Of a DNA stretch of 64,000 bases, positions 1 through 64,000 are shown in pieces (within the stretch, counting starts at the first letter, position 1; the number at the start of each line of letters is the position of its first letter). The stretch comes from Terriglobus roseus (lineage in GTDB: Bacteria > Acidobacteriota > Terriglobia > Terriglobales > Acidobacteriaceae). Both the position numbers and the translations under genes were made by a program. Under the pieces are notes generated by a model. That model was not told where the DNA came from and searched no databases. It saw only the letters and a program-made list of their open reading frames with translations. The DNA lies in the NCBI RefSeq assembly GCF_900105625.1, contig NZ_FNSD01000001.1:2914001-2978000 (forward strand), given 5' to 3'.

Positions 1-1385
1 TACGAGACTTCTACACCCGTCGGGAAGCCATTGATCACGATGCGTCCAGCCTTGCGCTCCAGCACCGGCAGCAGCTTCGCGGCGAGCGCGTGGTCCGCTG
101 CTTCCAGATGCATGGTGGCCGTCAGCTGACCCTCAAACTGGTTGGCAAGATGGACCATCTCGGCGTCGTCCTTGCACGAGATCACGAGCGCGACGGGCCC
201 AAAGATCTCCTCACCCAGCTTTGGATTCTTACTGAAGCTCTCAGCCGTCGTCGCGAACAGAACGGGCTGCGCTGCGACGGGATGCGGGGCCTCACCGCCC
301 GCGCCCAGCCTGGTGACGCCGCTGATGGCTTCTACCGATACAACACCATGCGCGAAGGCCTGTTGAATGCCTGCGTTCAACATCGTCGCGGCGTTCGCGG
401 CAGAGATTGCCTCGCCCGCGGCCTTCGTGAACGCATCGAACGTCTCGCCCGCAATGCCGAAGATCAGACCGGGCTTGGTGCAGAATTGTCCCACGCCCAG
501 CGTCGCCGATCCGACGAGGCCGGTAGCAATCGCCGCACCGCGTGCTTCAAGAGCTGCGGGCAGCAGAAAGAGCGGGTTTATGCTGCTCATCTCGGCAAAG
601 ACGGGGATGGGCTGAGGGCGCGCGGCGGCAATCGCCATCAACGCCTGCCCACCCTTGCGCGACCCCGTGAACGCGACGGACTGGATGGCGGGATGCTTCA
701 CCAGCGCGCCGCCCACCTCATTGCCTACGCCCACCAGCAGCGAGAACGTACCCGGAGGCAGGCCGCACTTCGCAACAGCCTCCTGAATCGCACGCCCCGC
801 AAGTTCCGAGGTGCCCAGGTGCGACGGGTGTGCCTTTGCTACGACGGGGCACCCCGCTGCAAGCGCCGCAGCGGTATCGCCGCCAGCGACTGAAAACGCG
901 AGAGGGAAATTGCTTGCGCCGAAGACAGCGACCGGGCCAACGGGAATCTTGCGCGAGCGCAGATCGCTGCGCGGCAGCGGCTTGCGATCGGGCATGGCAG
1001 TGTCGACGACGACATTCAGGAACCGGCCGTCACGCACCAGCGATGCGAAGAGTTTTAACTGGCCGCAGCTACGTCCGCGCTCGCCCTCGAGGCGAGCCTT
1101 AGGCAGTCCGCTCTCGGCCATTGCGCGTTCGATGAGCTCATCGCCCAGGTCTATCAGGTTCTGCGCAATGGTCTCCAGCAGCACTGCGCGCATCTCCAGC
1201 GGCGCCGCGCGAAAGGCGTCGAAGTCCTGCTCGGCAAGCTCGCAGGCCTTCGCCACATCGGCGACCGATCCACCGCCGAAGACCGGCTCCAACTCCGCAC
1301 CGGTTGCGGGATTTGCCGCGCGCATCTCGCCCTGCGTCCCGAGAACTTCCTCGGCACCAATCAGCATTGCTCCAGTCACTGCCAT
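1..1385 (-). CDS. 2,5-dioxovalerate (alpha-ketoglutarate semialdehyde) dehydrogenase, C-terminus cut by window edge
   Basis: NAD(P)-dependent aldehyde dehydrogenase expected to oxidise 2-oxoglutarate semialdehyde to 2-oxoglutarate, the last step of non-phosphorylating D-glucarate degradation. About 461 codons are present from an ATG at 1385; a typical member has about 525, so only the last part lies outside the window. Visible motifs are the cofactor-loop segment VAVFGASNFPLAFS, the region AKAHPSHLGTSE, EMSSINPLFLLP and the active-site segment GQFCTKPG with the nucleophilic Cys. These are typical of the glucarate-linked KGSADH subgroup rather than of general aldehyde dehydrogenases. A GGAGAG ribosome-binding site precedes the start. 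It lies 37 bp behind the dehydratase gene and is the last visible gene of the operon. Function is assigned from family motifs plus the operon; confidence is high. Confidence 0.9.
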   Translation of the reverse strand, partial: MAVTGAMLIGAEEVLGTQGEMRAANPATGAELEPVFGGGSVADVAKACELAEQDFDAFRAAPLEMRAVLLETIAQNLIDLGDELIERAMAESGLPKARLEGERGRSCGQLKLFASLVRDGRFLNVVVDTAMPDRKPLPRSDLRSRKIPVGPVAVFGASNFPLAFSVAGGDTAAALAAGCPVVAKAHPSHLGTSELAGRAIQEAVAKCGLPPGTFSLLVGVGNEVGGALVKHPAIQSVAFTGSRKGGQALMAIAAARPQPIPVFAEMSSINPLFLLPAALEARGAAIATGLVGSATLGVGQFCTKPGLIFGIAGETFDAFTKAAGEAISAANAATMLNAGIQQAFAHGVVSVEAISGVTRLGAGGEAPHPVAAQPVLFATTAESFSKNPKLGEEIFGPVALVISCKDDAEMVHLANQFEGQLTATMHLEAADHALAAKLLPVLERKAGRIVINGFPTGVEVS

Positions 1386-1422
1386 GTGTTTCTCTCCAAA
1401 CCTGCTGCAACCAGCCTACTGC

Positions 1423-2328
1423 TTAGGTGCGGTTGCCGATCAAGGCTTTCAACTGCGTCGTTTCGTCGTCTGTCAGGTCGCTGAGCGGCGTGCGTACCGG
1501 GCCACAATCGTGACCCATCAGGCGAACGCCTGCCTTCACGATGGAGACCGCGTATCCCTTGCGGCGGTCGCGGATCGCCAGATAGGGCACAACGAACTCG
1601 CGCATTTCCCTGGCAACGAACGCGTGGTCGCGACGGCGGACCGCGGCGTAGAAGTCGGTCGCCCACTTCGGCAGGAAGTTGAAGATCGCCGACGAGTAAG
1701 TCGTCACGCCCATCTCCAGGTAGCTCAGCGCGAACGTCTCTGCCGTGGGCAGGCCGCCGATGTACGTCAGCCGGTCGCCCATTCGCAGATAGATCTTCAT
1801 CATCAGTTCCAGGTCACCGACGCCGTCCTTGAAACCAACCAGGTTCGGGCAGGCGTCGCACATGCGCGCAATGGTCACGTCCGTCGCAATCGCGTTGTCG
1901 CGGTTGTAGACGATGACGCCCAGCGACGTCGAATCGCAGATCGCCTTCACATGCCGGAAGAGTCCATCCTGATCCGGATTCACAAGGTACGGCGGAAACA
2001 GCAGTAGCCCCTGCGCACCGGATTTTTCAGCGGCTTTGGCAAACTCAATCGCCGTGCGTGTGCCGTAACCGCAGCCAGCCAGGATCGGCATCTTGCCCGC
2101 GGTCTCGGCGACGGCGGCGCTCACCACGCGGCTGTACTCCGGCAGCGTCAGCGAGAAGTACTCCCCCGTACCGCCCGCGGCAAACAGCGCGGCCAGCTTG
2201 TGCGCATCCAGCCACGCCAGGTGCTTGCGGTACGAGTCTTCGTTGAAGTCACCGTCGGCGGTGAAGTGCGTGACCGGGAAGGAGAGCAGGCCGGAGCCGA
2301 TGGTCGATGCTAGAGTCTTGGGGTCCAT
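1423..2328 (-). CDS. kdgD: 5-dehydro-4-deoxyglucarate dehydratase (DapA/DHDPS superfamily)
   Basis: 301 residues, the usual size for this class I aldolase-fold enzyme. It dehydrates and decarboxylates 5-keto-4-deoxy-D-glucarate to 2-oxoglutarate semialdehyde. The sequence shows the N-terminal phrase [12 protein letters not shown], the [10 protein letters not shown] substrate loop around residue 52, the Tyr in VIVYNRDN and the Schiff-base Lys in [11 protein letters not shown]. It sits between glucarate dehydratase (76 bp upstream) and the semialdehyde dehydrogenase (37 bp downstream) on the same strand, which fixes the pathway role. DapA itself or an N-acetylneuraminate lyase is less likely given these neighbours. 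Confidence 0.93.
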
Positions 2329-2404
2329 GTCTATCCGTCAGCAAGATCGTGCGGGCTGCGCACGTTACCACTCTACCGAAGGGCCGTCGTCGGCCTGTTG
2401 AGGT

Positions 2405-3745
2405 CTACCGTACGAGGCAAGGCCGTTTGGGATCAAAGGTCCATCCGGGGATCAGGTACTGCATCGCCATCGCATCGTTGCGCGCGCCGGCCGGCAGCCT
2501 GTTGTAGACCTCGTGCGCCAGCTCTACCTGCTGCATATCGATCTCGATGCCAAGGCCCGGCATCTCCGGCACGGTCAGCATGCCACCCTCGATCTGCAAT
2601 GGATTCTTCGTGATCCGCTGGCCGTCCTGCCAGATCCAGTGTGTGTCGATGGCGGTCGTCTTACCCGGCGCTGCAGCGGCCACATGCGTAAACATAGCCA
2701 GCGAAACATCGAAGTGGTTATTTGAATGCGATCCCCAGGTAAGCCCCCACATCTGGCACATCTGCGCCACGCGCACGGAACCTTCCATAGTCCAGAAGTG
2801 CGGATCGGCCAGCGGAATGTCGACGGACTGCAGTTGGAGCGTGTGCTGCAACTGGCGCCAGTCGGTCGAAATCATGTTGGTCGCGGTGGGCAGGCCGGTT
2901 GCGCGGCGGAACTCCGCCATGATCTCGCGCCCGCTGAAGCCGTCCTCTGCGCCGCAGGGATCTTCCGCATAGGCCAGCACTTGCTGCTTGCCGCTGCACA
3001 GACGGATCGCTTCCTTCAGCGGCCATGCTCCGTTGGGATCGAGTGTGATGCGAGCCTCCGGGAAGCGTTCGGCCAGCGCCGTAATCGCTTCCATCTCCGC
3101 ATCACCGGCCAGCACGCCACCCTTCAGCTTGAAGTCGTTGAATCCATAGCGATCGTGCGTCGCCTCCGCAAGGCGGACGATGCTCTCCGGCGTCAGCGCC
3201 TCTTCGTTGCGCAGACGCAGCCAGTCGTCCTCTGCATCGGTATCGCTTGGGTAAGGCAGGTCCGTTTTCGTGCGGTCGCCGATGTAGAAGAGATAGCCGA
3301 GCACTTCGACGGACTTGCGCTGCTGCCCATCGCCCAGCAATGCCGCAACGGGAAGGTTCACGAACTGGCCCAGCAGGTCCAGCATCGCCGCCTCAATCGC
3401 GGTGACGGCGTGGATGGTGATACGCAGGTCGAACGTCTGCAGTCCGCGGCCACCCGCATCGCGATCGGCAAAGGCGGCGCGCACCGCCTGCAGCACATTG
3501 CGATAGGCTGCGATGGACTTGCCGATCACCAAAGGGGAAGCCTCGTCCAGCACCTGCCGGATCTTCTCGCCACCGGGGACCTCGCCCACGCCGGTATTGC
3601 CCGCGTTGTCCGTCAGGATGACCAGGTTGCGCGTGAAGAAGGGAGCGTGTGCGCCGCTCAGGTTCAGCAGCATGCTGTCCTGCCCAGCCACGGGGATGAC
3701 ACGCATTGCGGTGACAACAGGCGCGCCGGTGATGTTCGAAATCAT
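2405..3745 (-). CDS. gudD: D-glucarate dehydratase (enolase superfamily)
   Basis: 446 residues, the same length as the E. coli enzyme. It removes water from D-glucarate to give 5-keto-4-deoxyglucarate. Enolase-superfamily marks are the N-terminal capping region ([15 protein letters not shown]), the catalytic KxK-type segment DFKLKGGV, metal-ligand segments ITLDPNGAW and [15 protein letters not shown], and the catalytic His region [17 protein letters not shown]. The ATG overlaps the stop of the upstream transporter (ATGA), indicating translational coupling. Galactarate or idarate could also be substrates for some family members. Confidence 0.95.
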
Positions 3746-5076
3746 GCCCTGCCTTCGATCTGTTCCGGTGTGAACTCAACACGGTGGATGTCACCCACGA
3801 TGAAGAGGTACGAGATGATGGCGCACAACGCCATGAAACCCACATACACCAGCGCCAGGTTGAACGAGCCCGTGCGCTTGACGATGTAGCCAATGATGAT
3901 CGGCGTCAGGATGCCCGCCGTGTTGCCGAACAGGTTGAACAGGCTGCCCGTCAGTCCGGTCATGCTGCGTGGCGCTGCGTCGGCAATGACCGTCCAGCCC
4001 AGAGCTCCAAAGCCCTTGCCGAAGAAGGCAAGCGCCATCAGCGCGATGACGATGGTGGTGTTGTCGGTGTAATTGCAGCCGATCATCGTCAGGGAACAAA
4101 GCATGCCCAGAACGATGGGTGTCTTACGCGCGACGGACAGATTGCCGGTGCGTCGCAACAGCTTGTCACTCACTACACCACCCAGGATGCCGCCCACCAC
4201 ACCGCATAATGCCGGCAACGAAGCAGCGAAGCCGACCTTCAGCATCGACATGTGGCGAGCCTGGCTCAGGTAGATGGGGAACCACGTCAGGAAGAACCAT
4301 GTCAGTGCGGTAATGCAGTACTGGCCCAGGTAAATGCCCACAAGCATGCGGCTGCTCAGCAATAGCTTCACCGCAGCCCATGTCAGCGTGGACGGGTTCT
4401 TACGGGCAGCGCCATAGTCCATGCCGGCAAGGCCGCCACCCATCTCGATGTGGCTGATCTCGGACTGGCTGATGCTGGGATGTTCCTTCACGCTATAGAC
4501 CGTGCGGAACCACGCTGCGCTCAGCGCCAGGCTCATCAGGCCGCCCAGCCAGAAGCACGTCTGCCAGTTGAAGTGAGTGACCGTCCAGCCCATCAGAGGG
4601 CCGAAGAAGACCAGCGCGAAATATTGTGATGAGTTGAAGATGGCTGATGCGCGTCCGCGCTCTGCCGCCGGAAACCATGCGGCAACGATGCGTCCGTTGC
4701 CGGGGAAGATCGGGGCCTGCACCGTGCCGGAGAGCAAACGGATAAAGAACAACGCGCCAAATGCGATGGCCGCAGGCAGGTATCCGGTGAATCCCGCGAG
4801 CAGGCCGCAGATGGACCAGCCGATGATGCTGTAGCCGTAGACACGCTTGGACCCATAACGATCCAGCAAGCCACCTGCGGGAAGCTGCGCGACTACATAC
4901 GCCCAACTGAAGGCTGAAAGCAGCCAGCCCAGCCGCGAAGGATCAAGGTGCATCTGCTTGCTGAGCGCGAGCCCGACAATCGATAGCACGACCCGATCGC
5001 CGTAGCTGAAGGAGCTGGCAACGAACAGCATGAATACGATCAGGTAGCGCACGCGGGTTTGCTTCGCTATTGGCAT
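3742..5076 (-). CDS. MFS transporter, anion:cation symporter family, probable glucarate importer
   Basis: 444-residue, 12-segment inner-membrane permease of the ACS branch that contains GudP and ExuT. The N-terminal segment ([19 protein letters not shown]), the cytoplasmic-loop motif [14 protein letters not shown] and [20 protein letters not shown] are typical of hexuronate and glucarate carriers. It is the first gene of the operon and overlaps gudD by four bases, so import of D-glucarate or galactarate is the natural inference. The 117-bp gap upstream must hold the operon promoter; TATAGT on the minus strand (5142-5147) is a possible -10 but no clear -35 was found. No regulator gene of the GntR or LysR type is adjacent. 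Confidence 0.88.
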
Positions 5077-5193
5077 GTGTCGCGTGCGTGGCCTCCGGCT
5101 TCCTTCAGAACGTCTCCGACCAGTGAAAGCCCGGCAGGAGAACTATAAAAGACCCTCGATCATTGCGGGCGAATCCGCCGTGGAAGACCCAAC

Positions 5194-6339
5194 CTACGTG
5201 ACGTGCACGAAGTTTCCACCAGCGTTCTTGGCGGCGTAAAGCGCCTCATCGCATTTTGCGATCAGGCCTTCCCAACTGGTCATGCCGCGCGTCAGCGTTG
5301 CGACGCCAAAACTGGCCCGAATCCTCAGGCCGTCACTGGCTTCAAAGTGAAGCGCTTCAAGTGCCAGGCGCAGCCGTTCGGCGATCTCTTCTGCGTTGAA
5401 CAAAGGGCAGTTCGGCAGCACAATGACGAACTCATCCCCGCCCACACGCGCAATGGAATCTGTGCCGCGCAGTTCCGCCTCCATGCTGCGAACAGTGTCC
5501 ACCAAAACGGTGTCGCCGACGCTATGGCCCAGCGAGTCGTTGATCCGCTTGAAGTCATCCAGGTCGACCGCAATCGCAGACAACGGGCGCCCTGTTTCCA
5601 TGCTCATCTCAACGGCTGTTGCCACCAGCAGTTCCAGTGCGCGCCGGTTGAGCACGTGCGTCAGCGGATCAGTCATCGCCTGCACATGCAGTTCATTTCG
5701 CAGGGTCGTCGCAATCATCCACACAAACGCGATATCGATTGCGACAAAGATCATCGTGTTCAGCATGACGACAGATGTCTGGATGTCGTCGGCCTTCAGA
5801 TACGTCTGCGTCGTGCCCCACACCAGTGTCAGCAGCACGCGCGTCAGATTCAGTGCCGCCGAAAACGCCAGCACACCGCCCATGCTGATGGCGGCCACGC
5901 GAATGCGCACACGGCCACCGTCAAAGGCCACCGCCGCGCAGATGGCGAACTGCAGTCCCGTCGCAAGTCCAATCGCCGCCAGCCGCAAGCGTATATCCGG
6001 ATGGATCAGGGAGAAGTAGATGCACTGTGCCAGCGACAGTGTGGCCACGGTGCACTGCGCGATCCATAGTCGACGGTCTGCCCGCAGGAACTCTGAAAGG
6101 CAGCGATGCAGAAACACATAACCCATGCTGTACAGGAAGTTTGCCAGCACCACGGCAACCCACACGGGCAGGTGCTGCCGATCGGCAATGAGTATCCCGC
6201 CGATGAGGTAATTCACATTGCTGGCGACAAACCAGCGGATGCCCCGCATGCTGCGGTGCTCGCGCACATTGGCGACCACCAGCAGGGTGCAGAAGCCCAG
6301 TAGGCAGACCCGTTCCAGAAGGAGAGTGCGCATGTCCAT
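5194..6339 (-). CDS. membrane-bound diguanylate cyclase (GGDEF)
   Basis: About 381 residues. The first 215 or so form six to seven hydrophobic segments, a membrane sensor region of no recognised class. A C-terminal GGDEF domain follows (start MTDPLTHVLNRRALELL). Counting from the upstream in-frame ATG at 6345, the active-site GGDEF is at residues 302-306 and an RxxD inhibitory site (RGTD) lies five residues before it, so an active, product-inhibited c-di-GMP synthase is expected. There is no EAL or HAMP domain. I chose the ATG at 6339 because AAAGGGG lies at a good distance from it; the one at 6345 touches the ribosome-binding site. It stands alone between the glucarate operon and an oxygenase gene. 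Confidence 0.9.
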   Translation of the reverse strand: MDMRTLLLERVCLLGFCTLLVVANVREHRSMRGIRWFVASNVNYLIGGILIADRQHLPVWVAVVLANFLYSMGYVFLHRCLSEFLRADRRLWIAQCTVATLSLAQCIYFSLIHPDIRLRLAAIGLATGLQFAICAAVAFDGGRVRIRVAAISMGGVLAFSAALNLTRVLLTLVWGTTQTYLKADDIQTSVVMLNTMIFVAIDIAFVWMIATTLRNELHVQAMTDPLTHVLNRRALELLVATAVEMSMETGRPLSAIAVDLDDFKRINDSLGHSVGDTVLVDTVRSMEAELRGTDSIARVGGDEFVIVLPNCPLFNAEEIAERLRLALEALHFEASDGLRIRASFGVATLTRGMTSWEGLIAKCDEALYAAKNAGGNFVHVT

Positions 6340-6438
6340 GGCCATCCCCTTTCAACTTGTACTTTGTGCGTGTGCGTTGAAGGATAAATCAGCAAAGGAC
6401 TCGATGGGATGGCGCGAGTCGCTAAACGCCCGAATCGA

Positions 6439-7050
6439 CTACGCCGTCTTGAGACGCGTCCGCACATGCAACCAGCAGTTCACGGCAAAGCGCGAATCAG
6501 CGAAGTCCTGTGATGGGCACTCCACGCGCATCACCTGGTGAGCAGCCCACGACGGGAAGACCGCCAGCGTATTCTGCGTCGGCTCCACGGTTGCAAACAC
6601 GCTGCCGTCTGCCGTGCCTTGCGGATAGATCCGCAACTGACCGCCCGTGAAGCGCTTAGGCTCGCGATAGAAGTAGTACACGGCACTCAACGCGCGGTGG
6701 CTGCCGTCGCCACCCATAACCGTCTGTGTATCCAGGTGCCGATGGAAGTGTGCGCCATCGTTGTGCGCGGCCAGCTCCAGCTCAACACCGGAAACATCGA
6801 AGGGCGGCAGGCCCATCTGCGCAACCCAGCTCTTGTACTGCTTTGCCGCGGCTGCGGCAAACGGCATCTTGAAGGGACCAATGTCTGAGAGCACCAGCGC
6901 GCGGCGACGATCTTCATCCACGCCGGTAAAGACGCGAGCCGGTACAAACAGATCCTGGTTCTCCAGAGTCCAGGCCAGAAGCCGTGCGTGCTCTTCCTTT
7001 GGCAGGAAATCAGGCACGGTGATGTGAGGAGCAGGTATCGCAGGCGGCAT
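6439..7050 (-). CDS. 2-oxoglutarate/Fe(II)-dependent dioxygenase, prolyl-4-hydroxylase-like
   Basis: 203 residues. The double-stranded beta-helix ligands are visible: HxD in HFHRHLDTQTVMGG, the distal His in SWAAHQVMRV and the 2-oxoglutarate-binding Arg in DSRFAVNCWLHVR. The FTGGQLRIYP segment is typical of the 2OG-FeII_Oxy superfamily. The substrate (protein side chain or small molecule) cannot be told. A GGAAG ribosome-binding site sits just before the ATG. It lies 54 bp upstream of the isomerase-like gene's stop on the same strand, but no functional link is obvious. Confidence 0.85.
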   Translation of the reverse strand: MPPAIPAPHITVPDFLPKEEHARLLAWTLENQDLFVPARVFTGVDEDRRRALVLSDIGPFKMPFAAAAAKQYKSWVAQMGLPPFDVSGVELELAAHNDGAHFHRHLDTQTVMGGDGSHRALSAVYYFYREPKRFTGGQLRIYPQGTADGSVFATVEPTQNTLAVFPSWAAHQVMRVECPSQDFADSRFAVNCWLHVRTRLKTA

Positions 7051-7104
7051 GTCTTCCTATCTCACCACATCACCGATGCTTCCGTTTCCCAACGACGATC
7101 GCCG

Positions 7105-7968
7105 TCAGACCTTCAGAGAATGAAGATACGGAACACTGGGCGGCATTAGTTCCGGATCCTCTTCCAGCTCGACAAAGTAGTTCTTGATGCCGCTGATCTT
7201 TGCGGCAGCGAAGACTGACTTCCAATCCACCACGCCCTTACCAAGCGGCACCTGCTTCGTCTTACCGTCCGGTCCGACGACCCAGTCCTGGCAGTGCATA
7301 GAGATGTAGCGGCCTTTGTACCGGTTGAAATAAGTGACCGCATCGTAGCCTGCCTGCATGCTCGACACCTGGAACTGCAGCTTCACATTCGTCGGATCGA
7401 GTTGCGCGATCATCATGTCATAAACAGGTTTGCCATCAATGCGGGCAGAAACGAAGCCTTCATTGTGCAGAACGGCCGTGATGCCAGCGGCATGTGCCTT
7501 TACGGCAAAAGCATTGAAGTCGTCGGTGTAGCGCTTTACGTCGTCGACGGTCTCCTTGCCGGTGGGCTTGTACGGCCCAAGCATCGCAACCACCATCTGC
7601 GTCATGCCGAACTCCTTCGCATAGGCGATGCGTTCATCGCCGTGCTGGTAGAGCTCCGTTGGAACGAAATGCGCGCTGATGCAGGTGATGCCGTGGTCGG
7701 CGAGCATGCCGCGCAGCTCCTGCGGCTTGTACCTGCCGAGCGGAAGGAAGTCCGGGTAGGCGAAGGGCGAACACAGTTCAATAGTCTTGAAGCCGGCGGC
7801 CTGCACCCACTTCAACGCACCGGGAAAGTCCGCCTTGATCATGTCTTTGATCGGATACGTCTGGCAGCCGATGGGCATGCCGAGCGGATCGGCAAAGGAC
7901 AAGGGCAGAGCCGCCGCGGCAGTGGCCGCAGCACCAAGCTGAAGAAAGTTGCGTCGCGTGATTGGCAT
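7105..7968 (-). CDS. Tat-exported sugar phosphate isomerase/epimerase family protein (AP endonuclease 2 TIM barrel)
   Basis: 287 residues from the ATG at 7968, which has a CGGAGG ribosome-binding site; a longer reading from 8004 would add twelve residues before the signal. The N-terminus is a twin-arginine signal (TRRNFLQLGAAATAAAALPL). The barrel shows features of xylose isomerase-like proteins: IELCSPFAYPDF, TCISAHF, a Glu in VLHNEGFV, a metal-binding ISMHCQDW and YFVELEED near the C-terminus. Exported members of this family are common in acidobacteria and Bacteroidetes, usually of unknown substrate. It is likely a periplasmic sugar-modifying enzyme. Confidence 0.85.
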   Translation of the reverse strand: MPITRRNFLQLGAAATAAAALPLSFADPLGMPIGCQTYPIKDMIKADFPGALKWVQAAGFKTIELCSPFAYPDFLPLGRYKPQELRGMLADHGITCISAHFVPTELYQHGDERIAYAKEFGMTQMVVAMLGPYKPTGKETVDDVKRYTDDFNAFAVKAHAAGITAVLHNEGFVSARIDGKPVYDMMIAQLDPTNVKLQFQVSSMQAGYDAVTYFNRYKGRYISMHCQDWVVGPDGKTKQVPLGKGVVDWKSVFAAAKISGIKNYFVELEEDPELMPPSVPYLHSLKV

Positions 7969-8077
7969 CGGTCGGTCGCCTCCGAAAAGTCTTCCACAAA
8001 GCATATGCCAGGTGGCTGCTTTGTGGAGGCGCGCGTGTCAGCGTCCATGTGCATCTTAGGACGGGAAGGAGTTCCCT

Positions 8078-8503
8078 ATGTCGAAGCTGTTTTCTCTTCG
8101 CCGATCCCGAACGAGCCCGCTGCAGGATGCCGCGCGCATCGGCCTGGGCCTGACACTCATGTTCGCCGGAACCTCGCACCTAACCTTCGCACGCAAGCCT
8201 TTCAAGGCGCAGGTACCGCCGTGGATCCCGATGGATGTCGATGATGTCGTGCTGCTGTCGGGTGTGGGAGAGATCACACTGGGCGCCGCTCTGCTGCTGG
8301 CGCCGGAGGAGTTCCGCCAACTGGTGGGCAGCGCCGCCGCCGGCTTCTTCACCGCAATCTTCCCCGGCAACATCGCGCAGTACCAGCACCGCCGCAGCGC
8401 GTTTGGCCTGGATACCGATGGGAAGCGGTTTGCGAGATTGTTCTTCCAGCCCGCGCTGGTCGCATGGGCTCTCTGGTCTACCGGAGCTATTGGGAAAAAG
8501 TGA
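8078..8503 (+). CDS. DoxX-like small membrane protein
   Basis: 141 residues with about four hydrophobic segments. The order R-I-G-L-G-L-T-L-M-F-A-G followed by HLTFARKPFKAQVPPWIP and then a second helix (GVGEITLGAALLL) is characteristic of DoxX/DUF4267-like membrane proteins, whose biochemical role is mostly unknown. A strong GGAAGGAG site precedes the ATG. It is divergent from the Tat-exported isomerase gene, with the 109-bp space between them free for both promoters. Confidence 0.75.
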   Translation: MSKLFSLRRSRTSPLQDAARIGLGLTLMFAGTSHLTFARKPFKAQVPPWIPMDVDDVVLLSGVGEITLGAALLLAPEEFRQLVGSAAAGFFTAIFPGNIAQYQHRRSAFGLDTDGKRFARLFFQPALVAWALWSTGAIGKK

Positions 8504-8689
8504 ACTAACGGGCTGGCCGCGAATTAACACCCGATAAGCCGACTTCTCGGTACTAATCTCGGCAAAGGAGAGGTCAAACGTCCGAAAGCCTTTTTCTCGT
8601 CCAAATGGATTAGCTCCAGTTTGTCGATCCACGCTAACTGATTGGAAGCCATCGGCTACGATGGAGCTGAAGCGTTCTGTAATTTTTCT

Positions 8690-9394
8690 ATGGTCACAGT
8701 CAAACGTGTACTAGTTTGGTTGCTGGAGAGGCTGCTAGAGGCCTGGATGCTTGGTGCCCTCTTGGAAGTTTTGCTGATCCGAAGCAATGATGCCGCCTCG
8801 CGTAGCGGACATGGCAACCCGGCTGCACAGGTATGGGTTTTTGGCGTCGTGGTCGCCGTTATGCTTTTCGTACACGGATACTACATCACCACGGCAATAT
8901 TCGGCGTGCTCTGGAGAAGCAAAAGGCCGTGGTCCTACCCCGCGATTTTAGCAGCGTTGTTTGCTCTCCACACCCATATCACTTTCTTGCACGGCAAGCC
9001 AGACTTTACGCGGGAAGCTAGGGCTATGGAGTTCCCGTTGGTTGTAGGCGGGGTGGTGATCGTCTTGATGTGTAGTTCTGCAGGTAACGAGATCCTAAGA
9101 CATTGGACAGGTGATGGGCGAAGGTCAAATCCGTATCTTTCGGCGAGCGTTTTGACGTTATTCGGCTTTCTGCTTCTGAACATCGCGAACTACCTCCGCC
9201 CAATCGATGGCAATTTCAGTTTCCGCCCTTACGGTCTTCCATTTACGTTCTATCGCGAAGGTGGGTATGTCCAGGAATGGGTCTGGCGCAGTGGGGTCGT
9301 TGTCTGGAAAGGACTGATAGCGGACCTTGTAGTCGTTGGCGCAATCGCTGCGCCAACCGGCAAAGCAGCCCAACGGCTTCGCGTAATTCGCTGA
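8690..9394 (+). CDS. hypothetical membrane protein
   Basis: Family not recognised. From the ATG at 8690 it is 234 residues with five or six hydrophobic segments (for example VWVFGVVVAVMLFVHGYYI and FPLVVGGVVIVLMCSS). A TTG at 8642 in the same frame would add 16 residues; neither start has a clear ribosome-binding site. Base composition is noticeably less GC-rich than the surrounding genes, which could mean recent arrival or weak selection. A hairpin that could stop its transcription lies at 9521-9546. Confidence 0.6.
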   Translation: MVTVKRVLVWLLERLLEAWMLGALLEVLLIRSNDAASRSGHGNPAAQVWVFGVVVAVMLFVHGYYITTAIFGVLWRSKRPWSYPAILAALFALHTHITFLHGKPDFTREARAMEFPLVVGGVVIVLMCSSAGNEILRHWTGDGRRSNPYLSASVLTLFGFLLLNIANYLRPIDGNFSFRPYGLPFTFYREGGYVQEWVWRSGVVVWKGLIADLVVVGAIAAPTGKAAQRLRVIR

Positions 9395-9520
9395 CACCAA
9401 GCAGTAGGTCTTCGATGCTTATTGGATCGCCTTCCAAGGGCAACTCACCCGAATGAGAAGTCGCTTACCAGACACTACACGGATAGATCCTTATAAACGC
9501 CGTTGTCTGATGTTGTGCAG

Positions 9521-9546
9521 AAGGGCCGCGATCGCTCGCGGCCCTT
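9521..9546 (+). terminator. Rho-independent terminator, possibly bidirectional
   Basis: Perfect 11-bp stem (9521-9531 with 9536-9546) around a TCGC loop, followed on the plus strand by TCTTTC. It lies between the membrane protein gene and the convergent rpoD, 20 bp from the rpoD stop. The T-tract is better for the plus direction; on the minus strand only the two Ts of the stem follow. Confidence 0.65.
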
Positions 9547-9565
9547 TCTTTCGATTCGGTGGTAT

Positions 9566-11260
<1,695 letters not shown>

Positions 11261-11705
11261 GGGTATTTGGCTCCAATCCGGAAAATTGTGCAGGGGAGGG
11301 GGTACGCCAGGGTGCGGGCGCAGACACGACTCCCTTTATGGATGCAATGAATCTGAGCAGGGAAGCATTAGTGCGGTATCAAAGACCGCGGGCGCAAGGT
11401 TATCGGTCGTGCGAGGACCGGACCACGAAGGCGCACTTCTCCAGCGAGCCACAGATTATCACACTTCGTTAGACGCAAAACCTCCGCGAAAAGACTCAGC
11501 GCCCAGGCAACGCGCCAGATTCGGTGTTTTCACGCAGCGTGCGAAGCAATGGCTAAGCCGCAACACGAGTTCTGAATGGCCGTGTATCGTGTGACGTCGG
11601 CTTCCCGCCCGGATGTTTGCTCCCCCGGTCGAACCATTGCAGCTCTGGCCAGAACGATCCGGCCCGGTCTTAGAATGGTTTTCACGTTTTCCCCCCGGAG
11701 CCTGG
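11261..11705. other. intergenic region between divergent rpoD and M13 peptidase genes
   Basis: 445 bases without a supportable gene. It must contain the rpoD promoter (minus) and the peptidase promoter (plus). TAGAAT at 11671-11676 is a plausible -10 for the peptidase but no matching -35 was found at 16-18 bp. Short open frames here have no recognisable content. Confidence 0.6.
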
Positions 11706-13751
11706 ATGTCTCTTCGCCTTACCGTTGTCTCCTTCGGCCTTGCCGCCGCCTTCGCCTCAACAGCATTCGCACAGACGCAGTCGCACGGCGTGAGCACCGC
11801 GTCGATGGACCGCTCGGTGAAGCCCGGCGACGACTTCTACAAGTTCGCCAACGGCACTTATGTTGCGAAGACCACGATCCCGGCCGATCGTTCCGGTATC
11901 AGCGTCTTCTCTATCCTGGGCGACCGGGCGCTGGCCCATGTGACCGCCATCGTGACCGACCCCGCGCTGGACAAGGCTCCCGCAGGCTCCGACGGTCGCA
12001 GGATCGCGGACCTTTACAAGGCCTACATGGACGAGGCTGCGATTGAGGCGCATGGCCGAGCCACGCTCGACGCGCAGTTGAAGCCGATCCTGGCAGTAAA
12101 GACACGTCACGATCTCGCGGTGGAGCTCGGCCGGTCGCTCCGCAACGATGTGGACGCGTTGAACAACACGAACTACCACACAGCCAACCTCTTCGGTCTG
12201 TGGGTCGCCCCCGGATTCAACGACCCGGACCACTACGCGCCGTACCTGCTGCAGGGTGGCCTCGGGCTGGCCACGCGCGACTATTACCTGAGCGATGCAC
12301 CACGGATGAAGACCATCCTGGACGCCTACGGAAAGCACCTGGCGAACAATTTCCGGCTGTTGGGGATGGACCGTGCAGAGGAACGGGCCACAGCCGTCCT
12401 GTCGCTCGAAAAGGCCATCGCCCAGAAGCAGATTTCACTGGCGGACAGCGAGAACATCGAGCACGCCAACAACCCCTGGTCGATGAACGACTTCGACACC
12501 AAGGCACCGGGCCTGGACTGGAAGGCCTTCTTCACGGCGGCCGGCCTTGGCACACAGAAAAGCTTCATCGTCTGGCAGCCATCAGCCTTCACAGCGGAGT
12601 CCGCGCTCGTCGCCTCGCAGCCAATCGAGATTTGGAAAGACTTTCTGGTGGCGCACTTCGTGGATGCGCACACCAGTGGCATCAGCAAGGCCTTTGCGGA
12701 GGAGCGGTTTGAGTACAGCAAGGCCATCACCGGCACGCAGCAGCAGCGCCCTCGGCAGCAGCGCGCTGTGGGCCTGGTGAGCGCGGACCTGGGTGACGCG
12801 GTTGGCAAGCTGTATGCGCAACAGTTCTTCACGGCGGCGGAGAAGGCTAAGGTGCAGGCGCTGGTCGCCAACCTGATGGCTGCATTTCGCACCCGTCTGC
12901 AGACGTTGACCTGGATGAACGCAGCGACCCGCGCCGAAGCCATCACCAAGCTCGACGCGCTGCAGGTGGGCATTGGCTACCCTGACAAATGGCGGAGCTA
13001 TGCCGGCCTGGAAATCAAGCCGGATGATCTGCTGGGAGACTACGTCCGCGACGAGATGTTTGAGTACCGCTACGCGTTGTCGCAGATTGGCAAGCCCACG
13101 GACCGCAAGGAATGGACGATGACGCCGCAAACTGTGAACGCGGTCAACCTGCCGCTGGATAACGGTCTGAACTTCCCTGCAGCGATTCTGCAGCCGCCCT
13201 TCTACGACCCTGCCGCGACAGACGCCGTGAACTACGGCGCGATTGGCGCCGTCATCGGCCACGAAGTCTCGCACACTTTTGACAGTGAGGGAGCCGCGTT
13301 CGACAGCAAGGGCCGCGTGCGGAACTGGTGGACGCAGGCAGATCTGGCCCACTTCAACGCATCGAACGCCGCCCTTGCAGCGCAGTATGACGCGTACGCG
13401 CCCTTTCCCGATCTGCACCTGAACGGCAAGCAGACGCTGGGCGAAAACATTGCCGACGCAGCCGGGCTGCAGGCTGCTTACGATGCCTTCCACGCTTCGC
13501 TGCATGGTCAGGCAGCGCCGGTCATCGACGGCCTCACAGGCGATCAGCAGTTCTTCCTTGCCTTTGCGCAGAACTACTCCGGCGTTGAGCGCGAAGCGGC
13601 TCTGCGGTCGCAGGTGCTGGGCGATCCACACTCTCCCGGCAGGTTTCGGGCTGCAACGGTTCGCAATGTCGATGGGTGGTACGACGCATTCGGTGTAAAG
13701 CCCGGCGATGCGCTATACCTGGCACCAGATCAGCGCGTCCATATCTGGTAG
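11706..13751 (+). CDS. secreted M13 family zinc metallopeptidase (neprilysin/PepO-like)
   Basis: 681 residues from the ATG at 11706, preceded by CGGAG. A cleavable signal peptide ends near STAFA-QT. The N-terminal M13 domain starts at the typical SVKPGDDFYKFANGTYV. The zinc-binding HEVSH is at residues 519-523 within GAVIGHEVSHTFDSEGAAFD, and the third ligand region is GENIADAAGL, which is intact as ExxxD. The C-terminal half shows VNAVNLPLDNGLNFPAAILQ and ends near HIW, a common end for the family being a short aromatic tail. It probably degrades peptides in the periplasm or outside the cell. M13 peptidases are strongly amplified in acidobacteria. Confidence 0.94.
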   Translation: MSLRLTVVSFGLAAAFASTAFAQTQSHGVSTASMDRSVKPGDDFYKFANGTYVAKTTIPADRSGISVFSILGDRALAHVTAIVTDPALDKAPAGSDGRRIADLYKAYMDEAAIEAHGRATLDAQLKPILAVKTRHDLAVELGRSLRNDVDALNNTNYHTANLFGLWVAPGFNDPDHYAPYLLQGGLGLATRDYYLSDAPRMKTILDAYGKHLANNFRLLGMDRAEERATAVLSLEKAIAQKQISLADSENIEHANNPWSMNDFDTKAPGLDWKAFFTAAGLGTQKSFIVWQPSAFTAESALVASQPIEIWKDFLVAHFVDAHTSGISKAFAEERFEYSKAITGTQQQRPRQQRAVGLVSADLGDAVGKLYAQQFFTAAEKAKVQALVANLMAAFRTRLQTLTWMNAATRAEAITKLDALQVGIGYPDKWRSYAGLEIKPDDLLGDYVRDEMFEYRYALSQIGKPTDRKEWTMTPQTVNAVNLPLDNGLNFPAAILQPPFYDPAATDAVNYGAIGAVIGHEVSHTFDSEGAAFDSKGRVRNWWTQADLAHFNASNAALAAQYDAYAPFPDLHLNGKQTLGENIADAAGLQAAYDAFHASLHGQAAPVIDGLTGDQQFFLAFAQNYSGVEREAALRSQVLGDPHSPGRFRAATVRNVDGWYDAFGVKPGDALYLAPDQRVHIW

Positions 13752-13824
13752 TCGACAAGGTCACGGCGACGCAGCGCGACGTCTGCATCACCGTGGCCTT
13801 CGTCTTGCCGTTAGGCCGGCCGCG

Positions 13825-14076
13825 CTAGGCGCTGCGACCCCTGATGACACGGTAGATCGCGAGCAGGATCAACGCGCCGATAATGGACATAATCCAGCCC
13901 GCAGACTGGCCCGGCTGGTACAGGTGCATCGCCTGACCCAGATACGTGCCCAGAAATGCGCCCGCGATGCCGATGAGGATGGTGACGATGATGCCACCCG
14001 GATCCTTGCCGGGCATGATCAGTTTGGCCAGCGCGCCCACGATCAGGCCAATTATCAAAGTTCCAATCAGGTGCAT
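13825..14076 (-). CDS. GlsB/YeaQ/YmgE family stress-response membrane protein
   Basis: 83 residues made of three glycine-rich hydrophobic helices, with the family signature LIVGALAKLIMPGKDPGG and ILIGIAGAFLGTYLG. These transglycosylase-associated proteins are small inner-membrane proteins of unknown mechanism, often induced by stress. It is convergent with the M13 peptidase gene, 73 bp away. Confidence 0.88.
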   Translation of the reverse strand: MHLIGTLIIGLIVGALAKLIMPGKDPGGIIVTILIGIAGAFLGTYLGQAMHLYQPGQSAGWIMSIIGALILLAIYRVIRGRSA

Positions 14077-14161
14077 GTCGTTTCCTCCGGGGCCGCGCTA
14101 TCTGCGGCTTGTCGTAGGAGGCAAAAGTCTCGCAACACGTTGCGTTGACGTGTGATTCAGG

Positions 14162-14665
14162 TCACACACCCGGCAGGCCCGGCCATGTGCTGTCGGCGAA
14201 GACGATTGACGTCTCCACCTGCCGTTCCGGAATCTGCCAGTACTTTCGGAGCAGTACTTCCTTTTCCGCATGCGTCACCACGCGAAAGCCATGCCGCTGG
14301 TAGAAGCCGATAGCCCAGTAGGAATCGATCCATGTGCCCAGCAGCAGCGGCCCCTGTGCCAGCGGACGAATGTGCTCCAGCAGCCGTCCGCCAATGCCTT
14401 TGCCCTGTGCCGCAGTGAGCACATACGCATGGCGGATCAAGGTCACGTCCTGCACACGCTGCACGCCCATCACACCCTGCAGCGCTCCGCCCTCTTCGTC
14501 ACCAAAGAAGTGAACGCCGCTGGCGATCTCATGCTGCAACTCTTCGGCAGACATATACGGATCCTTCAAGCGGTCGGCTGGGATGACACCTCGATATGCC
14601 GTCGCACCATCGTTGATGATGGCGAGAATGCTCGCGAAGTCCGCGCTGCCGCAGAGCCGAATCAT
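14162..14665 (-). CDS. GNAT family N-acetyltransferase
   Basis: 167 residues from the ATG at 14665, which overlaps the stop of the cyclotransferase gene as ATGA; this coupling is why I prefer it to the ATG at 14704. The acetyl-CoA loop reads LTAAQGKGIGGRLLEHI and the C-terminal beta-bulge has GFYQRHGFRVV. Substrate unknown. Confidence 0.82.
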   Translation of the reverse strand: MIRLCGSADFASILAIINDGATAYRGVIPADRLKDPYMSAEELQHEIASGVHFFGDEEGGALQGVMGVQRVQDVTLIRHAYVLTAAQGKGIGGRLLEHIRPLAQGPLLLGTWIDSYWAIGFYQRHGFRVVTHAEKEVLLRKYWQIPERQVETSIVFADSTWPGLPGV

Positions 14666-15450
14666 TTCTTTGGCACAACTTTGATCTCGAAGATCGTCGG
14701 CCATTGCTTGCCTGTAATGAAGATGCGATCCGTCGCGGCGTCATAGGCAATACCATTCAAGACGCTCTCATCATCGCGCTTCTGGTTGGCCGGCAGGATG
14801 CCCGTGCAGTCGACCCAGCTGATCACATGGCCATCCTTCGGCGAGATGCGTGCGATTCGCTCCTGATGCCATACGTTCGCCCAGATCTCACCCTTGATGT
14901 ACTCCAGTTCGTTGAGCTGGTCGATGTTTTTTGCGCCGTCGTGGACCACAATGTGCCGGACTTCCGCGAAGGTCTCCGGATTACGGAAACGCAGCGTGTT
15001 GCTGCCGTCGCTGGTGATGATCGTCTTCGTGTCGCGCGTCATGCCCCAGCCCTCGCCCGTATAGCTGAAGGTGCGGACTGGCCGCAGGGAAAACCGGTCC
15101 AGAACCACGCCCGTGTGAGTCTGCCACGTCCACTGGTAGATATTCGCGCCCCAGTCGACGATGCCCTCGCCGAAGAACTGCCGGGTCATATCGTGGCGCT
15201 GCAGCACCTTGCCGGTGGCAGGCTGAATCACCTGCAGGCCGCTGCGACCCTCCATACCCGTGCCTTCGTAGAACAGGCCGTCCTTGAACAGGAAGCCCTC
15301 CGTGTAGTTGTCCGTGGAGTGCGGAAACTTCGCCACAACCGTATAGCCGCTGACAGGGGCGGACGCTGCCGGTGGCAGAGCAGAGCAGCCCAGGGCAATG
15401 GCGGAAATCGCAGCAACGGCAGACGTGCGCAGGAGGGTTTTAAGACGCAT
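14662..15450 (-). CDS. glutaminyl-peptide cyclotransferase (plant/bacterial type), probable lipoprotein
   Basis: 262 residues from ATG 15450 (a GTG at 15459 is also in frame). A beta-propeller enzyme that cyclises N-terminal Gln to pyroglutamate. Family segments seen: PHSTDNYTEGFLFKDGLFYE, GEGIVDWGANIYQWTW, YTGEGWGMTRD, LNELEYIKGEIWANVW and DESVLNGIAYD. The N-terminus has a hydrophobic signal ending ALGCSA; with Ala at -3 the lipobox is weak, so it could be a lipoprotein or simply periplasmic. It is translationally coupled to the following acetyltransferase gene. Confidence 0.88.
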   Translation of the reverse strand: MRLKTLLRTSAVAAISAIALGCSALPPAASAPVSGYTVVAKFPHSTDNYTEGFLFKDGLFYEGTGMEGRSGLQVIQPATGKVLQRHDMTRQFFGEGIVDWGANIYQWTWQTHTGVVLDRFSLRPVRTFSYTGEGWGMTRDTKTIITSDGSNTLRFRNPETFAEVRHIVVHDGAKNIDQLNELEYIKGEIWANVWHQERIARISPKDGHVISWVDCTGILPANQKRDDESVLNGIAYDAATDRIFITGKQWPTIFEIKVVPKK

Positions 15451-15549
15451 GATCACCACAACAGATTAGACGCACGCACGCCGGAGCTTCCACCTGTCAA
15501 GCGAACTTCCTCCGTGTATTGGAAAATAGGGAACTGAGGAACAACACAC

Positions 15550-16062
15550 GTGATTCTGATCCTGATGGGTGTCAGCGGTACCGGTAAGACCACGCTGGGC
15601 AACATGCTTTCCGCCGAAACCGGCTGGCCGTTTCTCGACGGCGATGACTTCCACCCGGCCGCCAACAAGGCGAAGATGGCCGCTGGCCATCCGCTGAACG
15701 ATGAAGATCGCGCGCCCTGGCTGGCCATACTTCACGGCAAGATCGCCGAATTCGCAGGCGAGAACAAGAGCATGATCCTGGCCTGCAGCGCGCTCAAGGC
15801 GCAGTACCGCGACACCCTGCGCGGCGATCTTCCTGCTACGACCGTGCAGTTCGCGCTCCTTCAGGCGGACCCGGCAGAGATCGCCGACCACCTGCAGAAG
15901 CGCCACCATGAGTTCATGAACCCGAACCTGCTCACCAGCCAGCTCGCGACGCTGGAACAGCCAGGCGACGACGAAGCCTGGACGATCTCCGTCGCAGGCA
16001 AGCCGGAACAGTCACTGGCGGAACTGAACGCCAAGCTAAGAGCGGCCGGCGCGATCGCATAA
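15550..16062 (+). CDS. gntK: gluconokinase, GntK type
   Basis: 170 residues from a GTG. It phosphorylates D-gluconate to 6-phosphogluconate. The P-loop GVSGTGKT is at residues 7-14, followed by the GntK hallmark FLDGDDFHPAANKAKM, the ALKAQYRDTLR segment and the C-terminal HHEFMNPNLLTSQLATLE. No gluconate permease or gnt regulator is adjacent; transaldolase lies 24 kb away and the glucarate operon 10 kb away. Confidence 0.94.
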   Translation: MILILMGVSGTGKTTLGNMLSAETGWPFLDGDDFHPAANKAKMAAGHPLNDEDRAPWLAILHGKIAEFAGENKSMILACSALKAQYRDTLRGDLPATTVQFALLQADPAEIADHLQKRHHEFMNPNLLTSQLATLEQPGDDEAWTISVAGKPEQSLAELNAKLRAAGAIA

Positions 16063-16080
16063 GCCGTCTTCCCCCCTATT

Positions 16081-16236
16081 TGTCATCCTGAGCGAAACGG
16101 AGCGCAGCGAAGTGCAGTCGAAGGACCTGCATTTCGTTCGGAGCGCCACAAAGGTGCGAGGTCTGCCGCACACCTTTGTGGCAACGCAAACAGAATGCAG
16201 GTCCTTCGACTTCGCTGCGCTCCGCTCAAGATGACA
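16081..16236. repeat. REPIN-like palindromic repeat, copy A
   Basis: A 156-bp element whose two ends are inverted copies of a roughly 45-bp REP-type unit: TGTCATCCTGAGCG at the left, its complement ending ATGACA at the right. An inner perfect stem (CCACAAAGGTG with CACCTTTGTGG, 16146-16181) fills the middle. A second copy, about 90 percent identical by eye, lies at 28569-28723. It is non-coding, between gntK and a zinc-ribbon gene. Confidence 0.9.
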
Positions 16237-16313
16237 GGTCTGTGGCGCGTCGCGGTCAGGACCGAGCCTTTGGACACGTCGTGACGGCTCCGGGAGGCGC
16301 GGCAGCCGTGCTT

Positions 16314-16601
16314 CTACCCAAACAGCGTCGGTTCCGGCTCCGGCACAGGCAGCCCGGCTTTGCCTCCATCGCACTTTGGGCACTTCCGCTGGTGCACACG
16401 AATCCCCGCCTCGCCGTACTCATGGCCGCAGCTCTTGCAGCGCAGGATGTAGATGCTCTGTCCAGCCAGGTCATCGGCTGCTCGGCCTGCCTTCCGGACG
16501 ACGGTCTGGCCGTGGTGATTGGTCGTTCCGGGCTCTACGGTGGTCGCTCGGGCGGGTTCGCGCGTCGCTCGGCCGCGGATGGATGGTGGTCTTAACTGCA
16601 T
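16314..16601 (-). CDS. small zinc-ribbon protein
   Basis: 95 residues. The N-terminal half is basic and low in complexity. The C-terminal half is a compact zinc ribbon (ILRCKSCGHEYG followed by KCPKCDGG), with two CxxC pairs 18 residues apart. Such short ribbons occur in many acidobacteria without known function; nucleic-acid or protein binding is possible. AGAGAGG precedes the ATG. It is divergent from the flavoprotein gene at 16624, only 22 bp away. Confidence 0.7.
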   Translation of the reverse strand: MQLRPPSIRGRATREPARATTVEPGTTNHHGQTVVRKAGRAADDLAGQSIYILRCKSCGHEYGEAGIRVHQRKCPKCDGGKAGLPVPEPEPTLFG

Positions 16602-16603
16602 AC

Positions 16604-16620
16604 CTCTCTAGGATAGAGAG
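16604..16620. promoter_or_regulatory. short palindrome between divergent genes
   Basis: CTCTCTA-GGA-TAGAGAG, a perfect 7-bp inverted repeat exactly between the two divergent start codons. It also supplies the AGAGAGG ribosome-binding site of the minus-strand gene. It may be an operator or just the result of two facing purine-rich ribosome-binding sites. Confidence 0.4.
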
Positions 16621-16623
16621 TAG

Positions 16624-17823
16624 ATGTCCACAATTGAGAACTACGACGTTATCGTTCTAGGCGCCGGCGCTGCCGGCCTGTTTTGCGCCGCACAGGCGGG
16701 TGCGCGCGGCAAGCGTGTCCTGCTGCTGGAAAGTGGTGAGCGCACGGGCCGCAAGATCCTCATCAGCGGCGGCGGCCGCTGCAACTTCACCAACACCGGC
16801 ACCAGGCCGGCCAACTACCTCAGCGAAAACCCGCACTTCTCGAAGAGCGCCCTTGCCCGCTACACACCACGCGACTTCATCGCCCTGGTCGAAAAGCACG
16901 GCATCGCGTACCACGAGAAGACACTGGGCCAGCTCTTCTGCGACGGCGGTGCTCACGTTATCGTCACCATGCTGGAGACGGAATGCCGCGAGGCCGGTGT
17001 AGAGACACGCCTTCGCACACCTGTCGAACGCGTCGAGAAGACGGACGACGGCTTCGCCGTCACGACACCCTCGGGCGTGCTTCATGCGAAGGCGGTCGTC
17101 GTCGCCACGGGCGGTCTCTCGATCCCGAAGATGGGCGCAACAGGCGTCGGCTACGACATCGCCCGCAGCTTTGGCCTGAACATCGTCGAACCACGCCCGG
17201 GCCTCGTCCCATTCACCTTCAGCGAAGCGGAAGCCGAGAGGTGGAGCGACCTCTCCGGCCTGTCGGCAGAGGTGGTCGCGACCGCCAACCCGAAGAAGAA
17301 GCAGCGCACACCACCGCCCACCTTCCGCGAGAAGCTGCTGATCACGCACCGCGGCCTCTCCGGCCCGGCCGTTCTGCAGATCTCGTCTTACTGGCGCCAG
17401 GGCGAAGCCGTGACGATCGATCTCGCACCGGGGTACGAAGTCTTCCTGCACATGCTGGAGCCCACGACCCGCCGCGATGAGACCACTATGCTTAACCTGC
17501 TCCGCGACCACCTGCCCACACGTTTTGCCGAACGCTGGCTTACGGAAAACCCACCGACGGACTGGAAGAACACCTCGATCCAGCGCACGGAAGCTTTGGT
17601 GCACGCGTGGCCGGTCACACCCGCAGGGACCGAAGGCTACGCCAAGGCCGAGGTCACGGCAGGCGGCGTCAGCACCGCCGAACTCGACAGCACCACCATG
17701 CAGGCCAAGCGCGTACCCGGCCTCGCCTTCATCGGCGAAGTCGTCGACGTGACCGGCTGGCTCGGCGGCTACAACTTCCAGTGGGCGTGGGCCAGCGCCT
17801 TCGCAGCAGCCGCAGCTCTCTAA
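16624..17823 (+). CDS. NAD(P)/FAD-dependent oxidoreductase, BaiN/YhiN/HI0933 family
   Basis: 399 residues. The FAD-binding Rossmann motif is VIVLGAGAAGLFCA near residue 10, followed by the family hallmark GRKILISGGGRCNFTN, TLGQLFCDGGAH, the ATGGLSIPKMGATGVGY segment, LLITHRGLSGPAVLQIS and a C-terminal EVVDVTGWLGGYNFQWAWAS. The family consists of flavoproteins of largely unknown physiological substrate (one clostridial member acts on bile acids). Plus strand; the next gene is 151 bp away. Confidence 0.92.
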   Translation: MSTIENYDVIVLGAGAAGLFCAAQAGARGKRVLLLESGERTGRKILISGGGRCNFTNTGTRPANYLSENPHFSKSALARYTPRDFIALVEKHGIAYHEKTLGQLFCDGGAHVIVTMLETECREAGVETRLRTPVERVEKTDDGFAVTTPSGVLHAKAVVVATGGLSIPKMGATGVGYDIARSFGLNIVEPRPGLVPFTFSEAEAERWSDLSGLSAEVVATANPKKKQRTPPPTFREKLLITHRGLSGPAVLQISSYWRQGEAVTIDLAPGYEVFLHMLEPTTRRDETTMLNLLRDHLPTRFAERWLTENPPTDWKNTSIQRTEALVHAWPVTPAGTEGYAKAEVTAGGVSTAELDSTTMQAKRVPGLAFIGEVVDVTGWLGGYNFQWAWASAFAAAAAL

Positions 17824-17840
17824 TACCCACGCCTTGGGTG

Positions 17841-17866
17841 CCCCCGTCTCGCGTTTGAGACGTGGG
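17841..17866 (+). terminator. stem-loop after the flavoprotein gene
   Basis: Ten-base arms (17841-17850 with 17857-17866, one mismatch) enclose GCGTTT. There is no T-tract, so it may be a weak terminator or one unit of a dispersed palindrome; a second CGTCTC follows at 17871. Confidence 0.4.
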
Positions 17867-17974
17867 TTCACGTCTCGCCACCGCAGCACAATCCCAAGTC
17901 ACGGGACCAGAATCCTGTTTCCCACGAAACACCCGCAGGCATAGACTTCTCCCGCTGACGAAGGGAGCTACGCC

Positions 17975-18730
17975 GTGCGGCTGTCACGACTCATCGGACT
18001 ATTCGTAGCCGTTGCATCGGCCGCCGCGCAGACGCAGGCCGACGGCGGCATTGGCATGGATGGCGCCGGGAAGCAGGTGCTGGAGAGCATCCATGTCCCG
18101 CCCATCGCCGGCGCGCCCTTCAGCCTGACCCTTGCCACGGAGTGGACGAGGCCTCTTCTGCAGGGCGGCACATTCACCGTCGAAAACGTTCGCCCCATCA
18201 AGCGTGACAGCCGGGGGCGCATCTACGAGGAGCGCTGGCTGCTCTCTCCGAAGGGCAGCAACAACATGCCGTCGCGCCGCAGTTACATCCAGATCTACGA
18301 CCCAACCGCTGAGACGTTCTACGAGTGCGCCGATCGCACGCATATCTGTGAGTTGTACGACTGGCCGAAGACGCAGCGGGCGCCTGAGATTCCTATTCGC
18401 ACTGAGAGTGGTCCGCTACCCGATGGTCGCGGCTTCCGCACGCGTGAAGATCGCGGCGTCGAAACCTTTGCAGGTCTCCCCGTTCACTCGTACCGTGACA
18501 CCGTCGTCCTCAATCCCGGCGTTATGGGAAACGACAGGCCGATGACTTACGTCCGTGATCTGCGGTACTCGGAAGCACTGCACTTCAACCTGAGTTCTAT
18601 TCTGCAGACCCCAACGGTTGGCGAACAGCGCTTCCGTGTTCTTGAGATCGTCACCACTGAGCCGGAAGCAAAGTGGTTCGAGGTGCCGGAGGGCTACCGT
18701 GTCGTGGACAAGCGTCAAGCAGCGCGCTGA
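17975..18730 (+). CDS. exported hypothetical protein
   Basis: 251 residues from a GTG with AAGGGAG upstream. A signal peptide is likely (RLIGLFVAVASAAAQTQ). The remainder is soluble and beta-rich with no motif I can name; notable segments are RDSRGRIYEERW and the C-terminal VPEGYRVVDKRQ. Proteins with this opening (a GGTFTVENVRPI-like segment then RDSxGRIxxERW) are frequent in acidobacteria and unannotated. It is convergent with the giant frameshifted gene, one base apart. Confidence 0.75.
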   Translation: MRLSRLIGLFVAVASAAAQTQADGGIGMDGAGKQVLESIHVPPIAGAPFSLTLATEWTRPLLQGGTFTVENVRPIKRDSRGRIYEERWLLSPKGSNNMPSRRSYIQIYDPTAETFYECADRTHICELYDWPKTQRAPEIPIRTESGPLPDGRGFRTREDRGVETFAGLPVHSYRDTVVLNPGVMGNDRPMTYVRDLRYSEALHFNLSSILQTPTVGEQRFRVLEIVTTEPEAKWFEVPEGYRVVDKRQAAR

Positions 18731-18731
18731 A

Positions 18732-20522
18732 TCACTTCACGATCAGCGTCAGCGGTACCGTGTGTGTCACACCGGCAGCCGTCGCGGAGACGGTAAGGCT
18801 GTAGCTACCGGAGGGCGTCACGGTCGTGCCTGCTCCGGTGCCGCTGCCGTTCCCGGCGATGGGCACCGCGCGGTTGCTGCCGCAGCCCTGCACACCCGCC
18901 AGTACCGCAAGGGATATCGCCGCGAAAGCGGTGTGCCCTGGGACGGTACGCCGCCGCACGTACCAGGGCAGGCATAGCAGTACCGGCAGAATGAAGGCCG
19001 CGGCACGGAGACTCGTTGTTGCCGTGCCGGTCAGCACGGTAACCGTTACGGTACTGATGGCCGACAGGTCGCTGTACTGTGCGATGACGGTGCACTTCGC
19101 GTACGCAGGCGCGCCGCTGCAGGCGTAGGTGACGGGATCCGCGGTGCTGACAGCGGGCCGCAGTAGCAGGGGATAGGCCGCGCTTCCACCATTGCTGATG
19201 GTCTGGATGGTCGCGCCAGCACTTGCCAGGGCGAAGTCGACGCCGGTTCCGCCCAGTTGCGCGACCTGTGTCTGGGCATTGCTGCTGACCGTGACCGTTC
19301 CGGAGCGGGCTCCGCTTGCCGTAGGCAAGAATGCAACGCTCATGGAGCACGATCCGCCCACGGGAACCGTTGCGGTGATCGCGCAGGTGCTGCTGCCGGC
19401 AACGATACCGAAATCGCCCGTAAGCGTGATGCCTGTAAGTGCAATCGGCACTTCGCCATTGTTGGTTAGCGTCAGCCTCTCCCCTGTGCCTGCGACACCA
19501 ACGCCGGTGGCCGCGAAGGCGATGGTCGACGGCAGCAGCGAGACACCGGGTCCAGCAAAGCCCGTGCCGATGAGCGTGATGGTCTGTACGCGCTGCACAT
19601 CTGTGATCTGCAGCGTCCCTGAAAAGGTGCCCACACTCTTCGGAGAAAAAATGACGGCGATGCCGCAGGATCTGTGCGCGGGTACCGTTGGCCCGCAGCC
19701 GTTTACGACGCCGAAGTCACCGGCAACAATCACTGTGGAGACCAGCGTCAGGGAGGCATCGCCGCTATTCGTAAGGGTCACGACCTGCGCCGCGCTCGAC
19801 GTGTCCGCCTGCTGTCTCCCGAAGGTGAGTGACAGTGGCGACAGTGTGTCGGTCGCTGCTGCCGTGCCGGTTCCCGTCAGTGTCGCAGTCTGCGTCCCGG
19901 CAGCGTTCATAACGGTAAGCAAACCCGTGCGAGTGCCGACTGCCGACGGCATGAAGACAATTGAGACGGTGCAGCCCGTCTGTGCCGCCAGCGATGCGCC
20001 GCAGGTATTCGCCCTGAGCACGAAATCTCCTGAAACGCTGATACTTCCAAGCGCGCCCGTTGAGGATCCAGTGTTGGAGATGGTGATGTTCGTGATGGCA
20101 GTTGCCGTACCAACGATTTGCGATCCGAAGTTAACGGCTGCAGGTGTCAGAACAATTTGAAAGGCTGCGACGCCGGTGCCGGTGAGTGTAACGGTGTGAT
20201 TGTTTGAGGCGTCGGCCAGCGATAATGTGCCGGTGCGTATGCCTGAGGCGGCAGGTGTGAACCGCAGCGTGAGTGTGCACCTGGCACCAACACCAAGGCT
20301 CGCGCCGCAGCTGTTCGCAACAATGCTGAAGTCTCCTGTGACAGTGGCCGAGCCCAGCACGATGGAAGCGTTGCCATTGTTGGCAAGCGTGACCGTCGTC
20401 GCTGCTGAAGTCACCCCGACTGCCGTATTCGTAAAGGTTATGGTCGAGGGAGAAAAGGTAACGATGGCAGCGCCCGTTGCCGTCCCGGTCAGTGTGATGG
20501 CGTGCGAGGAGAGTGCGTCCGT
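18732..20522 (-). pseudogene. C-terminal part of giant exported choice-of-anchor D protein, separated from its N-terminal part by a one-base frameshift
   Basis: This frame continues the domain series of the upstream part exactly where that one stops. With one base restored at 20524/20525 the junction reads SGTLT-V-TDALSSHAITLTGT, the normal end of a repeat. Four more choice-of-anchor D (ASH-like) modules follow, each about 105 residues with a conserved Cys pair. Then come an Ig-like segment, a hydrophobic helix, an Arg-rich turn (YVRRR), a second hydrophobic helix ending VQGCG (Cys codon 18882-18884), a Gly/Thr linker and a terminal strand. The first internal ATG is at 20414 but no ribosome-binding site marks it as a real start. 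Without repair this half would not be exported. Confidence 0.85.
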
Positions 20523-23500
20523 CAGGTAAGCGTGCCACTCCGCGCACCACTATCCGTGGGCGTAAAGGTGACGGATAACGCGCAGGTAACGCCTGCGGCC
20601 AGGCTATTGCCACAGGTGTTCGTCACCACGCTGAAGTCGCCGGTGATCGCCGAGGGCGACAACGCAGTGGCGGCTGTACCGGTATTTGTGATGGTGATGG
20701 TCTGCGGGGACGAAGTGCTGCCGACCCCCGTGGGCGCAAACAAAAGCGACGTAGCCGAGACGCTCACAGCCGCCGCACCATTTCCGTTGCCGGTGAGCAG
20801 GACCGTATGCGCCACACCGGCTCTATCCGTGACGGTCACGGCGCCGCTTCGTACCCCGGTTGTTATGGGGCCAAAGACCACCGTGAGTAAACAGGACTGG
20901 TTCGTGTTCAGCGCAACGCCGCAGGTGTTAGCCGTGATGCCGAAGTCGCCGGTCACCTGCTCCGTGCCAAGGTACGTATTGCCGCCAATGTTGGTGACAG
21001 TGATGATTTGCGATGCGGACGTGCCGTAGACGGGTGTCGTCGCGAAGGTCAGTGTCGCGGGCGACGCCGTCAGGCTGGGCGCTGCAGTCGCCGTGCCGGT
21101 CAACGTCACAACGTGTGTACCGTTCTCGTCACTGAAGCTCAGTGTCCCCGCGCGTGGGCCCGTCCCTGCCGGCGAGAACAGCAAGGTGACAACACAGTTG
21201 GAATTGGGCTGCAGGTAGGTGCTGCAGGTGTTGGTGTACACGCTGAAGTCCGAGCCACTGACCACGGGACTCGAGAGCACTGCGAGCGCTGTTCCGGAGT
21301 TTGTGATGGTCACAGAGGCGAGGCTGGTCCGTGTCGAGATCTCACCTACGCCAAACGACAACGTTGCGGGTACGAAGGTGATGACTGCCGTTCCCGTACC
21401 TGTGCCGAACAGCATTGCCGTGTGATTCGCCGTGCTGTCCGTCACGGTCAACGTGCCGCTCCGCGCGGTGTTGCCCGTAGGCTGAAAGTTCACCAGGAGC
21501 CTACATGTCCCGCCTGCCGCGAGTGTCGACGTGCAGGTGCTGCCCGCGATATTGAAGTCTGCCGTGACAGCAGGCGCGCTCAGCGTCGCGTCTCCTGTGC
21601 CGGTGTTCGAGACGGTAACCGCCATCGTCTGCGAGGTGCTGTTGACCGCTGTATCCGCGAAGGTGATGGTGGTGGGCGTCAGAAGAATATTCGGCACGCC
21701 CAGGCCTGTGCCGCTCAGGTCTACTGTGCTGCTGCCGCTACTTACGTTGCTGTCGATCTGCAGCGTACCGGTCGCTGCACCCGCCGCCAGCGGTGAGAAA
21801 GTGACGGCCAGACTGCAGGTAGCGCCAACCGTAAGCTCTGCGTTCGAACAGGTATCAGTCTCCGCGAATCCGGTGCCGGCGAGAATGGTGCCGACCGCCA
21901 GAACGGTGTTGCCCGTATTGGTCAACGTAATGGTCTGCGGCGTGCTCGTGCTGCCCAAATCCTGCGACCCAAAGTTGAGCCATGCTGGAACAAACGTCGC
22001 AACGGGTGCCAGCGTCTGCGCTGAAGACACAAGCCCGATCTGCCAGATGCCACGGCCATAAGTCGCTGCCCGCAACGCGCCCGCGCTGCTGCTGCCCGGT
22101 AGCGTAACGCCCGCAGTTGCCACCAGCGACATCACCGGTGCATTCGGCAGAGCAGTGCCCAGAACGCCCCAGCAACTGCCGGTACCGCTTGCAGGCACAC
22201 AGGTCGTAACGTCCGCCGCAACGTACACGCCGGTATCCATCGCAACGTAAACAGTCAGGGGATTGTTCGGGTCCACGACGACGCTGTTGGCAGGAGAGTT
22301 TGGCAGATTCGCGCTGATGTTCGACCACGTAGCGCCGCCATTCACGGAGCGATAGACATGCGCCACGCCGAAGCCCATGACGGTGGCATAGACGGTGTTG
22401 CCGGTGCCATCGCTGGGATCGACCGCGATCGAGGACACATCGAAGCCCGCTGCATTAAAGCGGTTGTATGGATCGTTGCTGACCGCGTTGTTCGTCAGGT
22501 CGGTCCATGCGGTCGTGGACGTGGCAACGTTGGCGGATGCCGTGCGGTAGAGGTGTCCTGCGAAGCTTGTCCCACCATCCGCACCGCCCGCAAGACCGGC
22601 ATACAGGACGGACGATCCGCTGCCCTGCGCTGCGCTGGTTGTGATGATGGGACCGCCCGCCGCGAGGGAACGGATGTATGCGTCGGACGGGTTACACGCG
22701 GTGCCGGGTGGACCTGCGAGAAAGGGGCTGATCGCGTTTGAGGTCGACCATGCATCCCCTCCAGCCACCGATCCCCGCCAGACGCGGCAGGTGCCGGTCA
22801 ACACGTTGGTGCCCTGCCCAGGATCCAGCAGCGCGGGCGGATCGGTCAGCGATTCATCGTCGCTGACCTGTGTCATGCCGACAGGTGCAGGTCCCGTAAA
22901 GTCAGCCGCAGTGCATGCTGCTCCGTTGTCACAGGCATGCAAGGCCACACCGCCGCCCGACTGCACCAGCCATTTGTTGCCACTGGATTGGTCAATGGCA
23001 ACGCTGCCGCTTTCGCCCGCGCCAAGCTGCGTCCACGGTGTGATTCCGTGAGCCTGCGCATCGGTTGTGCTGGCTGCACTGCCGTTCGCTCCCAGTGCTG
23101 CCAGCAGGATCTTCGCGTCGCTGGGATGTGCGGCTAGATGGACGACCTCGGCCAGCGATCCAAGCGATCCATTCAGGTTGGTAAAGTGCGTCGCATCGTC
23201 GACAGAGCAGACGCCGGCCTGCTGGTTCACGCCATCGGCAGACCGCCATAAACCACCATCGTTGCCAAAGTACATCGTCGGTGCGGCCGTGTTCGACAGG
23301 TTCACGCCCCATGCGATGGCGTGTTGAGCGGGCGCAACACCGGCAGGAGCAGCACAGCCGGTAGAGGTATTCGTCGTGTTGCGCAGGGCGCAGCCACCGG
23401 CCAGCGAGCAGCGGTACAGATCGCCCGCGCCGGCGAATAACAGAGTGTCGGTCGTGCTGAGCGCGGTCGCGGCGGGAACAGCAGCGAGCACAAAGTTGTA

Positions 23501-24853
23501 GTCGCCCTGCGCGATGTTGCCGAAGCCATCTTCCATGGGCGTTGTCGCGATCTGTGTTGCCCATCTGACGGTGGTCGATGCGCACGCTGTGCCGCTCTTC
23601 GCGCATGCATCCTGCCACAGACCGCGGTCCGCGTTCTCCGCATCGACGGTCATCGCAAACAGATCGCCGGAGGTCGGTTGAACTGCCAGCGCGCCACGGA
23701 AGATGGGGCAACTGGTCAGGCCGTAATCGCCCGGCCGTGTGGGGCAGTTCGTTGTGGATAGGCCCGCGCCCGGCTGATTCGCCATGCGGGTCCACGTCTG
23801 CCCGTCGGCCGATTCGTAGTAGCCGTGCGACCGGATCGCTGCGTAGAACGTCTTCCGGATCGGGTTCCAAACAACCGCCGTCGCCGCGTTGCCACGGAAG
23901 CTTGTATAGCTGGTGCTGCGGTTCTGGACGATTGTGCTGCCATCCATGATGGTCGCCAGCGTCCAGGAAGCACCCGCGTTGATGCTGTAGTACAGGCCTC
24001 GCACACCGGCGTTGCTGCCCTTCACAATGGCCGATTCTGCAGAGGAGGAGAGAGCGGCTACGGCCAGGCCGGGCGTGACGCTGCTCCACGCGAACCCTGC
24101 AAAGCCCTCGCCCACAAACGCGTTGGCACTGCCTCCCGTGATCAGTGACCATGTCGCTCCGTTGTCAGCGGATCGCAGGATGCCGCCGCCGTAGTAGCTG
24201 TCGGTCGCGTCGTTCGGATCGCCCGTCCCAGCCAGCACCACGCCGGCTCCGCCCGGCTGCACCGACAAGGCACCAATCGAGAGCGACGGCACGACGGCGC
24301 TGCCAGCGCCCGCGGAGAAGACCGGCAGCGTGTCCGTCAGCGGTTGGAAGGTCGGCTGCGCTCCGGCGGCATTGGCACTCTTCCACACGCCGCCGCCTGA
24401 TGTGCCAACGTAGACGGTGTTATTGGTCGCATCCTTCGGGTCGATGGCAATGCTGGTGACGCGGCCCGTAACCGGGCCGTAAGTTGTTGTCTGCACCTGC
24501 ACAGGTCCAACCGGCGACCATGCGGACGGCGAAGTCAGGGCGTTGGACAAAGCAGCGAGCGCCAGGTGCTGCACACGGGCCTGCGCGAGCGATGCTGCGG
24601 CGGAGGTGTCTTCCGCCTGCGGCTCGCCGCTCGCAACGGCAGCGCGAAGGCGGACCACTGGAGTGTCCGACGCGACGCGGCTTTGGACAAAGGCGCGTGC
24701 ACGACGGACGGCGACGGCAGCTTCGCCAGTGGACTGCGCAGGAGCACACAGGCAAAGCACATTGGCAAGCGCCAGGGCGAGCGCTGTCCAGCGCAGCGAT
24801 GAGGCATGGCGGCGCGAGCCTTGCTGCAGCTTCGATTCGGCTGTGCGGTGCAA
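20522..24853 (-). CDS. giant exported protein, N-terminal part: BNR/sortilin-like propeller plus choice-of-anchor D repeats (frameshifted)
   Basis: 1443 residues from a TTG at 24853 that has AAAGGA six bases upstream. A signal peptide follows a basic start (LALALANVLCLCAPAQS). Residues from about 115 to 930 form a photosystem-/sortilin-type beta-propeller, with repeats such as NTVYVGTSGGGVWKS, GILRSADNGATWS and VYRSVNGGATWSNIS. Five choice-of-anchor D modules then follow (each about 105 residues, pattern ...LxFxxxxVGxxSxxQxxTxTNxG...). The frame ends with TGA at 20522-20524 inside the fifth module. The intact protein would have about 2040 residues. The propeller suggests carbohydrate binding or glycosidase-like function, outside the cell or on its surface; no catalytic residues could be assigned. 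Confidence 0.85.
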   Translation of the reverse strand: MHRTAESKLQQGSRRHASSLRWTALALALANVLCLCAPAQSTGEAAVAVRRARAFVQSRVASDTPVVRLRAAVASGEPQAEDTSAAASLAQARVQHLALAALSNALTSPSAWSPVGPVQVQTTTYGPVTGRVTSIAIDPKDATNNTVYVGTSGGGVWKSANAAGAQPTFQPLTDTLPVFSAGAGSAVVPSLSIGALSVQPGGAGVVLAGTGDPNDATDSYYGGGILRSADNGATWSLITGGSANAFVGEGFAGFAWSSVTPGLAVAALSSSAESAIVKGSNAGVRGLYYSINAGASWTLATIMDGSTIVQNRSTSYTSFRGNAATAVVWNPIRKTFYAAIRSHGYYESADGQTWTRMANQPGAGLSTTNCPTRPGDYGLTSCPIFRGALAVQPTSGDLFAMTVDAENADRGLWQDACAKSGTACASTTVRWATQIATTPMEDGFGNIAQGDYNFVLAAVPAATALSTTDTLLFAGAGDLYRCSLAGGCALRNTTNTSTGCAAPAGVAPAQHAIAWGVNLSNTAAPTMYFGNDGGLWRSADGVNQQAGVCSVDDATHFTNLNGSLGSLAEVVHLAAHPSDAKILLAALGANGSAASTTDAQAHGITPWTQLGAGESGSVAIDQSSGNKWLVQSGGGVALHACDNGAACTAADFTGPAPVGMTQVSDDESLTDPPALLDPGQGTNVLTGTCRVWRGSVAGGDAWSTSNAISPFLAGPPGTACNPSDAYIRSLAAGGPIITTSAAQGSGSSVLYAGLAGGADGGTSFAGHLYRTASANVATSTTAWTDLTNNAVSNDPYNRFNAAGFDVSSIAVDPSDGTGNTVYATVMGFGVAHVYRSVNGGATWSNISANLPNSPANSVVVDPNNPLTVYVAMDTGVYVAADVTTCVPASGTGSCWGVLGTALPNAPVMSLVATAGVTLPGSSSAGALRAATYGRGIWQIGLVSSAQTLAPVATFVPAWLNFGSQDLGSTSTPQTITLTNTGNTVLAVGTILAGTGFAETDTCSNAELTVGATCSLAVTFSPLAAGAATGTLQIDSNVSSGSSTVDLSGTGLGVPNILLTPTTITFADTAVNSTSQTMAVTVSNTGTGDATLSAPAVTADFNIAGSTCTSTLAAGGTCRLLVNFQPTGNTARSGTLTVTDSTANHTAMLFGTGTGTAVITFVPATLSFGVGEISTRTSLASVTITNSGTALAVLSSPVVSGSDFSVYTNTCSTYLQPNSNCVVTLLFSPAGTGPRAGTLSFSDENGTHVVTLTGTATAAPSLTASPATLTFATTPVYGTSASQIITVTNIGGNTYLGTEQVTGDFGITANTCGVALNTNQSCLLTVVFGPITTGVRSGAVTVTDRAGVAHTVLLTGNGNGAAAVSVSATSLLFAPTGVGSTSSPQTITITNTGTAATALSPSAITGDFSVVTNTCGNSLAAGVTCALSVTFTPTDSGARSGTLT

Positions 24854-25086
24854 TCAGGATCCTTTGGCCGGCAATCGGTGCGCGCACGACCGCGGGCGCA
24901 ACCTCCGCACGGTGCATGCAAGGGGCCGCAACAAAGGGAATGCTGTGAGAAAACTCTCAGCGTTCTGCAGAGCCCGGGCGAATCGCCGTGTGCTGCAGAA
25001 TCGTGAAGGAAAGGTGGAACGGCGCTGCTCTAACAGGCAGCTCGTCTACGCGCGCAGAGCGGCTGAGCCTGCGAAAGTGGGCTGGA

Positions 25087-26493
25087 TTAGCAGCGCACAA
25101 TCTTTGGCGAAGCGATATGGCGTGTGGCGTTGCGCGAGTCTACCACCAGCTTTGCGTCGGCGACTATCCGCTCCATCTCATAACTGGAGTGATCGGTGGC
25201 AATCACCACGCAGTCGAACTCCGGCACACGCTCCAGCGGCGTGGACTCCATATTCAGGGCGTACTTCCGGCCGTGGCCGACCGTGGGGAAGAAGGGGTCG
25301 TTGTAGCTGACCTCGCAGCCCATGCTCTGCAACTGTTCGATCAGCACCAGCGCCGGCGACTCGCGCAGGTCATCCACGTCGGCCTTATACGCCACGCCCA
25401 GCACCAGTACCTTGGCGCCCTTCATCGCAATGCCGTGCTCGTTCAGTGCACGTGCTACCTGACGCATCACGAAGATCGGCATCTCTTCGTTGACCTCGCC
25501 AGCTAACTGGATGAAGCGAGTCGTGAAGCCGTACTCCTTGGCCTTCCACGTCAGGTAGAAGGGGTCCACCGGGATGCAGTGCCCGCCAATGCCGGGGCCG
25601 GGATAGAACGCCTGGAAGCCGAACGGCTTGGTCGCAGCCGCGTCGATCACCTCCCAGATGTCCACGCCCATCTTCATGCACAGCTGCTTCATCTCGTTCA
25701 CGAGGGCAATGTTCACGCTGCGGTAGATGTTCTCCAGCAGCTTCGTCATCTCGGCCGTAGCGGGCGAGCTGACGGGCACGGTGCGATGGAAGATGGCGCC
25801 ATAGAGCGCGCAGGCAGCCTCGGTCGCCGTGACATCCATGCCGCCCACAACCTTGGGGATCTCGCGGCGCGGCGTGATCATGTTGCCCGGATCTTCGCGC
25901 TCGGGCGAGAAGGCCACAAGGACGCCGTCGATCTGCTCCTTCGTCTCTTCCGGTGCAATCTGTACCTGCACGTCCCGCTTCGCTCCAGCCTCCATCAGGA
26001 TGCGGACGACGATCTCTTCCGTGGTGCCGGGGTAGGTGGTGCTCTCCAGGACAATCAACTGTCCGGCACGCACATACGGCGCAATCGCATGTACGGTCGC
26101 TTCGACGTAGCTCAGGTCCGGCGCGTGATGGTCCGTCAGCGGTGTTGGCACGCAGATCAGGACCGCGTCCATATCGGCAATTTGCGCGAAGTCCGTCGTG
26201 GCGGTAAAGCCCTTGGACTGTGCTGCAGCAATGTGATCCGGCTCAATCCGCCAGATGTAGCTCTCACCGCGGTTCAGCGTGTCGATCTTGGTGGTATCGA
26301 CGTCAAAGCCCGTGACGCGAAAGCCCTCGCTGGAGAACAGCAACGTCAGCGGCAGGCCCACGTACCCCAGGCCGATAATGCCCACACGAGCCTCACGCCG
26401 CGCAACGCGCTCACGCCATTCTGTCAGGGAGCGGACTGAGGTTCCGGCTTTCAAAATGCTTTCGGTAAGCGTTGCAGGTACGGCATTGGCCAA
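25087..26493 (-). CDS. nucleotide-sugar dehydrogenase, UDP-N-acetylglucosamine 6-dehydrogenase type (WbpA/TviB-like)
   Basis: 468 residues. It oxidises a UDP-hexose at C6 to the uronic acid using two NAD. The Rossmann motif GIIGLGYVGLPL is at about residues 38-49, and the catalytic Cys 306 lies in GIGGHCIPVDPFYL. ESTTYPGTTEE, FSPEREDPG and the C-terminal KADVDDLRESPAL are typical of the UDP-GlcNAc/ManNAc dehydrogenase branch rather than the UDP-glucose branch. This enzyme feeds surface polysaccharide synthesis, but no glycosyltransferase genes are adjacent. A 233-bp gap with no visible gene separates it from the giant protein's start. Confidence 0.92.
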   Translation of the reverse strand: MANAVPATLTESILKAGTSVRSLTEWRERVARREARVGIIGLGYVGLPLTLLFSSEGFRVTGFDVDTTKIDTLNRGESYIWRIEPDHIAAAQSKGFTATTDFAQIADMDAVLICVPTPLTDHHAPDLSYVEATVHAIAPYVRAGQLIVLESTTYPGTTEEIVVRILMEAGAKRDVQVQIAPEETKEQIDGVLVAFSPEREDPGNMITPRREIPKVVGGMDVTATEAACALYGAIFHRTVPVSSPATAEMTKLLENIYRSVNIALVNEMKQLCMKMGVDIWEVIDAAATKPFGFQAFYPGPGIGGHCIPVDPFYLTWKAKEYGFTTRFIQLAGEVNEEMPIFVMRQVARALNEHGIAMKGAKVLVLGVAYKADVDDLRESPALVLIEQLQSMGCEVSYNDPFFPTVGHGRKYALNMESTPLERVPEFDCVVIATDHSSYEMERIVADAKLVVDSRNATRHIASPKIVRC

Positions 26494-26728
26494 GGTCTTG
26501 CCTCTTCTATCTCAGGCAGATACGTCGTGCGGCACGCCTGCCGCGATGGTACGCCCCTGCGAAATGATGGTTCAGGAATTGGACGGCGGGGTTCCTGTGA
26601 AGTTCCAGGGAATAGGTCTGCCGGATTCTGCCATCGGAAGTTTCTCGTCGAAGGATGGACTGATTTTTATCCCGAGAGGGCGGGGATCCGGGGAATCTGA
26701 TAGGCACTGCGAAATCGTCACACTTCGT

Positions 26729-26762
26729 GCGGTACCCCACCCCTGCTTCGCAAGGATGGGGC
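26729..26762. repeat. 34-bp dispersed repeat, copy 1
   Basis: Reads on the minus strand as GCCCCATCCTTGCGAAGCAG followed by a G-rich end GGTGGGGTACCGC. It matches 30 of 34 bases with 31537-31570. It lies in the 286-bp gap upstream of the nucleotide-sugar dehydrogenase and just after the efflux-pump stop codon, so it may act as a transcription stop or be a mobile palindrome. Confidence 0.7.
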
Positions 26763-26779
26763 ATGCTTCTTTGTGTTCC

Positions 26780-28438
26780 CTAGTGCGCCATCGTCTCGGC
26801 GGACGCCGGTGCCGGCTTGGGTACCAGCCACACCAGCGGCACCATCACCGTCGTAAAGACGGCAAGGATTGCGATGATGTCCAGGTAGGCCAGCATCTGC
26901 GTCTGGCTGTGCAGCATGTTGTAGACGTTCCCCTGCGCCGCTGCAATCGCATCCGAATGATTCGCGACGGCCGCAGTTCCATGGTTCTGCAGATAACCTG
27001 CAATGCCGCTGATCCGGTCGTTGTATGCGGTGCTGCCTGCGCCCATGTGGATGGTCATATTCTGCTGGTGGGCCTGCGAGCGCCGCGCCAGCATGGTCGC
27101 CACGAACGCTGTGCCGACCGATCCGCCCACATTTCGGGCCAGGTTCGACAGGCCGCTGACGTCATTATTCTGAGACCGCGGCACACCGTTGTAGCTGATC
27201 GTGTTGATCGGGATAAAGAGGAATGCCAGCGACGCACCCTGCCATACGCGCAGCCACATCACCGTTTTAAAGGATGAGTTCAGCGCCAGCATCTGGTGCA
27301 TGGCGAAGAGCGAACTGGTCATCAGCAGGAAGCCGAACGAGATCATGACGCGCGGATCCACACGCGTAATCAGCAGGCCCACCACCGGCATCATGAACAT
27401 GATGATCACGCCACCGGGCGACATCACAAATCCGGCCAGCTCTGCTGTGTATCCCAGCAGCGTCTGCACAAACTGTGGGATCAGCACCGTCGACGAATAG
27501 AGTGAGAAACCCAGAACAAACAGCAGCGTAAACGCGATGGCGAAGGACGGCCGCTTGAACAGCGTCAGGTTCAGGATCGGTCGATTGCCCTTCCGCGCCT
27601 GGACCAGGGACCAGATAATCAGCGACACCAGCGAGACCACGCAGATGATGATGAAGGCCGTGATCACATGCGACCCGAACCAGTCATCCTCCTGCCCCTT
27701 GTCCAGCACGAACTCCAGCGATCCGAAGCCCAGCGCCAGCAGACCGAAGCCCACATAGTCCAGGTTCAGGCCCTTACGCTTGCTTTCGGCGACCTCGGCC
27801 ACGATGTGCGGCGGATCTTCCACCATGCGCGTCGTCAGGATCAGGGAGAGAATTGCGACCGGCACGTTGATGAAGAAGATCCATCGCCAGTCATAGTTAT
27901 CGGTAATCCAACCACCCAGCGTCGGTCCAATGGCAGGCGCTGCGACGACCGCCAGGCCGTACAGTGCAAAGGCCTGCCCGCGTTCCTTTGGTTCAAACGT
28001 ATCGGCAAGGATGGCCTGTTCGCTCGGTCCAAGACCACCACCGCCCGCACCCTGGATCAGGCGGAAGACGATCAGCATCGGCAGCGAGACGGCAAGACCG
28101 CACATCATCGACGAGATGCCGAAGATGACCACGCACATCATGTAGAACTTCTTGCGGCCGATGAAAGTCGTCAGGTATGCCGACGCAGGCAGGATGATCG
28201 CGTTCGCCACCAGGTAGCTTGTGATGACCCACGTCGCCTCGTCCTGCGAAGCGCCCAGGCCACCCGCGATGTGCGGCAGCGCGACGTTGGCAATGGAGGT
28301 ATCGAGAACCTCCATGAACGTGGCCAGTGTCACCGTCAAGGCAATCAGCCACTTGTTGTGCTTGGGTGCCCACGGCAGATGAGCCGCCGCCTGCACCTCG
28401 GCCGATTGGCCTGACTCTTCGATCGTTGCGGATGCCAT
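26780..28438 (-). CDS. DHA2-family MFS multidrug efflux transporter (EmrB-like)
   Basis: 552 residues with 14 predicted membrane segments, as usual for the DHA2 family. The start at 28438 has AAGGA at the right distance; a longer reading from 28507 has a low-complexity leader and was set aside. Motif C-type signatures are TFMEVLDTSIANVALPHIAG, FRLIQGAGGGGLGPSEQAIL and LGGWITDNYDWRWIFFINVP. It exports drugs or other hydrophobic compounds by proton antiport. The usual partner EmrA (membrane fusion protein) and a TetR/MarR regulator are not next to it. Confidence 0.92.
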   Translation of the reverse strand: MASATIEESGQSAEVQAAAHLPWAPKHNKWLIALTVTLATFMEVLDTSIANVALPHIAGGLGASQDEATWVITSYLVANAIILPASAYLTTFIGRKKFYMMCVVIFGISSMMCGLAVSLPMLIVFRLIQGAGGGGLGPSEQAILADTFEPKERGQAFALYGLAVVAAPAIGPTLGGWITDNYDWRWIFFINVPVAILSLILTTRMVEDPPHIVAEVAESKRKGLNLDYVGFGLLALGFGSLEFVLDKGQEDDWFGSHVITAFIIICVVSLVSLIIWSLVQARKGNRPILNLTLFKRPSFAIAFTLLFVLGFSLYSSTVLIPQFVQTLLGYTAELAGFVMSPGGVIIMFMMPVVGLLITRVDPRVMISFGFLLMTSSLFAMHQMLALNSSFKTVMWLRVWQGASLAFLFIPINTISYNGVPRSQNNDVSGLSNLARNVGGSVGTAFVATMLARRSQAHQQNMTIHMGAGSTAYNDRISGIAGYLQNHGTAAVANHSDAIAAAQGNVYNMLHSQTQMLAYLDIIAILAVFTTVMVPLVWLVPKPAPASAETMAH

Positions 28439-28556
28439 GTCCTTGTTTCGATTCGTCCGGAAAGTGCCGGGATGCAGTTTTGTTCGACCGGGTCGGAGCC
28501 GGCCCAAAGCGCAGATCCTACCTCGACAACCCGGTCATCCTGGTCGGAACGCCCGC

Positions 28557-28735
28557 TTCCCACAGATTTGTCATCCTGAGCGGAACGGAGCGCAGCGAAG
28601 TGGAGTCGAAGGACCTGCATTTCGTTCGGTGTGCCACAAAGGTGCGAGGTCTGCCGTGCACCTTGTGGGGCCGCAAACGGAATGCAGGTCCTTCGACTTC
28701 GCTGCGCTTCGCTCAGGAGGACAAAATCTGTGGGA
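28557..28735. repeat. REPIN-like palindromic repeat, copy B
   Basis: The 155-bp core 28569-28723 aligns with 16081-16236 at about 90 percent identity by eye and shows the same design: terminal inverted REP units facing each other and a central CCACAAAGGTG-type stem. Here the outer flanks (CCCACAGATTT and AAATCTGTGGG) extend the inverted repeat further. It occupies most of the 348-bp space upstream of the deoxyribonucleotidase gene. Confidence 0.9.
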
Positions 28736-28855
28736 TACGCGCTTCGCTCCGGATCCAGATTCTGAACGCGAGCAGAATCGCCACGTTGCGCTTAGGGAGC
28801 CGGACGGCGCGCCGCCCAGACCAGCCGCGCCTTGAAGTGCGCTACGCTGAGAACC

Positions 28856-29389
28856 ATGGCAAGAATTGCAGTCGATATGGATGAGGTCATGGCGGACACT
28901 GTGGCCGAACACAAACGCCGCTACAACGCCGACTTTGGCGCCGAACTCACCCACGAAGACCTGGACGGCAAGTGGCTCTGGCAATGTGTTCCGCCGGAGC
29001 ACCACGAGGCTCTTGGCAACTACCTGAACGAACCGGAATTTTTCGGCGCCCTGCCCGTTATGCCGGAGGCCCAGCGCGTTCTGGAGCGCCTAAGCCGCGA
29101 CCACGAGGTCTTTATCGCCTCCGCTGCCATGGAAGTCCCGGCCAGCTTCACCGCCAAGTACCAGTGGATGGAACAACACTTCCCCTTCATCCGGCCGTCA
29201 CACATGGTCTTCTGCGGCGATAAGTCCATCCTTGCCGCCGACTTCCTGATCGACGACAACCCAAGACAGCTGCGTCTCTTCCGTGGCCGCGGCCTGTTGT
29301 TCTCCGCACCGCACAATAAGTACGCGACGGAGTGGACCCGCGTGGACGACTGGCTGGCCGTGGAGAACTTCTTCTACAAGCAGAAATAG
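28856..29389 (+). CDS. 5'(3')-deoxyribonucleotidase-like HAD phosphatase
   Basis: 177 residues from ATG 28856. HAD motif I is VDMDEVMADT at residues 5-14, with two catalytic Asp residues. The cap then has GKWLWQCVPPEHHEAL; motif II is FIASAAMEVP, and later motifs appear as FCGDKSI and LIDDNPRQL. This matches the NT5C/YorS-type nucleotidases that dephosphorylate deoxynucleoside monophosphates. The eight extra upstream codons seem spurious because the family begins right at the motif. Confidence 0.85.
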   Translation: MARIAVDMDEVMADTVAEHKRRYNADFGAELTHEDLDGKWLWQCVPPEHHEALGNYLNEPEFFGALPVMPEAQRVLERLSRDHEVFIASAAMEVPASFTAKYQWMEQHFPFIRPSHMVFCGDKSILAADFLIDDNPRQLRLFRGRGLLFSAPHNKYATEWTRVDDWLAVENFFYKQK

Positions 29390-29483
29390 ACGCCAGGGCA
29401 GGGATGCCCGCATCTGGGTGTTCAACCGGCGTGGACAGCCGGACAAGGGGTGACCGGCCTGCGTACAGGGAGGTCGCGGCGCC

Positions 29484-30227
29484 CTACTCCTCGACGATGG
29501 AGGTCCTGCCCTCGAGCTCTTCTTCTTCGATGGGCAGACGTGTACCCCGCCGGCGGTCGAAGATCTTGCGGATAACCCAGATCGCAATGGCGGCCAGCAG
29601 CAGCCCCACCACGGTAAAGATCAGGTGCGTATGTCCGCGTAGACCGGCGGTCAATGTTCCCAGTGCACCGGGTCCGTACACATGTGTGATGACCGCGTAA
29701 ATGGTGAACTGCACCAGTTTGCCCAGCAGGATGGCGACCACAAAGGTCAGGGGCTTCATCTCGAAGACGCCCGCACAGAACTCGAACAGCTTGATGGGGG
29801 TTGGCGGCGGCCCCATGGCCGGGACGAAGATGGCCAGAAACTCCTGCCGTTCGAAGCGATCGCGCAGACGCTCGTAGCGCTCGCGGTTGATCTTGCCCAG
29901 CAGGAAGATTTCGCCGCCCAGGCGACCCACATAAAAGGGCACCAGGCTGCCAATTGCAGAGGCAACTGCCGCTACCACCGGGTAGATCAGGAAGCGGGAG
30001 GGATTGCTGTGGACTTCGGAGACAAGCAGCACCTGCCACGGCATGGGCAGAATTGCCGAGTCGAGCAGGGCGATGGCGGCAAGTCCCCAGATCCCGAAGC
30101 GCTGGAAGAAGTGGTTCAGATTCTCAGTGAAGTGTTTCAGAGCGCCGACGTGCTTGGCGCCATGCGCGGCGGCTGTTGTGGCGGCGTCAGTCTGCAGAAG
30201 TGCCGCAATGGCGTGCAAGTGGAGCAT
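29484..30227 (-). CDS. VTT (DedA/SNARE-associated) domain membrane protein
   Basis: 247 residues. The central VTT region shows LPMPWQVLLVSEVHSNP, IGSLVPFYVGRLGG and AMGPPPTPIKLFEFCAG, the last being the re-entrant loop motif. Related DedA-type proteins move lipid carriers or phospholipids across the membrane. The C-terminus is a basic then acidic tail (RKIFDRRRGTRLPIEEEELE). It is divergent from the TonB-like gene. Confidence 0.86.
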   Translation of the reverse strand: MLHLHAIAALLQTDAATTAAAHGAKHVGALKHFTENLNHFFQRFGIWGLAAIALLDSAILPMPWQVLLVSEVHSNPSRFLIYPVVAAVASAIGSLVPFYVGRLGGEIFLLGKINRERYERLRDRFERQEFLAIFVPAMGPPPTPIKLFEFCAGVFEMKPLTFVVAILLGKLVQFTIYAVITHVYGPGALGTLTAGLRGHTHLIFTVVGLLLAAIAIWVIRKIFDRRRGTRLPIEEEELEGRTSIVEE

Positions 30228-30370
30228 CTCCGGGCTATTCTACGCGCCGGAGCGGCACGGGTCTGCCTGCCGGGATGAGAGAATAGAGGTGCGCCACGGG
30301 CGACAAGCCGCGCCGTTCGAAACGAATTGGCCCCGGCAGTCGTCCTAACCCTGAAGAGACCGACACACGC

Positions 30371-31492
30371 GTGGCCCAACTCGAAACACCTCCCGGCGAG
30401 GACAGCTCACAGGAAACAGCACGGCCCAACGACACGCCCAGCGCGGTGTCCGGCGGCCGCAGGTTTCGTAGTGGCCGTTACGAAGAGCTTCACCAGCACG
30501 AACTGGTGATGCTGCTGGACGAAGTGGACGCGGAACGATCCCGCGCGCGCTTTCGCGAGTCTGTCTATATCTCGGTTATCGTCTGGCTGATCCTTGGCTG
30601 GGTCATCGTCTATGGTCCGCGCTACCTCTGGCACCCGCCGGTTATCGTGCAGGCACCGCCGGACCGCCGCAGCGCAATGACCGACCTGGACACGCCGCCG
30701 GACCTGAAGAAGTTCACAAAGCCGACGCGGCCGACGCCCAACATCAGCGAGAAGTCCACCAGTTCACAGAGTCCCAAGCCCAGCCCGCAGGCTCCGGAGC
30801 CGCGCGCCGGCAATCCAGCGCCTCCCGCGCCGAAGCCCACGCCTCAGCCGGCACAGCCGCGGCAACAGACGCCACAACCTCAGCAGCCACAGCCTCAACC
30901 CCAACAGCAACAACAGCCCCAACAGCAGCCGCGCAATACACCGCCGACGCCTCAGCCCAGCCGGACTGCACCGCCGCTCGCTGACGCGCCTTCCGCTTCT
31001 CCGACCGCCAACAGAAACATCTTTGGCGGTCAGAAGAGTGCGGGTGAGTCCATCGCCGATGCGGCACGCGGCGCGCGTAGCGGTGAGGGTGGTGACTACG
31101 GCTCAACCGGTCGTGGCCAGCAGGGCGGTACAAAGCAGGGCGTACAGGTCCTGTCGGACATGCAGGGAGTCGATTTCAGCAAGTACCTCGCACGGCTGCT
31201 GAGCGATGTGCGGCGCAACTGGCTGCCACTGATCCCGGAAGAGTGCCGGCCCCCGTTGAACAAGCAGGGCATCACCGGCGTGAGGTTCACCATTCTTCCA
31301 GACGGCCACATCGCTCCGAACTCGATGAAGCTCGACTACTCTACGCATGACGTCGCCATCGACCGCGCCGCCTGGGGCTCCATCACCGGCCTCGGTCAGG
31401 CGCAGCCGCTGCCGAAAGAGTTCCACGGCCCCAACCTCGAACTCCGCATCGAATTCCGCATCAACAAAGACGGCCAGGGCGACGCGCAGTAG
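30371..31492 (+). CDS. TonB/TolA-like envelope-spanning protein
   Basis: 373 residues from a GTG. A cytoplasmic N-terminus of about 64 residues precedes one membrane helix (about 65-85, SVIVWLILGWVIVYG). A long Pro/Gln-rich stretch follows (roughly 125-210, with runs such as QPQPQPQQQQQPQQQP) that could span the periplasm. The last hundred residues form a compact domain (SKYLARLLSDVRRNWLPLIP ... TILPDGHI) resembling the TonB/TolA C-terminal fold. No exbB, exbD or tolQ/R genes are nearby, so its energy partner must be elsewhere. Confidence 0.75.
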   Translation: MAQLETPPGEDSSQETARPNDTPSAVSGGRRFRSGRYEELHQHELVMLLDEVDAERSRARFRESVYISVIVWLILGWVIVYGPRYLWHPPVIVQAPPDRRSAMTDLDTPPDLKKFTKPTRPTPNISEKSTSSQSPKPSPQAPEPRAGNPAPPAPKPTPQPAQPRQQTPQPQQPQPQPQQQQQPQQQPRNTPPTPQPSRTAPPLADAPSASPTANRNIFGGQKSAGESIADAARGARSGEGGDYGSTGRGQQGGTKQGVQVLSDMQGVDFSKYLARLLSDVRRNWLPLIPEECRPPLNKQGITGVRFTILPDGHIAPNSMKLDYSTHDVAIDRAAWGSITGLGQAQPLPKEFHGPNLELRIEFRINKDGQGDAQ

Positions 31493-31536
31493 CCTTTCTT
31501 CGATCGCAATGCCCCCACGATCCTCCACGATTCGGG

Positions 31537-31570
31537 GCCCATGCTTGCGCAGCAAGGGTGGGGTACCGCG
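31537..31570. repeat. 34-bp dispersed repeat, copy 2
   Basis: GGCCCATGCTTGCGCAGCAA followed by GGGTGGGGTACCGC; 30 of 34 bases agree with the inverse of 26729-26762. Located between the TonB-like gene and the small membrane protein gene. Confidence 0.7.
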
Positions 31571-31712
31571 CGTAAGCGACCTTTTCCAGTTAAGTTCTCC
31601 GATTCGCGCTGCCAGCGAATACTCCATCATTTCGCCATAGGCCCACGAAAGAATGGGACCCCGGTGGAGTGCCGCTCCGTGGCGATCCCTTCCGGGCGAT
31701 ATCCTGCACATC

Positions 31713-31877
31713 ATGCCTCGCCGCAACATCCCGCACGAACATCAGGACGCGCTCGCCACGCAGCAGCGGCAGCAGGTCGGCGCGGCGCTTTGGCTGGGCG
31801 CGGGTGTTATCGCGGTGATCGTCTATCGTGCTGCGATTCACGGCATGTTTTTGCAGGGGTGGTGGCGGATTTGGTAA
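31713..31877 (+). CDS. small single-helix membrane protein overlapping miaA
   Basis: 54 residues: a polar N-terminus (PRRNIPHEHQDALATQQRQQ) and one transmembrane helix (ALWLGAGVIAVIVYRAAI), ending in WWRIW. Its last codons overlap the start of miaA, so the two may be translated together. Function unknown. A reading from 31653 would add 20 unlikely residues. Confidence 0.6.
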   Translation: MPRRNIPHEHQDALATQQRQQVGAALWLGAGVIAVIVYRAAIHGMFLQGWWRIW

Positions 31878-32800
31878 CGGTAGAACCCCTGCTCGTAGTC
31901 CTTGTTGGTCCCACCGGCAGCGGCAAGACCGCTCTCTCGCTTGCGCTTGCAGAGCGCCTTGGGGGTGAGGTCGTCTCGTGCGATTCCGTCGCCGTCTATC
32001 GCGAGATGGAGTTGGGCACCGCCAAGCCCTCGCGAGAGGAGCGCACACGCGTGCCGCACCACTTGATTGATGTCGCTTGGCCCAGCGAAGAGTACACCGC
32101 GGGCGACTACGGTCGCGCCGCACGCGAGGCAGTCGCCGGCATCGCGGTGCGAGGACATGTGCCCATCGTTGCGGGAGGAACCGGTCTTTACCTGAGAGCG
32201 TTGCTCGATGGATTAAGCCCGGTACCGCAGCGTGACGAGGCCCTGCGCGACCGCCTGCGAGCAGCTGCGGACCGGCGAGGCCCCGCGTTGTTGCATCGCG
32301 TGCTGCGGCGGCTTGATCCCGCGAATGCAGCGAAGATTCATGCAAACGACCTGCCGAAACTGATCCGAGCGATCGAGGTTTCAGTGATGGAAGGACGTCC
32401 GATGAGCGAAGCATGGAGCGATCGCCGGCCGCAGCCGCTCACTGGCTTCCGCGTAGTGCAACTGGGGCTGATGCCCGATCGAGCGGCGCTCTACGAACGC
32501 ATCAACGCACGCTGCGCCGCGATGTATGCGGATGGCCTCGTCCAGGAGACGCGTGCACTGGTTGCGAAGTATGGTTCCACACGAGCGTTGGGAGCTCTCG
32601 GCTACGCGGAGGCGCAAGCGGTTCTTCGCGGTGAGATGACCGAGCCAGAAGCGGTCGAGCGCGCCCAGATCGGCCATCGCAACTACAGCAAGCGGCAGGG
32701 CACATGGTTTCGGCGGGACCCGCGTATCCAATGGATTGAAGGCTTCGGCGGCGAAGTGTTAGAAGAAGCTCTGCACATGATCGAAGCAACAAACGGTTGA
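31862..32800 (+). CDS. miaA: tRNA dimethylallyltransferase
   Basis: 312 residues from GTG 31862, close to the E. coli length of 316. It adds a dimethylallyl group to A37 of tRNAs that read UNN codons. The P-loop GPTGSGKT is at residues 16-23, followed by SCDSVAVYREMELGTAKPS, PHHLIDVAWPSEEYTAGDYG, VAGGTGLYLRALLDGL and the C-terminal ALGYAEAQAVLRG and RNYSKRQGTWFR. GTG 31859 and TTG 31871 are alternative starts. It overlaps the small membrane protein gene by 16 bases. No hfq or mutL neighbours. Confidence 0.93.
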   Translation: MADLVTVEPLLVVLVGPTGSGKTALSLALAERLGGEVVSCDSVAVYREMELGTAKPSREERTRVPHHLIDVAWPSEEYTAGDYGRAAREAVAGIAVRGHVPIVAGGTGLYLRALLDGLSPVPQRDEALRDRLRAAADRRGPALLHRVLRRLDPANAAKIHANDLPKLIRAIEVSVMEGRPMSEAWSDRRPQPLTGFRVVQLGLMPDRAALYERINARCAAMYADGLVQETRALVAKYGSTRALGALGYAEAQAVLRGEMTEPEAVERAQIGHRNYSKRQGTWFRRDPRIQWIEGFGGEVLEEALHMIEATNG

Positions 32801-32846
32801 ACCCTGTCTCCGCTGCGGGACATTGGCACCCGTTTCGACGGCTGCG

Positions 32847-33410
32847 CTAGAAGTGGTAAGCCGCGCCGATGGTCACCATCTGCGGCGTAAGTCCATGCGG
32901 CGGAAAGCCAAACCACTTCTGATACTCATACTCGGCGCGGACATTCACATGCTTATGCACATGGATATCGACCCCTCCGCCGGCCACACCCATGTTGTAG
33001 GCCAGGTTGGCGATGTTGGCGGGGAAGTTGAAGACGCCGCGCCCGTACATGACTCGCACGTACGGGTTCAGTCCATGCCCCAGATGCCACACGTAACGCG
33101 GACCCATCTCGTAGCTGCGTTCGTACAGGTCGCTGCCGGTATGGGAGCTAAGCTGGTGGAAGTCGAATTCAACGCCTAGATGTGTGCGGAAGTCGTACGT
33201 GCCGTAGAGCGTGAAGCCCTTGATGCCCGGGCCGTAATCCGGAGCTGCGAGGGCGAAGCCTCCGCCGAGTTGCAGGTCGGCCGTGCGGCTGGCCGTCGGT
33301 GCGGATGCCTGCGCCTTCATGCGCGGCGCGATTGATATCGCAACCAGCAGCGCGGCAATGAGAACGCAGCGCCTGCAGGACTGCGAGGAAGTTGGGTCTC
33401 GAGTTTCCAT
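32847..33410 (-). CDS. outer-membrane beta-barrel protein (OmpA-like porin fold)
   Basis: 187 residues from ATG 33410. A signal peptide (CVLIAALLVAISIAPRMKAQ) is followed by alternating amphipathic strands (DLQLGGGFALAAPDYGPGI, FTLYGTYDFRTHLGVEFDF, HVNVRAEYEYQKW). The C-terminus VTIGAAYHF ends in Phe, the outer-membrane insertion signature. Likely an 8-stranded barrel of unknown role. Confidence 0.82.
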   Translation of the reverse strand: METRDPTSSQSCRRCVLIAALLVAISIAPRMKAQASAPTASRTADLQLGGGFALAAPDYGPGIKGFTLYGTYDFRTHLGVEFDFHQLSSHTGSDLYERSYEMGPRYVWHLGHGLNPYVRVMYGRGVFNFPANIANLAYNMGVAGGGVDIHVHKHVNVRAEYEYQKWFGFPPHGLTPQMVTIGAAYHF

Positions 33411-33558
33411 CACGCTCCATGGGACGATTTCCCCCGTCTCTCCGCGTACGCGAATGAGCGATGCCAAAAAGGTTTACATTGGCGGTTTTCTTCGCGACTC
33501 CGCCCACCGCCGTTCGGAAAGACGCGCCCCGCCGCAGGGGTGGCGCATCTGAAGGTCC

Positions 33559-34596
33559 ATGGAATTTCGACAGCTTGGAAAAAGTGGTTTGCAGGTGCCG
33601 GTGCTCTGCTTCGGTACGGGGACGTTTGGTGGATCAACAGACTTCTTCAAGGCTTGGGGCTCGACCGACGTGGCCGAGGCGCGTGGCCTGATCGACATAT
33701 GCATGGACGCCGGTGTCAACTTCTTCGACACGGCGGACGTGTATTCGAACGGTCACTCGGAGGAGATTCTTGGCGCGGCCATCGCTCACCTGCCCCGCGA
33801 GTCGGTACTGATCTCAACGAAAGCGACCTTCCCATTCGGTGATGGACCGAACAACATGGGATCCTCGCGCTTCCATCTCACGAGCCAGATCAATGGAAGT
33901 TTGAAACGTCTCAACGTCGACTACATCGACGTCTTCCACATGCACGGTTTCGACGCGCTGACACCGATGGAAGAGACCCTGAGCACGCTGAACGACTTCG
34001 TTCGCGAAGGCAAGATTCGCTACATTGCCTGCTCCAACTTCAGCGGTTGGCATCTGCAGCGTTCGCTCGATATCAGCGCGCAGTATGGCTGGGCGCGTTA
34101 CGCCGCCCACCAGGTCTATTACTCGCTGATCGGCCGGGACTACGAGCACGAACTGATGCCGCTTGGGGTAGAGGAGGGCGTCGGCGCGCTCGTCTGGAGC
34201 CCGCTTGGCTGGGGTCGACTAACGGGCAAAATCCGCCGCGGACAGCCGCCAGCCGAAGGCAGCCGGGCGAAGGAGGGTACCGCGGGCGGTCCCGTGGTCG
34301 ACGACGAGTATCTTTACACCGTAGTGGAAGCACTCGACGCGGTCGCAGCAGAGACCGGCAAGTCTGTCCCTCAGGTGGCACTGAACTGGCTGCTGCGTAA
34401 GCCAACGGTCAGCAGCCTGATCGTCGGCGCACGCAATGCCGATCAGCTGAGAGCGAATCTCGCTGCTACCACCTTCACCCTGTCAACAGATCAGGTTGCG
34501 AAACTGGATCAAGCCAGCCAGCGGCCGCTCCCATACCCCTACTGGCATCAGCGCCAGTTCGCCGTGCGCAACCCCGCGCCGCCCAGCTACCGCTAG
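33559..34596 (+). CDS. aldo/keto reductase
   Basis: 345 residues, TIM-barrel NADPH-dependent oxidoreductase. The catalytic tetrad is visible: Asp57 (FFDTADVYS), Tyr62, Lys88 (LISTKATF) and His129 (YIDVFHMHGFD). The C-terminal cofactor segment is SSLIVGARNADQLRANL. The extended loop after residue 90 is typical of the AKR11/AKR12-like open-barrel group. Physiological substrate unknown. Confidence 0.93.
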   Translation: MEFRQLGKSGLQVPVLCFGTGTFGGSTDFFKAWGSTDVAEARGLIDICMDAGVNFFDTADVYSNGHSEEILGAAIAHLPRESVLISTKATFPFGDGPNNMGSSRFHLTSQINGSLKRLNVDYIDVFHMHGFDALTPMEETLSTLNDFVREGKIRYIACSNFSGWHLQRSLDISAQYGWARYAAHQVYYSLIGRDYEHELMPLGVEEGVGALVWSPLGWGRLTGKIRRGQPPAEGSRAKEGTAGGPVVDDEYLYTVVEALDAVAAETGKSVPQVALNWLLRKPTVSSLIVGARNADQLRANLAATTFTLSTDQVAKLDQASQRPLPYPYWHQRQFAVRNPAPPSYR

Positions 34597-34804
34597 CAAA
34601 GCGAAGGAGTTATAGCCTTGTGCCGTTTTGGGGAGCATCGATGCGCTTACCCGGGCGGCACAGGCTACGACTTTGGTATCACGCATAATCCTTGTGATTT
34701 AATTGCAGTTGCGCGAAACGACGCATCCAACCATCCATTGGTCACAATTGTTCCTCTGCACGGCTATATCCACTGCCTGGACCAATCCAATTCGAGACCA
34801 CACA

Positions 34805-35035
34805 TTGAGTGAGCACCGTTGTACTGTCTGCGCGAGCGGCAGGATGTATCGAAGCGGAAGACGCGGCCTGTGGGAGACTTACATTCTTCCGTTGGCAGGC
34901 AAGTACCCCTGGCGTTGCGGATTCTGCCGTACCCGTGTCACTCTGGCCGACCGCGGACCTGAGCATCAGTATGTTCAGTCCAATCAGGCCCAGTCGTCTC
35001 GCCCTGTACCAAGGGAGAGCGAAGCAGAGATCTAG
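34805..35035 (+). CDS. small zinc-ribbon protein, acidobacterial type
   Basis: 76 residues from a TTG at 34805. It has a CxxC pair at the start (HRCTVCASGRMYRSGRRG) and a second pair after about 30 residues (KYPWRCGFCRTR). The linker LWETYILPLAG keeps the hydrophobic pattern of the acidobacterial ribbons CPxCGSxxVRRSxRRGxxE-RLL-YPFRC. The tail is polar and probably unfolded. There is no good ribosome-binding site, so start and expression are uncertain. It sits in an otherwise empty 577-bp gap before hslV. Confidence 0.55.
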   Translation: MSEHRCTVCASGRMYRSGRRGLWETYILPLAGKYPWRCGFCRTRVTLADRGPEHQYVQSNQAQSSRPVPRESEAEI

Positions 35036-35173
35036 CCGCATCGCCTTTGAGCCTCGCTCGTGACCCTTTCCGCGCTTCCGCATCAGGGTCTGCACGGCGG
35101 CTGCGACGTCCTCCGGAAAGCGAAGAAATCCAGCATTCATGCGGGTTTCGTGCCGGCGGGCGTATACTTGTGA

Positions 35174-35830
35174 GTGATGCAATCTTCTTCCGGCGGCCGC
35201 TCCGGCGCGCCCACGCGCAACACTCCTATGCCGATTTCCTCTTCTAACCCGAACCCTGCTGCGCACCCGTACGACCAGGCAGACGGCCGCCGCATCCGCT
35301 CGACAACGGTCTTGTGCGTGCGTCGCAACGGCTCCGTCGTCATGGCTGCGGATGGCCAGGTAACCCTCGGATCTGCTGTGATGAAATCCAGCGCGAAGAA
35401 GCTGCGCCGCCTGTACCAGGACAAGGTGCTGGCCGGTTTCGCGGGATCGACGGCTGACGCGTTCTCACTCTTCTCGCGTTTCGAGAGCAAGCTGGAGCAG
35501 TTCGCCGGCAACCTGCCGCGCGCCGCGGTTGAGCTCGCCAAGGATTGGCGCACCGACAAGCTGTTGCGCCAGTTGGAGGCTCTGCTGCTGATCGCGGACA
35601 AGGACCACATGTATCTCCTCGGCGGCAATGGCGATGTCATTGAGCCGGACCAGATTGAAGGTGGCGCGATCATGACCATCGGCAGCGGCGGCAGCTTTGC
35701 CCAGGCCGCGGCGCAGGCACTGCTTGAGAACACCGAGCTTTCTGCCCGCCAGATCGTCGAAAAGAGCATGAAGATCGCGGCTGAGATCTGTATCTACACA
35801 AACGAAAACATCACCGTGGAGGAACTCTAA
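35174..35830 (+). CDS. hslV: ATP-dependent protease peptidase subunit HslV with long propeptide
   Basis: Proteolytic subunit of the HslVU (ClpQY) two-component protease. The mature enzyme should begin at Thr43 ([10 protein letters not shown]), the N-terminal nucleophile; downstream are [44 protein letters not shown] and [19 protein letters not shown]. In E. coli only the initiator Met precedes this Thr. Here 42 residues, rich in Ser, Pro and Asn, come first; the alternative ATG at 35228 would still leave 25. Removal of this segment is needed for activity. It overlaps the hslU start by one base (TAATG). Confidence 0.94.
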
Positions 35831-37434
35831 TGGCGATCTACCTCCCCGGAGTTGCAGAAGACCAGGCCGTCAATCTGGAAGAGATGACCCCGCGCGAAAT
35901 CGTTGCGGAGCTCGACAAATACGTAGTTGGTCAGCATGCGGCGAAGCGTGCCGTGGCCATTGCCTTGCGCAATCGTCAGCGTCGGCAGAAGCTGCCGCCT
36001 GAGATTGCCGACGAGATCATGCCGAAGAACATCATCATGATCGGACCGACGGGCGTTGGTAAGACAGAGATTGCGCGACGGCTAGCCAAGCTAACGAACT
36101 CGCCGTTCCTGAAGGTGGAAGCCAGCAAGTTCACCGAGGTCGGCTATGTCGGCCGCGACGTGGAATCCATCGTGCGCGACCTGGTCGAAACATCGATCGA
36201 GATGGTGCGCGAAGAGAAGCTGGAGGAGATTGAAGACAAGGCCGAAATGGTCGCGGAAGAGCGCCTGCTCGACCTGTTGCTGCCGCCCGCGCCTCTGGAT
36301 ACATTGAAGGCCTCGCAGGAGCAGAAGCCGGAAGATCAGGCACAGGCTGCTGCCGCCGTACCGGTCGCCATCGACTTCGACGCCGCGGCTGCGAAGCCGG
36401 AAGAGCCGAAGTCGCTGGACAGCACGCGCGAGAAGCTGCGCACACAATTTCGTGAAGGCAAGCTGGACGACCGGATGGTCGACATCGATGCTCGGGATCG
36501 TAACCAGCCCGCGTTTGAGATCGTTGGCGTGGGCGGCAGTGAAGATGCCGATGTGAACCTGAAGGATCTGTTGCCGGGCCTCTTCGGATCGCGCTCGCGC
36601 AAGAAGAAGATGAAGGTCTCGGAAGCCTTTGAGTATCTCATCAGCGAAGAGGAGGGCCGCCTGATCGACATGGATCAGGTAACGCGCACGGCGATCGAGC
36701 GCGTTGAAGATAGCGGCATTGTCTTCCTGGATGAGATCGACAAGATCGCCGGCCGCGAGGGCGGCCATGGTCCCGACGTCAGCCGCGAAGGCGTGCAGCG
36801 CGATATCCTGCCGATCGTCGAGGGCACCACGGTCAACACGAAGTATGGCTTCGTCTCGACGGACCATATCCTCTTTATCGCGGCGGGTGCGTTTCACGTA
36901 TCGAAGCCGAGTGATCTTATCCCTGAACTGCAGGGCCGTTTTCCGATCCGCGTGGAACTTCAGTCGCTGACCGTTGAGGACTTCATCCGCATTCTTACCG
37001 AGCCGAAGTCGTCGCTGGTGAAGCAGTCCATCGCGCTGCTTGAGACCGAGGGTCTGCGCCTTGAGTTCAAGCCGGAAGCTCTTGAGGAAATGGCAAACTT
37101 TGCGTTCAGCGTGAATGAGACAACAGAGAACATCGGTGCGCGCCGCTTGCACACCATCATGGAGCGCGTGCTGGATGAGATCAGCTTCCAGGCGCCCGAC
37201 CTGATCAAGAATGCGAAGCCAGCAGAGAACGGTGTGGTCGCTCAGGTTGAGCCCAGTACGCTGCAGAAGCCCAAGGGCACACCGGAGACCGAGCCACCGC
37301 AGCATCCGCTGCCGGTGATTGAGCGGCAGGTGGAAGGCGGCGTGGAACGCGTCGTCGTAATCGATCCGGAGTACGTGCGCCAGCAGGTTGCGGCGATCGT
37401 GAAGAACCAGGACCTGAGCCGCTACATTCTCTAA
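35830..37434 (+). CDS. hslU: HslU ATPase subunit of the HslVU protease
   Basis: 534 residues against about 443 in E. coli. This AAA+ unfoldase feeds substrates to HslV. Walker A GPTGVGKT is at 72-79, the pore loop GYVG at 105-108, and Walker B lies in [17 protein letters not shown]; sensor and arginine-finger regions follow ([34 protein letters not shown]). The C-terminal DLSRYIL tail that docks into HslV is intact. The extra length lies in the I domain (after about residue 150, Ala/Gln/Pro-rich) and in a Pro-rich insert of about 50 residues ([17 protein letters not shown]) before the C-terminal strand and tail. Confidence 0.96.
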
Positions 37435-37469
37435 CGGACACTTCCAGCAGACTCATTAATTCAAAGGCA

Positions 37470-37502
37470 GCGAGGGCGGATCGCAATGCGATACGCCCTC
37501 GC
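37470..37502 (+). terminator. Rho-independent terminator after hslVU
   Basis: Outer 9-bp stem GCGAGGGCG/CGCCCTCGC (37470-37478 and 37494-37502) with an inner ATCGC-AAT-GCGAT stem, followed by ATCTTTTGG. It is 36 bases after the hslU stop. Confidence 0.85.
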
Positions 37503-37700
37503 ATCTTTTGGCTCAGCCCCATTGCGAACGCAGTAGTTTTGGGAGTATTCTTCGCGGCAGCAAGGTGCCTCTCGCCTTGAAGCCTACCCTCTGGCGCGCG
37601 CCGTCTGCATCGTGTTTTGCTGCACCGGCCAACACCCTCTGGATCTGCTCCGGACGAGCATCTTCAAAACGTTGTAAAGGACACACGTTAGGGAGTTGCC

Positions 37701-37922
37701 ATGAGTCTCATCACGCGCAGTACCGGTATCCACAATCACCTGGCGCCTCGCAAAAAGCATCTGTCCTCCCACTTGGGCAGCCATGCCGTGCAGGGCGAAG
37801 GTGCCTCAACGAACCCCGCTGATATCCCCCAGCGCGAACGCCCGTTTGCTCCCCTGAAGTTTGACGAAAACAGCGAAGTCGCTTCAAAGCCTCCGGCTTA
37901 TAAATCCATCTTCCATCTGTAG
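37701..37922 (+). CDS. small hypothetical soluble protein
   Basis: 73 residues with AGGGAG nine bases before the ATG. Polar, His- and Pro-containing (STGIHNHLAPRKKHLSSHLG), no hydrophobic segment, no Cys. Family not recognised. The good ribosome-binding site and the hairpin just after its stop support a real gene. Confidence 0.6.
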   Translation: MSLITRSTGIHNHLAPRKKHLSSHLGSHAVQGEGASTNPADIPQRERPFAPLKFDENSEVASKPPAYKSIFHL

Positions 37923-37945
37923 ACTTTTCCCCCGGTCTGGTGAGA

Positions 37946-37969
37946 ACGGTCCTGCTTCGGCGGGACCGT
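37946..37969 (+). terminator. stem-loop with TTCG tetraloop
   Basis: ACGGTCCTGC-TTCG-GCGGGACCGT, a 10-bp stem with one G-T pair, 24 bases after the small gene's stop. The T-run (ATTTTTG) comes only about 14 bases later, so termination is probable rather than certain. Confidence 0.55.
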
Positions 37970-37992
37970 GCCGCGTCTGGGCAATTTTTGCG

Positions 37993-39669
37993 CTACTTCG
38001 GCGGCGGCAGGGTGGCTCCATTCATGGGGGCATCCGCCGTTCCGATGCGGCCCGTGGCAGAGACGCGCACTACAAAGCGAGCGCGGACGGCCTTCGGATC
38101 GTGGTCCAACAGGAAGTGGAAATTCACATCGCGCATCAGTGGTCCGGTCGGAGGCACATCGGCAGTCGCCGGCACCTTGATGCTGCGTGCAATCTGCTTG
38201 AGTTGTTTATTTTTCTTGTCGAAGGTTGAGGCGATGACGACGACATCGGCATGGCGTGCCTCGGTATCGGTTGCCATCGTCCAGACAAGACCTTTGCCGT
38301 TGACGTGAATGTTGAAGGCGTCTGGATTCGCGGGGTCGGGCGTGAGCGTGAGCGGAACGCCGTCATACACCATGTTGCTGCTGTCTGCGGCCATCAACTC
38401 AAAGGCAAGCCGACGCGATGGATTAGAAGGATTAACGCGGGCCGGACCCTGCTGGACGTAGTAGCCTTCACGCGTCGTCGCCGTCAGGTCCGGGCGGCTG
38501 AGTGTGATCTTGATGCGGCGGAATTTCTTGGGATCGACCGAGTCATTCCCCGGACGGTAGGTGAGCGAGTAAAAGGCAGCGCCGTCGCGGATACCGTTGG
38601 CAATCTCGGCATCCACATCGTTGCGTCCGTAAAAGGTGCGACCGCCGGTTGCTACCGCCAGTTTGCTGAACTGATAGTTCCCGCCGAACGGGTCGTTGAA
38701 TGCGGCTGCGGGACCGTAGCCTCCACCGGGCGTCGCGGTCAGTCCGGCCGGGTCTACCGTGTAGAGGGTCACACGCGCGTCGCGCAATTCGTTCACGCAG
38801 AGCTGCACTGCGTTGTTGACGCGATTCTCCGTGTCGACCGGGCCGTTGACGAAGTTATAGGCAGGGAAGCCGCGGCCGATCCAGATCATGTTCTTGTGGC
38901 CAGGATGGCCGGTGACTGCTTCAGCCACGCGGGTCAACGTACCGAACGCTGCGCTGAAGCGCTCAGCGATCCAGCCACCCTGATGTACCTGCCACGGATA
39001 CGCAACGAAGTGGTGGTCCAGTGCGCCGATCAGCTTTGCCTTGTCCTGCGTGTAGTCCACCAGCACGCTGAAACTGGTAAGGTTCACGGCGATCAGCATC
39101 GTCGGCGTGGGGAGCTTTTCCGGTTGCTTCTCCAGGATCTTCTTGAGGGAGTAACGAGCGAAGGCCATGTCCTCAAAGCGTGTGTTGAACTCATCCAGCA
39201 GAAGAATGTTGACGGGGGCCTGGGGTGCCAGGCGATCCAGGTCTGCGGTGGAATTGATGTCGAGCGTGGTTGGAACCGTGTGGCGACCTGCATCCTCGAA
39301 GTTCAGGATGGTTTGCGGTTGGTCCATCTCGGTGACATGGAAGTCATCCCGTGTCAGATCCGTGACGACCTTGCCGGACTTGTCGGTGACGACCACGTCC
39401 AGAACCACCAGACGGGCAGAACGGCGAATGGTGAAGGAGCCATCCGCGGCGCGACCTGGTTGTGCCGGGGTGGCCGGCTGCGCCGAGTTCGGCTGCCCAG
39501 AAGCAGAAGAGGCTGGTGATGCGGGCGCGGGCTGGGTTACGGGTGCGGCCGTGGCAGGATCTGTCTGCGGTGCAGTGGCAGGCGTTTGTGCCATGAGGTG
39601 GACCGTGACTGGCATGAGGCTTGCGATGAGGCAGAGTGCCCGAAGAGTCGAAAGGAGCTTATGTCGCAT
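37993..39669 (-). CDS. secreted VWFA-related domain protein, acidobacterial type
   Basis: 558 residues from ATG 39669. A signal peptide (RALCLIASLMPVTVHLMAQ) precedes a Pro/Ala/Gln-rich linker (about 30-75) and then the family start FTIRRSARLVVLDVVVTDKSG with LTRDDFHVTE. The VWA-like core has the modified metal-site segment NILLLDEFNTRFEDMAFA, and later GHPGHKNMIWIGRGFPAY and FSKLAVATGGRTFYGRND. These proteins are amplified in acidobacteria, exported, and of unknown function; adhesion or protein interaction is assumed. The canonical DxSxS metal motif is replaced here by DEFNT. Confidence 0.88.
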   Translation of the reverse strand: MRHKLLSTLRALCLIASLMPVTVHLMAQTPATAPQTDPATAAPVTQPAPASPASSASGQPNSAQPATPAQPGRAADGSFTIRRSARLVVLDVVVTDKSGKVVTDLTRDDFHVTEMDQPQTILNFEDAGRHTVPTTLDINSTADLDRLAPQAPVNILLLDEFNTRFEDMAFARYSLKKILEKQPEKLPTPTMLIAVNLTSFSVLVDYTQDKAKLIGALDHHFVAYPWQVHQGGWIAERFSAAFGTLTRVAEAVTGHPGHKNMIWIGRGFPAYNFVNGPVDTENRVNNAVQLCVNELRDARVTLYTVDPAGLTATPGGGYGPAAAFNDPFGGNYQFSKLAVATGGRTFYGRNDVDAEIANGIRDGAAFYSLTYRPGNDSVDPKKFRRIKITLSRPDLTATTREGYYVQQGPARVNPSNPSRRLAFELMAADSSNMVYDGVPLTLTPDPANPDAFNIHVNGKGLVWTMATDTEARHADVVVIASTFDKKNKQLKQIARSIKVPATADVPPTGPLMRDVNFHFLLDHDPKAVRARFVVRVSATGRIGTADAPMNGATLPPPK

Positions 39670-39840
39670 GGCTGGGGACCCATCTTTCAGCGCAGTCGGC
39701 GCTTGGAACGCGTTGACCGTCAATGTATGCCGTTGCGTTCAGGAGGCGGCACGCCATTTTGGACTTGACGCTCGGGAGTCTGAAGCACCGACCGGCTGAA
39801 GCCACTCGTCTGCAGTGGAAGAACTGCAGCGAGCAATAAA

Positions 39841-39866
39841 ACGGGAACGGCCGTAGCCGTTCCCGT
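39841..39866 (-). terminator. Rho-independent terminator of the transaldolase gene
   Basis: Perfect 11-bp stem (39841-39851 with 39856-39866) followed on the minus strand by TTTTATTG. It is 24 bases after the transaldolase stop. Confidence 0.85.
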
Positions 39867-39890
39867 TCCTGGTGGCAGCTCGCAGCGCGT

Positions 39891-40883
39891 TTATGCGTGT
39901 GCGGGCTCGGGCATTTCCTTCAGGCGCTTGGCGAGCAGTTCTTCCAGCTCTTCCAATGCCTTGCTGAAACCCTCGATGCCTTCCTTCAGCTTGTCGTGAG
40001 CCATGCGGTCTGCTGCATGCATCTTCTCGAAGGTCGCCTTGTCGATCGTGATCTTCTGGATGTCCATGGATGCGGACTTCGAAGCATCGAGCTTCTTTTC
40101 CAGCGTGCCTTCGGTCGCATCCAGCTCTGCAAGGAGCTTCGGCGCGATCGTCAGCAGGTCCGAACCGGCGAGCTCAATGATCTCGCTCGTGTTGCGGAAG
40201 CTGGCGCCCATCACCTGGGTCTTGTAACCGAACTTCTTGTAGTAGTTGTAGATCGTCGTGACAGACTGCACGCCCGGATCTTCCGCGCCGGCATAATCCT
40301 TGCCCGTGTCCTTCTTGTACCAATCCAGAATGCGGCCGACGAACGGCGAGATCAGGGTCACCTTCGCTTCGGCGCAAGCTACGGCCTGGTGCAGACCGAA
40401 AAGCAGTGTCAGGTTGCAGTGAATGCCTTCCTTCTCGAGCTCCTCAGCGGCCTTAATGCCCTCCCAGGTGGAGGCAATCTTGATCAGAACGCGCTTGCGA
40501 TCAACGCCGGCATCCTCGTACTGCTTGATGATGTCGTGCGCCATTTCGATCGTCTTCTCCTTGTCGAAGGAGAGGCGTGCGTCGACCTCGGTCGAGACGC
40601 GACCAGGAACAATCTCAAGAATCTTGCGGCCAAAGGCGACAGCCAGCGTCTTGAATGCAGCGGCTGCAACAGCCTTATCATCCGAGTTCGCACCGGCGGC
40701 TGACTTCGCCTGCTTCAGAACGTCGTCGACGATGTAGCTGTACTCCGGCATGCCGGCGGCCGCAGTGATCAGCGAAGGGTTGGTCGTAGCATCGGTGGGC
40801 TTGAACTTCTCCATCGACTTCATGTCACCGGTGTCCGCAACTACCGTGGTGTACTGCTTCAACTGCTCCAAGAGCGTCGCCAT
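39891..40883 (-). CDS. tal: transaldolase, TalB type
   Basis: 330 residues. It moves a dihydroxyacetone unit between sugar phosphates in the pentose phosphate pathway. Seen: the opening [42 protein letters not shown], the Schiff-base Lys in [44 protein letters not shown] and [10 protein letters not shown]. Length and motifs fit the large E. coli-type class. GAGGGA precedes the ATG; TAGAAT on the minus strand (40929-40934) is a possible -10. Monocistronic. Confidence 0.96.
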
Positions 40884-41005
40884 CGTGTATCCCTCGCTGT
40901 GCCTTCAATCTTTTGATGCTGCTTTACGATTCTACGCCCGTATGGGAGCCGTTCCGCCGGCGACGATGCGCAGCACGAGCGAGAATTCACCTTCTGCGCA
41001 GCTCG

Positions 41006-42148
41006 TCAGGGCTGCGGAATGGAGGCGTGAATCTCCCGGCTGTGCTCACCCGCCCGGCCATCCGTGCTGACCGCCGCCACGCTGTACCGGTAGTCGGTAC
41101 CAGGCTGCGCGGTGGCGTCGGTATAGCTGAAGCCTCGCACAGGTGACGCGGTCAACTGCGTCGGGGTCCCCGCGGCATCTGCGCGAAAGACCAGGTATCC
41201 ACCGACACCGGGCTCCGTATTAGCCTGCCAGACCAGATCGATGGAGGGAGAGCCAAGCGTGTTCGCAACCGCCTCCAGACCAGTGGGTGGCGCAGGCGGA
41301 GGCGCCAGGGCCGACGCAGCGACCGTGACAGACGCAGATTCGCCGTTGATCGCCAGATCCAAACCGCCGATGTGCGCAGGACGCGACCGGTAGACCGTAT
41401 AGGTCTGGGTAACACCGGCGCGGCCGCCCGTGTCGACAGCGCCCCCCGGATCGTGCGGCCCGGGCTCGACGGCCATCAGCGTCGTCGCTGGTGGCTTGGT
41501 TTCACTAGGCTTAGCGACATCGGGCGGTAGCGTCGTGGGGGTTGCACTATTGCGGAAGGCCACGACCGGCGCATCGCCACGCGTCACGTGGAGCAGGGTT
41601 CGGTCCTGCGCTGTCGCGCCGGGTTGCCAGCGAAGCGCAACGCCAGCCGCGACGGGCGACGCGGTCAGGCCGCGCATCGCGGCCGGCGCCTCTCCCGCGG
41701 CGGTAAGTATCTCGGCATAGGCAGCACCTTTGCCCATGCCGTTCAACACCCGGACGCGGTAGCGTAGTGCGCGATCCGGGCCGGCCATAAGGTCCGTGGG
41801 CAGCGCATCGCGGAAGCTGGTGTGCGTTCCGGCCTCAACCGGGATCTTCGCGATGGGAGAGCAATTGCCGTTCGCGGCGAAGGATTCTGCCCGGCAGATC
41901 TCGGCGGCGAGCTTGCCCGCACCGTGTTTTCCGGTCAGCGAGACGCCGTCCGTTGTGCGTGTCGGGTTGGTCCATGCCAGGTCCACCCCCGGGCCGGAGC
42001 GCTGGGCGCTTAGAGCTCGGACGACAGCCGGAAGGCGCAGTGTCGGTGGTCGAAGCGGCCCCTCGCTCGCGCAGCCTGTCAGCAAAATCGGGACGACCAG
42101 CGGCAGGATGCCGTACCGAGTCAGTCCAGATTTGCCGGAGGCATTCAT
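41006..42148 (-). CDS. lipoprotein with fibronectin type III domains
   Basis: 380 residues from ATG 42148. The signal has a good lipobox, PILLTGC-AS, so the protein should be lipidated. Three Fn3-like beta-sandwich units can be traced: one starting ALSAQRSGPGVDLAWTNP, one at LTASPVAAGVALRWQPG and one at LEAVANTLGSPSIDLVWQAN with the classic end TDYRYSVAAVSTDGRAG. No catalytic motif. Possibly a surface binding protein. Confidence 0.85.
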   Translation of the reverse strand: MNASGKSGLTRYGILPLVVPILLTGCASEGPLRPPTLRLPAVVRALSAQRSGPGVDLAWTNPTRTTDGVSLTGKHGAGKLAAEICRAESFAANGNCSPIAKIPVEAGTHTSFRDALPTDLMAGPDRALRYRVRVLNGMGKGAAYAEILTAAGEAPAAMRGLTASPVAAGVALRWQPGATAQDRTLLHVTRGDAPVVAFRNSATPTTLPPDVAKPSETKPPATTLMAVEPGPHDPGGAVDTGGRAGVTQTYTVYRSRPAHIGGLDLAINGESASVTVAASALAPPPAPPTGLEAVANTLGSPSIDLVWQANTEPGVGGYLVFRADAAGTPTQLTASPVRGFSYTDATAQPGTDYRYSVAAVSTDGRAGEHSREIHASIPQP

Positions 42149-42388
42149 TCCCAAAGCCTAGCATCGCGATCGCCCTGAACGGCTTTCACCGGGTTGTGCG
42201 GGAGCTTGTGCGAGCTATCGGACTATATGACCGGGCTGCAAATCCGTCACATTTTTTTTGCACAGGCCACGAAATCTATTTCATCTGGCTCCAATCCAGC
42301 AGTGTTAGCGAGACGTACATCTTTCGACGGAATAACAACATCTTTTCGGCTTGCCACACTCGCCGACCGTCAGGAGCATACCGACCCC

Positions 42389-43180
42389 ATGGCAATCCAG
42401 ATCGACCCCCAAGAACTGGCCCCGCAACCCATCACGCCGCCGGAAGTAGCAGCGGAAAAGGACGTGCGCGTCGCCACAGAGGCCGCTGAGTCCTTTATCT
42501 CTGAGAAGCGCCTTGGCGACCGCATCAAGCAACTGCGCCTGAAGAAGTCGATGGGCCTAGTCGAGTTGGGCCGCCATACGGGTCTTTCGGCCAGCTTCCT
42601 GTCGCAGCTTGAGACTGGACGCGTCGTGCCGACCCTTCGCAACCTGGCTCGCATCGCGCTAGTCTTCTCCAAAGACCTGAGCTACTTCTTCGAGCCGGAG
42701 CCTAAGACGCTCTTCCGCGTACAGCGAGGCAAGGATCGCATTCGTCTGCCGCAGAGCGGAACGGATGACCCGGCGTACTACTTCGAGTCGCTCGGCTATC
42801 TCATCCCGGATCGTCAGCTTGATCCCTACTTCGCCGAGTTCCTGCCGAATATGACTCCGCGCCGCGCCCATCAGCACCCAGGTTGCGAATTCCTGTATGT
42901 GCTGGAGGGCGAACTGGATATCACGCACGGTGAAGGCAAACACAGGCTTGGAGCGGGCGACGCCGTCTACTTCGACGCGAACACGCCGCACAGCTACGCG
43001 AACGCTTCCAATGAGCCTGCGAAAGCCCTGATCGTGACGCTGCAGGGGAACGCAGCATCGGCAAACAGTGGCAGCGGAGCGTTGCCGACGGGCAACGGGA
43101 AGACGCGGGGCCTCAACAACGGCTCCAGCAGCGTCATGCGCCCACGCACGACCGAGGGAACAACCCAGACGCCTCAGTAA
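42389..43180 (+). CDS. XRE-family regulator with C-terminal cupin
   Basis: 263 residues. After a 40-residue leader comes a helix-turn-helix (GDRIKQLRLKKSMGLVELGR ... SASFLSQLETGRVVPTLRNL). A cupin domain follows with RRAHQHPGCEFLYVLEGELD and GDAVYFDANTPHSYAN, which holds the His/Glu metal-site residues. This architecture controls small-molecule metabolism genes, with the cupin sensing the ligand. The C-terminal 35 residues are a Gly/Asn/Ser-rich tail. AGGAG lies 13 bases before the ATG. It converges on the ygiC-like gene, 9 bp apart; its target is unknown. Confidence 0.88.
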   Translation: MAIQIDPQELAPQPITPPEVAAEKDVRVATEAAESFISEKRLGDRIKQLRLKKSMGLVELGRHTGLSASFLSQLETGRVVPTLRNLARIALVFSKDLSYFFEPEPKTLFRVQRGKDRIRLPQSGTDDPAYYFESLGYLIPDRQLDPYFAEFLPNMTPRRAHQHPGCEFLYVLEGELDITHGEGKHRLGAGDAVYFDANTPHSYANASNEPAKALIVTLQGNAASANSGSGALPTGNGKTRGLNNGSSSVMRPRTTEGTTQTPQ

Positions 43181-43189
43181 AGGCGTCTG

Positions 43190-44350
43190 CTAGCGGAACA
43201 AGTGCGGTACAAAGCTGCTGAGATTCCCGGTGATGGGTGTCCGCGATTCGCGGATACCCATGCCACCGCACTCCTGGTCGATCATCCACAAACCCAGCAC
43301 CGGGTAACGCGCGCTGCCATCCGCAGCAGAGAATGTCGCCAGTGGCGCCGCTTGCTGGCAGACAAACCGACCAGCGCCGTACCGGCCGTCTGTCTTGGTC
43401 GACGCTCCCGGAGCGACGAGCGTAATGTTCGCGCCTTCACGGCTCAGCAAAGGCTTGCGAACATAGCTCCGCATGGCGTGCGGATCGTCGAAGTGAGCCT
43501 CCAACAGCAGGGGATGATTTGGATACAGCTCCCACAGGATGGGAAGAATACCTTTGTTGGCCAGCAACATCTTCCAGATTGGCTCAATCCAGGTGACACG
43601 GTCGTAAGTGGAAAGCGCGTCCGGCCCAAACGACTCTGCCAGCAGACACTCCCACGGGTACAGCTTGAACAGCGTGCGAATGGGCTGATTCTCCAAATCG
43701 ACGAAACGCCCCGCGCCGTTATCCCAGCCGATCTCTTCCATCAGCAATTGCGCTGTGGCCAGGCCCGCCTGTTCGGCGGTGTCGCGCAGGTAAGCGACGG
43801 TCAGCACATCCTCCTCGCTGTCCGCGCTGGCAAAGTGCACCGGCTGCTGCAGGTATGGTTTGATGTCCTTCCACTTGGCGATCAGGCGTTCGTGCAGGCT
43901 GTTGAACTGGTCCGCGCCCGCATGCATCTCGTTCAGCCAGTTCCACTGTGTCACCGCAGCTTCAATCAGGGACGTTGGCGTATCGGCGTTATATTCCAGA
44001 AGCTTCGGCGGACCGCTGCCGTCGTACATCAGGTCGAATCGACCGTAGAGCGCGGGAGGTTCCGCCTGCCAGGTGCGCTCGATCAGCGGGATGGCCCCCT
44101 GCGGAATGGTCAGGTCAGCGTAACGCTTCGTGTCGATGATGTGCTGCGCAGCGGCGAGGCACATCGTCTGTAGCTCATTCGACGCCGCTTCCAGTGTGTC
44201 GATCTCCGCAGCAGTAAAGCTGTAGAAGGCAGACTCATCCCAATAGACGGCGCCCTGCTGCGCAAGGTCTTCCGGTGAATGAAACGTCAGACCATCGACT
44301 TCTACCTTACGCCGCCAGTTCTCTCGCGGCTGTGTTGCGTGTCGTTGCAT
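43190..44350 (-). CDS. glutathionylspermidine synthase-like ATP-grasp protein (YgiC/YjfC family)
   Basis: 386 residues, the length of E. coli YgiC. Family segments: GAVYWDESAFYSFTAAEID, a phosphate-binding FDLMYDGSGPPKLLEYNADT, WNWLNEMH, KLYPWECLLAESFG, ILWELYPNHPLLLEA, YVRKPLLSREGANI and GLWMIDQECGGMGIRES. The synthetase fold joins a peptide to an amine using ATP, but YgiC-type proteins lack the amidase half and do not make glutathionylspermidine, so the substrate is unknown. It overlaps the upstream ygiB-like gene by one base (TAATG). Confidence 0.9.
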   Translation of the reverse strand: MQRHATQPRENWRRKVEVDGLTFHSPEDLAQQGAVYWDESAFYSFTAAEIDTLEAASNELQTMCLAAAQHIIDTKRYADLTIPQGAIPLIERTWQAEPPALYGRFDLMYDGSGPPKLLEYNADTPTSLIEAAVTQWNWLNEMHAGADQFNSLHERLIAKWKDIKPYLQQPVHFASADSEEDVLTVAYLRDTAEQAGLATAQLLMEEIGWDNGAGRFVDLENQPIRTLFKLYPWECLLAESFGPDALSTYDRVTWIEPIWKMLLANKGILPILWELYPNHPLLLEAHFDDPHAMRSYVRKPLLSREGANITLVAPGASTKTDGRYGAGRFVCQQAAPLATFSAADGSARYPVLGLWMIDQECGGMGIRESRTPITGNLSSFVPHLFR

Positions 44351-44733
44351 TACTCGCCGCCCCCGCCAAAGTGTGACCCGAAGCCGCCGCGTGTGATGCC
44401 GCTGAAGAAGCCCCCACGACTACCGCTGCTCGGACTGCCGTAAATGTGGTTCGGCTGCGGCTGATAGCCACCGCCGAAGACACGTGACCCCAGCCCATAA
44501 CCGCCTCCGCCGCCGTAGTAGTAGCGGTACGGAATGATCAGCGGGACAAAGCCGCCATGTCCGTCAGGCCTCTGCTGCACGGCGTTCTGGGGCAGATTCG
44601 CGCAAAGCTTATCGTCGACGACATTGTCATGCTCGTCCACGCAGCGCTGCATCTCCTTCGGCCGGCAGCCGGTCAGGACGCTGACGGCTGCAGCTGCGAG
44701 CAACGGCGTGACGATCGTGCGGACGCGAGCCAT
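44350..44733 (-). CDS. YgiB-like lipoprotein
   Basis: 127 residues. The lipoprotein signal ends SVLTGC-RP. A short Cys-containing segment (MQRCVDEHDNVVDDKLCAN) is followed by a Gly/Tyr-rich, unfolded C-terminus (YRYYYGGGGGYGLGSRVFGG). The CxDxxNxVxxxxC pattern and the position directly before a ygiC homologue match the YgiB/YgiC gene pair found in many proteobacteria. Function unknown. Confidence 0.75.
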   Translation of the reverse strand: MARVRTIVTPLLAAAAVSVLTGCRPKEMQRCVDEHDNVVDDKLCANLPQNAVQQRPDGHGGFVPLIIPYRYYYGGGGGYGLGSRVFGGGYQPQPNHIYGSPSSGSRGGFFSGITRGGFGSHFGGGGE

Positions 44734-45117
44734 GGTGAGAATCAGCCTATCTCACTCGTGCGAGTTCCTGGCATCAATCCGCGACGCGCCAACGTCCCCG
44801 GGAATTCCAGGCTTCGGGGACGAGCAGGCATCCTTCGTCCTCACCTGTCACAGCCGCCTCGCACGCGTGCAGATTTCTACGCACCACTACATAAGGGGTT
44901 ATCTGTCAAGCAGTTAGGGCAGCATCCCAAAACTGGGGACGGCCTAAGAAAAACCTCACAAAACCAAGATTCGAAGAGTGCCGCGTCCGCGCGCAAAGTA
45001 CTGCAGAGCGATCAAGTCTCCCCGATGTCTCGATCGGCCATGCCTGTTTTCTGCCCATTGTCGCCATCGAGCGTGTACCCGGACGCACCCCAAGAACCCA
45101 TGTTTGTTGAGGAACTT
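44734..45117. other. intergenic region upstream of the NHL-repeat protein gene
   Basis: 384 bases between divergent genes, lower in GC around 44885-44990. It should hold promoters for both sides. The segment 44970-45010 has short runs reminiscent of the c-di-GMP-I riboswitch core but does not fold into it. The coding frame that runs through here is not credible as protein before 45118. Confidence 0.55.
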
Positions 45118-48100
45118 ATGCAGACTGTCCTGAATGTCCGTTCTACTGCCCGGCCCCACCCCGATTCCTCCGCTCCTGAAAACCGCTCGGAACAAATCGC
45201 GCGGGTACTTCGAGGTGTCCTGAAGCTCGGAACTTCCCTGGCAGTCTGCCTGTTGCTGTCCCTCACGGCGTATGCCCAAACGGTCGTCAGCACGACCAAC
45301 CCCGCAGCCCTCGGGGAGGCAGTCGACGCGGCGGGCAACGTCTACTACGTCTCCCGTGCCGCTCAGAACATCGTTTTGAAGGCCACACCCACCGGGACGG
45401 GGTACGCCGAGAGCAAATTCTTTACGAGTACCAGCAACGTGACCGGCAACATCGCAATCGACGCGAGTGGGACTCTCTTCGCGATCGAAGGCAACAAGGT
45501 CGTGAGATTTGCGCCTGGTGGCGGCGGCGAAACTTCTATTGCGACGCTTACTCTCCCTTCCACATTCACAACTGGCTTGACGCTAGACGCAGCCGGAAAT
45601 GTCTATGTCACCACCAGCACAAGCGTCATGAAGATATCCAGCGCCGGGACCTCGACGGTTGTCTCCGGCTTGAACTCCCCCAGCAGCGTTGGTGTCGACG
45701 GCAGCGGAAACCTCTACATCGTCGAAGCTGGAAACTCACGCGTCCTGAAAGAAACTCTGACAGGCGGCAGCTTTACACAGAGTGTCCTGATGACAGGACT
45801 CATTGGCCCGCAGGGCCTGGTGGTGGATGCCGTCGGAAATGTCTATGCCACAGACATACATCACATTTACAAGGCCGTGCCCACTGGCGGCGGCTACACC
45901 CTTCGGCTCTTCGGCTACTTTGACGCTGCCATCCCCGACGACCTCGAGCCCCAATGGCTAGCGGTGGCACAGGACGGCAACACACTTTACGTCGAGGGGC
46001 TGACAGTCGGGCAGCCTCCTCTCCTGGCGTTCCCAGCTTCCAGCGTCGATGCGGCAAGATTGCAGTTCGCCGACACCGCTCTGGGTAGCACCACTTCGCA
46101 GACACTGACTTACAAGTTCGCAGCAGCGGCCACACTGGGCAGCTATCGGGTCACGACACTTGGAGCGACGGGGCTGGACTTCACCGACGCGGGCGGCGGA
46201 ACCTGCGCTGCGGCCACAGCCTATGCCGCCGGTGCAAGCTGCACGGTAGCCGTGACATTCACTCCACGGCACGCTGGCACACGTGCCGGTGCCGTCACCC
46301 TGGTCGACAATGCCGGTGCCGTCATTGCAGACGTGCCAGTCTCCGGAACAGGTACCGGACCGCAGATCGCCTTTATCCCGGCCACCGGCACGCAGGTTCG
46401 CGCAGGTTCCATCTCTTACACAGGCATTGCAGTCGATGGGAACGGCGTTGTGTACCTCTCCGACGCGATAAACCAACGCGTACTGAAGGAAACGCCTGGC
46501 ACCGGAGGGACGTACACCGAGACTGTCATCGCCAGTGGTCTACAGGGACCGTCAGGCATTGCGGTCGATGGTGCCGGGAATCTATATGTCACCGACCACC
46601 CGAACCCCATCACCGCATACCGCGTTGCCGTCGCTCTAAAGTTCACGCCGAATGCCTCCAACGGCTACACGCAGACGACCGTTGCCACGGGACTGAACAG
46701 TCCGAAGGGCATCACGGTTGACGGCAGCGGCAATGTGTACATCGGTGACATTCGCGGGGACGGCAACAGCGGTGGCGTGGTCGTTCGGCTGACCCCTCTG
46801 CCCGGTGGCCGTTACTCCCAGGCAAAGATCGCGGAGCCCGACTCCTTCGGAGGGATAGCGGTCGATGGTACAGGAACCGTTTATACCGCGGACATCAATG
46901 GTCTGACGGCCGTTGTGCCAACCTCTTCGGGGGAATTCAAGACAAGCGTCTTCTCCAGCGGCAACGTGTCTCCCAATGGGTCCATCGCGGTAGACGGTGC
47001 TGGTGATGTCTATGTGTCCGGTGCCGGCAGCGGCGCCAATCAACAGATCTCACGGGTCAAGGCCGATGGCAACGGCAACTATGCTCTCTCCGTCGCGGCC
47101 GGTTCGGGCGTCATCACCGTCGATGGTGGCGGAAGTGTGTATGGAATCGGCTCTCTCTATACGCCTGCTGGATCGGTAGGCGGTGTCTACAAGGCAGACC
47201 AGGAAAATGCGCCTAAGCTCACCTTTCCATCTCTCGCCGTCGGCACCACCTACGGCATTCCCACACAGGTCCAGATCGCAAATATCGGCAACAGCCCCTT
47301 GATCTTTTCTGTCCCAGCCAGCGGGACCAATCCGAGCATCTCCGCCAACTTCCTGAACAAGCAACAGGGCTACAGCGATGGCTGCTCGCTGCTCACTCCG
47401 ACATCCAGCACCGTCACACTGGCCCCGGGCGGAGAGTGCAGAGACTTTGTAGACTTTGCCCCGACTGTCTCCGGCGCCATCACAGGCGCGCTCACAACCA
47501 CGGACAACAACCGCAACGTCGCAGGTGCTACCCAGGTCATTGCTCTCAACGGAACGGGTTCGGGCGGTACTGGTACGACCGCGCCGCAGGCCGCACTCAG
47601 TCCTGCAACCGGCAGCTTCGGCACTGTGGTGGTCGGCTCCTCCAGCGCCATCATCACCTTCACGCTCAGCAATGCCGGCAACGCCGCGCTGCCCATCACC
47701 TCGGTTGGCATCAGCGGCACCAATGCAGCATCGTTTGCGCTGGGGACGGTCAGTTGCGGCACCTCTCTGGCGGCGAGTGCCACTTGCACCATTGCTGTGA
47801 AATTCACGCCGACTGCAGCTGGTCCCGCCACGGCAACGCTCTCAGTGAACGACTCCGTCGGGACGCAGAGCGCTGCACTGTCTGGCACCGGCACAACAGT
47901 CGCCACGCCACAAGCAACCCTCACGCCTGCCACTGCCGCGTTCGGCAGCGTCAACGTCGGCAGCGCCAGCGCCCTACAGGTCTTCACCCTGACGAATGGG
48001 GGTACTGCAGCCCTGCCGATCACCTCGATCAGCATCGTCGGTATCAACGCATCGGCATTCACCCTGGGAACGAATACCTGCGGCACCACCCTGGCAACAG

Positions 48101-48732
48101 GTGCGTCCTGCACCATCCAGGTCTCGTTCCGTCCATCCGCAGCCGGAAGTGCATCGGCTTCACTCTCCGTGGTGGATAGTGTCGGCACACAGAGCTCAAC
48201 GCTCACCGGCACCGGCACAAGCGTCGCACCTCCCGTTGCTGACTTCAGCCTGTCCGTCCCGAATCCCTCGCAGACGGTACAGCGCGGCGCCACTGCAACG
48301 TACACCCTTCAGCTTCTCTCCACGACGGCCGGCGCAAACTTTACGAGCGCCGTCACCCTCACGGCCACGGGGCTACCGAACGGTGCCACCGCGAGCTTTA
48401 CGCCGGCGAGCCTTGTTCCGGGAACCACGCAAGCCGCAGCCGCCACCATGACCATTAATGTGCCCACCCAGGTAAGTCAGGCCAGGCAGAACCCCAAACA
48501 GGCAATCGCTGCAGTTGTGTCGTTTGCGTCGCTCCTCTTACTCCTGCCACTCCAGCGCAGGAAAGTAGCATTCCGCCTGCTGACATTGCTCTTCGCCGCG
48601 ATGCTGTGCACCGCGGTGATGAGCGGGTGCGGCGACGGGGTGTCCACCGCCACCTCGACATCGAACATCACCGTGACCGGAACGAGTGGCGCAGTGAGCC
48701 ATTCCACGACTGTCACGCTGAACATCAACTGA
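45118..48732 (+). CDS. giant exported NHL-repeat and choice-of-anchor D protein with terminal membrane module
   Basis: 1204 residues from ATG 45118, chosen for the TGAGGAA ribosome-binding site. A signal peptide follows a 35-residue polar start (LAVCLLLSLTAYAQT). Two blocks of NHL propeller repeats (pattern GxAVDGxGNLYVxD) are separated by a choice-of-anchor D module. Three more such modules, an Ig-like domain (ADFSLSVPNPSQTVQRG), two hydrophobic helices with a QRRK turn between them, MSGCG (Cys1171) and a Ser/Thr-rich strand follow. The domain plan and C-terminus mirror those of the frameshifted protein at 18732-24853. Probably on the cell surface; function unknown. Confidence 0.88.
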   Translation: MQTVLNVRSTARPHPDSSAPENRSEQIARVLRGVLKLGTSLAVCLLLSLTAYAQTVVSTTNPAALGEAVDAAGNVYYVSRAAQNIVLKATPTGTGYAESKFFTSTSNVTGNIAIDASGTLFAIEGNKVVRFAPGGGGETSIATLTLPSTFTTGLTLDAAGNVYVTTSTSVMKISSAGTSTVVSGLNSPSSVGVDGSGNLYIVEAGNSRVLKETLTGGSFTQSVLMTGLIGPQGLVVDAVGNVYATDIHHIYKAVPTGGGYTLRLFGYFDAAIPDDLEPQWLAVAQDGNTLYVEGLTVGQPPLLAFPASSVDAARLQFADTALGSTTSQTLTYKFAAAATLGSYRVTTLGATGLDFTDAGGGTCAAATAYAAGASCTVAVTFTPRHAGTRAGAVTLVDNAGAVIADVPVSGTGTGPQIAFIPATGTQVRAGSISYTGIAVDGNGVVYLSDAINQRVLKETPGTGGTYTETVIASGLQGPSGIAVDGAGNLYVTDHPNPITAYRVAVALKFTPNASNGYTQTTVATGLNSPKGITVDGSGNVYIGDIRGDGNSGGVVVRLTPLPGGRYSQAKIAEPDSFGGIAVDGTGTVYTADINGLTAVVPTSSGEFKTSVFSSGNVSPNGSIAVDGAGDVYVSGAGSGANQQISRVKADGNGNYALSVAAGSGVITVDGGGSVYGIGSLYTPAGSVGGVYKADQENAPKLTFPSLAVGTTYGIPTQVQIANIGNSPLIFSVPASGTNPSISANFLNKQQGYSDGCSLLTPTSSTVTLAPGGECRDFVDFAPTVSGAITGALTTTDNNRNVAGATQVIALNGTGSGGTGTTAPQAALSPATGSFGTVVVGSSSAIITFTLSNAGNAALPITSVGISGTNAASFALGTVSCGTSLAASATCTIAVKFTPTAAGPATATLSVNDSVGTQSAALSGTGTTVATPQATLTPATAAFGSVNVGSASALQVFTLTNGGTAALPITSISIVGINASAFTLGTNTCGTTLATGASCTIQVSFRPSAAGSASASLSVVDSVGTQSSTLTGTGTSVAPPVADFSLSVPNPSQTVQRGATATYTLQLLSTTAGANFTSAVTLTATGLPNGATASFTPASLVPGTTQAAAATMTINVPTQVSQARQNPKQAIAAVVSFASLLLLLPLQRRKVAFRLLTLLFAAMLCTAVMSGCGDGVSTATSTSNITVTGTSGAVSHSTTVTLNIN

Positions 48733-48752
48733 GGAACTCGCGAGTCGCCAGG

Positions 48753-48792
48753 GCACTGAGGGGACCATTCGCATCCGTGGACCTCTCAGTGC
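48753..48792. terminator. stem-loop between convergent genes
   Basis: GCACTGAGGGGACC pairs with GGACCTCTCAGTGC across a 12-base loop, with two mismatches. No T-tract on either side; a likely transcription barrier between the NHL protein gene and dinG. Confidence 0.55.
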
Positions 48793-48815
48793 GGGGCATC
48801 CGTGCGTCGTCCCGG

Positions 48816-50846
48816 CTACAAGACTGGCGTCTCTCGTGTGAAGAAGGCTTCTACGTCGTTGATGTCCTGTGTCAGGCGGTAGGGCGGCAGGCTGTCGAGG
48901 AAGATCTTGCCGTAGCTCTGGCGCTGGATGCGACTGTCGAGAAGCATGAGGACTCCGCGGTCAGTGGCGGAGCGGATCAGTCGGCCGAAGCCCTGCTTCA
49001 ACGTGATGACGGCCTGCGGGATCGACAGGTCATGGAAGGGCTTGCCGCCGCTGGATTCGATGGCTTCCATGCGCGCCTGTTGGACTGGATCGCTCGGCAC
49101 AGCGAAGGGCAGCCGGTCGATGATGACGCAGCTTAGTTGGTCGCCCTGCACATCGACACCCTGCCAGAAGGACGAAGTGCCGAATAGAACGGCGTTCGGC
49201 GTTTCGCGGAATTCGTCCAGCAACTGCTTGCGTGGCGCCTGCCCTTGCAGCAGCAGAGGGAACGGCAACTCGACCAGCATGCGTTCGTACATGGTCTTCA
49301 TCTGCGCGTAGCTCGTGAAGAGGCAGAAAGCGCGGCCACGCGACAGCTCCAGGACGCGGCGCATGCGCTCAGCAGCCTGCGGCATAAAGTCCTGGTCGCG
49401 GGGATCAGGCATATATGGCGGCAGATACAACAGCGCCTGCCTGGTGTAATCGAAGTGTGACGGCACCGTTAGCTCGCGCGCGCCGACGAGTCCCAGGCGC
49501 CTCGCAATGTGGTCGAAGCCGCCCTGCACGGTAAGCGTCGCGCTGGTCAGGATGACAGAGCTGAAGCCTGCGAAGAGAGAGGTCTGGAGGATCTCCGAGA
49601 CGTCGATAGGAGTGGCTTGTAGATAGGTATGAAAGGCCGCAGGAGTGCCCGTCTGCAGACGGCTGAAGTTCTTGACTCCACCGGCTGCGCGGCGCTCGAT
49701 CCAAAAGACAGTGTTCGGATCCTGGGCCTCCATCAGGAAGCTCGAGGAGGTCCGAAGGTCCGTTACGCGCCGCTTCAAGCCGTTGACCTCGTCCACATCC
49801 TTCACGCGGTCCAGCTCGTCGCGCAGTCGGTCCAGTGCCGTGAGGTAGGTCGCATAATTCTCACCACGCTCTTCTAAAAAGCCCGGACGGTCGTGGAAGG
49901 GCTGGCGGCCGAGTTGAAAGCCTTCCATCGGCAGCGAAGCAAAGAACCCGCGCGCGCGTTCCCGTAGATTGACGGTTGCGCTTTCGATACTGGAAGACGA
50001 AACGGCCTTCGCGCGCAGCAGCATCTCCGTGTCGCGTGCTAGCTCTTCCACGCGCTGCTGGCTGATGGCGACGCCGAAGTAGTCGCTGGCAACCGACTCC
50101 ATCTCATGCGCTTCGTCGAAGATGACCGCGGCTGCGTCAGGCAGAATGCCTGCGTCGGGCGCGCCGGGGGCCTGTTGCTTGATGTTCAGGTCCGCGAAGA
50201 ACAGGTGGTGGTTGACGATGACAATGTCGCTCTCAAGTGCCTTGCGCCGCATCGCCGTGATGTAGCAGGGCTCAAAGTTGGGGCATGTCTGGCCCAGGCA
50301 GGCTTCGCTGCGCGCGTCGAGTTTACTGAAGAGCGGCGAGTTCTCCGGGATGCCGGAGATCTCCGCGCGATCGCCCGTTTCGGTGTCGCGCTCCCATGCG
50401 CTGATCTTGTGGAACTGGTCTATTTCTTCCAGGCCTGTGAGCATGGGCGCGGCGGTCAGCGCGTAGAGCTTCTGCTTGCAGACGTAGTTGCCGCGGCCCT
50501 TCATGTAGCAGACCTTCAGCGGACCCAGCAGCGACTCGAGGAAGGGGATGTCCTTGAAGAACAGCTGCTCCTGGAGGTTCTTCGTACCGGTCGAGATGAT
50601 GACGCGCTGGCCGCGCTCACGTGCGATACGCAGCGCCGGCAGCAGGTACGCGAGTGTCTTGCCGGTGCCCGTGCCTGCCTCGACGATCAGGTGGCGATGG
50701 TCTTCGAGAGCCTTCTCGACTGCCTTGGCCATTTCGTACTGGCCCTTGCGATGCTCGTAGTTCAGAGAAGAACCAGCCAGCACGCCGCCCGGCGCGAAGA
50801 ACTCGTGCAGCGTGGGCAGCTTATCGGTCATGGCAAAGGTTGGCAT
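48816..50846 (-). CDS. dinG: ATP-dependent DNA helicase, DinG/XPD family with 4Fe-4S cluster
   Basis: 676 residues; 5'-3' superfamily 2 helicase for unusual DNA structures and repair. Walker A EAGTGTGKT is at 56-64 and the Walker B box is DEAH (VIFDEAHEMES). Four Cys residues between the two (NYVCKQK, ACLGQTC, FEPC) are the cluster ligands. C-terminal motifs include FGTSSFWQGVDVQGDQLSCV, IIDRLPFAVPSDP and GFGRLIRSATDRGV. MTDKLP at 50831 is an alternative start. It lies directly after iscX on the same strand; as an Fe-S enzyme it fits the neighbourhood, but a hairpin separates them. Confidence 0.92.
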   Translation of the reverse strand: MPTFAMTDKLPTLHEFFAPGGVLAGSSLNYEHRKGQYEMAKAVEKALEDHRHLIVEAGTGTGKTLAYLLPALRIARERGQRVIISTGTKNLQEQLFFKDIPFLESLLGPLKVCYMKGRGNYVCKQKLYALTAAPMLTGLEEIDQFHKISAWERDTETGDRAEISGIPENSPLFSKLDARSEACLGQTCPNFEPCYITAMRRKALESDIVIVNHHLFFADLNIKQQAPGAPDAGILPDAAAVIFDEAHEMESVASDYFGVAISQQRVEELARDTEMLLRAKAVSSSSIESATVNLRERARGFFASLPMEGFQLGRQPFHDRPGFLEERGENYATYLTALDRLRDELDRVKDVDEVNGLKRRVTDLRTSSSFLMEAQDPNTVFWIERRAAGGVKNFSRLQTGTPAAFHTYLQATPIDVSEILQTSLFAGFSSVILTSATLTVQGGFDHIARRLGLVGARELTVPSHFDYTRQALLYLPPYMPDPRDQDFMPQAAERMRRVLELSRGRAFCLFTSYAQMKTMYERMLVELPFPLLLQGQAPRKQLLDEFRETPNAVLFGTSSFWQGVDVQGDQLSCVIIDRLPFAVPSDPVQQARMEAIESSGGKPFHDLSIPQAVITLKQGFGRLIRSATDRGVLMLLDSRIQRQSYGKIFLDSLPPYRLTQDINDVEAFFTRETPVL

Positions 50847-50910
50847 GCAGGCGCGAAGAGACGGCGAACACCCTCTATCTTATGCGCAGCGGTCGCGGAG
50901 TACGGCGGCG

Positions 50911-50943
50911 GCGAGGGGCACGACTTTGGTCGTGCCCCCTCGC
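50911..50943 (-). terminator. strong stem-loop between iscX and dinG
   Basis: Fourteen paired bases (GCGAGGGGCACGAC with GTCGTGCCCCCTCGC, one bulged base) around TTTG. No T-run follows in either direction, so it may be a Rho-independent stop of low strength, an attenuator or an mRNA stabiliser. Confidence 0.6.
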
Positions 50944-50959
50944 TGACATTCGCAGTCAC

Positions 50960-51175
50960 TTACTTGGCGTCGTTGTATTCGTCGAGCCAGGCCATCTGGA
51001 TCGCTTCCAACAAGCCCTCATTCGACTTGGCCGGATCGCCTGTAAAACCGGTCAGGCCGGTGATGTACTTGTGCATGTCGGTGAAGCGGACCGTGAGCGG
51101 GTCGATCTCCGGATACTTCTCCTGCAACTGGATGCCGATCTCCTCGGTGTCTTCCCATCCGAATTCAAAGGGCAT
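50960..51175 (-). CDS. iscX: Fe-S assembly protein IscX
   Basis: 71 residues, acidic. The winged-helix family signature is FGWEDTEEIGIQLQEKYPEIDPLTVRF read in two pieces, then FTDMHKYI and the end WLDEYND. It modulates IscS activity and may bind iron. It starts two bases after the ferredoxin stop, as in E. coli where fdx and iscX are adjacent. Confidence 0.95.
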   Translation of the reverse strand: MPFEFGWEDTEEIGIQLQEKYPEIDPLTVRFTDMHKYITGLTGFTGDPAKSNEGLLEAIQMAWLDEYNDAK

Positions 51176-51177
51176 CG

Positions 51178-51621
51178 TTACTCCTTACCAGAGGCGAGCA
51201 CTGCAGCAGGCTTGCCTTCCTGTACGTAGTTGCGGTTCCAGGCGGGGATCTCGACGAGATACGTGCCGGGCTCGGTGATGACAGCCTGGCAGCCCAGTCG
51301 CGAGTTCGTCTGCGGCCCGGCGGCAAGGTCGATTCGATCGAGCTCGTCATCTTCCGGATCGTTCAGGCCCTTCTCGCCCTGCTTCACGTAGACGTGGCAA
51401 GTGGTGCAGGCGCAGACGCCGCCGCAGGCGTGATCCATGAAGATGCCGTAGTTTTCGGCAACGTCAAGCAGACTCATGGGCTGGCCGTGGCCGTCGTACG
51501 GCAGCGATCCGAAGGGGAACTCGACCGTCTTGTTCTCCGGTTGAAAGGTCACGCGGACGATATTCTCCGCGGGCGGCTTCGAAAGGTCGACTTCGGGTAG
51601 TTCGAGGGTGTGCTCAGACAT
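51178..51621 (-). CDS. fdx: ISC-type [2Fe-2S] ferredoxin
   Basis: 147 residues from ATG 51621 (GAGAGC upstream). The cluster ligands are Cys66, Cys72, Cys75 and Cys111 in [15 protein letters not shown] and LGCQAVI, the C-x5-C-x2-C pattern of adrenodoxin-like ISC ferredoxins. It donates electrons during cluster assembly on IscU. It is longer than the E. coli protein (111) because of an acidic leader and a C-terminal tail ([20 protein letters not shown]). An ATG at 51642 would add seven residues. Confidence 0.93.
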
Positions 51622-51753
51622 AATTTTGCTCTCGCAATTCATTCTATCGAACAGCCCGCCAGTGCCCGCCACGCAGGCACAGAAGACACGTTGCGGCGGC
51701 ATCTTATTGGCTTGAAAGCGCACTCCCCATGTGCCGGAAGGAAGATCGAAGTC

Positions 51754-52647
51754 ATGTCTGATCTGTATAAGTTGCAGGACCCAACGAAGCAGTACCCGCA
51801 GCCGAAATTCAAGCACCAGCCGCAGGCTGTCCCTGGCATAGCCGCCGAGATGATGCCGAAGCCGGACCACGGCGAAAAGAGCTACAAAGGCAACGGACGT
51901 CTCCCGCATCGCAAGGCCCTCGTGACTGGTGGTGATAGCGGCATCGGCCGCGCAGCCGCGATCGCCTTTGCGCGCGAAGGTGCGGATGTTGCCATCAACT
52001 ATCTGCCCGAAGAGGAAGAGGACGCGAAGGAGACCATCGCGCTGATTGAGAAGGCGGGTCGCAAGGCCGTCGCGATTCCGGGCGATTTACGTGACGAAGC
52101 CTTCTGCGTCGCGATGGTGAAGCAGGCGCACAAGCAGCTGGGCGGTCTCGACATCCTGGCGTGCGTTGCGGGTAAGCAGCATGCGACCGAGAAGATTGCG
52201 GACATCACGACCGAGCAGTTTGAGCAGACGTATCGCGTCAACGTCTTCTCATTGTTCTGGACGGTGAAGGCGGCCCTGCCGCTGATGCCGCCGGGCGGTT
52301 CCATCATCACGACAGCATCCATCCAGGCGACGCATCCCAGCCCTAGCCTGCTGGATTACGCGCCGACCAAGGCCGCGATTCTCGCCTTCACACGGGCGCT
52401 GGCGCGGCAGGTTGCGGAGGACGGTATCCGCGTGAACTGCGTGGCGCCGGGACCCGTTTGGACTCCGCTGCAGACAAGCGGTGGACAGCCCGACAAGAAG
52501 ATTCCGGAATTCGGCAGCGAGACGCCGATGAAACGTCCCGGCCAACCGGTAGAGATGGCTCCGCTCTATGTGCTGCTTGCTTCCCAGGAGTCGAGCTACG
52601 TGACCGGTGAGGTCTACGGCGCAACAGGCGGACTCGAGGTTAGTTAA
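51754..52647 (+). CDS. SDR family oxidoreductase (YghA/YhdG-like)
   Basis: 297 residues from ATG 51754 with GGAAGGAAG upstream. The 50-residue leader ([12 protein letters not shown] ... [20 protein letters not shown]) is typical of the YghA subgroup. NADP loop TGGDSGIG at 58-65; active-site Ser in [10 protein letters not shown] and YxxxK in [10 protein letters not shown]-terminal [15 protein letters not shown] general aldehyde/ketone reductase linked to stress in other bacteria. It interrupts the isc locus on the opposite strand. Confidence 0.92.
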
Positions 52648-53116
52648 ACAGGCGTTCGCCAGTGCTGCTTCTGCGTGCCGTACGGAGCAGCACCGGCGAG
52701 AACGTCGCAACGAAAGCGATCAGCTCCAATGCTGCCAACCTGGCAGGGCGATGCGAGATCGAAGACATCGCCCATGATCCCAGCACCCAGAACGCCATGT
52801 TCGCGGACGCCGCGACATACACCCAGTCAGAAAACTTGTGCTGATCACGCACGAAGTTCATCTCGCGCAGGCGGGGATAGGTCGTAGCCCTTGTGATGGT
52901 GAGGCGCAGAAGCACGACCGGCGTCAGATTCAGAATCAGTACCAGTGCGATCCACAGCATAGGCGCATAGGCCTGCGGATGACGTGGCTGCAGCCACCAC
53001 GTTATGCCAATCGTTAACAGGATGTTCAGTGTTGCTCCTGCATTCACCAACGCGGGAAAGTGGCCCATATCGCTGAGCCGGTTCATCTCGTTCAAACGCT
53101 TGTCTGCACTGTTCAT
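52640..53116 (-). CDS. small multi-pass membrane protein
   Basis: 158 residues from ATG 53116 with four hydrophobic segments ([72 protein letters not shown]). Family not recognised. Its stop overlaps that of the convergent SDR gene by eight bases. Confidence 0.7.
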
Positions 53117-53188
53117 GGCATCACCCGTACATGCGCAGTCTACGTGCGTGGCGCGTCTCAATATGTGACCGTTTGGGAGCGATGCGAA

Positions 53189-53671
53189 GTGATCAACAAG
53201 ACCGAGCCGGAATCAGTATGGGACTATCCGAGACCACCGCGGATGGAGCCGACGTCGCGACATCTACGCATCGTGCACCAGGGAATCGTACTGGCCGATA
53301 CGACCCGTGCGCTTCGGATCCTGGAGACGAGTCATCCGCCCGTGTACTACCTTCCGCAGGCTGATATCGCGATGTCGCACGTCCTCCGGTCGGAGCGGCG
53401 GAGCAGCTTCTGCGAGTGGAAGGGATTGGCAACCTACTGGGATATCGTGATCGGCGATGTCACGGTTCGGAGCGCGGCGTGGAGCTATGCGAACCCGGCC
53501 GGATCTTACGCCGCTTTAAAAGACCACCTGGCGTTTTACGCCGGTATCGTCGACGAGTGTTCTGTCGATGGAGAGGTAGTTAAGCCGCAGCCTGGCGACT
53601 TCTATGGCGGATGGATCACGTCGCAGGTGCGCGGCCCCTTCAAGGGACCGCCCGGAACGATGGGTTGGTAA
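53189..53671 (+). CDS. DUF427 domain protein
   Basis: 160 residues from a GTG with GGGAG nine bases upstream; another GTG lies at 53165. Family signature: VWDYPRPPRMEP, RIVHQGIVLADTTRALRILE, PPVYYLPQADIAMSHVLRSE and SFCEWKGLATYWDI, then AWSYANP and DFYGGWIT near the end. A small beta-rich fold of unknown function. Divergent from the membrane protein gene; its stop is two bases from the hscA stop. Confidence 0.85.
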   Translation: MINKTEPESVWDYPRPPRMEPTSRHLRIVHQGIVLADTTRALRILETSHPPVYYLPQADIAMSHVLRSERRSSFCEWKGLATYWDIVIGDVTVRSAAWSYANPAGSYAALKDHLAFYAGIVDECSVDGEVVKPQPGDFYGGWITSQVRGPFKGPPGTMGW

Positions 53672-53673
53672 GT

Positions 53674-55605
53674 TTATTTCGCCTTGCTCTCGTCGATCTG
53701 TGCCGGTGCAAACGGATGCGGCGCGCTTGGGCCTTCGCCCATGTCATCACCCGCTGCGCCCATGGTCTTACCCGTCAATGCAGACGATACGGCGGTATCC
53801 ATCATGAGTTCTGCGAAGCGAGTCGTTGCCTTGTCCAGGCGATCGATGGCGGCGCGAATCACCTTGTAATCCTGGCCGCGGATGCTCGCATCGAGCTCCA
53901 GTTGCGCCGCATGGATCTTCTCGATCTCATCCGGTGTGAGCTGCTGCCAGGCCGGGTGCTTCTGACCCTTCTCGACCGCTTCCTTGATGGTGTTGGCTTC
54001 GTTGGTCGCCTCAATCAACTGGCGCTGGTTCAGGTCGTCCTCGGCGTGATCGAACGAGGCGAGGATCATCTCCTCCACCTGGTCGTCGGTCAGGCCGTAG
54101 CTCGGCTTCACTTCCACCTCAGCGGCCTGTCCGCTACGCTGTTCGCGCGCACTGACCTGCAGAATGCCGTTGGCATCGATCAGGAACTTTACCTCAATGC
54201 GCGGTAGCCCCGCGGTCATGGGTGGGATGTTCTTCAGGTCAAAGCGGGCGAGTGAGCGGCAATCCTTCGCGAGTTCGCGCTCACCCTGAACGACATGGAT
54301 GGCCACGTTGGTCTGGCCGTCGACGCCGGTGGTGAAGTGTTCCGTCGCCGATGCGGGAATGGTGCTATTGCGCTGAATGATCTTTGCGACCACGCCTCCG
54401 AGGGCCTCGATGCCAAGGGAAAGCGGTGTGACGTCGAGCAGCAGGAGCTCATTCGTTGCGGCGGAGCCACCCGCCAGAATGTCGGCCTGTACGGCCGCAC
54501 CGAGCGCGACGACTTCATCGGGGTTCAGTTCGGTGTGCGCGTTCTTGCCACGGGCCGACAGCGTAAACACCTCGTCGACCAGCTTGCGAACCGCCGGAAT
54601 ACGTGTCGATCCGCCGACAAGGACGACCTCATCGATCTGCTCTGGCGTGATGCCTGCGTCCTTCAATGCCTGCTTCGCAGGTGCGGCGGTGCGGGCGATG
54701 ACCGGTGCAATTAACTGCTCAAACTGCTCGCGCGTGATCTCGCGCTGGTACCGCTTGCCGTCCGTAAGTGCCAGGTCGAACTTCGCCGAGGCAGCCGCGG
54801 ACAGCTCGATCTTGACCTCGATGACAGCCTTGCGCACGGCCTGAACGTTCTCGGGGGTAGCGGGGAGGCTGAGGTCATTCGCAATCTCGTCGAGCGCGAT
54901 GTGCATCAGCAGGTTGTCGATGTCGTCGCCGCCCAGGTGCGTATCGCCATTGGTACTGATGACCTCGAAGATGCCATCGTGCAGCTTCAGGATCGACACA
55001 TCAAAGGTGCCGCCGCCGAAGTCATACACCGCAACGGTGCCTTCCTTCTCGCGGTCCAGACCATAGGCGAGCGCTGCGGCTGTGGGCTCATTCACCAGGC
55101 GCAGGACGTCCAGTCCGGCGATGCGGCCCGCATCCTTCGTCGCCTGGCGCTGCGCATCGTTGAAGTACGCGGGTACGGTGATGACGGCGCGGGTGACGGG
55201 GAAACCGAAGAAACGTTCCGCGTTCTTCTTCAACTGGCCCAGTACCAGCGCGGAGATCTCCGGCGGCGTCAGGGTCCGGTTGCCCACCTTCAACTTCAAA
55301 GCGCCGTCCGCATCTTGTCCTTCAACTACCTGGAACGGGAACATCGCGAGCTCATCGCGTACATCGTTGATGCCGCGGCCCATCAGGCGCTTCGCGCTGT
55401 AGACGGCGTTGCCAGGCTGCGTCAGCAGTGTGCCGCGCGCTCCATTGCCAACGGTGATGGTGTCGCCGGAAATGGCGACGACGCTGGGGACCAGAGACGA
55501 TCCGTCTTCACCCGGGATCACAACGGGAGTGCCACCCTCAAGGAAAGCGACCAGCGAGTTTGTGGTGCCAAGATCAATGCCGACGACGCGATTTTGTTCT
55601 GCCAT
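53674..55605 (-). CDS. hscA: Hsp70-type Fe-S assembly chaperone HscA
   Basis: 643 residues. It binds the LPPVK motif of IscU and helps release clusters. N-terminal ATPase: [81 protein letters not shown]. Substrate domain: [29 protein letters not shown]. It lacks the long acidic DnaK C-terminus, and the ISC setting (hscB 3.3 kb upstream, fdx 2 kb downstream) supports HscA over DnaK. Note that HscA usually has an altered phosphate loop, whereas this one keeps DnaK-like motifs. Confidence 0.88.
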
Positions 55606-55716
55606 GACTCTCTTTCGGATGCTCGCGGATGCGCGAAAGACGCACTTCCACGCGACTCTTCATTGTCTCATCGTGGATGTAGTCAGTGAATAAGCAGTGG
55701 GGTTAGGATGCTGCGC

Positions 55717-56148
55717 ATGAGCATTCCCGGGCAGACCGTGACCATCATCCCCAGTGTTTTATGCCGCGACGCGAACGCCGGCATCGAGTGGTTGAAGGCT
55801 GCGCTCGGATTTACCGAGCATGCCGTCTACCGGACCGCGGACGGTATCGTCGAACACGCCGAGTTGCTGCTGGGAAATGGCATGCTGATGGTCGGTACCG
55901 CCGGCCACAATCGGCAGCTGGCCAACGTGATGGCACTGCCTTCAGAGGTCGGTGGAAAGAACACCAGCAGCGTGTACCTGATCGTGAAGGACTGCACGCC
56001 CGTGTGGCAGCAGGCGCTGTCAGCCGGTGCAGAGGTGGTGTTGCCGCTGCGGACCATGGATTATGGCGGTCAGGCCTTTACTGTTCGGGATCCCGATGGG
56101 CATCTGTGGTCCGTCGGCGAGTACGATCCGTGGACCGTACCCGCCTAA
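55717..56148 (+). CDS. VOC superfamily protein (PhnB/glyoxalase-like)
   Basis: 143 residues; ATG 55717 has TTAGGA at the right distance (55708 is three codons earlier). Segments IPSVLCRDANAGIEWLKAAL, ADGIVEHAELLLGNGMLMVG and the C-terminal TVRDPDGHLWSVGEYDPW are typical of VOC metalloenzymes or resistance-type binding proteins; substrate unknown. Divergent from hscA. Confidence 0.85.
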   Translation: MSIPGQTVTIIPSVLCRDANAGIEWLKAALGFTEHAVYRTADGIVEHAELLLGNGMLMVGTAGHNRQLANVMALPSEVGGKNTSSVYLIVKDCTPVWQQALSAGAEVVLPLRTMDYGGQAFTVRDPDGHLWSVGEYDPWTVPA

Positions 56149-56173
56149 CCTTGCGTGACGTCTGAGACGACCG

Positions 56174-57430
56174 CTACGGTTTTTCGCCGTAAGCAATACG
56201 CCAAATCCGTCCTTTGTTGGAGTCTGCGACATACAGCGCGCCGTCGGGTCCTACCGCCACGCCGACCGGTCGGTAGGCGGCGCTCTTCAGATTTTTGTCA
56301 CTCGGCAGCGGCCCGGCAAAGCCATCGGCAAACACCACGGGTTTGCCTGCCTGATTGTTCTTCATGGGGACGAACACGATGTTGTAGCCAGCCTGCCCCT
56401 CCGGGGTCGCGTCCGCATCGGCGCCGCCATGCATGGCAACGAAGATGCCGCTGCGGTACATGGCAGGGAACCGTTTGCCGTTGTAGACGACCAGGTCCAG
56501 CAGTGCGGGACGGCGAGGCTGGAAGAACGCTGCGACAGGTTTCGCGTAAGTGCCCTCCGAGGGCGAAGCTTTCCCGTCGCCCCCGTACTCGGGTGCGAGA
56601 ATGCGCTTCTGACGCGCGCCGTCGTAGTACGTGTAGGGCCAGCCCATGTCCGTTGCCTTTTCGATACGGAACAGCTCGTCGGGAATAGCCTCGTCCTCTG
56701 TCGCGCTGACCACCTCAGGGAACATGGCATGTGTGCCGTCGCGACCATGTGTGCCGCCATACAAAGCGTCGCCTGCGCGCCAGTCCAGTGCGGACATATC
56801 GCGGATGCCGGTGGCAAAGCGTTCGCCGTCGCTGAACTTCTGATTCAGCCTGGAGTCATCGAAGCGCCAGATGCCGGCTTTCGTCGTGAGGGCTGGGCAA
56901 GGCTTTAGTCCGACTGGTTTGCTGTCTCTGGGGGCCGCGGGGTCGGCGCAGATGTTCGCTCCGTCGAACGCGACAAACAGGCCGCCTTTCCCGTCGAAGG
57001 CGAAGACGTGGTTCGATGTGACCGTCAGACCATCGACCACGGTTTGCGGTGCCGCCGAAGGCACAAGTGCATTTCCATCCAAAGGAAAGCGGTAGATTGC
57101 CGTGGGCGATGCGGCGTACAACGCGCCCTTGTACATGCGGATACCGGTCGCCTGATCAACGGTGCTGAAATGCTCCGTTTGCACAGCCTTATGATTCGAT
57201 CCCAGTCGCAATGCAATGATGCCCGTCGAAGGCTGATTGCGCGGATGCCGTGTAGAGACATAGATATCGCCATTGTCGCGGACTGTCAGATGGCGAACTG
57301 GACCTAATCCCTCGGCCACAACCGTGGCATGAAAGCCCGTGGGCAGCATCAGTCCGTCTGGCTCCGATGCTCGCGCTGCACCTGCGACCATGCCCAGAGC
57401 CAAAGCCGCAACCATGACACTCTTGATCAT
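56174..57430 (-). CDS. exported PQQ-dependent sugar dehydrogenase-like protein (sorbosone dehydrogenase type)
   Basis: 418 residues from ATG 57430 (GGGGAGAG upstream). Signal peptide SVMVAALALGMVAGAARA. A six-bladed propeller: VVAEGLGPVRHLTVRDNGDI, HVFAFDGKGGLFVAFD, GIWRFDDSRLNQKFSDG, GTHGRDG, DMGWPYTYYDG and GVAVGPDGALYVADSNKGRI. Periplasmic oxidation of an aldose or similar sugar is likely, but PQQ binding is inferred from the family only. No pqq biosynthesis genes are nearby. Confidence 0.88.
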   Translation of the reverse strand: MIKSVMVAALALGMVAGAARASEPDGLMLPTGFHATVVAEGLGPVRHLTVRDNGDIYVSTRHPRNQPSTGIIALRLGSNHKAVQTEHFSTVDQATGIRMYKGALYAASPTAIYRFPLDGNALVPSAAPQTVVDGLTVTSNHVFAFDGKGGLFVAFDGANICADPAAPRDSKPVGLKPCPALTTKAGIWRFDDSRLNQKFSDGERFATGIRDMSALDWRAGDALYGGTHGRDGTHAMFPEVVSATEDEAIPDELFRIEKATDMGWPYTYYDGARQKRILAPEYGGDGKASPSEGTYAKPVAAFFQPRRPALLDLVVYNGKRFPAMYRSGIFVAMHGGADADATPEGQAGYNIVFVPMKNNQAGKPVVFADGFAGPLPSDKNLKSAAYRPVGVAVGPDGALYVADSNKGRIWRIAYGEKP

Positions 57431-57593
57431 TCTGTCTCTCCCCTGATTTCTTCTGAAACGCAATCGTAGAGGAAGAACGATGCTTTTGGCTGCGTTGCTT
57501 TGCTCAGGACTGCACGAGACCAATCAGAACGATCTGCACGCAGCAATGGAGGCAGGCGCGACATTCCTGTCGAGCCTGCTTCGTGCGTTGTGC

Positions 57594-58364
57594 CTATCCG
57601 TTCGGGCGGGCGGCGATCATGCGCTGGTTAAAGGTATTGAAGAAGTTTTCGAAGTCACCGCTCTCCGGTGCGGTGCGCAGCGGCTTCACGCGGTCGATGA
57701 CGACTTCTTTCACCTCTGGCTGATCGCGCAACACGGCGAAGGTTTCGCGCAGGTAGTCGGCCAGCGGCATCGCCATGGGGTCGTTCTTCTGACGGTCGCC
57801 CATCAGCTCTGTCTGCACGTATGGGGGGATGATCTCAATCACTTGTACGCCCGTGCCCTGCAGCTGGAAGCGCAGCGAAAGAGTATAAGAGTGGATCGCA
57901 GCCTTGGTCGCACAGTACGTCGGTGTCATGGAGAGCGGAACATACGCTAGGCCCGAGGTCACCGTCATCACAGTGGCTGAGGTTTGCTGCAACAGGTGTG
58001 GCAGCAACGCCGAGTTGAGACGGATTGGACCAAGCAGGTTCGTAGCGATCGTCGCCTCGGCGTCTTCGGTCTCGCCCTTTTTCAGATCTTCGTTCTTCAT
58101 GATGCCGGCGTTGTGCAGCACGGTGTTCAGCTTCGGATACTTCGCGATCAGGTCAGCAGCAAAGGTCTTGATGGCTTCCGCGCTGTTGATGTCCAGCACT
58201 TCCGCGCTCATGCCGGGATTGGCTGCGACGACCTCGTCCAGAACTTCCTTACGGCGACCCGCAATGATGACGTGATTGCCTTCTTTGTGAAAGGCCTCTG
58301 CCAGACCGCGTCCGATGCCGCTACCGCCGCCCGTGATGAGAATGGTGTTGTCTTTGATCTGCAT
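57594..58364 (-). CDS. SDR family oxidoreductase (DltE-like)
   Basis: 256 residues. NADP loop TGGGSGIGRGLAEAF, HNAGIM, active-site SGLAYVP and TYCATKAAIHSY (YxxxK as YCATK), and the long ELMGDRQKNDPMAMPLADYL segment of the DltE/oxidoreductase group. Divergent from an HxlR-type regulator 113 bp away, which probably controls it. Confidence 0.91.
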   Translation of the reverse strand: MQIKDNTILITGGGSGIGRGLAEAFHKEGNHVIIAGRRKEVLDEVVAANPGMSAEVLDINSAEAIKTFAADLIAKYPKLNTVLHNAGIMKNEDLKKGETEDAEATIATNLLGPIRLNSALLPHLLQQTSATVMTVTSGLAYVPLSMTPTYCATKAAIHSYTLSLRFQLQGTGVQVIEIIPPYVQTELMGDRQKNDPMAMPLADYLRETFAVLRDQPEVKEVVIDRVKPLRTAPESGDFENFFNTFNQRMIAARPNG

Positions 58365-58477
58365 GTGCTTTCACCTCGTTGTCGAGCATAGGATGCGCTC
58401 GTGAATCGCGGAAGTACGCACCTTTTCGCGCCATGGTTACCACCCGGAGAGTATCGGCGTGGGCATAGACTGTGCGC

Positions 58478-58921
58478 ATGAAGCCTGCAACGAAGATGGA
58501 TCAACCGAAGGCCGTCGTTCCGCCCGACGGAGGTGAGGGTAACGCCTCGCTCGACGCCCTGGTGAGCGAGATCATCGGCCGCGTCGCGGACAAGTGGACC
58601 ATGCTGGCGCTGGAGGCTCTCCAGGAGCACGGACGCCTTCGCTTCACAGAGCTCGCGGCAGAATTAAAGGGCGTCAGCCAGAAGATGTTGACCAAGACGC
58701 TGCGACAGATGGAGAGTGACGGGCTGCTGCTGCGCACGGTCTTCCCGGTGATACCGCCGCGTGTCGAGTACGAACTGACGCAGCTGGGTACAGGCCTGAG
58801 CGCGGCCTTCTGTGGTGTCTGGATCTGGGCAGAGAAGAATCGCGATGAGATCGAGGCCGCCCGCAAGCGCTTCGCGCAACGCATCGAACACACGCAGCCC
58901 TGGCAGACGCCACGCAGCTAG
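58478..58921 (+). CDS. HxlR-family transcriptional regulator
   Basis: 147 residues from ATG 58478; GTG 58472 would add two. Winged helix: IIGRVADKWTMLALEAL, LRFTELAAELKGVSQKMLTK, TLRQMESDGLLLRTVFPVIP and PPRVEYELTQLG. These regulators sense redox or aldehyde stress and often sit divergent from an oxidoreductase, as here. Its stop abuts the hscB stop. Confidence 0.9.
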   Translation: MKPATKMDQPKAVVPPDGGEGNASLDALVSEIIGRVADKWTMLALEALQEHGRLRFTELAAELKGVSQKMLTKTLRQMESDGLLLRTVFPVIPPRVEYELTQLGTGLSAAFCGVWIWAEKNRDEIEAARKRFAQRIEHTQPWQTPRS

Positions 58922-59530
58922 CTAGTCCAGCGCGGCGTTCACGTCACGGACCAGGTTCCGCAGATAGCTTCGGCGGTTCAGCAGCGCCACCATCTCGTCC
59001 TTTGCGGCATCCTTCGCGCCATCGTCGCCGCTGTCCACAGCCGCGTCCCAACTGGTCCACAGCGCTTCAAGCTCTTTACCTGCGGCATCCAGCATGCCGG
59101 TGAAGTTGGTCTTCGCGGCCTCGAGATCCTTACGAAGCTGCGGGTCATCATCGCCCATCTTCTTTGCCATCTTCATCTCTTCCAGCGCCATGTTCAGCTC
59201 GAAAGCCTCTTCCAGAAGATCGGGCGGAACGATCTGCTTCTTCTGCGTCCCGGAGGCACGGGCCGACTCGGTCGCCTTGACGGACTGCTCCTCCAGTTCC
59301 ACGCCCTCAAGCTCCAGCAGATACTCCGTGCGGCGAATGGGATCACGCAGCGCGCGGTAAGCATCGTTCAGCAGGGACGACTTCTCCGTCGCTTCAGCCT
59401 GCTCTGCTGCTGGCTTCGAAGCGAAGCGGTCGGGATGAAACTCGCGTGAGAGCTTGTAAAAGCTCTTCTCAAGGGCGGCGGTGTCGAGCGCGAGTTTGTG
59501 AGGAAGACTGAAGACTTCGAAGTACGTCAT
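58922..59530 (-). CDS. hscB: J-domain co-chaperone HscB
   Basis: 202 residues. Short J domain with the HPD loop in KLSREFHPDRFASKP, then NDAYRALRDPIRRTEYLLEL, the HscB-specific extension, and a helical C-terminal domain (LLEEAFELNMALEEM ... LVRDVNAALD) that binds IscU. It delivers IscU to HscA and stimulates its ATPase. Its ATG overlaps the upstream acetyltransferase stop by four bases, so the two are translated together. Confidence 0.93.
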   Translation of the reverse strand: MTYFEVFSLPHKLALDTAALEKSFYKLSREFHPDRFASKPAAEQAEATEKSSLLNDAYRALRDPIRRTEYLLELEGVELEEQSVKATESARASGTQKKQIVPPDLLEEAFELNMALEEMKMAKKMGDDDPQLRKDLEAAKTNFTGMLDAAGKELEALWTSWDAAVDSGDDGAKDAAKDEMVALLNRRSYLRNLVRDVNAALD

Positions 59531-60009
59531 GGTTGTTCCGATGGTACTTTCTGCGCTTTGGATTCATGCGCGGTCGATAGCCGGTAGCGGCATTTGCAGG
59601 GGCGGCCCTCAGGAAAAATCGCCTGATGGTAAAGAATTTGAATCGTCTCAACGTAGACCGCCCCGGCAAGCTCACAGGTGCGGCGAGATGCCGTATTCTC
59701 CGGGTCTGTAGTGATCCATAGGGGATCGATCCCGAAGCCGCGTGCCCCAGGAATCAGCAGGCGAACCGCGCGCGCAGCATAGTGCTCACCGCGAAACTGC
59801 GGGTACACCGTGTAGCCGATATGCCCCCCATAGAGCAGGATCTGCTGCGTGGAATGTAGTCGCAGATTGATGTCGCCTACCGCAACACCATGGGCGTCCT
59901 TCATGAGATAGAAGCGCGTGGGTACGCAGAGTCCCTTATGGCTGGCGGTTTCGAGGTACTCCAGTCGCAGGCCTCCCTCATCTTGAAGAGGCGGCAGAAG
60001 AATATTCAA
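59527..60009 (-). CDS. GNAT family acetyltransferase
   Basis: 160 residues. RimJ-like pattern: GDINLRLHST, GGHIGYTVYPQFRGEHYAARA with the acetyl-CoA loop, then PLWITTDPENTASRRTCELAG. The C-terminus is Cys- and Arg-containing (GRPCKCRYRLS). Substrate unknown. Translationally coupled to hscB. Confidence 0.85.
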   Translation of the reverse strand: MNILLPPLQDEGGLRLEYLETASHKGLCVPTRFYLMKDAHGVAVGDINLRLHSTQQILLYGGHIGYTVYPQFRGEHYAARAVRLLIPGARGFGIDPLWITTDPENTASRRTCELAGAVYVETIQILYHQAIFPEGRPCKCRYRLSTAHESKAQKVPSEQP

Positions 60010-60095
60010 ATCTTTTGCGGTGGACTCGTCGATGAACAGACCGCATCTCCGGGGCTTGCTATCATTGCGGCCAAATCAAGCAAGGAGTGCTCCCT

Positions 60096-60368
60096 ATGCC
60101 TAAATTTGTCATAGAACGTAACGTTCCCGGCCTGGGTGATCTGTCTGCGGATCAGCTGAAGGCGATGTCGCAAACTTCGTGTGGCGTGCTGCAGAGTATG
60201 GGGCCGAAGATTCAATGGCTGGAGTCGTTCGTTACCCCAAACAAGATGTATTGCGTCTACATCGCGCCCGATGCGGAAACTATCCGTCAGCATGCGCGCG
60301 TGGGTGGATTCCCTGCAGAGTCCGTAGAGCCGGTCCTGCAGATGATTGGACCAACCACAGCAGAGTAG
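60096..60368 (+). CDS. DUF4242 (SCO4226-type nickel-binding fold) protein
   Basis: 90 residues from ATG 60096 with AAGGAG upstream. KFVIERNVPGLGDLSADQL, MSQTSCGVLQSMGPKIQWLE, NKMYCVYIAPDAETIRQHA and GGFPAESV match the small ferredoxin-like DUF4242 fold, one member of which binds nickel. Role here unknown. Converges on the iscA-like gene. Confidence 0.85.
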   Translation: MPKFVIERNVPGLGDLSADQLKAMSQTSCGVLQSMGPKIQWLESFVTPNKMYCVYIAPDAETIRQHARVGGFPAESVEPVLQMIGPTTAE

Positions 60369-60382
60369 CGGACGTTCCCGCG

Positions 60383-60856
60383 TTACGCCGTAAAGGATGA
60401 ACCGCAGCCGCAGCTCTTGGTGCTGTGCGGATTGATGAAGTTGAAGCCCTGGCGCATCAGCGTCTCTTCAAAGTCGAGGGTCATGCCGCTGAGGTACAGG
60501 AAGCTTTTTGGGTCAACGAAGATCTGTACCTTGTCGCCATCCTGGCTGTAGACATAAACGCGGTCCCGCTCGCGCGGCTGCGAATCGAAGCGGATGTTGT
60601 AGCTCAGGCCGCTGCAGCCGCCGCCGGTGATACCGACGCGCAGGCCACCCTGCTCGCCGTTGACGTTCTCTTTCGCCATGGCAGCGCGGATGCGCTTCAA
60701 CGCCTTTTCGGTCACCTGAATGTTCTGCGCCTTCGCATTGTCTGCGGGTGCGGAAACTGGAGGAGCGATGGGGCTGGAATATACAGGGGCGCCGGCCTGC
60801 GGTGCAGGCGCGCTCATCTCGTTGCTGGTGGTGGTGCTGATGCCGACTACGGACAT
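60383..60856 (-). CDS. iscA: A-type Fe-S carrier (IscA/ErpA/HesB family) with long N-terminal extension
   Basis: 157 residues. The carrier domain runs from about residue 46 to the end, with the three cluster Cys: Cys81 (GGGCSGLSY), Cys149 and Cys151 (SCGCGSSF). The first 45 residues are Ala/Pro/Ser-rich and not part of the family. An AAAGGA site seven bases from ATG 60856 supports the long start. It could equally be named erpA; the isc position suggests iscA. Confidence 0.88.
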   Translation of the reverse strand: MSVVGISTTTSNEMSAPAPQAGAPVYSSPIAPPVSAPADNAKAQNIQVTEKALKRIRAAMAKENVNGEQGGLRVGITGGGCSGLSYNIRFDSQPRERDRVYVYSQDGDKVQIFVDPKSFLYLSGMTLDFEETLMRQGFNFINPHSTKSCGCGSSFTA

Positions 60857-60870
60857 GACTGTTCCTTTAC

Positions 60871-61467
60871 TTAGTGCAGGCTACGCTGTTTGGCGTCGTA
60901 GATCTTCATCTGTCGAGAGACGAATTCATCTGCCTTTTTGAGCGCGAGCTGTGTGTTGCTGTCCAACTGGTCCCATGTGCGGAAGAAAGGATCATCCCGC
61001 AACGTGGACGGCTGAACATTACCGCTTTGATCGACCATCACTGCCGCCTGCAAGGTGACCGACTTCGATTGCGGGTCGATAAGAGCACGGCGCGCCCGAT
61101 AGCCTGTGTCGAGGCAGGCATCCAGGTGTGCGGCATCGCCCAATCCCCAGGCTACCTGGTTCGCTCGGCAGGCAGCCGGTGTGCGGTAGAAGGTGAACAG
61201 AGAAAGCACATAGGTGCCCCTGTTTACGTAACTCCCGTAGTTACTTTGCAGCCACTGCGGCGTTGAGATATCCGGCATGTAGATGGATACATCGTGATCT
61301 TCCGCCAGCAGCAGCGGCGCAGTCCACTGGTCTGTCTCATCCAATACCTGGGCCGGCGCTCCCAAGGCGCCACGCTGGACAATCTGCTGCGCGGTCAAGG
61401 GGGCGGAGCTCACCGAAAGGAGGGCGGCGAGTGCAATGCATTGCGTGGCTGAGCGGAGATCTCTCAT
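60871..61467 (-). CDS. exported hypothetical protein within the isc locus
   Basis: 198 residues from ATG 61467, with a signal peptide (CIALAALLSVSSAPLTAQQ). The mature part has two Cys pairs' worth of positions (PAACRANQ, DACLDTGY) and a charged C-terminus (SRQMKIYDAKQRSLH). Family not recognised. It lies 14 bp from iscA on the same strand; whether it takes part in Fe-S biogenesis is unknown. Confidence 0.65.
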   Translation of the reverse strand: MRDLRSATQCIALAALLSVSSAPLTAQQIVQRGALGAPAQVLDETDQWTAPLLLAEDHDVSIYMPDISTPQWLQSNYGSYVNRGTYVLSLFTFYRTPAACRANQVAWGLGDAAHLDACLDTGYRARRALIDPQSKSVTLQAAVMVDQSGNVQPSTLRDDPFFRTWDQLDSNTQLALKKADEFVSRQMKIYDAKQRSLH

Positions 61468-61499
61468 ACGAGCTTCAGAAAGCGGGTGAAACAAACGGC

Positions 61500-61548
61500 A
61501 ACGCGCAGAGGGCTTCGCCAAGTATCGGCGGCACCACCTCTGCGCGTT
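61500..61548 (-). terminator. stem-loop after iscU
   Basis: Perfect 12-bp inverted repeat (61500-61511 with 61537-61548) with a 25-base loop, followed on the minus strand by TGCCGTTTGTTTC. It lies 15 bases after the iscU stop and may end or attenuate the iscRSU transcript. Confidence 0.65.
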
Positions 61549-61563
61549 GCAGGTACAGTGAGC

Positions 61564-61986
61564 TTACGCGGATGCGCCGACGAGCGCAGACTCCGTCTCG
61601 GCGACATTGTTCTTCTTCTTCCAGTCGCCGATCGCAGCGCGGATGGCGTCTTCCGCCAGAACCGAGCAGTGGATCTTGACGGGGGGAAGAGCGAGTTCCT
61701 TCACGATCTCGGTGTTCGAGATTGCGAGAGCCTCGGCGACCGTCTTGCCCTTCACCCACTCGGTCGCGAGCGACGAGGAAGCGATGGCAGAGCCGCAGCC
61801 GAAGGTCTTAAACTTCGCGTCTTCGATAACCTGGGTATCCGGGTTCACCTTGATTTGAAGGCGCATGACGTCGCCGCACTCAGGAGCGCCGACGAGGCCG
61901 GTGCCAACTTCGGACGAGCTCTTGTCGAGCGTGCCGACGTTGCGGGGATTTTCGTAGTGATCAACAACCTTATCGCTATATGCCAT
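61564..61986 (-). CDS. iscU: Fe-S cluster scaffold IscU
   Basis: 140 residues. Clusters are built on Cys37 (APECGDVM), Cys64 (FGCGSAI) and Cys107 (KIHCSVL); Asp39 is present. The HscA recognition motif LPPVK is at residues 100-104. Start MAYSDKVVDHYENPRNVG is canonical. Confidence 0.97.
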   Translation of the reverse strand: MAYSDKVVDHYENPRNVGTLDKSSSEVGTGLVGAPECGDVMRLQIKVNPDTQVIEDAKFKTFGCGSAIASSSLATEWVKGKTVAEALAISNTEIVKELALPPVKIHCSVLAEDAIRAAIGDWKKKNNVAETESALVGASA

Positions 61987-62060
61987 GTTCGTCTCCTGTT
62001 GAGCGAATGCGTTAATTAGATGCTTGCCGGTCAGATTTCAGTGCAAATCCCTGCCGGATG

Positions 62061-62258
62061 CTAACCCTTGATGATTGCCCGGTTCCATCGAACCAGGGCG
62101 AAAAGCCAAACCAGTGTCGCAAACGCGACGGAATAATTGAACGTCTTCAAAGCCTCACGCCAGGTCAGAGGCGTGCTGAAGAAGTAGCCGGCGGCCATGC
62201 TGGAGATCCAGGTGAACAACATCGTGGATAGCCATGTCTTGCCCGTCGGCTCCTTCAT
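62061..62258 (-). CDS. small two-helix membrane protein between iscS and iscU
   Basis: 65 residues with GGAG five bases before the ATG. Two hydrophobic helices (LFTWISSMAAGYFF and YSVAFATLVWLFALV). Not recognised. It starts only ten bases after iscS, so it is probably cotranscribed with iscS and iscU. Confidence 0.7.
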   Translation of the reverse strand: MKEPTGKTWLSTMLFTWISSMAAGYFFSTPLTWREALKTFNYSVAFATLVWLFALVRWNRAIIKG

Positions 62259-62267
62259 CGGGACTCC

Positions 62268-63536
62268 TTAGTGAGCGGTCCACTCGATCTTGGTCAGGTC
62301 GATGCCTTCCTTCACCATCTCGTACAGCGGCGACAATTCGCGCAGCTTCAGGACGGTGTCGATCAGCTTGTCTGCGACGTAATCCACTTCTTCCTTGGTG
62401 TTGAAGCGGCCAAGGCCGAAGCGGATGGAAGAGTGAGCGACGTCATCGCCCAGACCAAGCGCCTTGAGAACATAGGACGGCTCCAGCGTGGCCGAGGTGC
62501 AGGCCGAACCCGAGGAGACGGCGATGTCGTTGATGCCCATCAGGAGCGACTCGCCCTCGACGTAGACGAAGCTCATGTTCAGGTTGCCGGGCAGGTGATG
62601 GTCCATGTTGCCGTTTACTGCGGTGTAATCAATCTTCTCTTCCAGGCGCTTGCGCAGATAGTCGCGCAGGCCCGTAAGACGAGCAGTCTCAGCAACCATC
62701 TCCTCGCCGGCCAGTTCGCAGGCCTTGCCCAAGCCGACGATGCCGGGGACGTTGAGCGTGCCCGAACGCATACCGCGTTCGTGGCCGCCACCGTCGATCT
62801 GTGCGTTCAGCTGTACGCGCGGGCTGCGGCGGCGAACATACAGCGCGCCCACACCCTTCGGTCCGTAGATTTTGTGGCCGGAAAGCGACAGCAGGTCGAT
62901 GTTGTCTGTCTGCACGTTGACCGGGATCTTGCCCACAGCCTGTACCGCGTCCGTGTGGAAGAGCACACCCTTTGCGTGGCAGAGCTTGCCGATCTCGGCG
63001 ATGGGGTTGATCACGCCGATCTCGTTGTTCGCGTACATGATCGTGACCAGGATCGTCTCCGGCGTCATGGCTGCTTCGATGTCAGCGACCGAGACCAGGC
63101 CGTCAGGCTGCACGGGCAGGTAGGTGACCTTGAAGCCGTTCTTTTCCAGGCGCTTGCAGGTATCCAGCACAGCCTTGTGCTCGGTCACCTGGGTGATAAT
63201 GTGGTTGCCCTTTTCGCGGTACATCTCCGCGACACCCTTGATGGCAAGGTTGTTGCCCTCGGTGGCGCCGCTGGTGAAGATGATCTCCTTCGGCGTAGCG
63301 CCGATGAGCTTCGCAATCTGCTCACGCGCCAGGTCCACACCCTGCTCGGCTTCCCAGCCAAACTGGTGATTGCGGCTGGCGGCGTTGCCGTAGATCTTGG
63401 TCATATACGGCAGCATGGCCTCAAGCACACGCGGGTCAAGCGCCGTAGTTGCGTGGTTGTCCATGTAGATGGGCAACTGAACGCCCTTATGTACGGGCGT
63501 GGACTCCAACAGTTCGATTTCGGTGGCGAGACTCAT
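62268..63536 (-). CDS. iscS: cysteine desulfurase IscS
   Basis: 422 residues, group I. It removes sulfur from cysteine for cluster assembly and tRNA thiolation. The PLP Lys222 is in [13 protein letters not shown], the catalytic Cys346 in [13 protein letters not shown]. Opening after a 20-residue leader: [16 protein letters not shown], then [16 protein letters not shown] lies ahead of the ATG. The E. coli protein is 404 residues; the extra residues are at the N-terminus. Confidence 0.97.
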
Positions 63537-63629
63537 GCTTCATTTCTCCTGATCCATTACAGGCCAGCGGCCCGGTTGAGCAAAGGTACTGCGTATGTCT
63601 GTCTGCTTTTTGCGGAGCGCAGACTTGTC

Positions 63630-63677
63630 TAAAGAGCAATCTCTCGTCAGAGAGCGAATCTCTCGCTAAAGAGCAAT
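63630..63677. repeat. short direct and inverted repeats between iscR and iscS
   Basis: TAAAGAGCAAT occurs at 63630-63640 and again at 63667-63677; AATCTCTCG occurs at 63638-63646 and 63657-63665; CTCTCG-TC-AGAGAG also forms a small hairpin. The block covers the last codons of iscR and the leader of iscS. It could be an IscR operator or a tandem duplication. Confidence 0.45.
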
Positions 63678-64000
63678 GGAAACCAGGCCACCGCCAAGTG
63701 TCGCGGAAGGCTCTGCATCCGGAACTTCCGCCAGATCGGCGATGATGATGCCGGTCAGCAGATCCTTAATGCTGTCATTTACCTTGCGCAACGGCTCTTT
63801 GATGGTGCAGTGCCCGGCCAGGTCGCAGGTTCCGTGAATCGTGATGCAGCTGGTGATGAACAAGGGACCGTCGATGGCCCGGATCACCTCAAAAGCGTTG
63901 ATCTCGGTGGCAGGCCGCGCCAGCGCATACCCACCATTGGTTCCGGCGTGCGATTCGAGGATTCCCTGCCGGGCGAGAGTCTGCAGAATCTTCGCAAGCA
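63666..64000 (-). CDS. iscR: Rrf2-family Fe-S regulator IscR, N-terminus outside the window
   Basis: The C-terminal 110 residues are present: helix LAKILQTLARQGILES, wing AGTNGGYALARPATEI, dimer helix FEVIRAIDGPLF and the cluster-binding loop CITIHGTCDLAGHC (three Cys spaced x6 and x5). This is an IscR-type repressor that senses cluster status and controls the isc genes. Its position directly before iscS supports the name over SufR or NsrR. Confidence 0.88.
   Translation of the reverse strand, partial: LAKILQTLARQGILESHAGTNGGYALARPATEINAFEVIRAIDGPLFITSCITIHGTCDLAGHCTIKEPLRKVNDSIKDLLTGIIIADLAEVPDAEPSATLGGGLVSIAL

Follow-up and report, generated by a model that had tools for sequence, protein, structure and literature searches.

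A C-terminal module with an invariant cysteine in giant exported proteins of Terriglobus roseus, and its possible role as an internal lipoprotein signal within a split Ig-like domain

The window analysed here is a stretch of 64,000 nucleotides from the Terriglobus roseus genome (contig NZ_FNSD01000001.1, positions 2,914,001 to 2,978,000), and positions are counted from its first base. It encodes two very large proteins on opposite strands, the second of them in two pieces:

44557..48732, + strand: open reading frame of protein 1 (propeller, choice-of-anchor D repeats and the C-terminal module), start probably near 45100
18732..20414, - strand: C-terminal piece of protein 2, in a different frame from 20522-24853
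20522..24853, - strand: N-terminal piece of protein 2 (signal peptide, judged by eye; weak sortilin/BNR-type region; choice-of-anchor D repeats)

The start of protein 1 is moved from 44557 because a likely signal peptide, recognised by eye, ends at residue 241 of the reading frame. The frame at 18732-20414 (P0002) is the C-terminal part of a longer gene that is interrupted by a one-base frame break near 20520. Choice-of-anchor D repeats (NF012200) are located ahead of the tail in both proteins. Protein 1 also contains NHL/SBBP propeller repeats, while the sortilin/BNR-type matches in the N-terminal region of protein 2 are weak and below the curated cut-offs. A separate N-terminal signal peptide is visible by eye in both window proteins, and in 12 other proteins of the host.

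Both proteins end in the arrangement that a sequence-only reading had described: an Ig-like part, a hydrophobic helix, a basic turn, a second hydrophobic helix, SGCG or QGCG, a linker and strand structure. Its elements are as follows, with residue numbers and pLDDT values from AlphaFold models of the two modules:

48226..48459, + strand: module 1, Ig-like strands ahead of the hairpin (residues 1-78, pLDDT block means 90-98)
48493..48540, + strand: module 1, first hydrophobic helix (modelled helix 90-105)
48541..48564, + strand: module 1, basic turn with QRRK (sequence and AlphaFold model)
48565..48618, + strand: module 1, second hydrophobic helix, signal-peptide-like (modelled helix 114-131)
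48628..48630, + strand: module 1, invariant lipobox-like Cys (MSGC; codon and alignment)
48655..48726, + strand: module 1, last two predicted Ig strands, after the Cys (modelled strands 144-154 and 157-167, pLDDT block means 94-98)
19029..19259, - strand: module 2, Ig-like strands ahead of the hairpin (modelled residues 1-77)
18951..19001, - strand: module 2, first hydrophobic helix (modelled helix 87-103)
18933..18950, - strand: module 2, inter-helix turn as modelled (YVRRR straddles the boundary between the first helix and this turn)
18885..18932, - strand: module 2, second hydrophobic helix (modelled helix 110-125)
18882..18884, - strand: module 2, invariant lipobox-like Cys (VQGC; codon and alignments)
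18738..18809, - strand: module 2, last two predicted Ig strands, after the Cys (modelled strands 151-161 and 164-174, pLDDT block means 96-97)

The two Cys codons are exactly where they had been placed. A distance of 35-50 residues from the C-terminus had been given for them, which is right for protein 2 (49 residues follow the Cys) and not for protein 1 (33 residues).

A profile of 85 other modules matches the two window tails over their full length, with 128.3 bits for protein 1 and 95.0 bits for protein 2 (the two window rows were taken out of the finished alignment, not out of the making of it). The best of 1000 shuffles of these tails reaches 7.1 bits against the same profile, so the proposal of a common C-terminal module is borne out. 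Of the 10 members of a small set of modules (A1), at most 4 are matched by any single Pfam family, the best E-value being 2.7e-4 in one member. NCBIfam release 20.0, on the other hand, includes NF058595 (invert_tail, “lipo-invert putative C-terminal anchoring domain”), which covers the hairpin and tail and matches 86 of 87 modules with E <= 0.001. The tag thus already has a name there and is not a new discovery. Protein 1 scores 49.1 bits against NF058595, above the cut-off of 37, and protein 2 scores 30.9 bits (E 2.8e-7), below it, although the 95 bits of sequence similarity to the left-out profile mark the protein 2 tail as plainly homologous. Within module 1 the NF058595 match begins in the final pre-hairpin strand, at residue 73, and runs to residue 168, so that most of the first Ig half lies outside the family. 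No paper was found under the names lipo-invert, NF058595, invert_tail or inverted lipoprotein; a search for Acidobacteria CTERM returned none on this tag, judged by title or the start of the abstract, and one for choice-of-anchor in Acidobacteria returned nothing. Further literature searches also gave no paper on the tag among the entries listed. The split Ig domain and the Cys-blind test of conservation, both described below, are new here.

Two sets of modules were compared. The first has 94 members, and the second has 70, of which 65 are from a Cys-masked search of the host's family and five are from family f41; a partial match (L237) was excluded from the second set, and removal of two duplicates (L219, L225) leaves 162 distinct modules. 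The module is truly terminal, with a stop 0-19 residues past the match in 94/94 members of the first set and within 25 residues in 70/70 of the second, and the signal-like segment lies 30-64 residues from the C-terminus. In all 162 modules the second helix is followed by [GAS]C. The first set (G 77, A 11 and S 6 among 94/94) had been drawn with a profile that contained the Cys, and the search was therefore redone with a profile in which the Cys and its two neighbours were blanked. This masked search recovered 65 modules in the host's family, and every one has [GAS]C (27 with G, 24 with A, 14 with S); 63 of the 162 were found in this way. The five f41 modules also have it (5/5), having been found with NF058595, which is not Cys-blind. 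The Cys is the sole invariant column of an 87-row alignment (A2; 7 of the 94 modules left out, plus two loci that repeat the window modules) in which no other column reaches 90%, and it is again the sole invariant column in a 60-row realignment (A4) of a subset of the same modules. A profile search showing a variable Cys had been named in advance as grounds for rejecting the earlier interpretation, and the Cys is kept, in a lipobox-like setting, in 162 of 162 modules.

For comparison, other frames of at least 200 codons (real or not) in about 420 kb of host DNA gave 33 comparable hydrophobic segments that are internal and preceded by basic residues; [GAS]C follows in one, which belongs to an ordinary N-terminal lipoprotein. 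A looser, PROSITE-style lipobox pattern fits 130 of the 162 modules. The N-terminal signal peptide of one of the host's module proteins (L169) also fits a loose lipobox expression. In the second set, Q or E is found at -3 in 8 of 70 modules. Sites such as LTGC, VTGC and TSGC occur among 15 candidate N-terminal lipoproteins, not all real, that a regular expression picks from the same 420 kb. The strict lipobox [LV][ASTVI][GAS]C, as given in the available portion of PMC8689077, is present in only 55 of the 162.

The position of the hairpin relative to the Ig-like strands was surveyed with separate profiles of the first and second Ig half, run against 196 loci. Of 154 first-half matches, 23 have a gap of -5 to +5 residues before the second half and 102 have a gap of 46-110; three have a larger gap, 26 have no second half, and none is gapped by 5-40. 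This bimodal distribution suggests that hairpin, Cys and tether are an insert in a single Ig domain, and the strands on either side are predicted, from the alignments and the models, to form one fold. Intact acidobacterial Ig-like repeats have the same strands in the same order as the module but lack a hairpin between them. In an ordinary host lipoprotein, for example, intact Ig domains match model positions 2-67 (E 5e-5) and then, almost directly, 138-167 (a weak match, E 0.17). The AlphaFold models agree, with the strands after the Cys (values listed above) as confident as the earlier ones (90-98 in module 1; 91-97 in module 2, with a first block of 74), and with lower pLDDT for the hairpin (56-84). 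Strand structure at the very end of the protein had been expected correctly; rather than a single terminal strand, however, there are two, which by the gap survey and the models complete the preceding Ig domain. Foldseek matches are mostly Ig-like domains, headed by those of a sialidase (2ber) and the S-layer protein SbsC. They are weak, the best E-values being 2.4e-4 and 8.4e-4, and the rmsd is often 4-12. For several targets, 86-112 residues long, the alignment extends over 162-177 columns, which is possible only with a long gap at the hairpin. Among last-Ig parts near frame ends, 115 of 115 with a hydrophobic segment carry the Cys, nine have no hydrophobic segment, and no halfway form was seen in this sample, which is biased because most loci had been selected for the module.

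The turn between the helices is strongly basic, with a mean net charge of +4.3 in the first set and +4.4 in the second. On the side of helix 1 the preceding flank averages +1.3 and +0.7, while the stretch following the Cys averages +0.1 and +0.3, and the turn is more positive than both of its flanks in 88/94 and 68/70 modules. By the positive-inside rule, this charge suggests that the turn is cytoplasmic, which would put the Cys outside, together with the Ig part and the final strands, in the orientation needed by Lgt and LspA. Of the two helices, the first is the less hydrophobic. As 12 of 115 hairpins have a single segment above the hydrophobicity threshold, helix 1 may not span the membrane in every module.

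Fourteen full-length copies of the module are present in the host genome, which comprises 4.8 Mb in two contigs. In a sample of 149 genomes from the phylum, full-length copies are found in 15/15 genomes of the host's family, and in other families the Ig part alone is matched, among the matches listed. The Cys-masked profile gives full-length matches in 24 of 26 genomes of the family, 21 of which were absent from the earlier samples; G297 shows Ig-part matches alone, among the matches listed, and G317, a member of the host's family, shows no module match in this search. With at most the 14 best candidates scored per genome, the NF058595 cut-off is passed by at least 36 of 297 phylum genomes; by E-values these are all 31 of the host's family, the f41 genomes G216 and G272, and three more. 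In the class of G216, 5/119 genomes pass, all from genus g60 of family f41 and with one copy each. None of 14 control genomes exceeds the cut-off, the tail of protein 1 has no match in a plasmid collection, and protein 1 has no relative among the named genomes scanned. The first suggestion, a tag specific to acidobacteria, was examined within the phylum, in the control genomes and in the plasmid collection; the module is strongest in the host's family, apparently Acidobacteriaceae.

The cargo of the 14 host proteins, the two of the window among them, is diverse, and the view that the module occurs on unrelated cargo is supported by their differing domains. They include FG-GAP repeats, NHL propellers, Big_3_5 Ig repeats, a lamin-tail domain, pro-kumamolisin activation domains of the S53 peptidase type (two proteins) and Exo_endo_phos domains (two proteins); a single protein is without a Pfam match. 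All 14 proteins inspected for this, 12 from the host and two from f41 (L180, L181), end in the module. By eye, L180 has an N-terminal signal peptide and L181 has none in its frame.

Co-occurrence of the tail with a dedicated protease or transferase had also been proposed as a check, and is not supported, as no dedicated LspA, Lgt or exosortase tracks the module. LspA is single-copy in 20/20 genomes of the host's family, and a dedicated LspA was rejected on this ground. Lgt was found in 39 of 41 genomes, and is single in some that have many tails; second copies are common, and the host has two. A dedicated Lgt was rejected since G023, G210 and G300 have one Lgt yet 6 to 14 module matches each. 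Exosortase, likewise rejected, occurs in 18 of 31 family genomes, including the host, and is absent from the tail-rich genomes G007 and G023. CPBP/myxosortase-type proteases are present in 2-10 copies in 31/31 genomes, so they do not discriminate; G317, without a module match, has three.

At the level of sequence, an internal type II signal peptide is supported. The module could well be such a signal, set into a split Ig domain and both lipidated and cut by Lgt and LspA, with the nicked Ig domain retaining the protein; we prefer this reading tentatively. An exported protein would insert the hairpin into the membrane, with the returning helix serving as the type II signal peptide, its basic residues inside and its Cys at the outer face. 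The housekeeping Lgt would place diacylglycerol on the Cys and the housekeeping LspA would cut directly before it. The last two strands would become a small lipopeptide, still paired within the Ig domain, and the giant protein would be held to its lipid anchor through the nicked Ig fold, leaving the N-terminal cargo free. Such a scheme accounts for the folded pair of strands after the Cys, which an internal signal alone leaves unexplained. With rather less assurance, we propose that the lipoprotein pathway may itself nick the Ig domain and turn the last two strands into a lipopeptide clamp by strand complementation, without a dedicated sortase. Several points weigh against the preferred reading. 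The signal peptides that LspA ordinarily removes are short and free, and here the whole protein hangs on the one that would be cut. Once cut, the large fragment would keep both helices and hence the inner membrane as its location, unless cut again. AlphaFold is silent on the cohesion of a nicked domain, and the scarcity of the strict lipobox, the modules with Q or E at -3, the weak Foldseek matches and the weaker helix 1 also count on this side.

The objection to the substrate of LspA would disappear if the protein were lipidated and left uncut. Lgt would modify the Cys and LspA would stay idle, the hairpin and the lipid together holding a protein with a covalently intact Ig domain, in keeping with the invariant Cys, the lipobox-like site and the continuous Ig fold. 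This is unlikely, however, as the lipid would add little to a protein that the hairpin already anchors, each of the 20 family genomes examined has LspA, and in ordinary lipoproteins LspA acts after Lgt (PMC8689077, in the portion available). The lipid is dispensed with altogether in a plain two-helix anchor, a hairpin in an Ig loop with the Cys kept for an intermolecular disulfide, helix packing or the like. The hairpin topology by itself would anchor, and a strict lipobox in about a third of the modules is what one might expect. The Cys, though, is always behind a small residue at the outer end of the returning helix (162/162), while other Cys are rare in that helix (47 of 1968 positions) and no other column is invariant, which makes this explanation somewhat less probable again.

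Another reading is excision by two cuts: in addition to LspA, a second protease would cut before helix 1, the hairpin would be discarded, and the giant protein would ride on the lipopeptide to the outer membrane or surface. Helix 1 and the basic turn together look like the end of an exosortase-type tag, and helix 2 resembles a signal peptide. An Asp right after the Cys, the inner-membrane retention signal of E. coli, occurs in only 1 of 162 modules. We nevertheless regard two cuts as improbable, since no conserved motif (no nearly invariant column) precedes helix 1, the tail-rich G007 and G023 have no exosortase, and the ubiquitous CPBP proteases are uninformative. Finally, the second half of the module resembles a short lipoprotein, as if the loss of a stop had fused a lipoprotein gene with that of an Ig protein upstream of it. 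Chance or fusion of this kind is refuted by the many module copies and is scarcely credible: the same architecture is found on unrelated cargo in the 14 host proteins and at full length in 24/26 family genomes, and the hairpin has Ig strands before and after it.

In the GAIN domain of adhesion GPCRs and in donor-strand pilins, a strand from a separate piece can hold together a beta-sandwich that is cut or incomplete, but folds, enzymes and organisms differ and the analogy is one of mechanism only. Tags of the exosortase/sortase type are expected to occur together with a cognate enzyme, and for exosortase, the enzyme searched, presence does not follow that of the tail. With the type II signal peptide, as outlined in part of PMC8689077, the module shares a basic n-region, a hydrophobic helix, [GAS]C and a flexible tether. 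The lipobox and invariant Cys are thus in place, but the signal is near the C-terminus instead of the N-terminus, with a protein attached in front. The nearest studied system known to us is MYXO-CTERM/myxosortase (PMC11980579), which, in the part of that paper available, is likewise a C-terminal anchoring tag with an invariant Cys, proposed lipidation and many cargos per genome. There the Cys precedes a single helix, basic residues are at the protein end, and no defined lipobox is described in that part. The module does not have this Cys motif, single helix and Arg-rich end; its order is helix, Arg, helix, Cys (the lipoprotein orientation) and strands.

If the preferred reading is right, the ordinary lipoprotein enzymes can anchor a C-terminus by way of an internal signal, and the cut protein could stay attached, the cut falling inside an Ig domain able to hold together. 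To our knowledge, Gram-negative bacteria have few known ways of anchoring proteins by the C-terminus. Acidobacteriaceae would then tether large enzymes and adhesins in this manner, a dozen or more in each genome, and a likely location would follow for many proteins of soil acidobacteria with propellers or of nuclease-like or S53-peptidase-like type. The clamp could also release under force.

For an S53-type protein of the host, relatives could be compared directly. The tail is absent from 4/4 Bryobacterales/Bryobacteraceae relatives with a readable end, and from one Terriglobia and one Ktedonobacteraceae MAG, also with readable ends. Both tail and Cys are present in one Acidobacteriaceae MAG and in two Terriglobus MAGs, the closest named relatives found, with 58 and 54% identity over the best segment.

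Across the modules the second helix of the membrane hairpin is on average more hydrophobic than the first, the Kyte-Doolittle means per set being 1.95 (helix 1) vs 2.45 (helix 2) in one set and 1.92 vs 2.37 in the other. One genome of the host family, G317, gave no module match at E <= 1e-6 in the profile search, and could represent a natural loss that is usable for comparison.

The genes concerned include the following.

Window 44557-45100 (+): first stretch of the protein 1 ORF, affecting the start call
Window 18732-24853 (-): protein 2 gene, a single long gene split over two reading frames
G000:C1:1844057-1844761: second, more diverged Lgt-like gene

The start of protein 1 at 44557 is probably too early, because the likely signal peptide, which ends at residue 241 of the ORF, comes after a Met at 45100. 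The two frames of the protein 2 gene are separated near 20520 by a break of one base, which may be an assembly error or real. In G000, apparently the host genome, the other lgt (43174) lies ∼7 kb away from lspA (50248). L180, a tail-bearing protein from a genome of another family (G216), carries NF058597 'choice-of-anchor Z' repeats as well as the tail.
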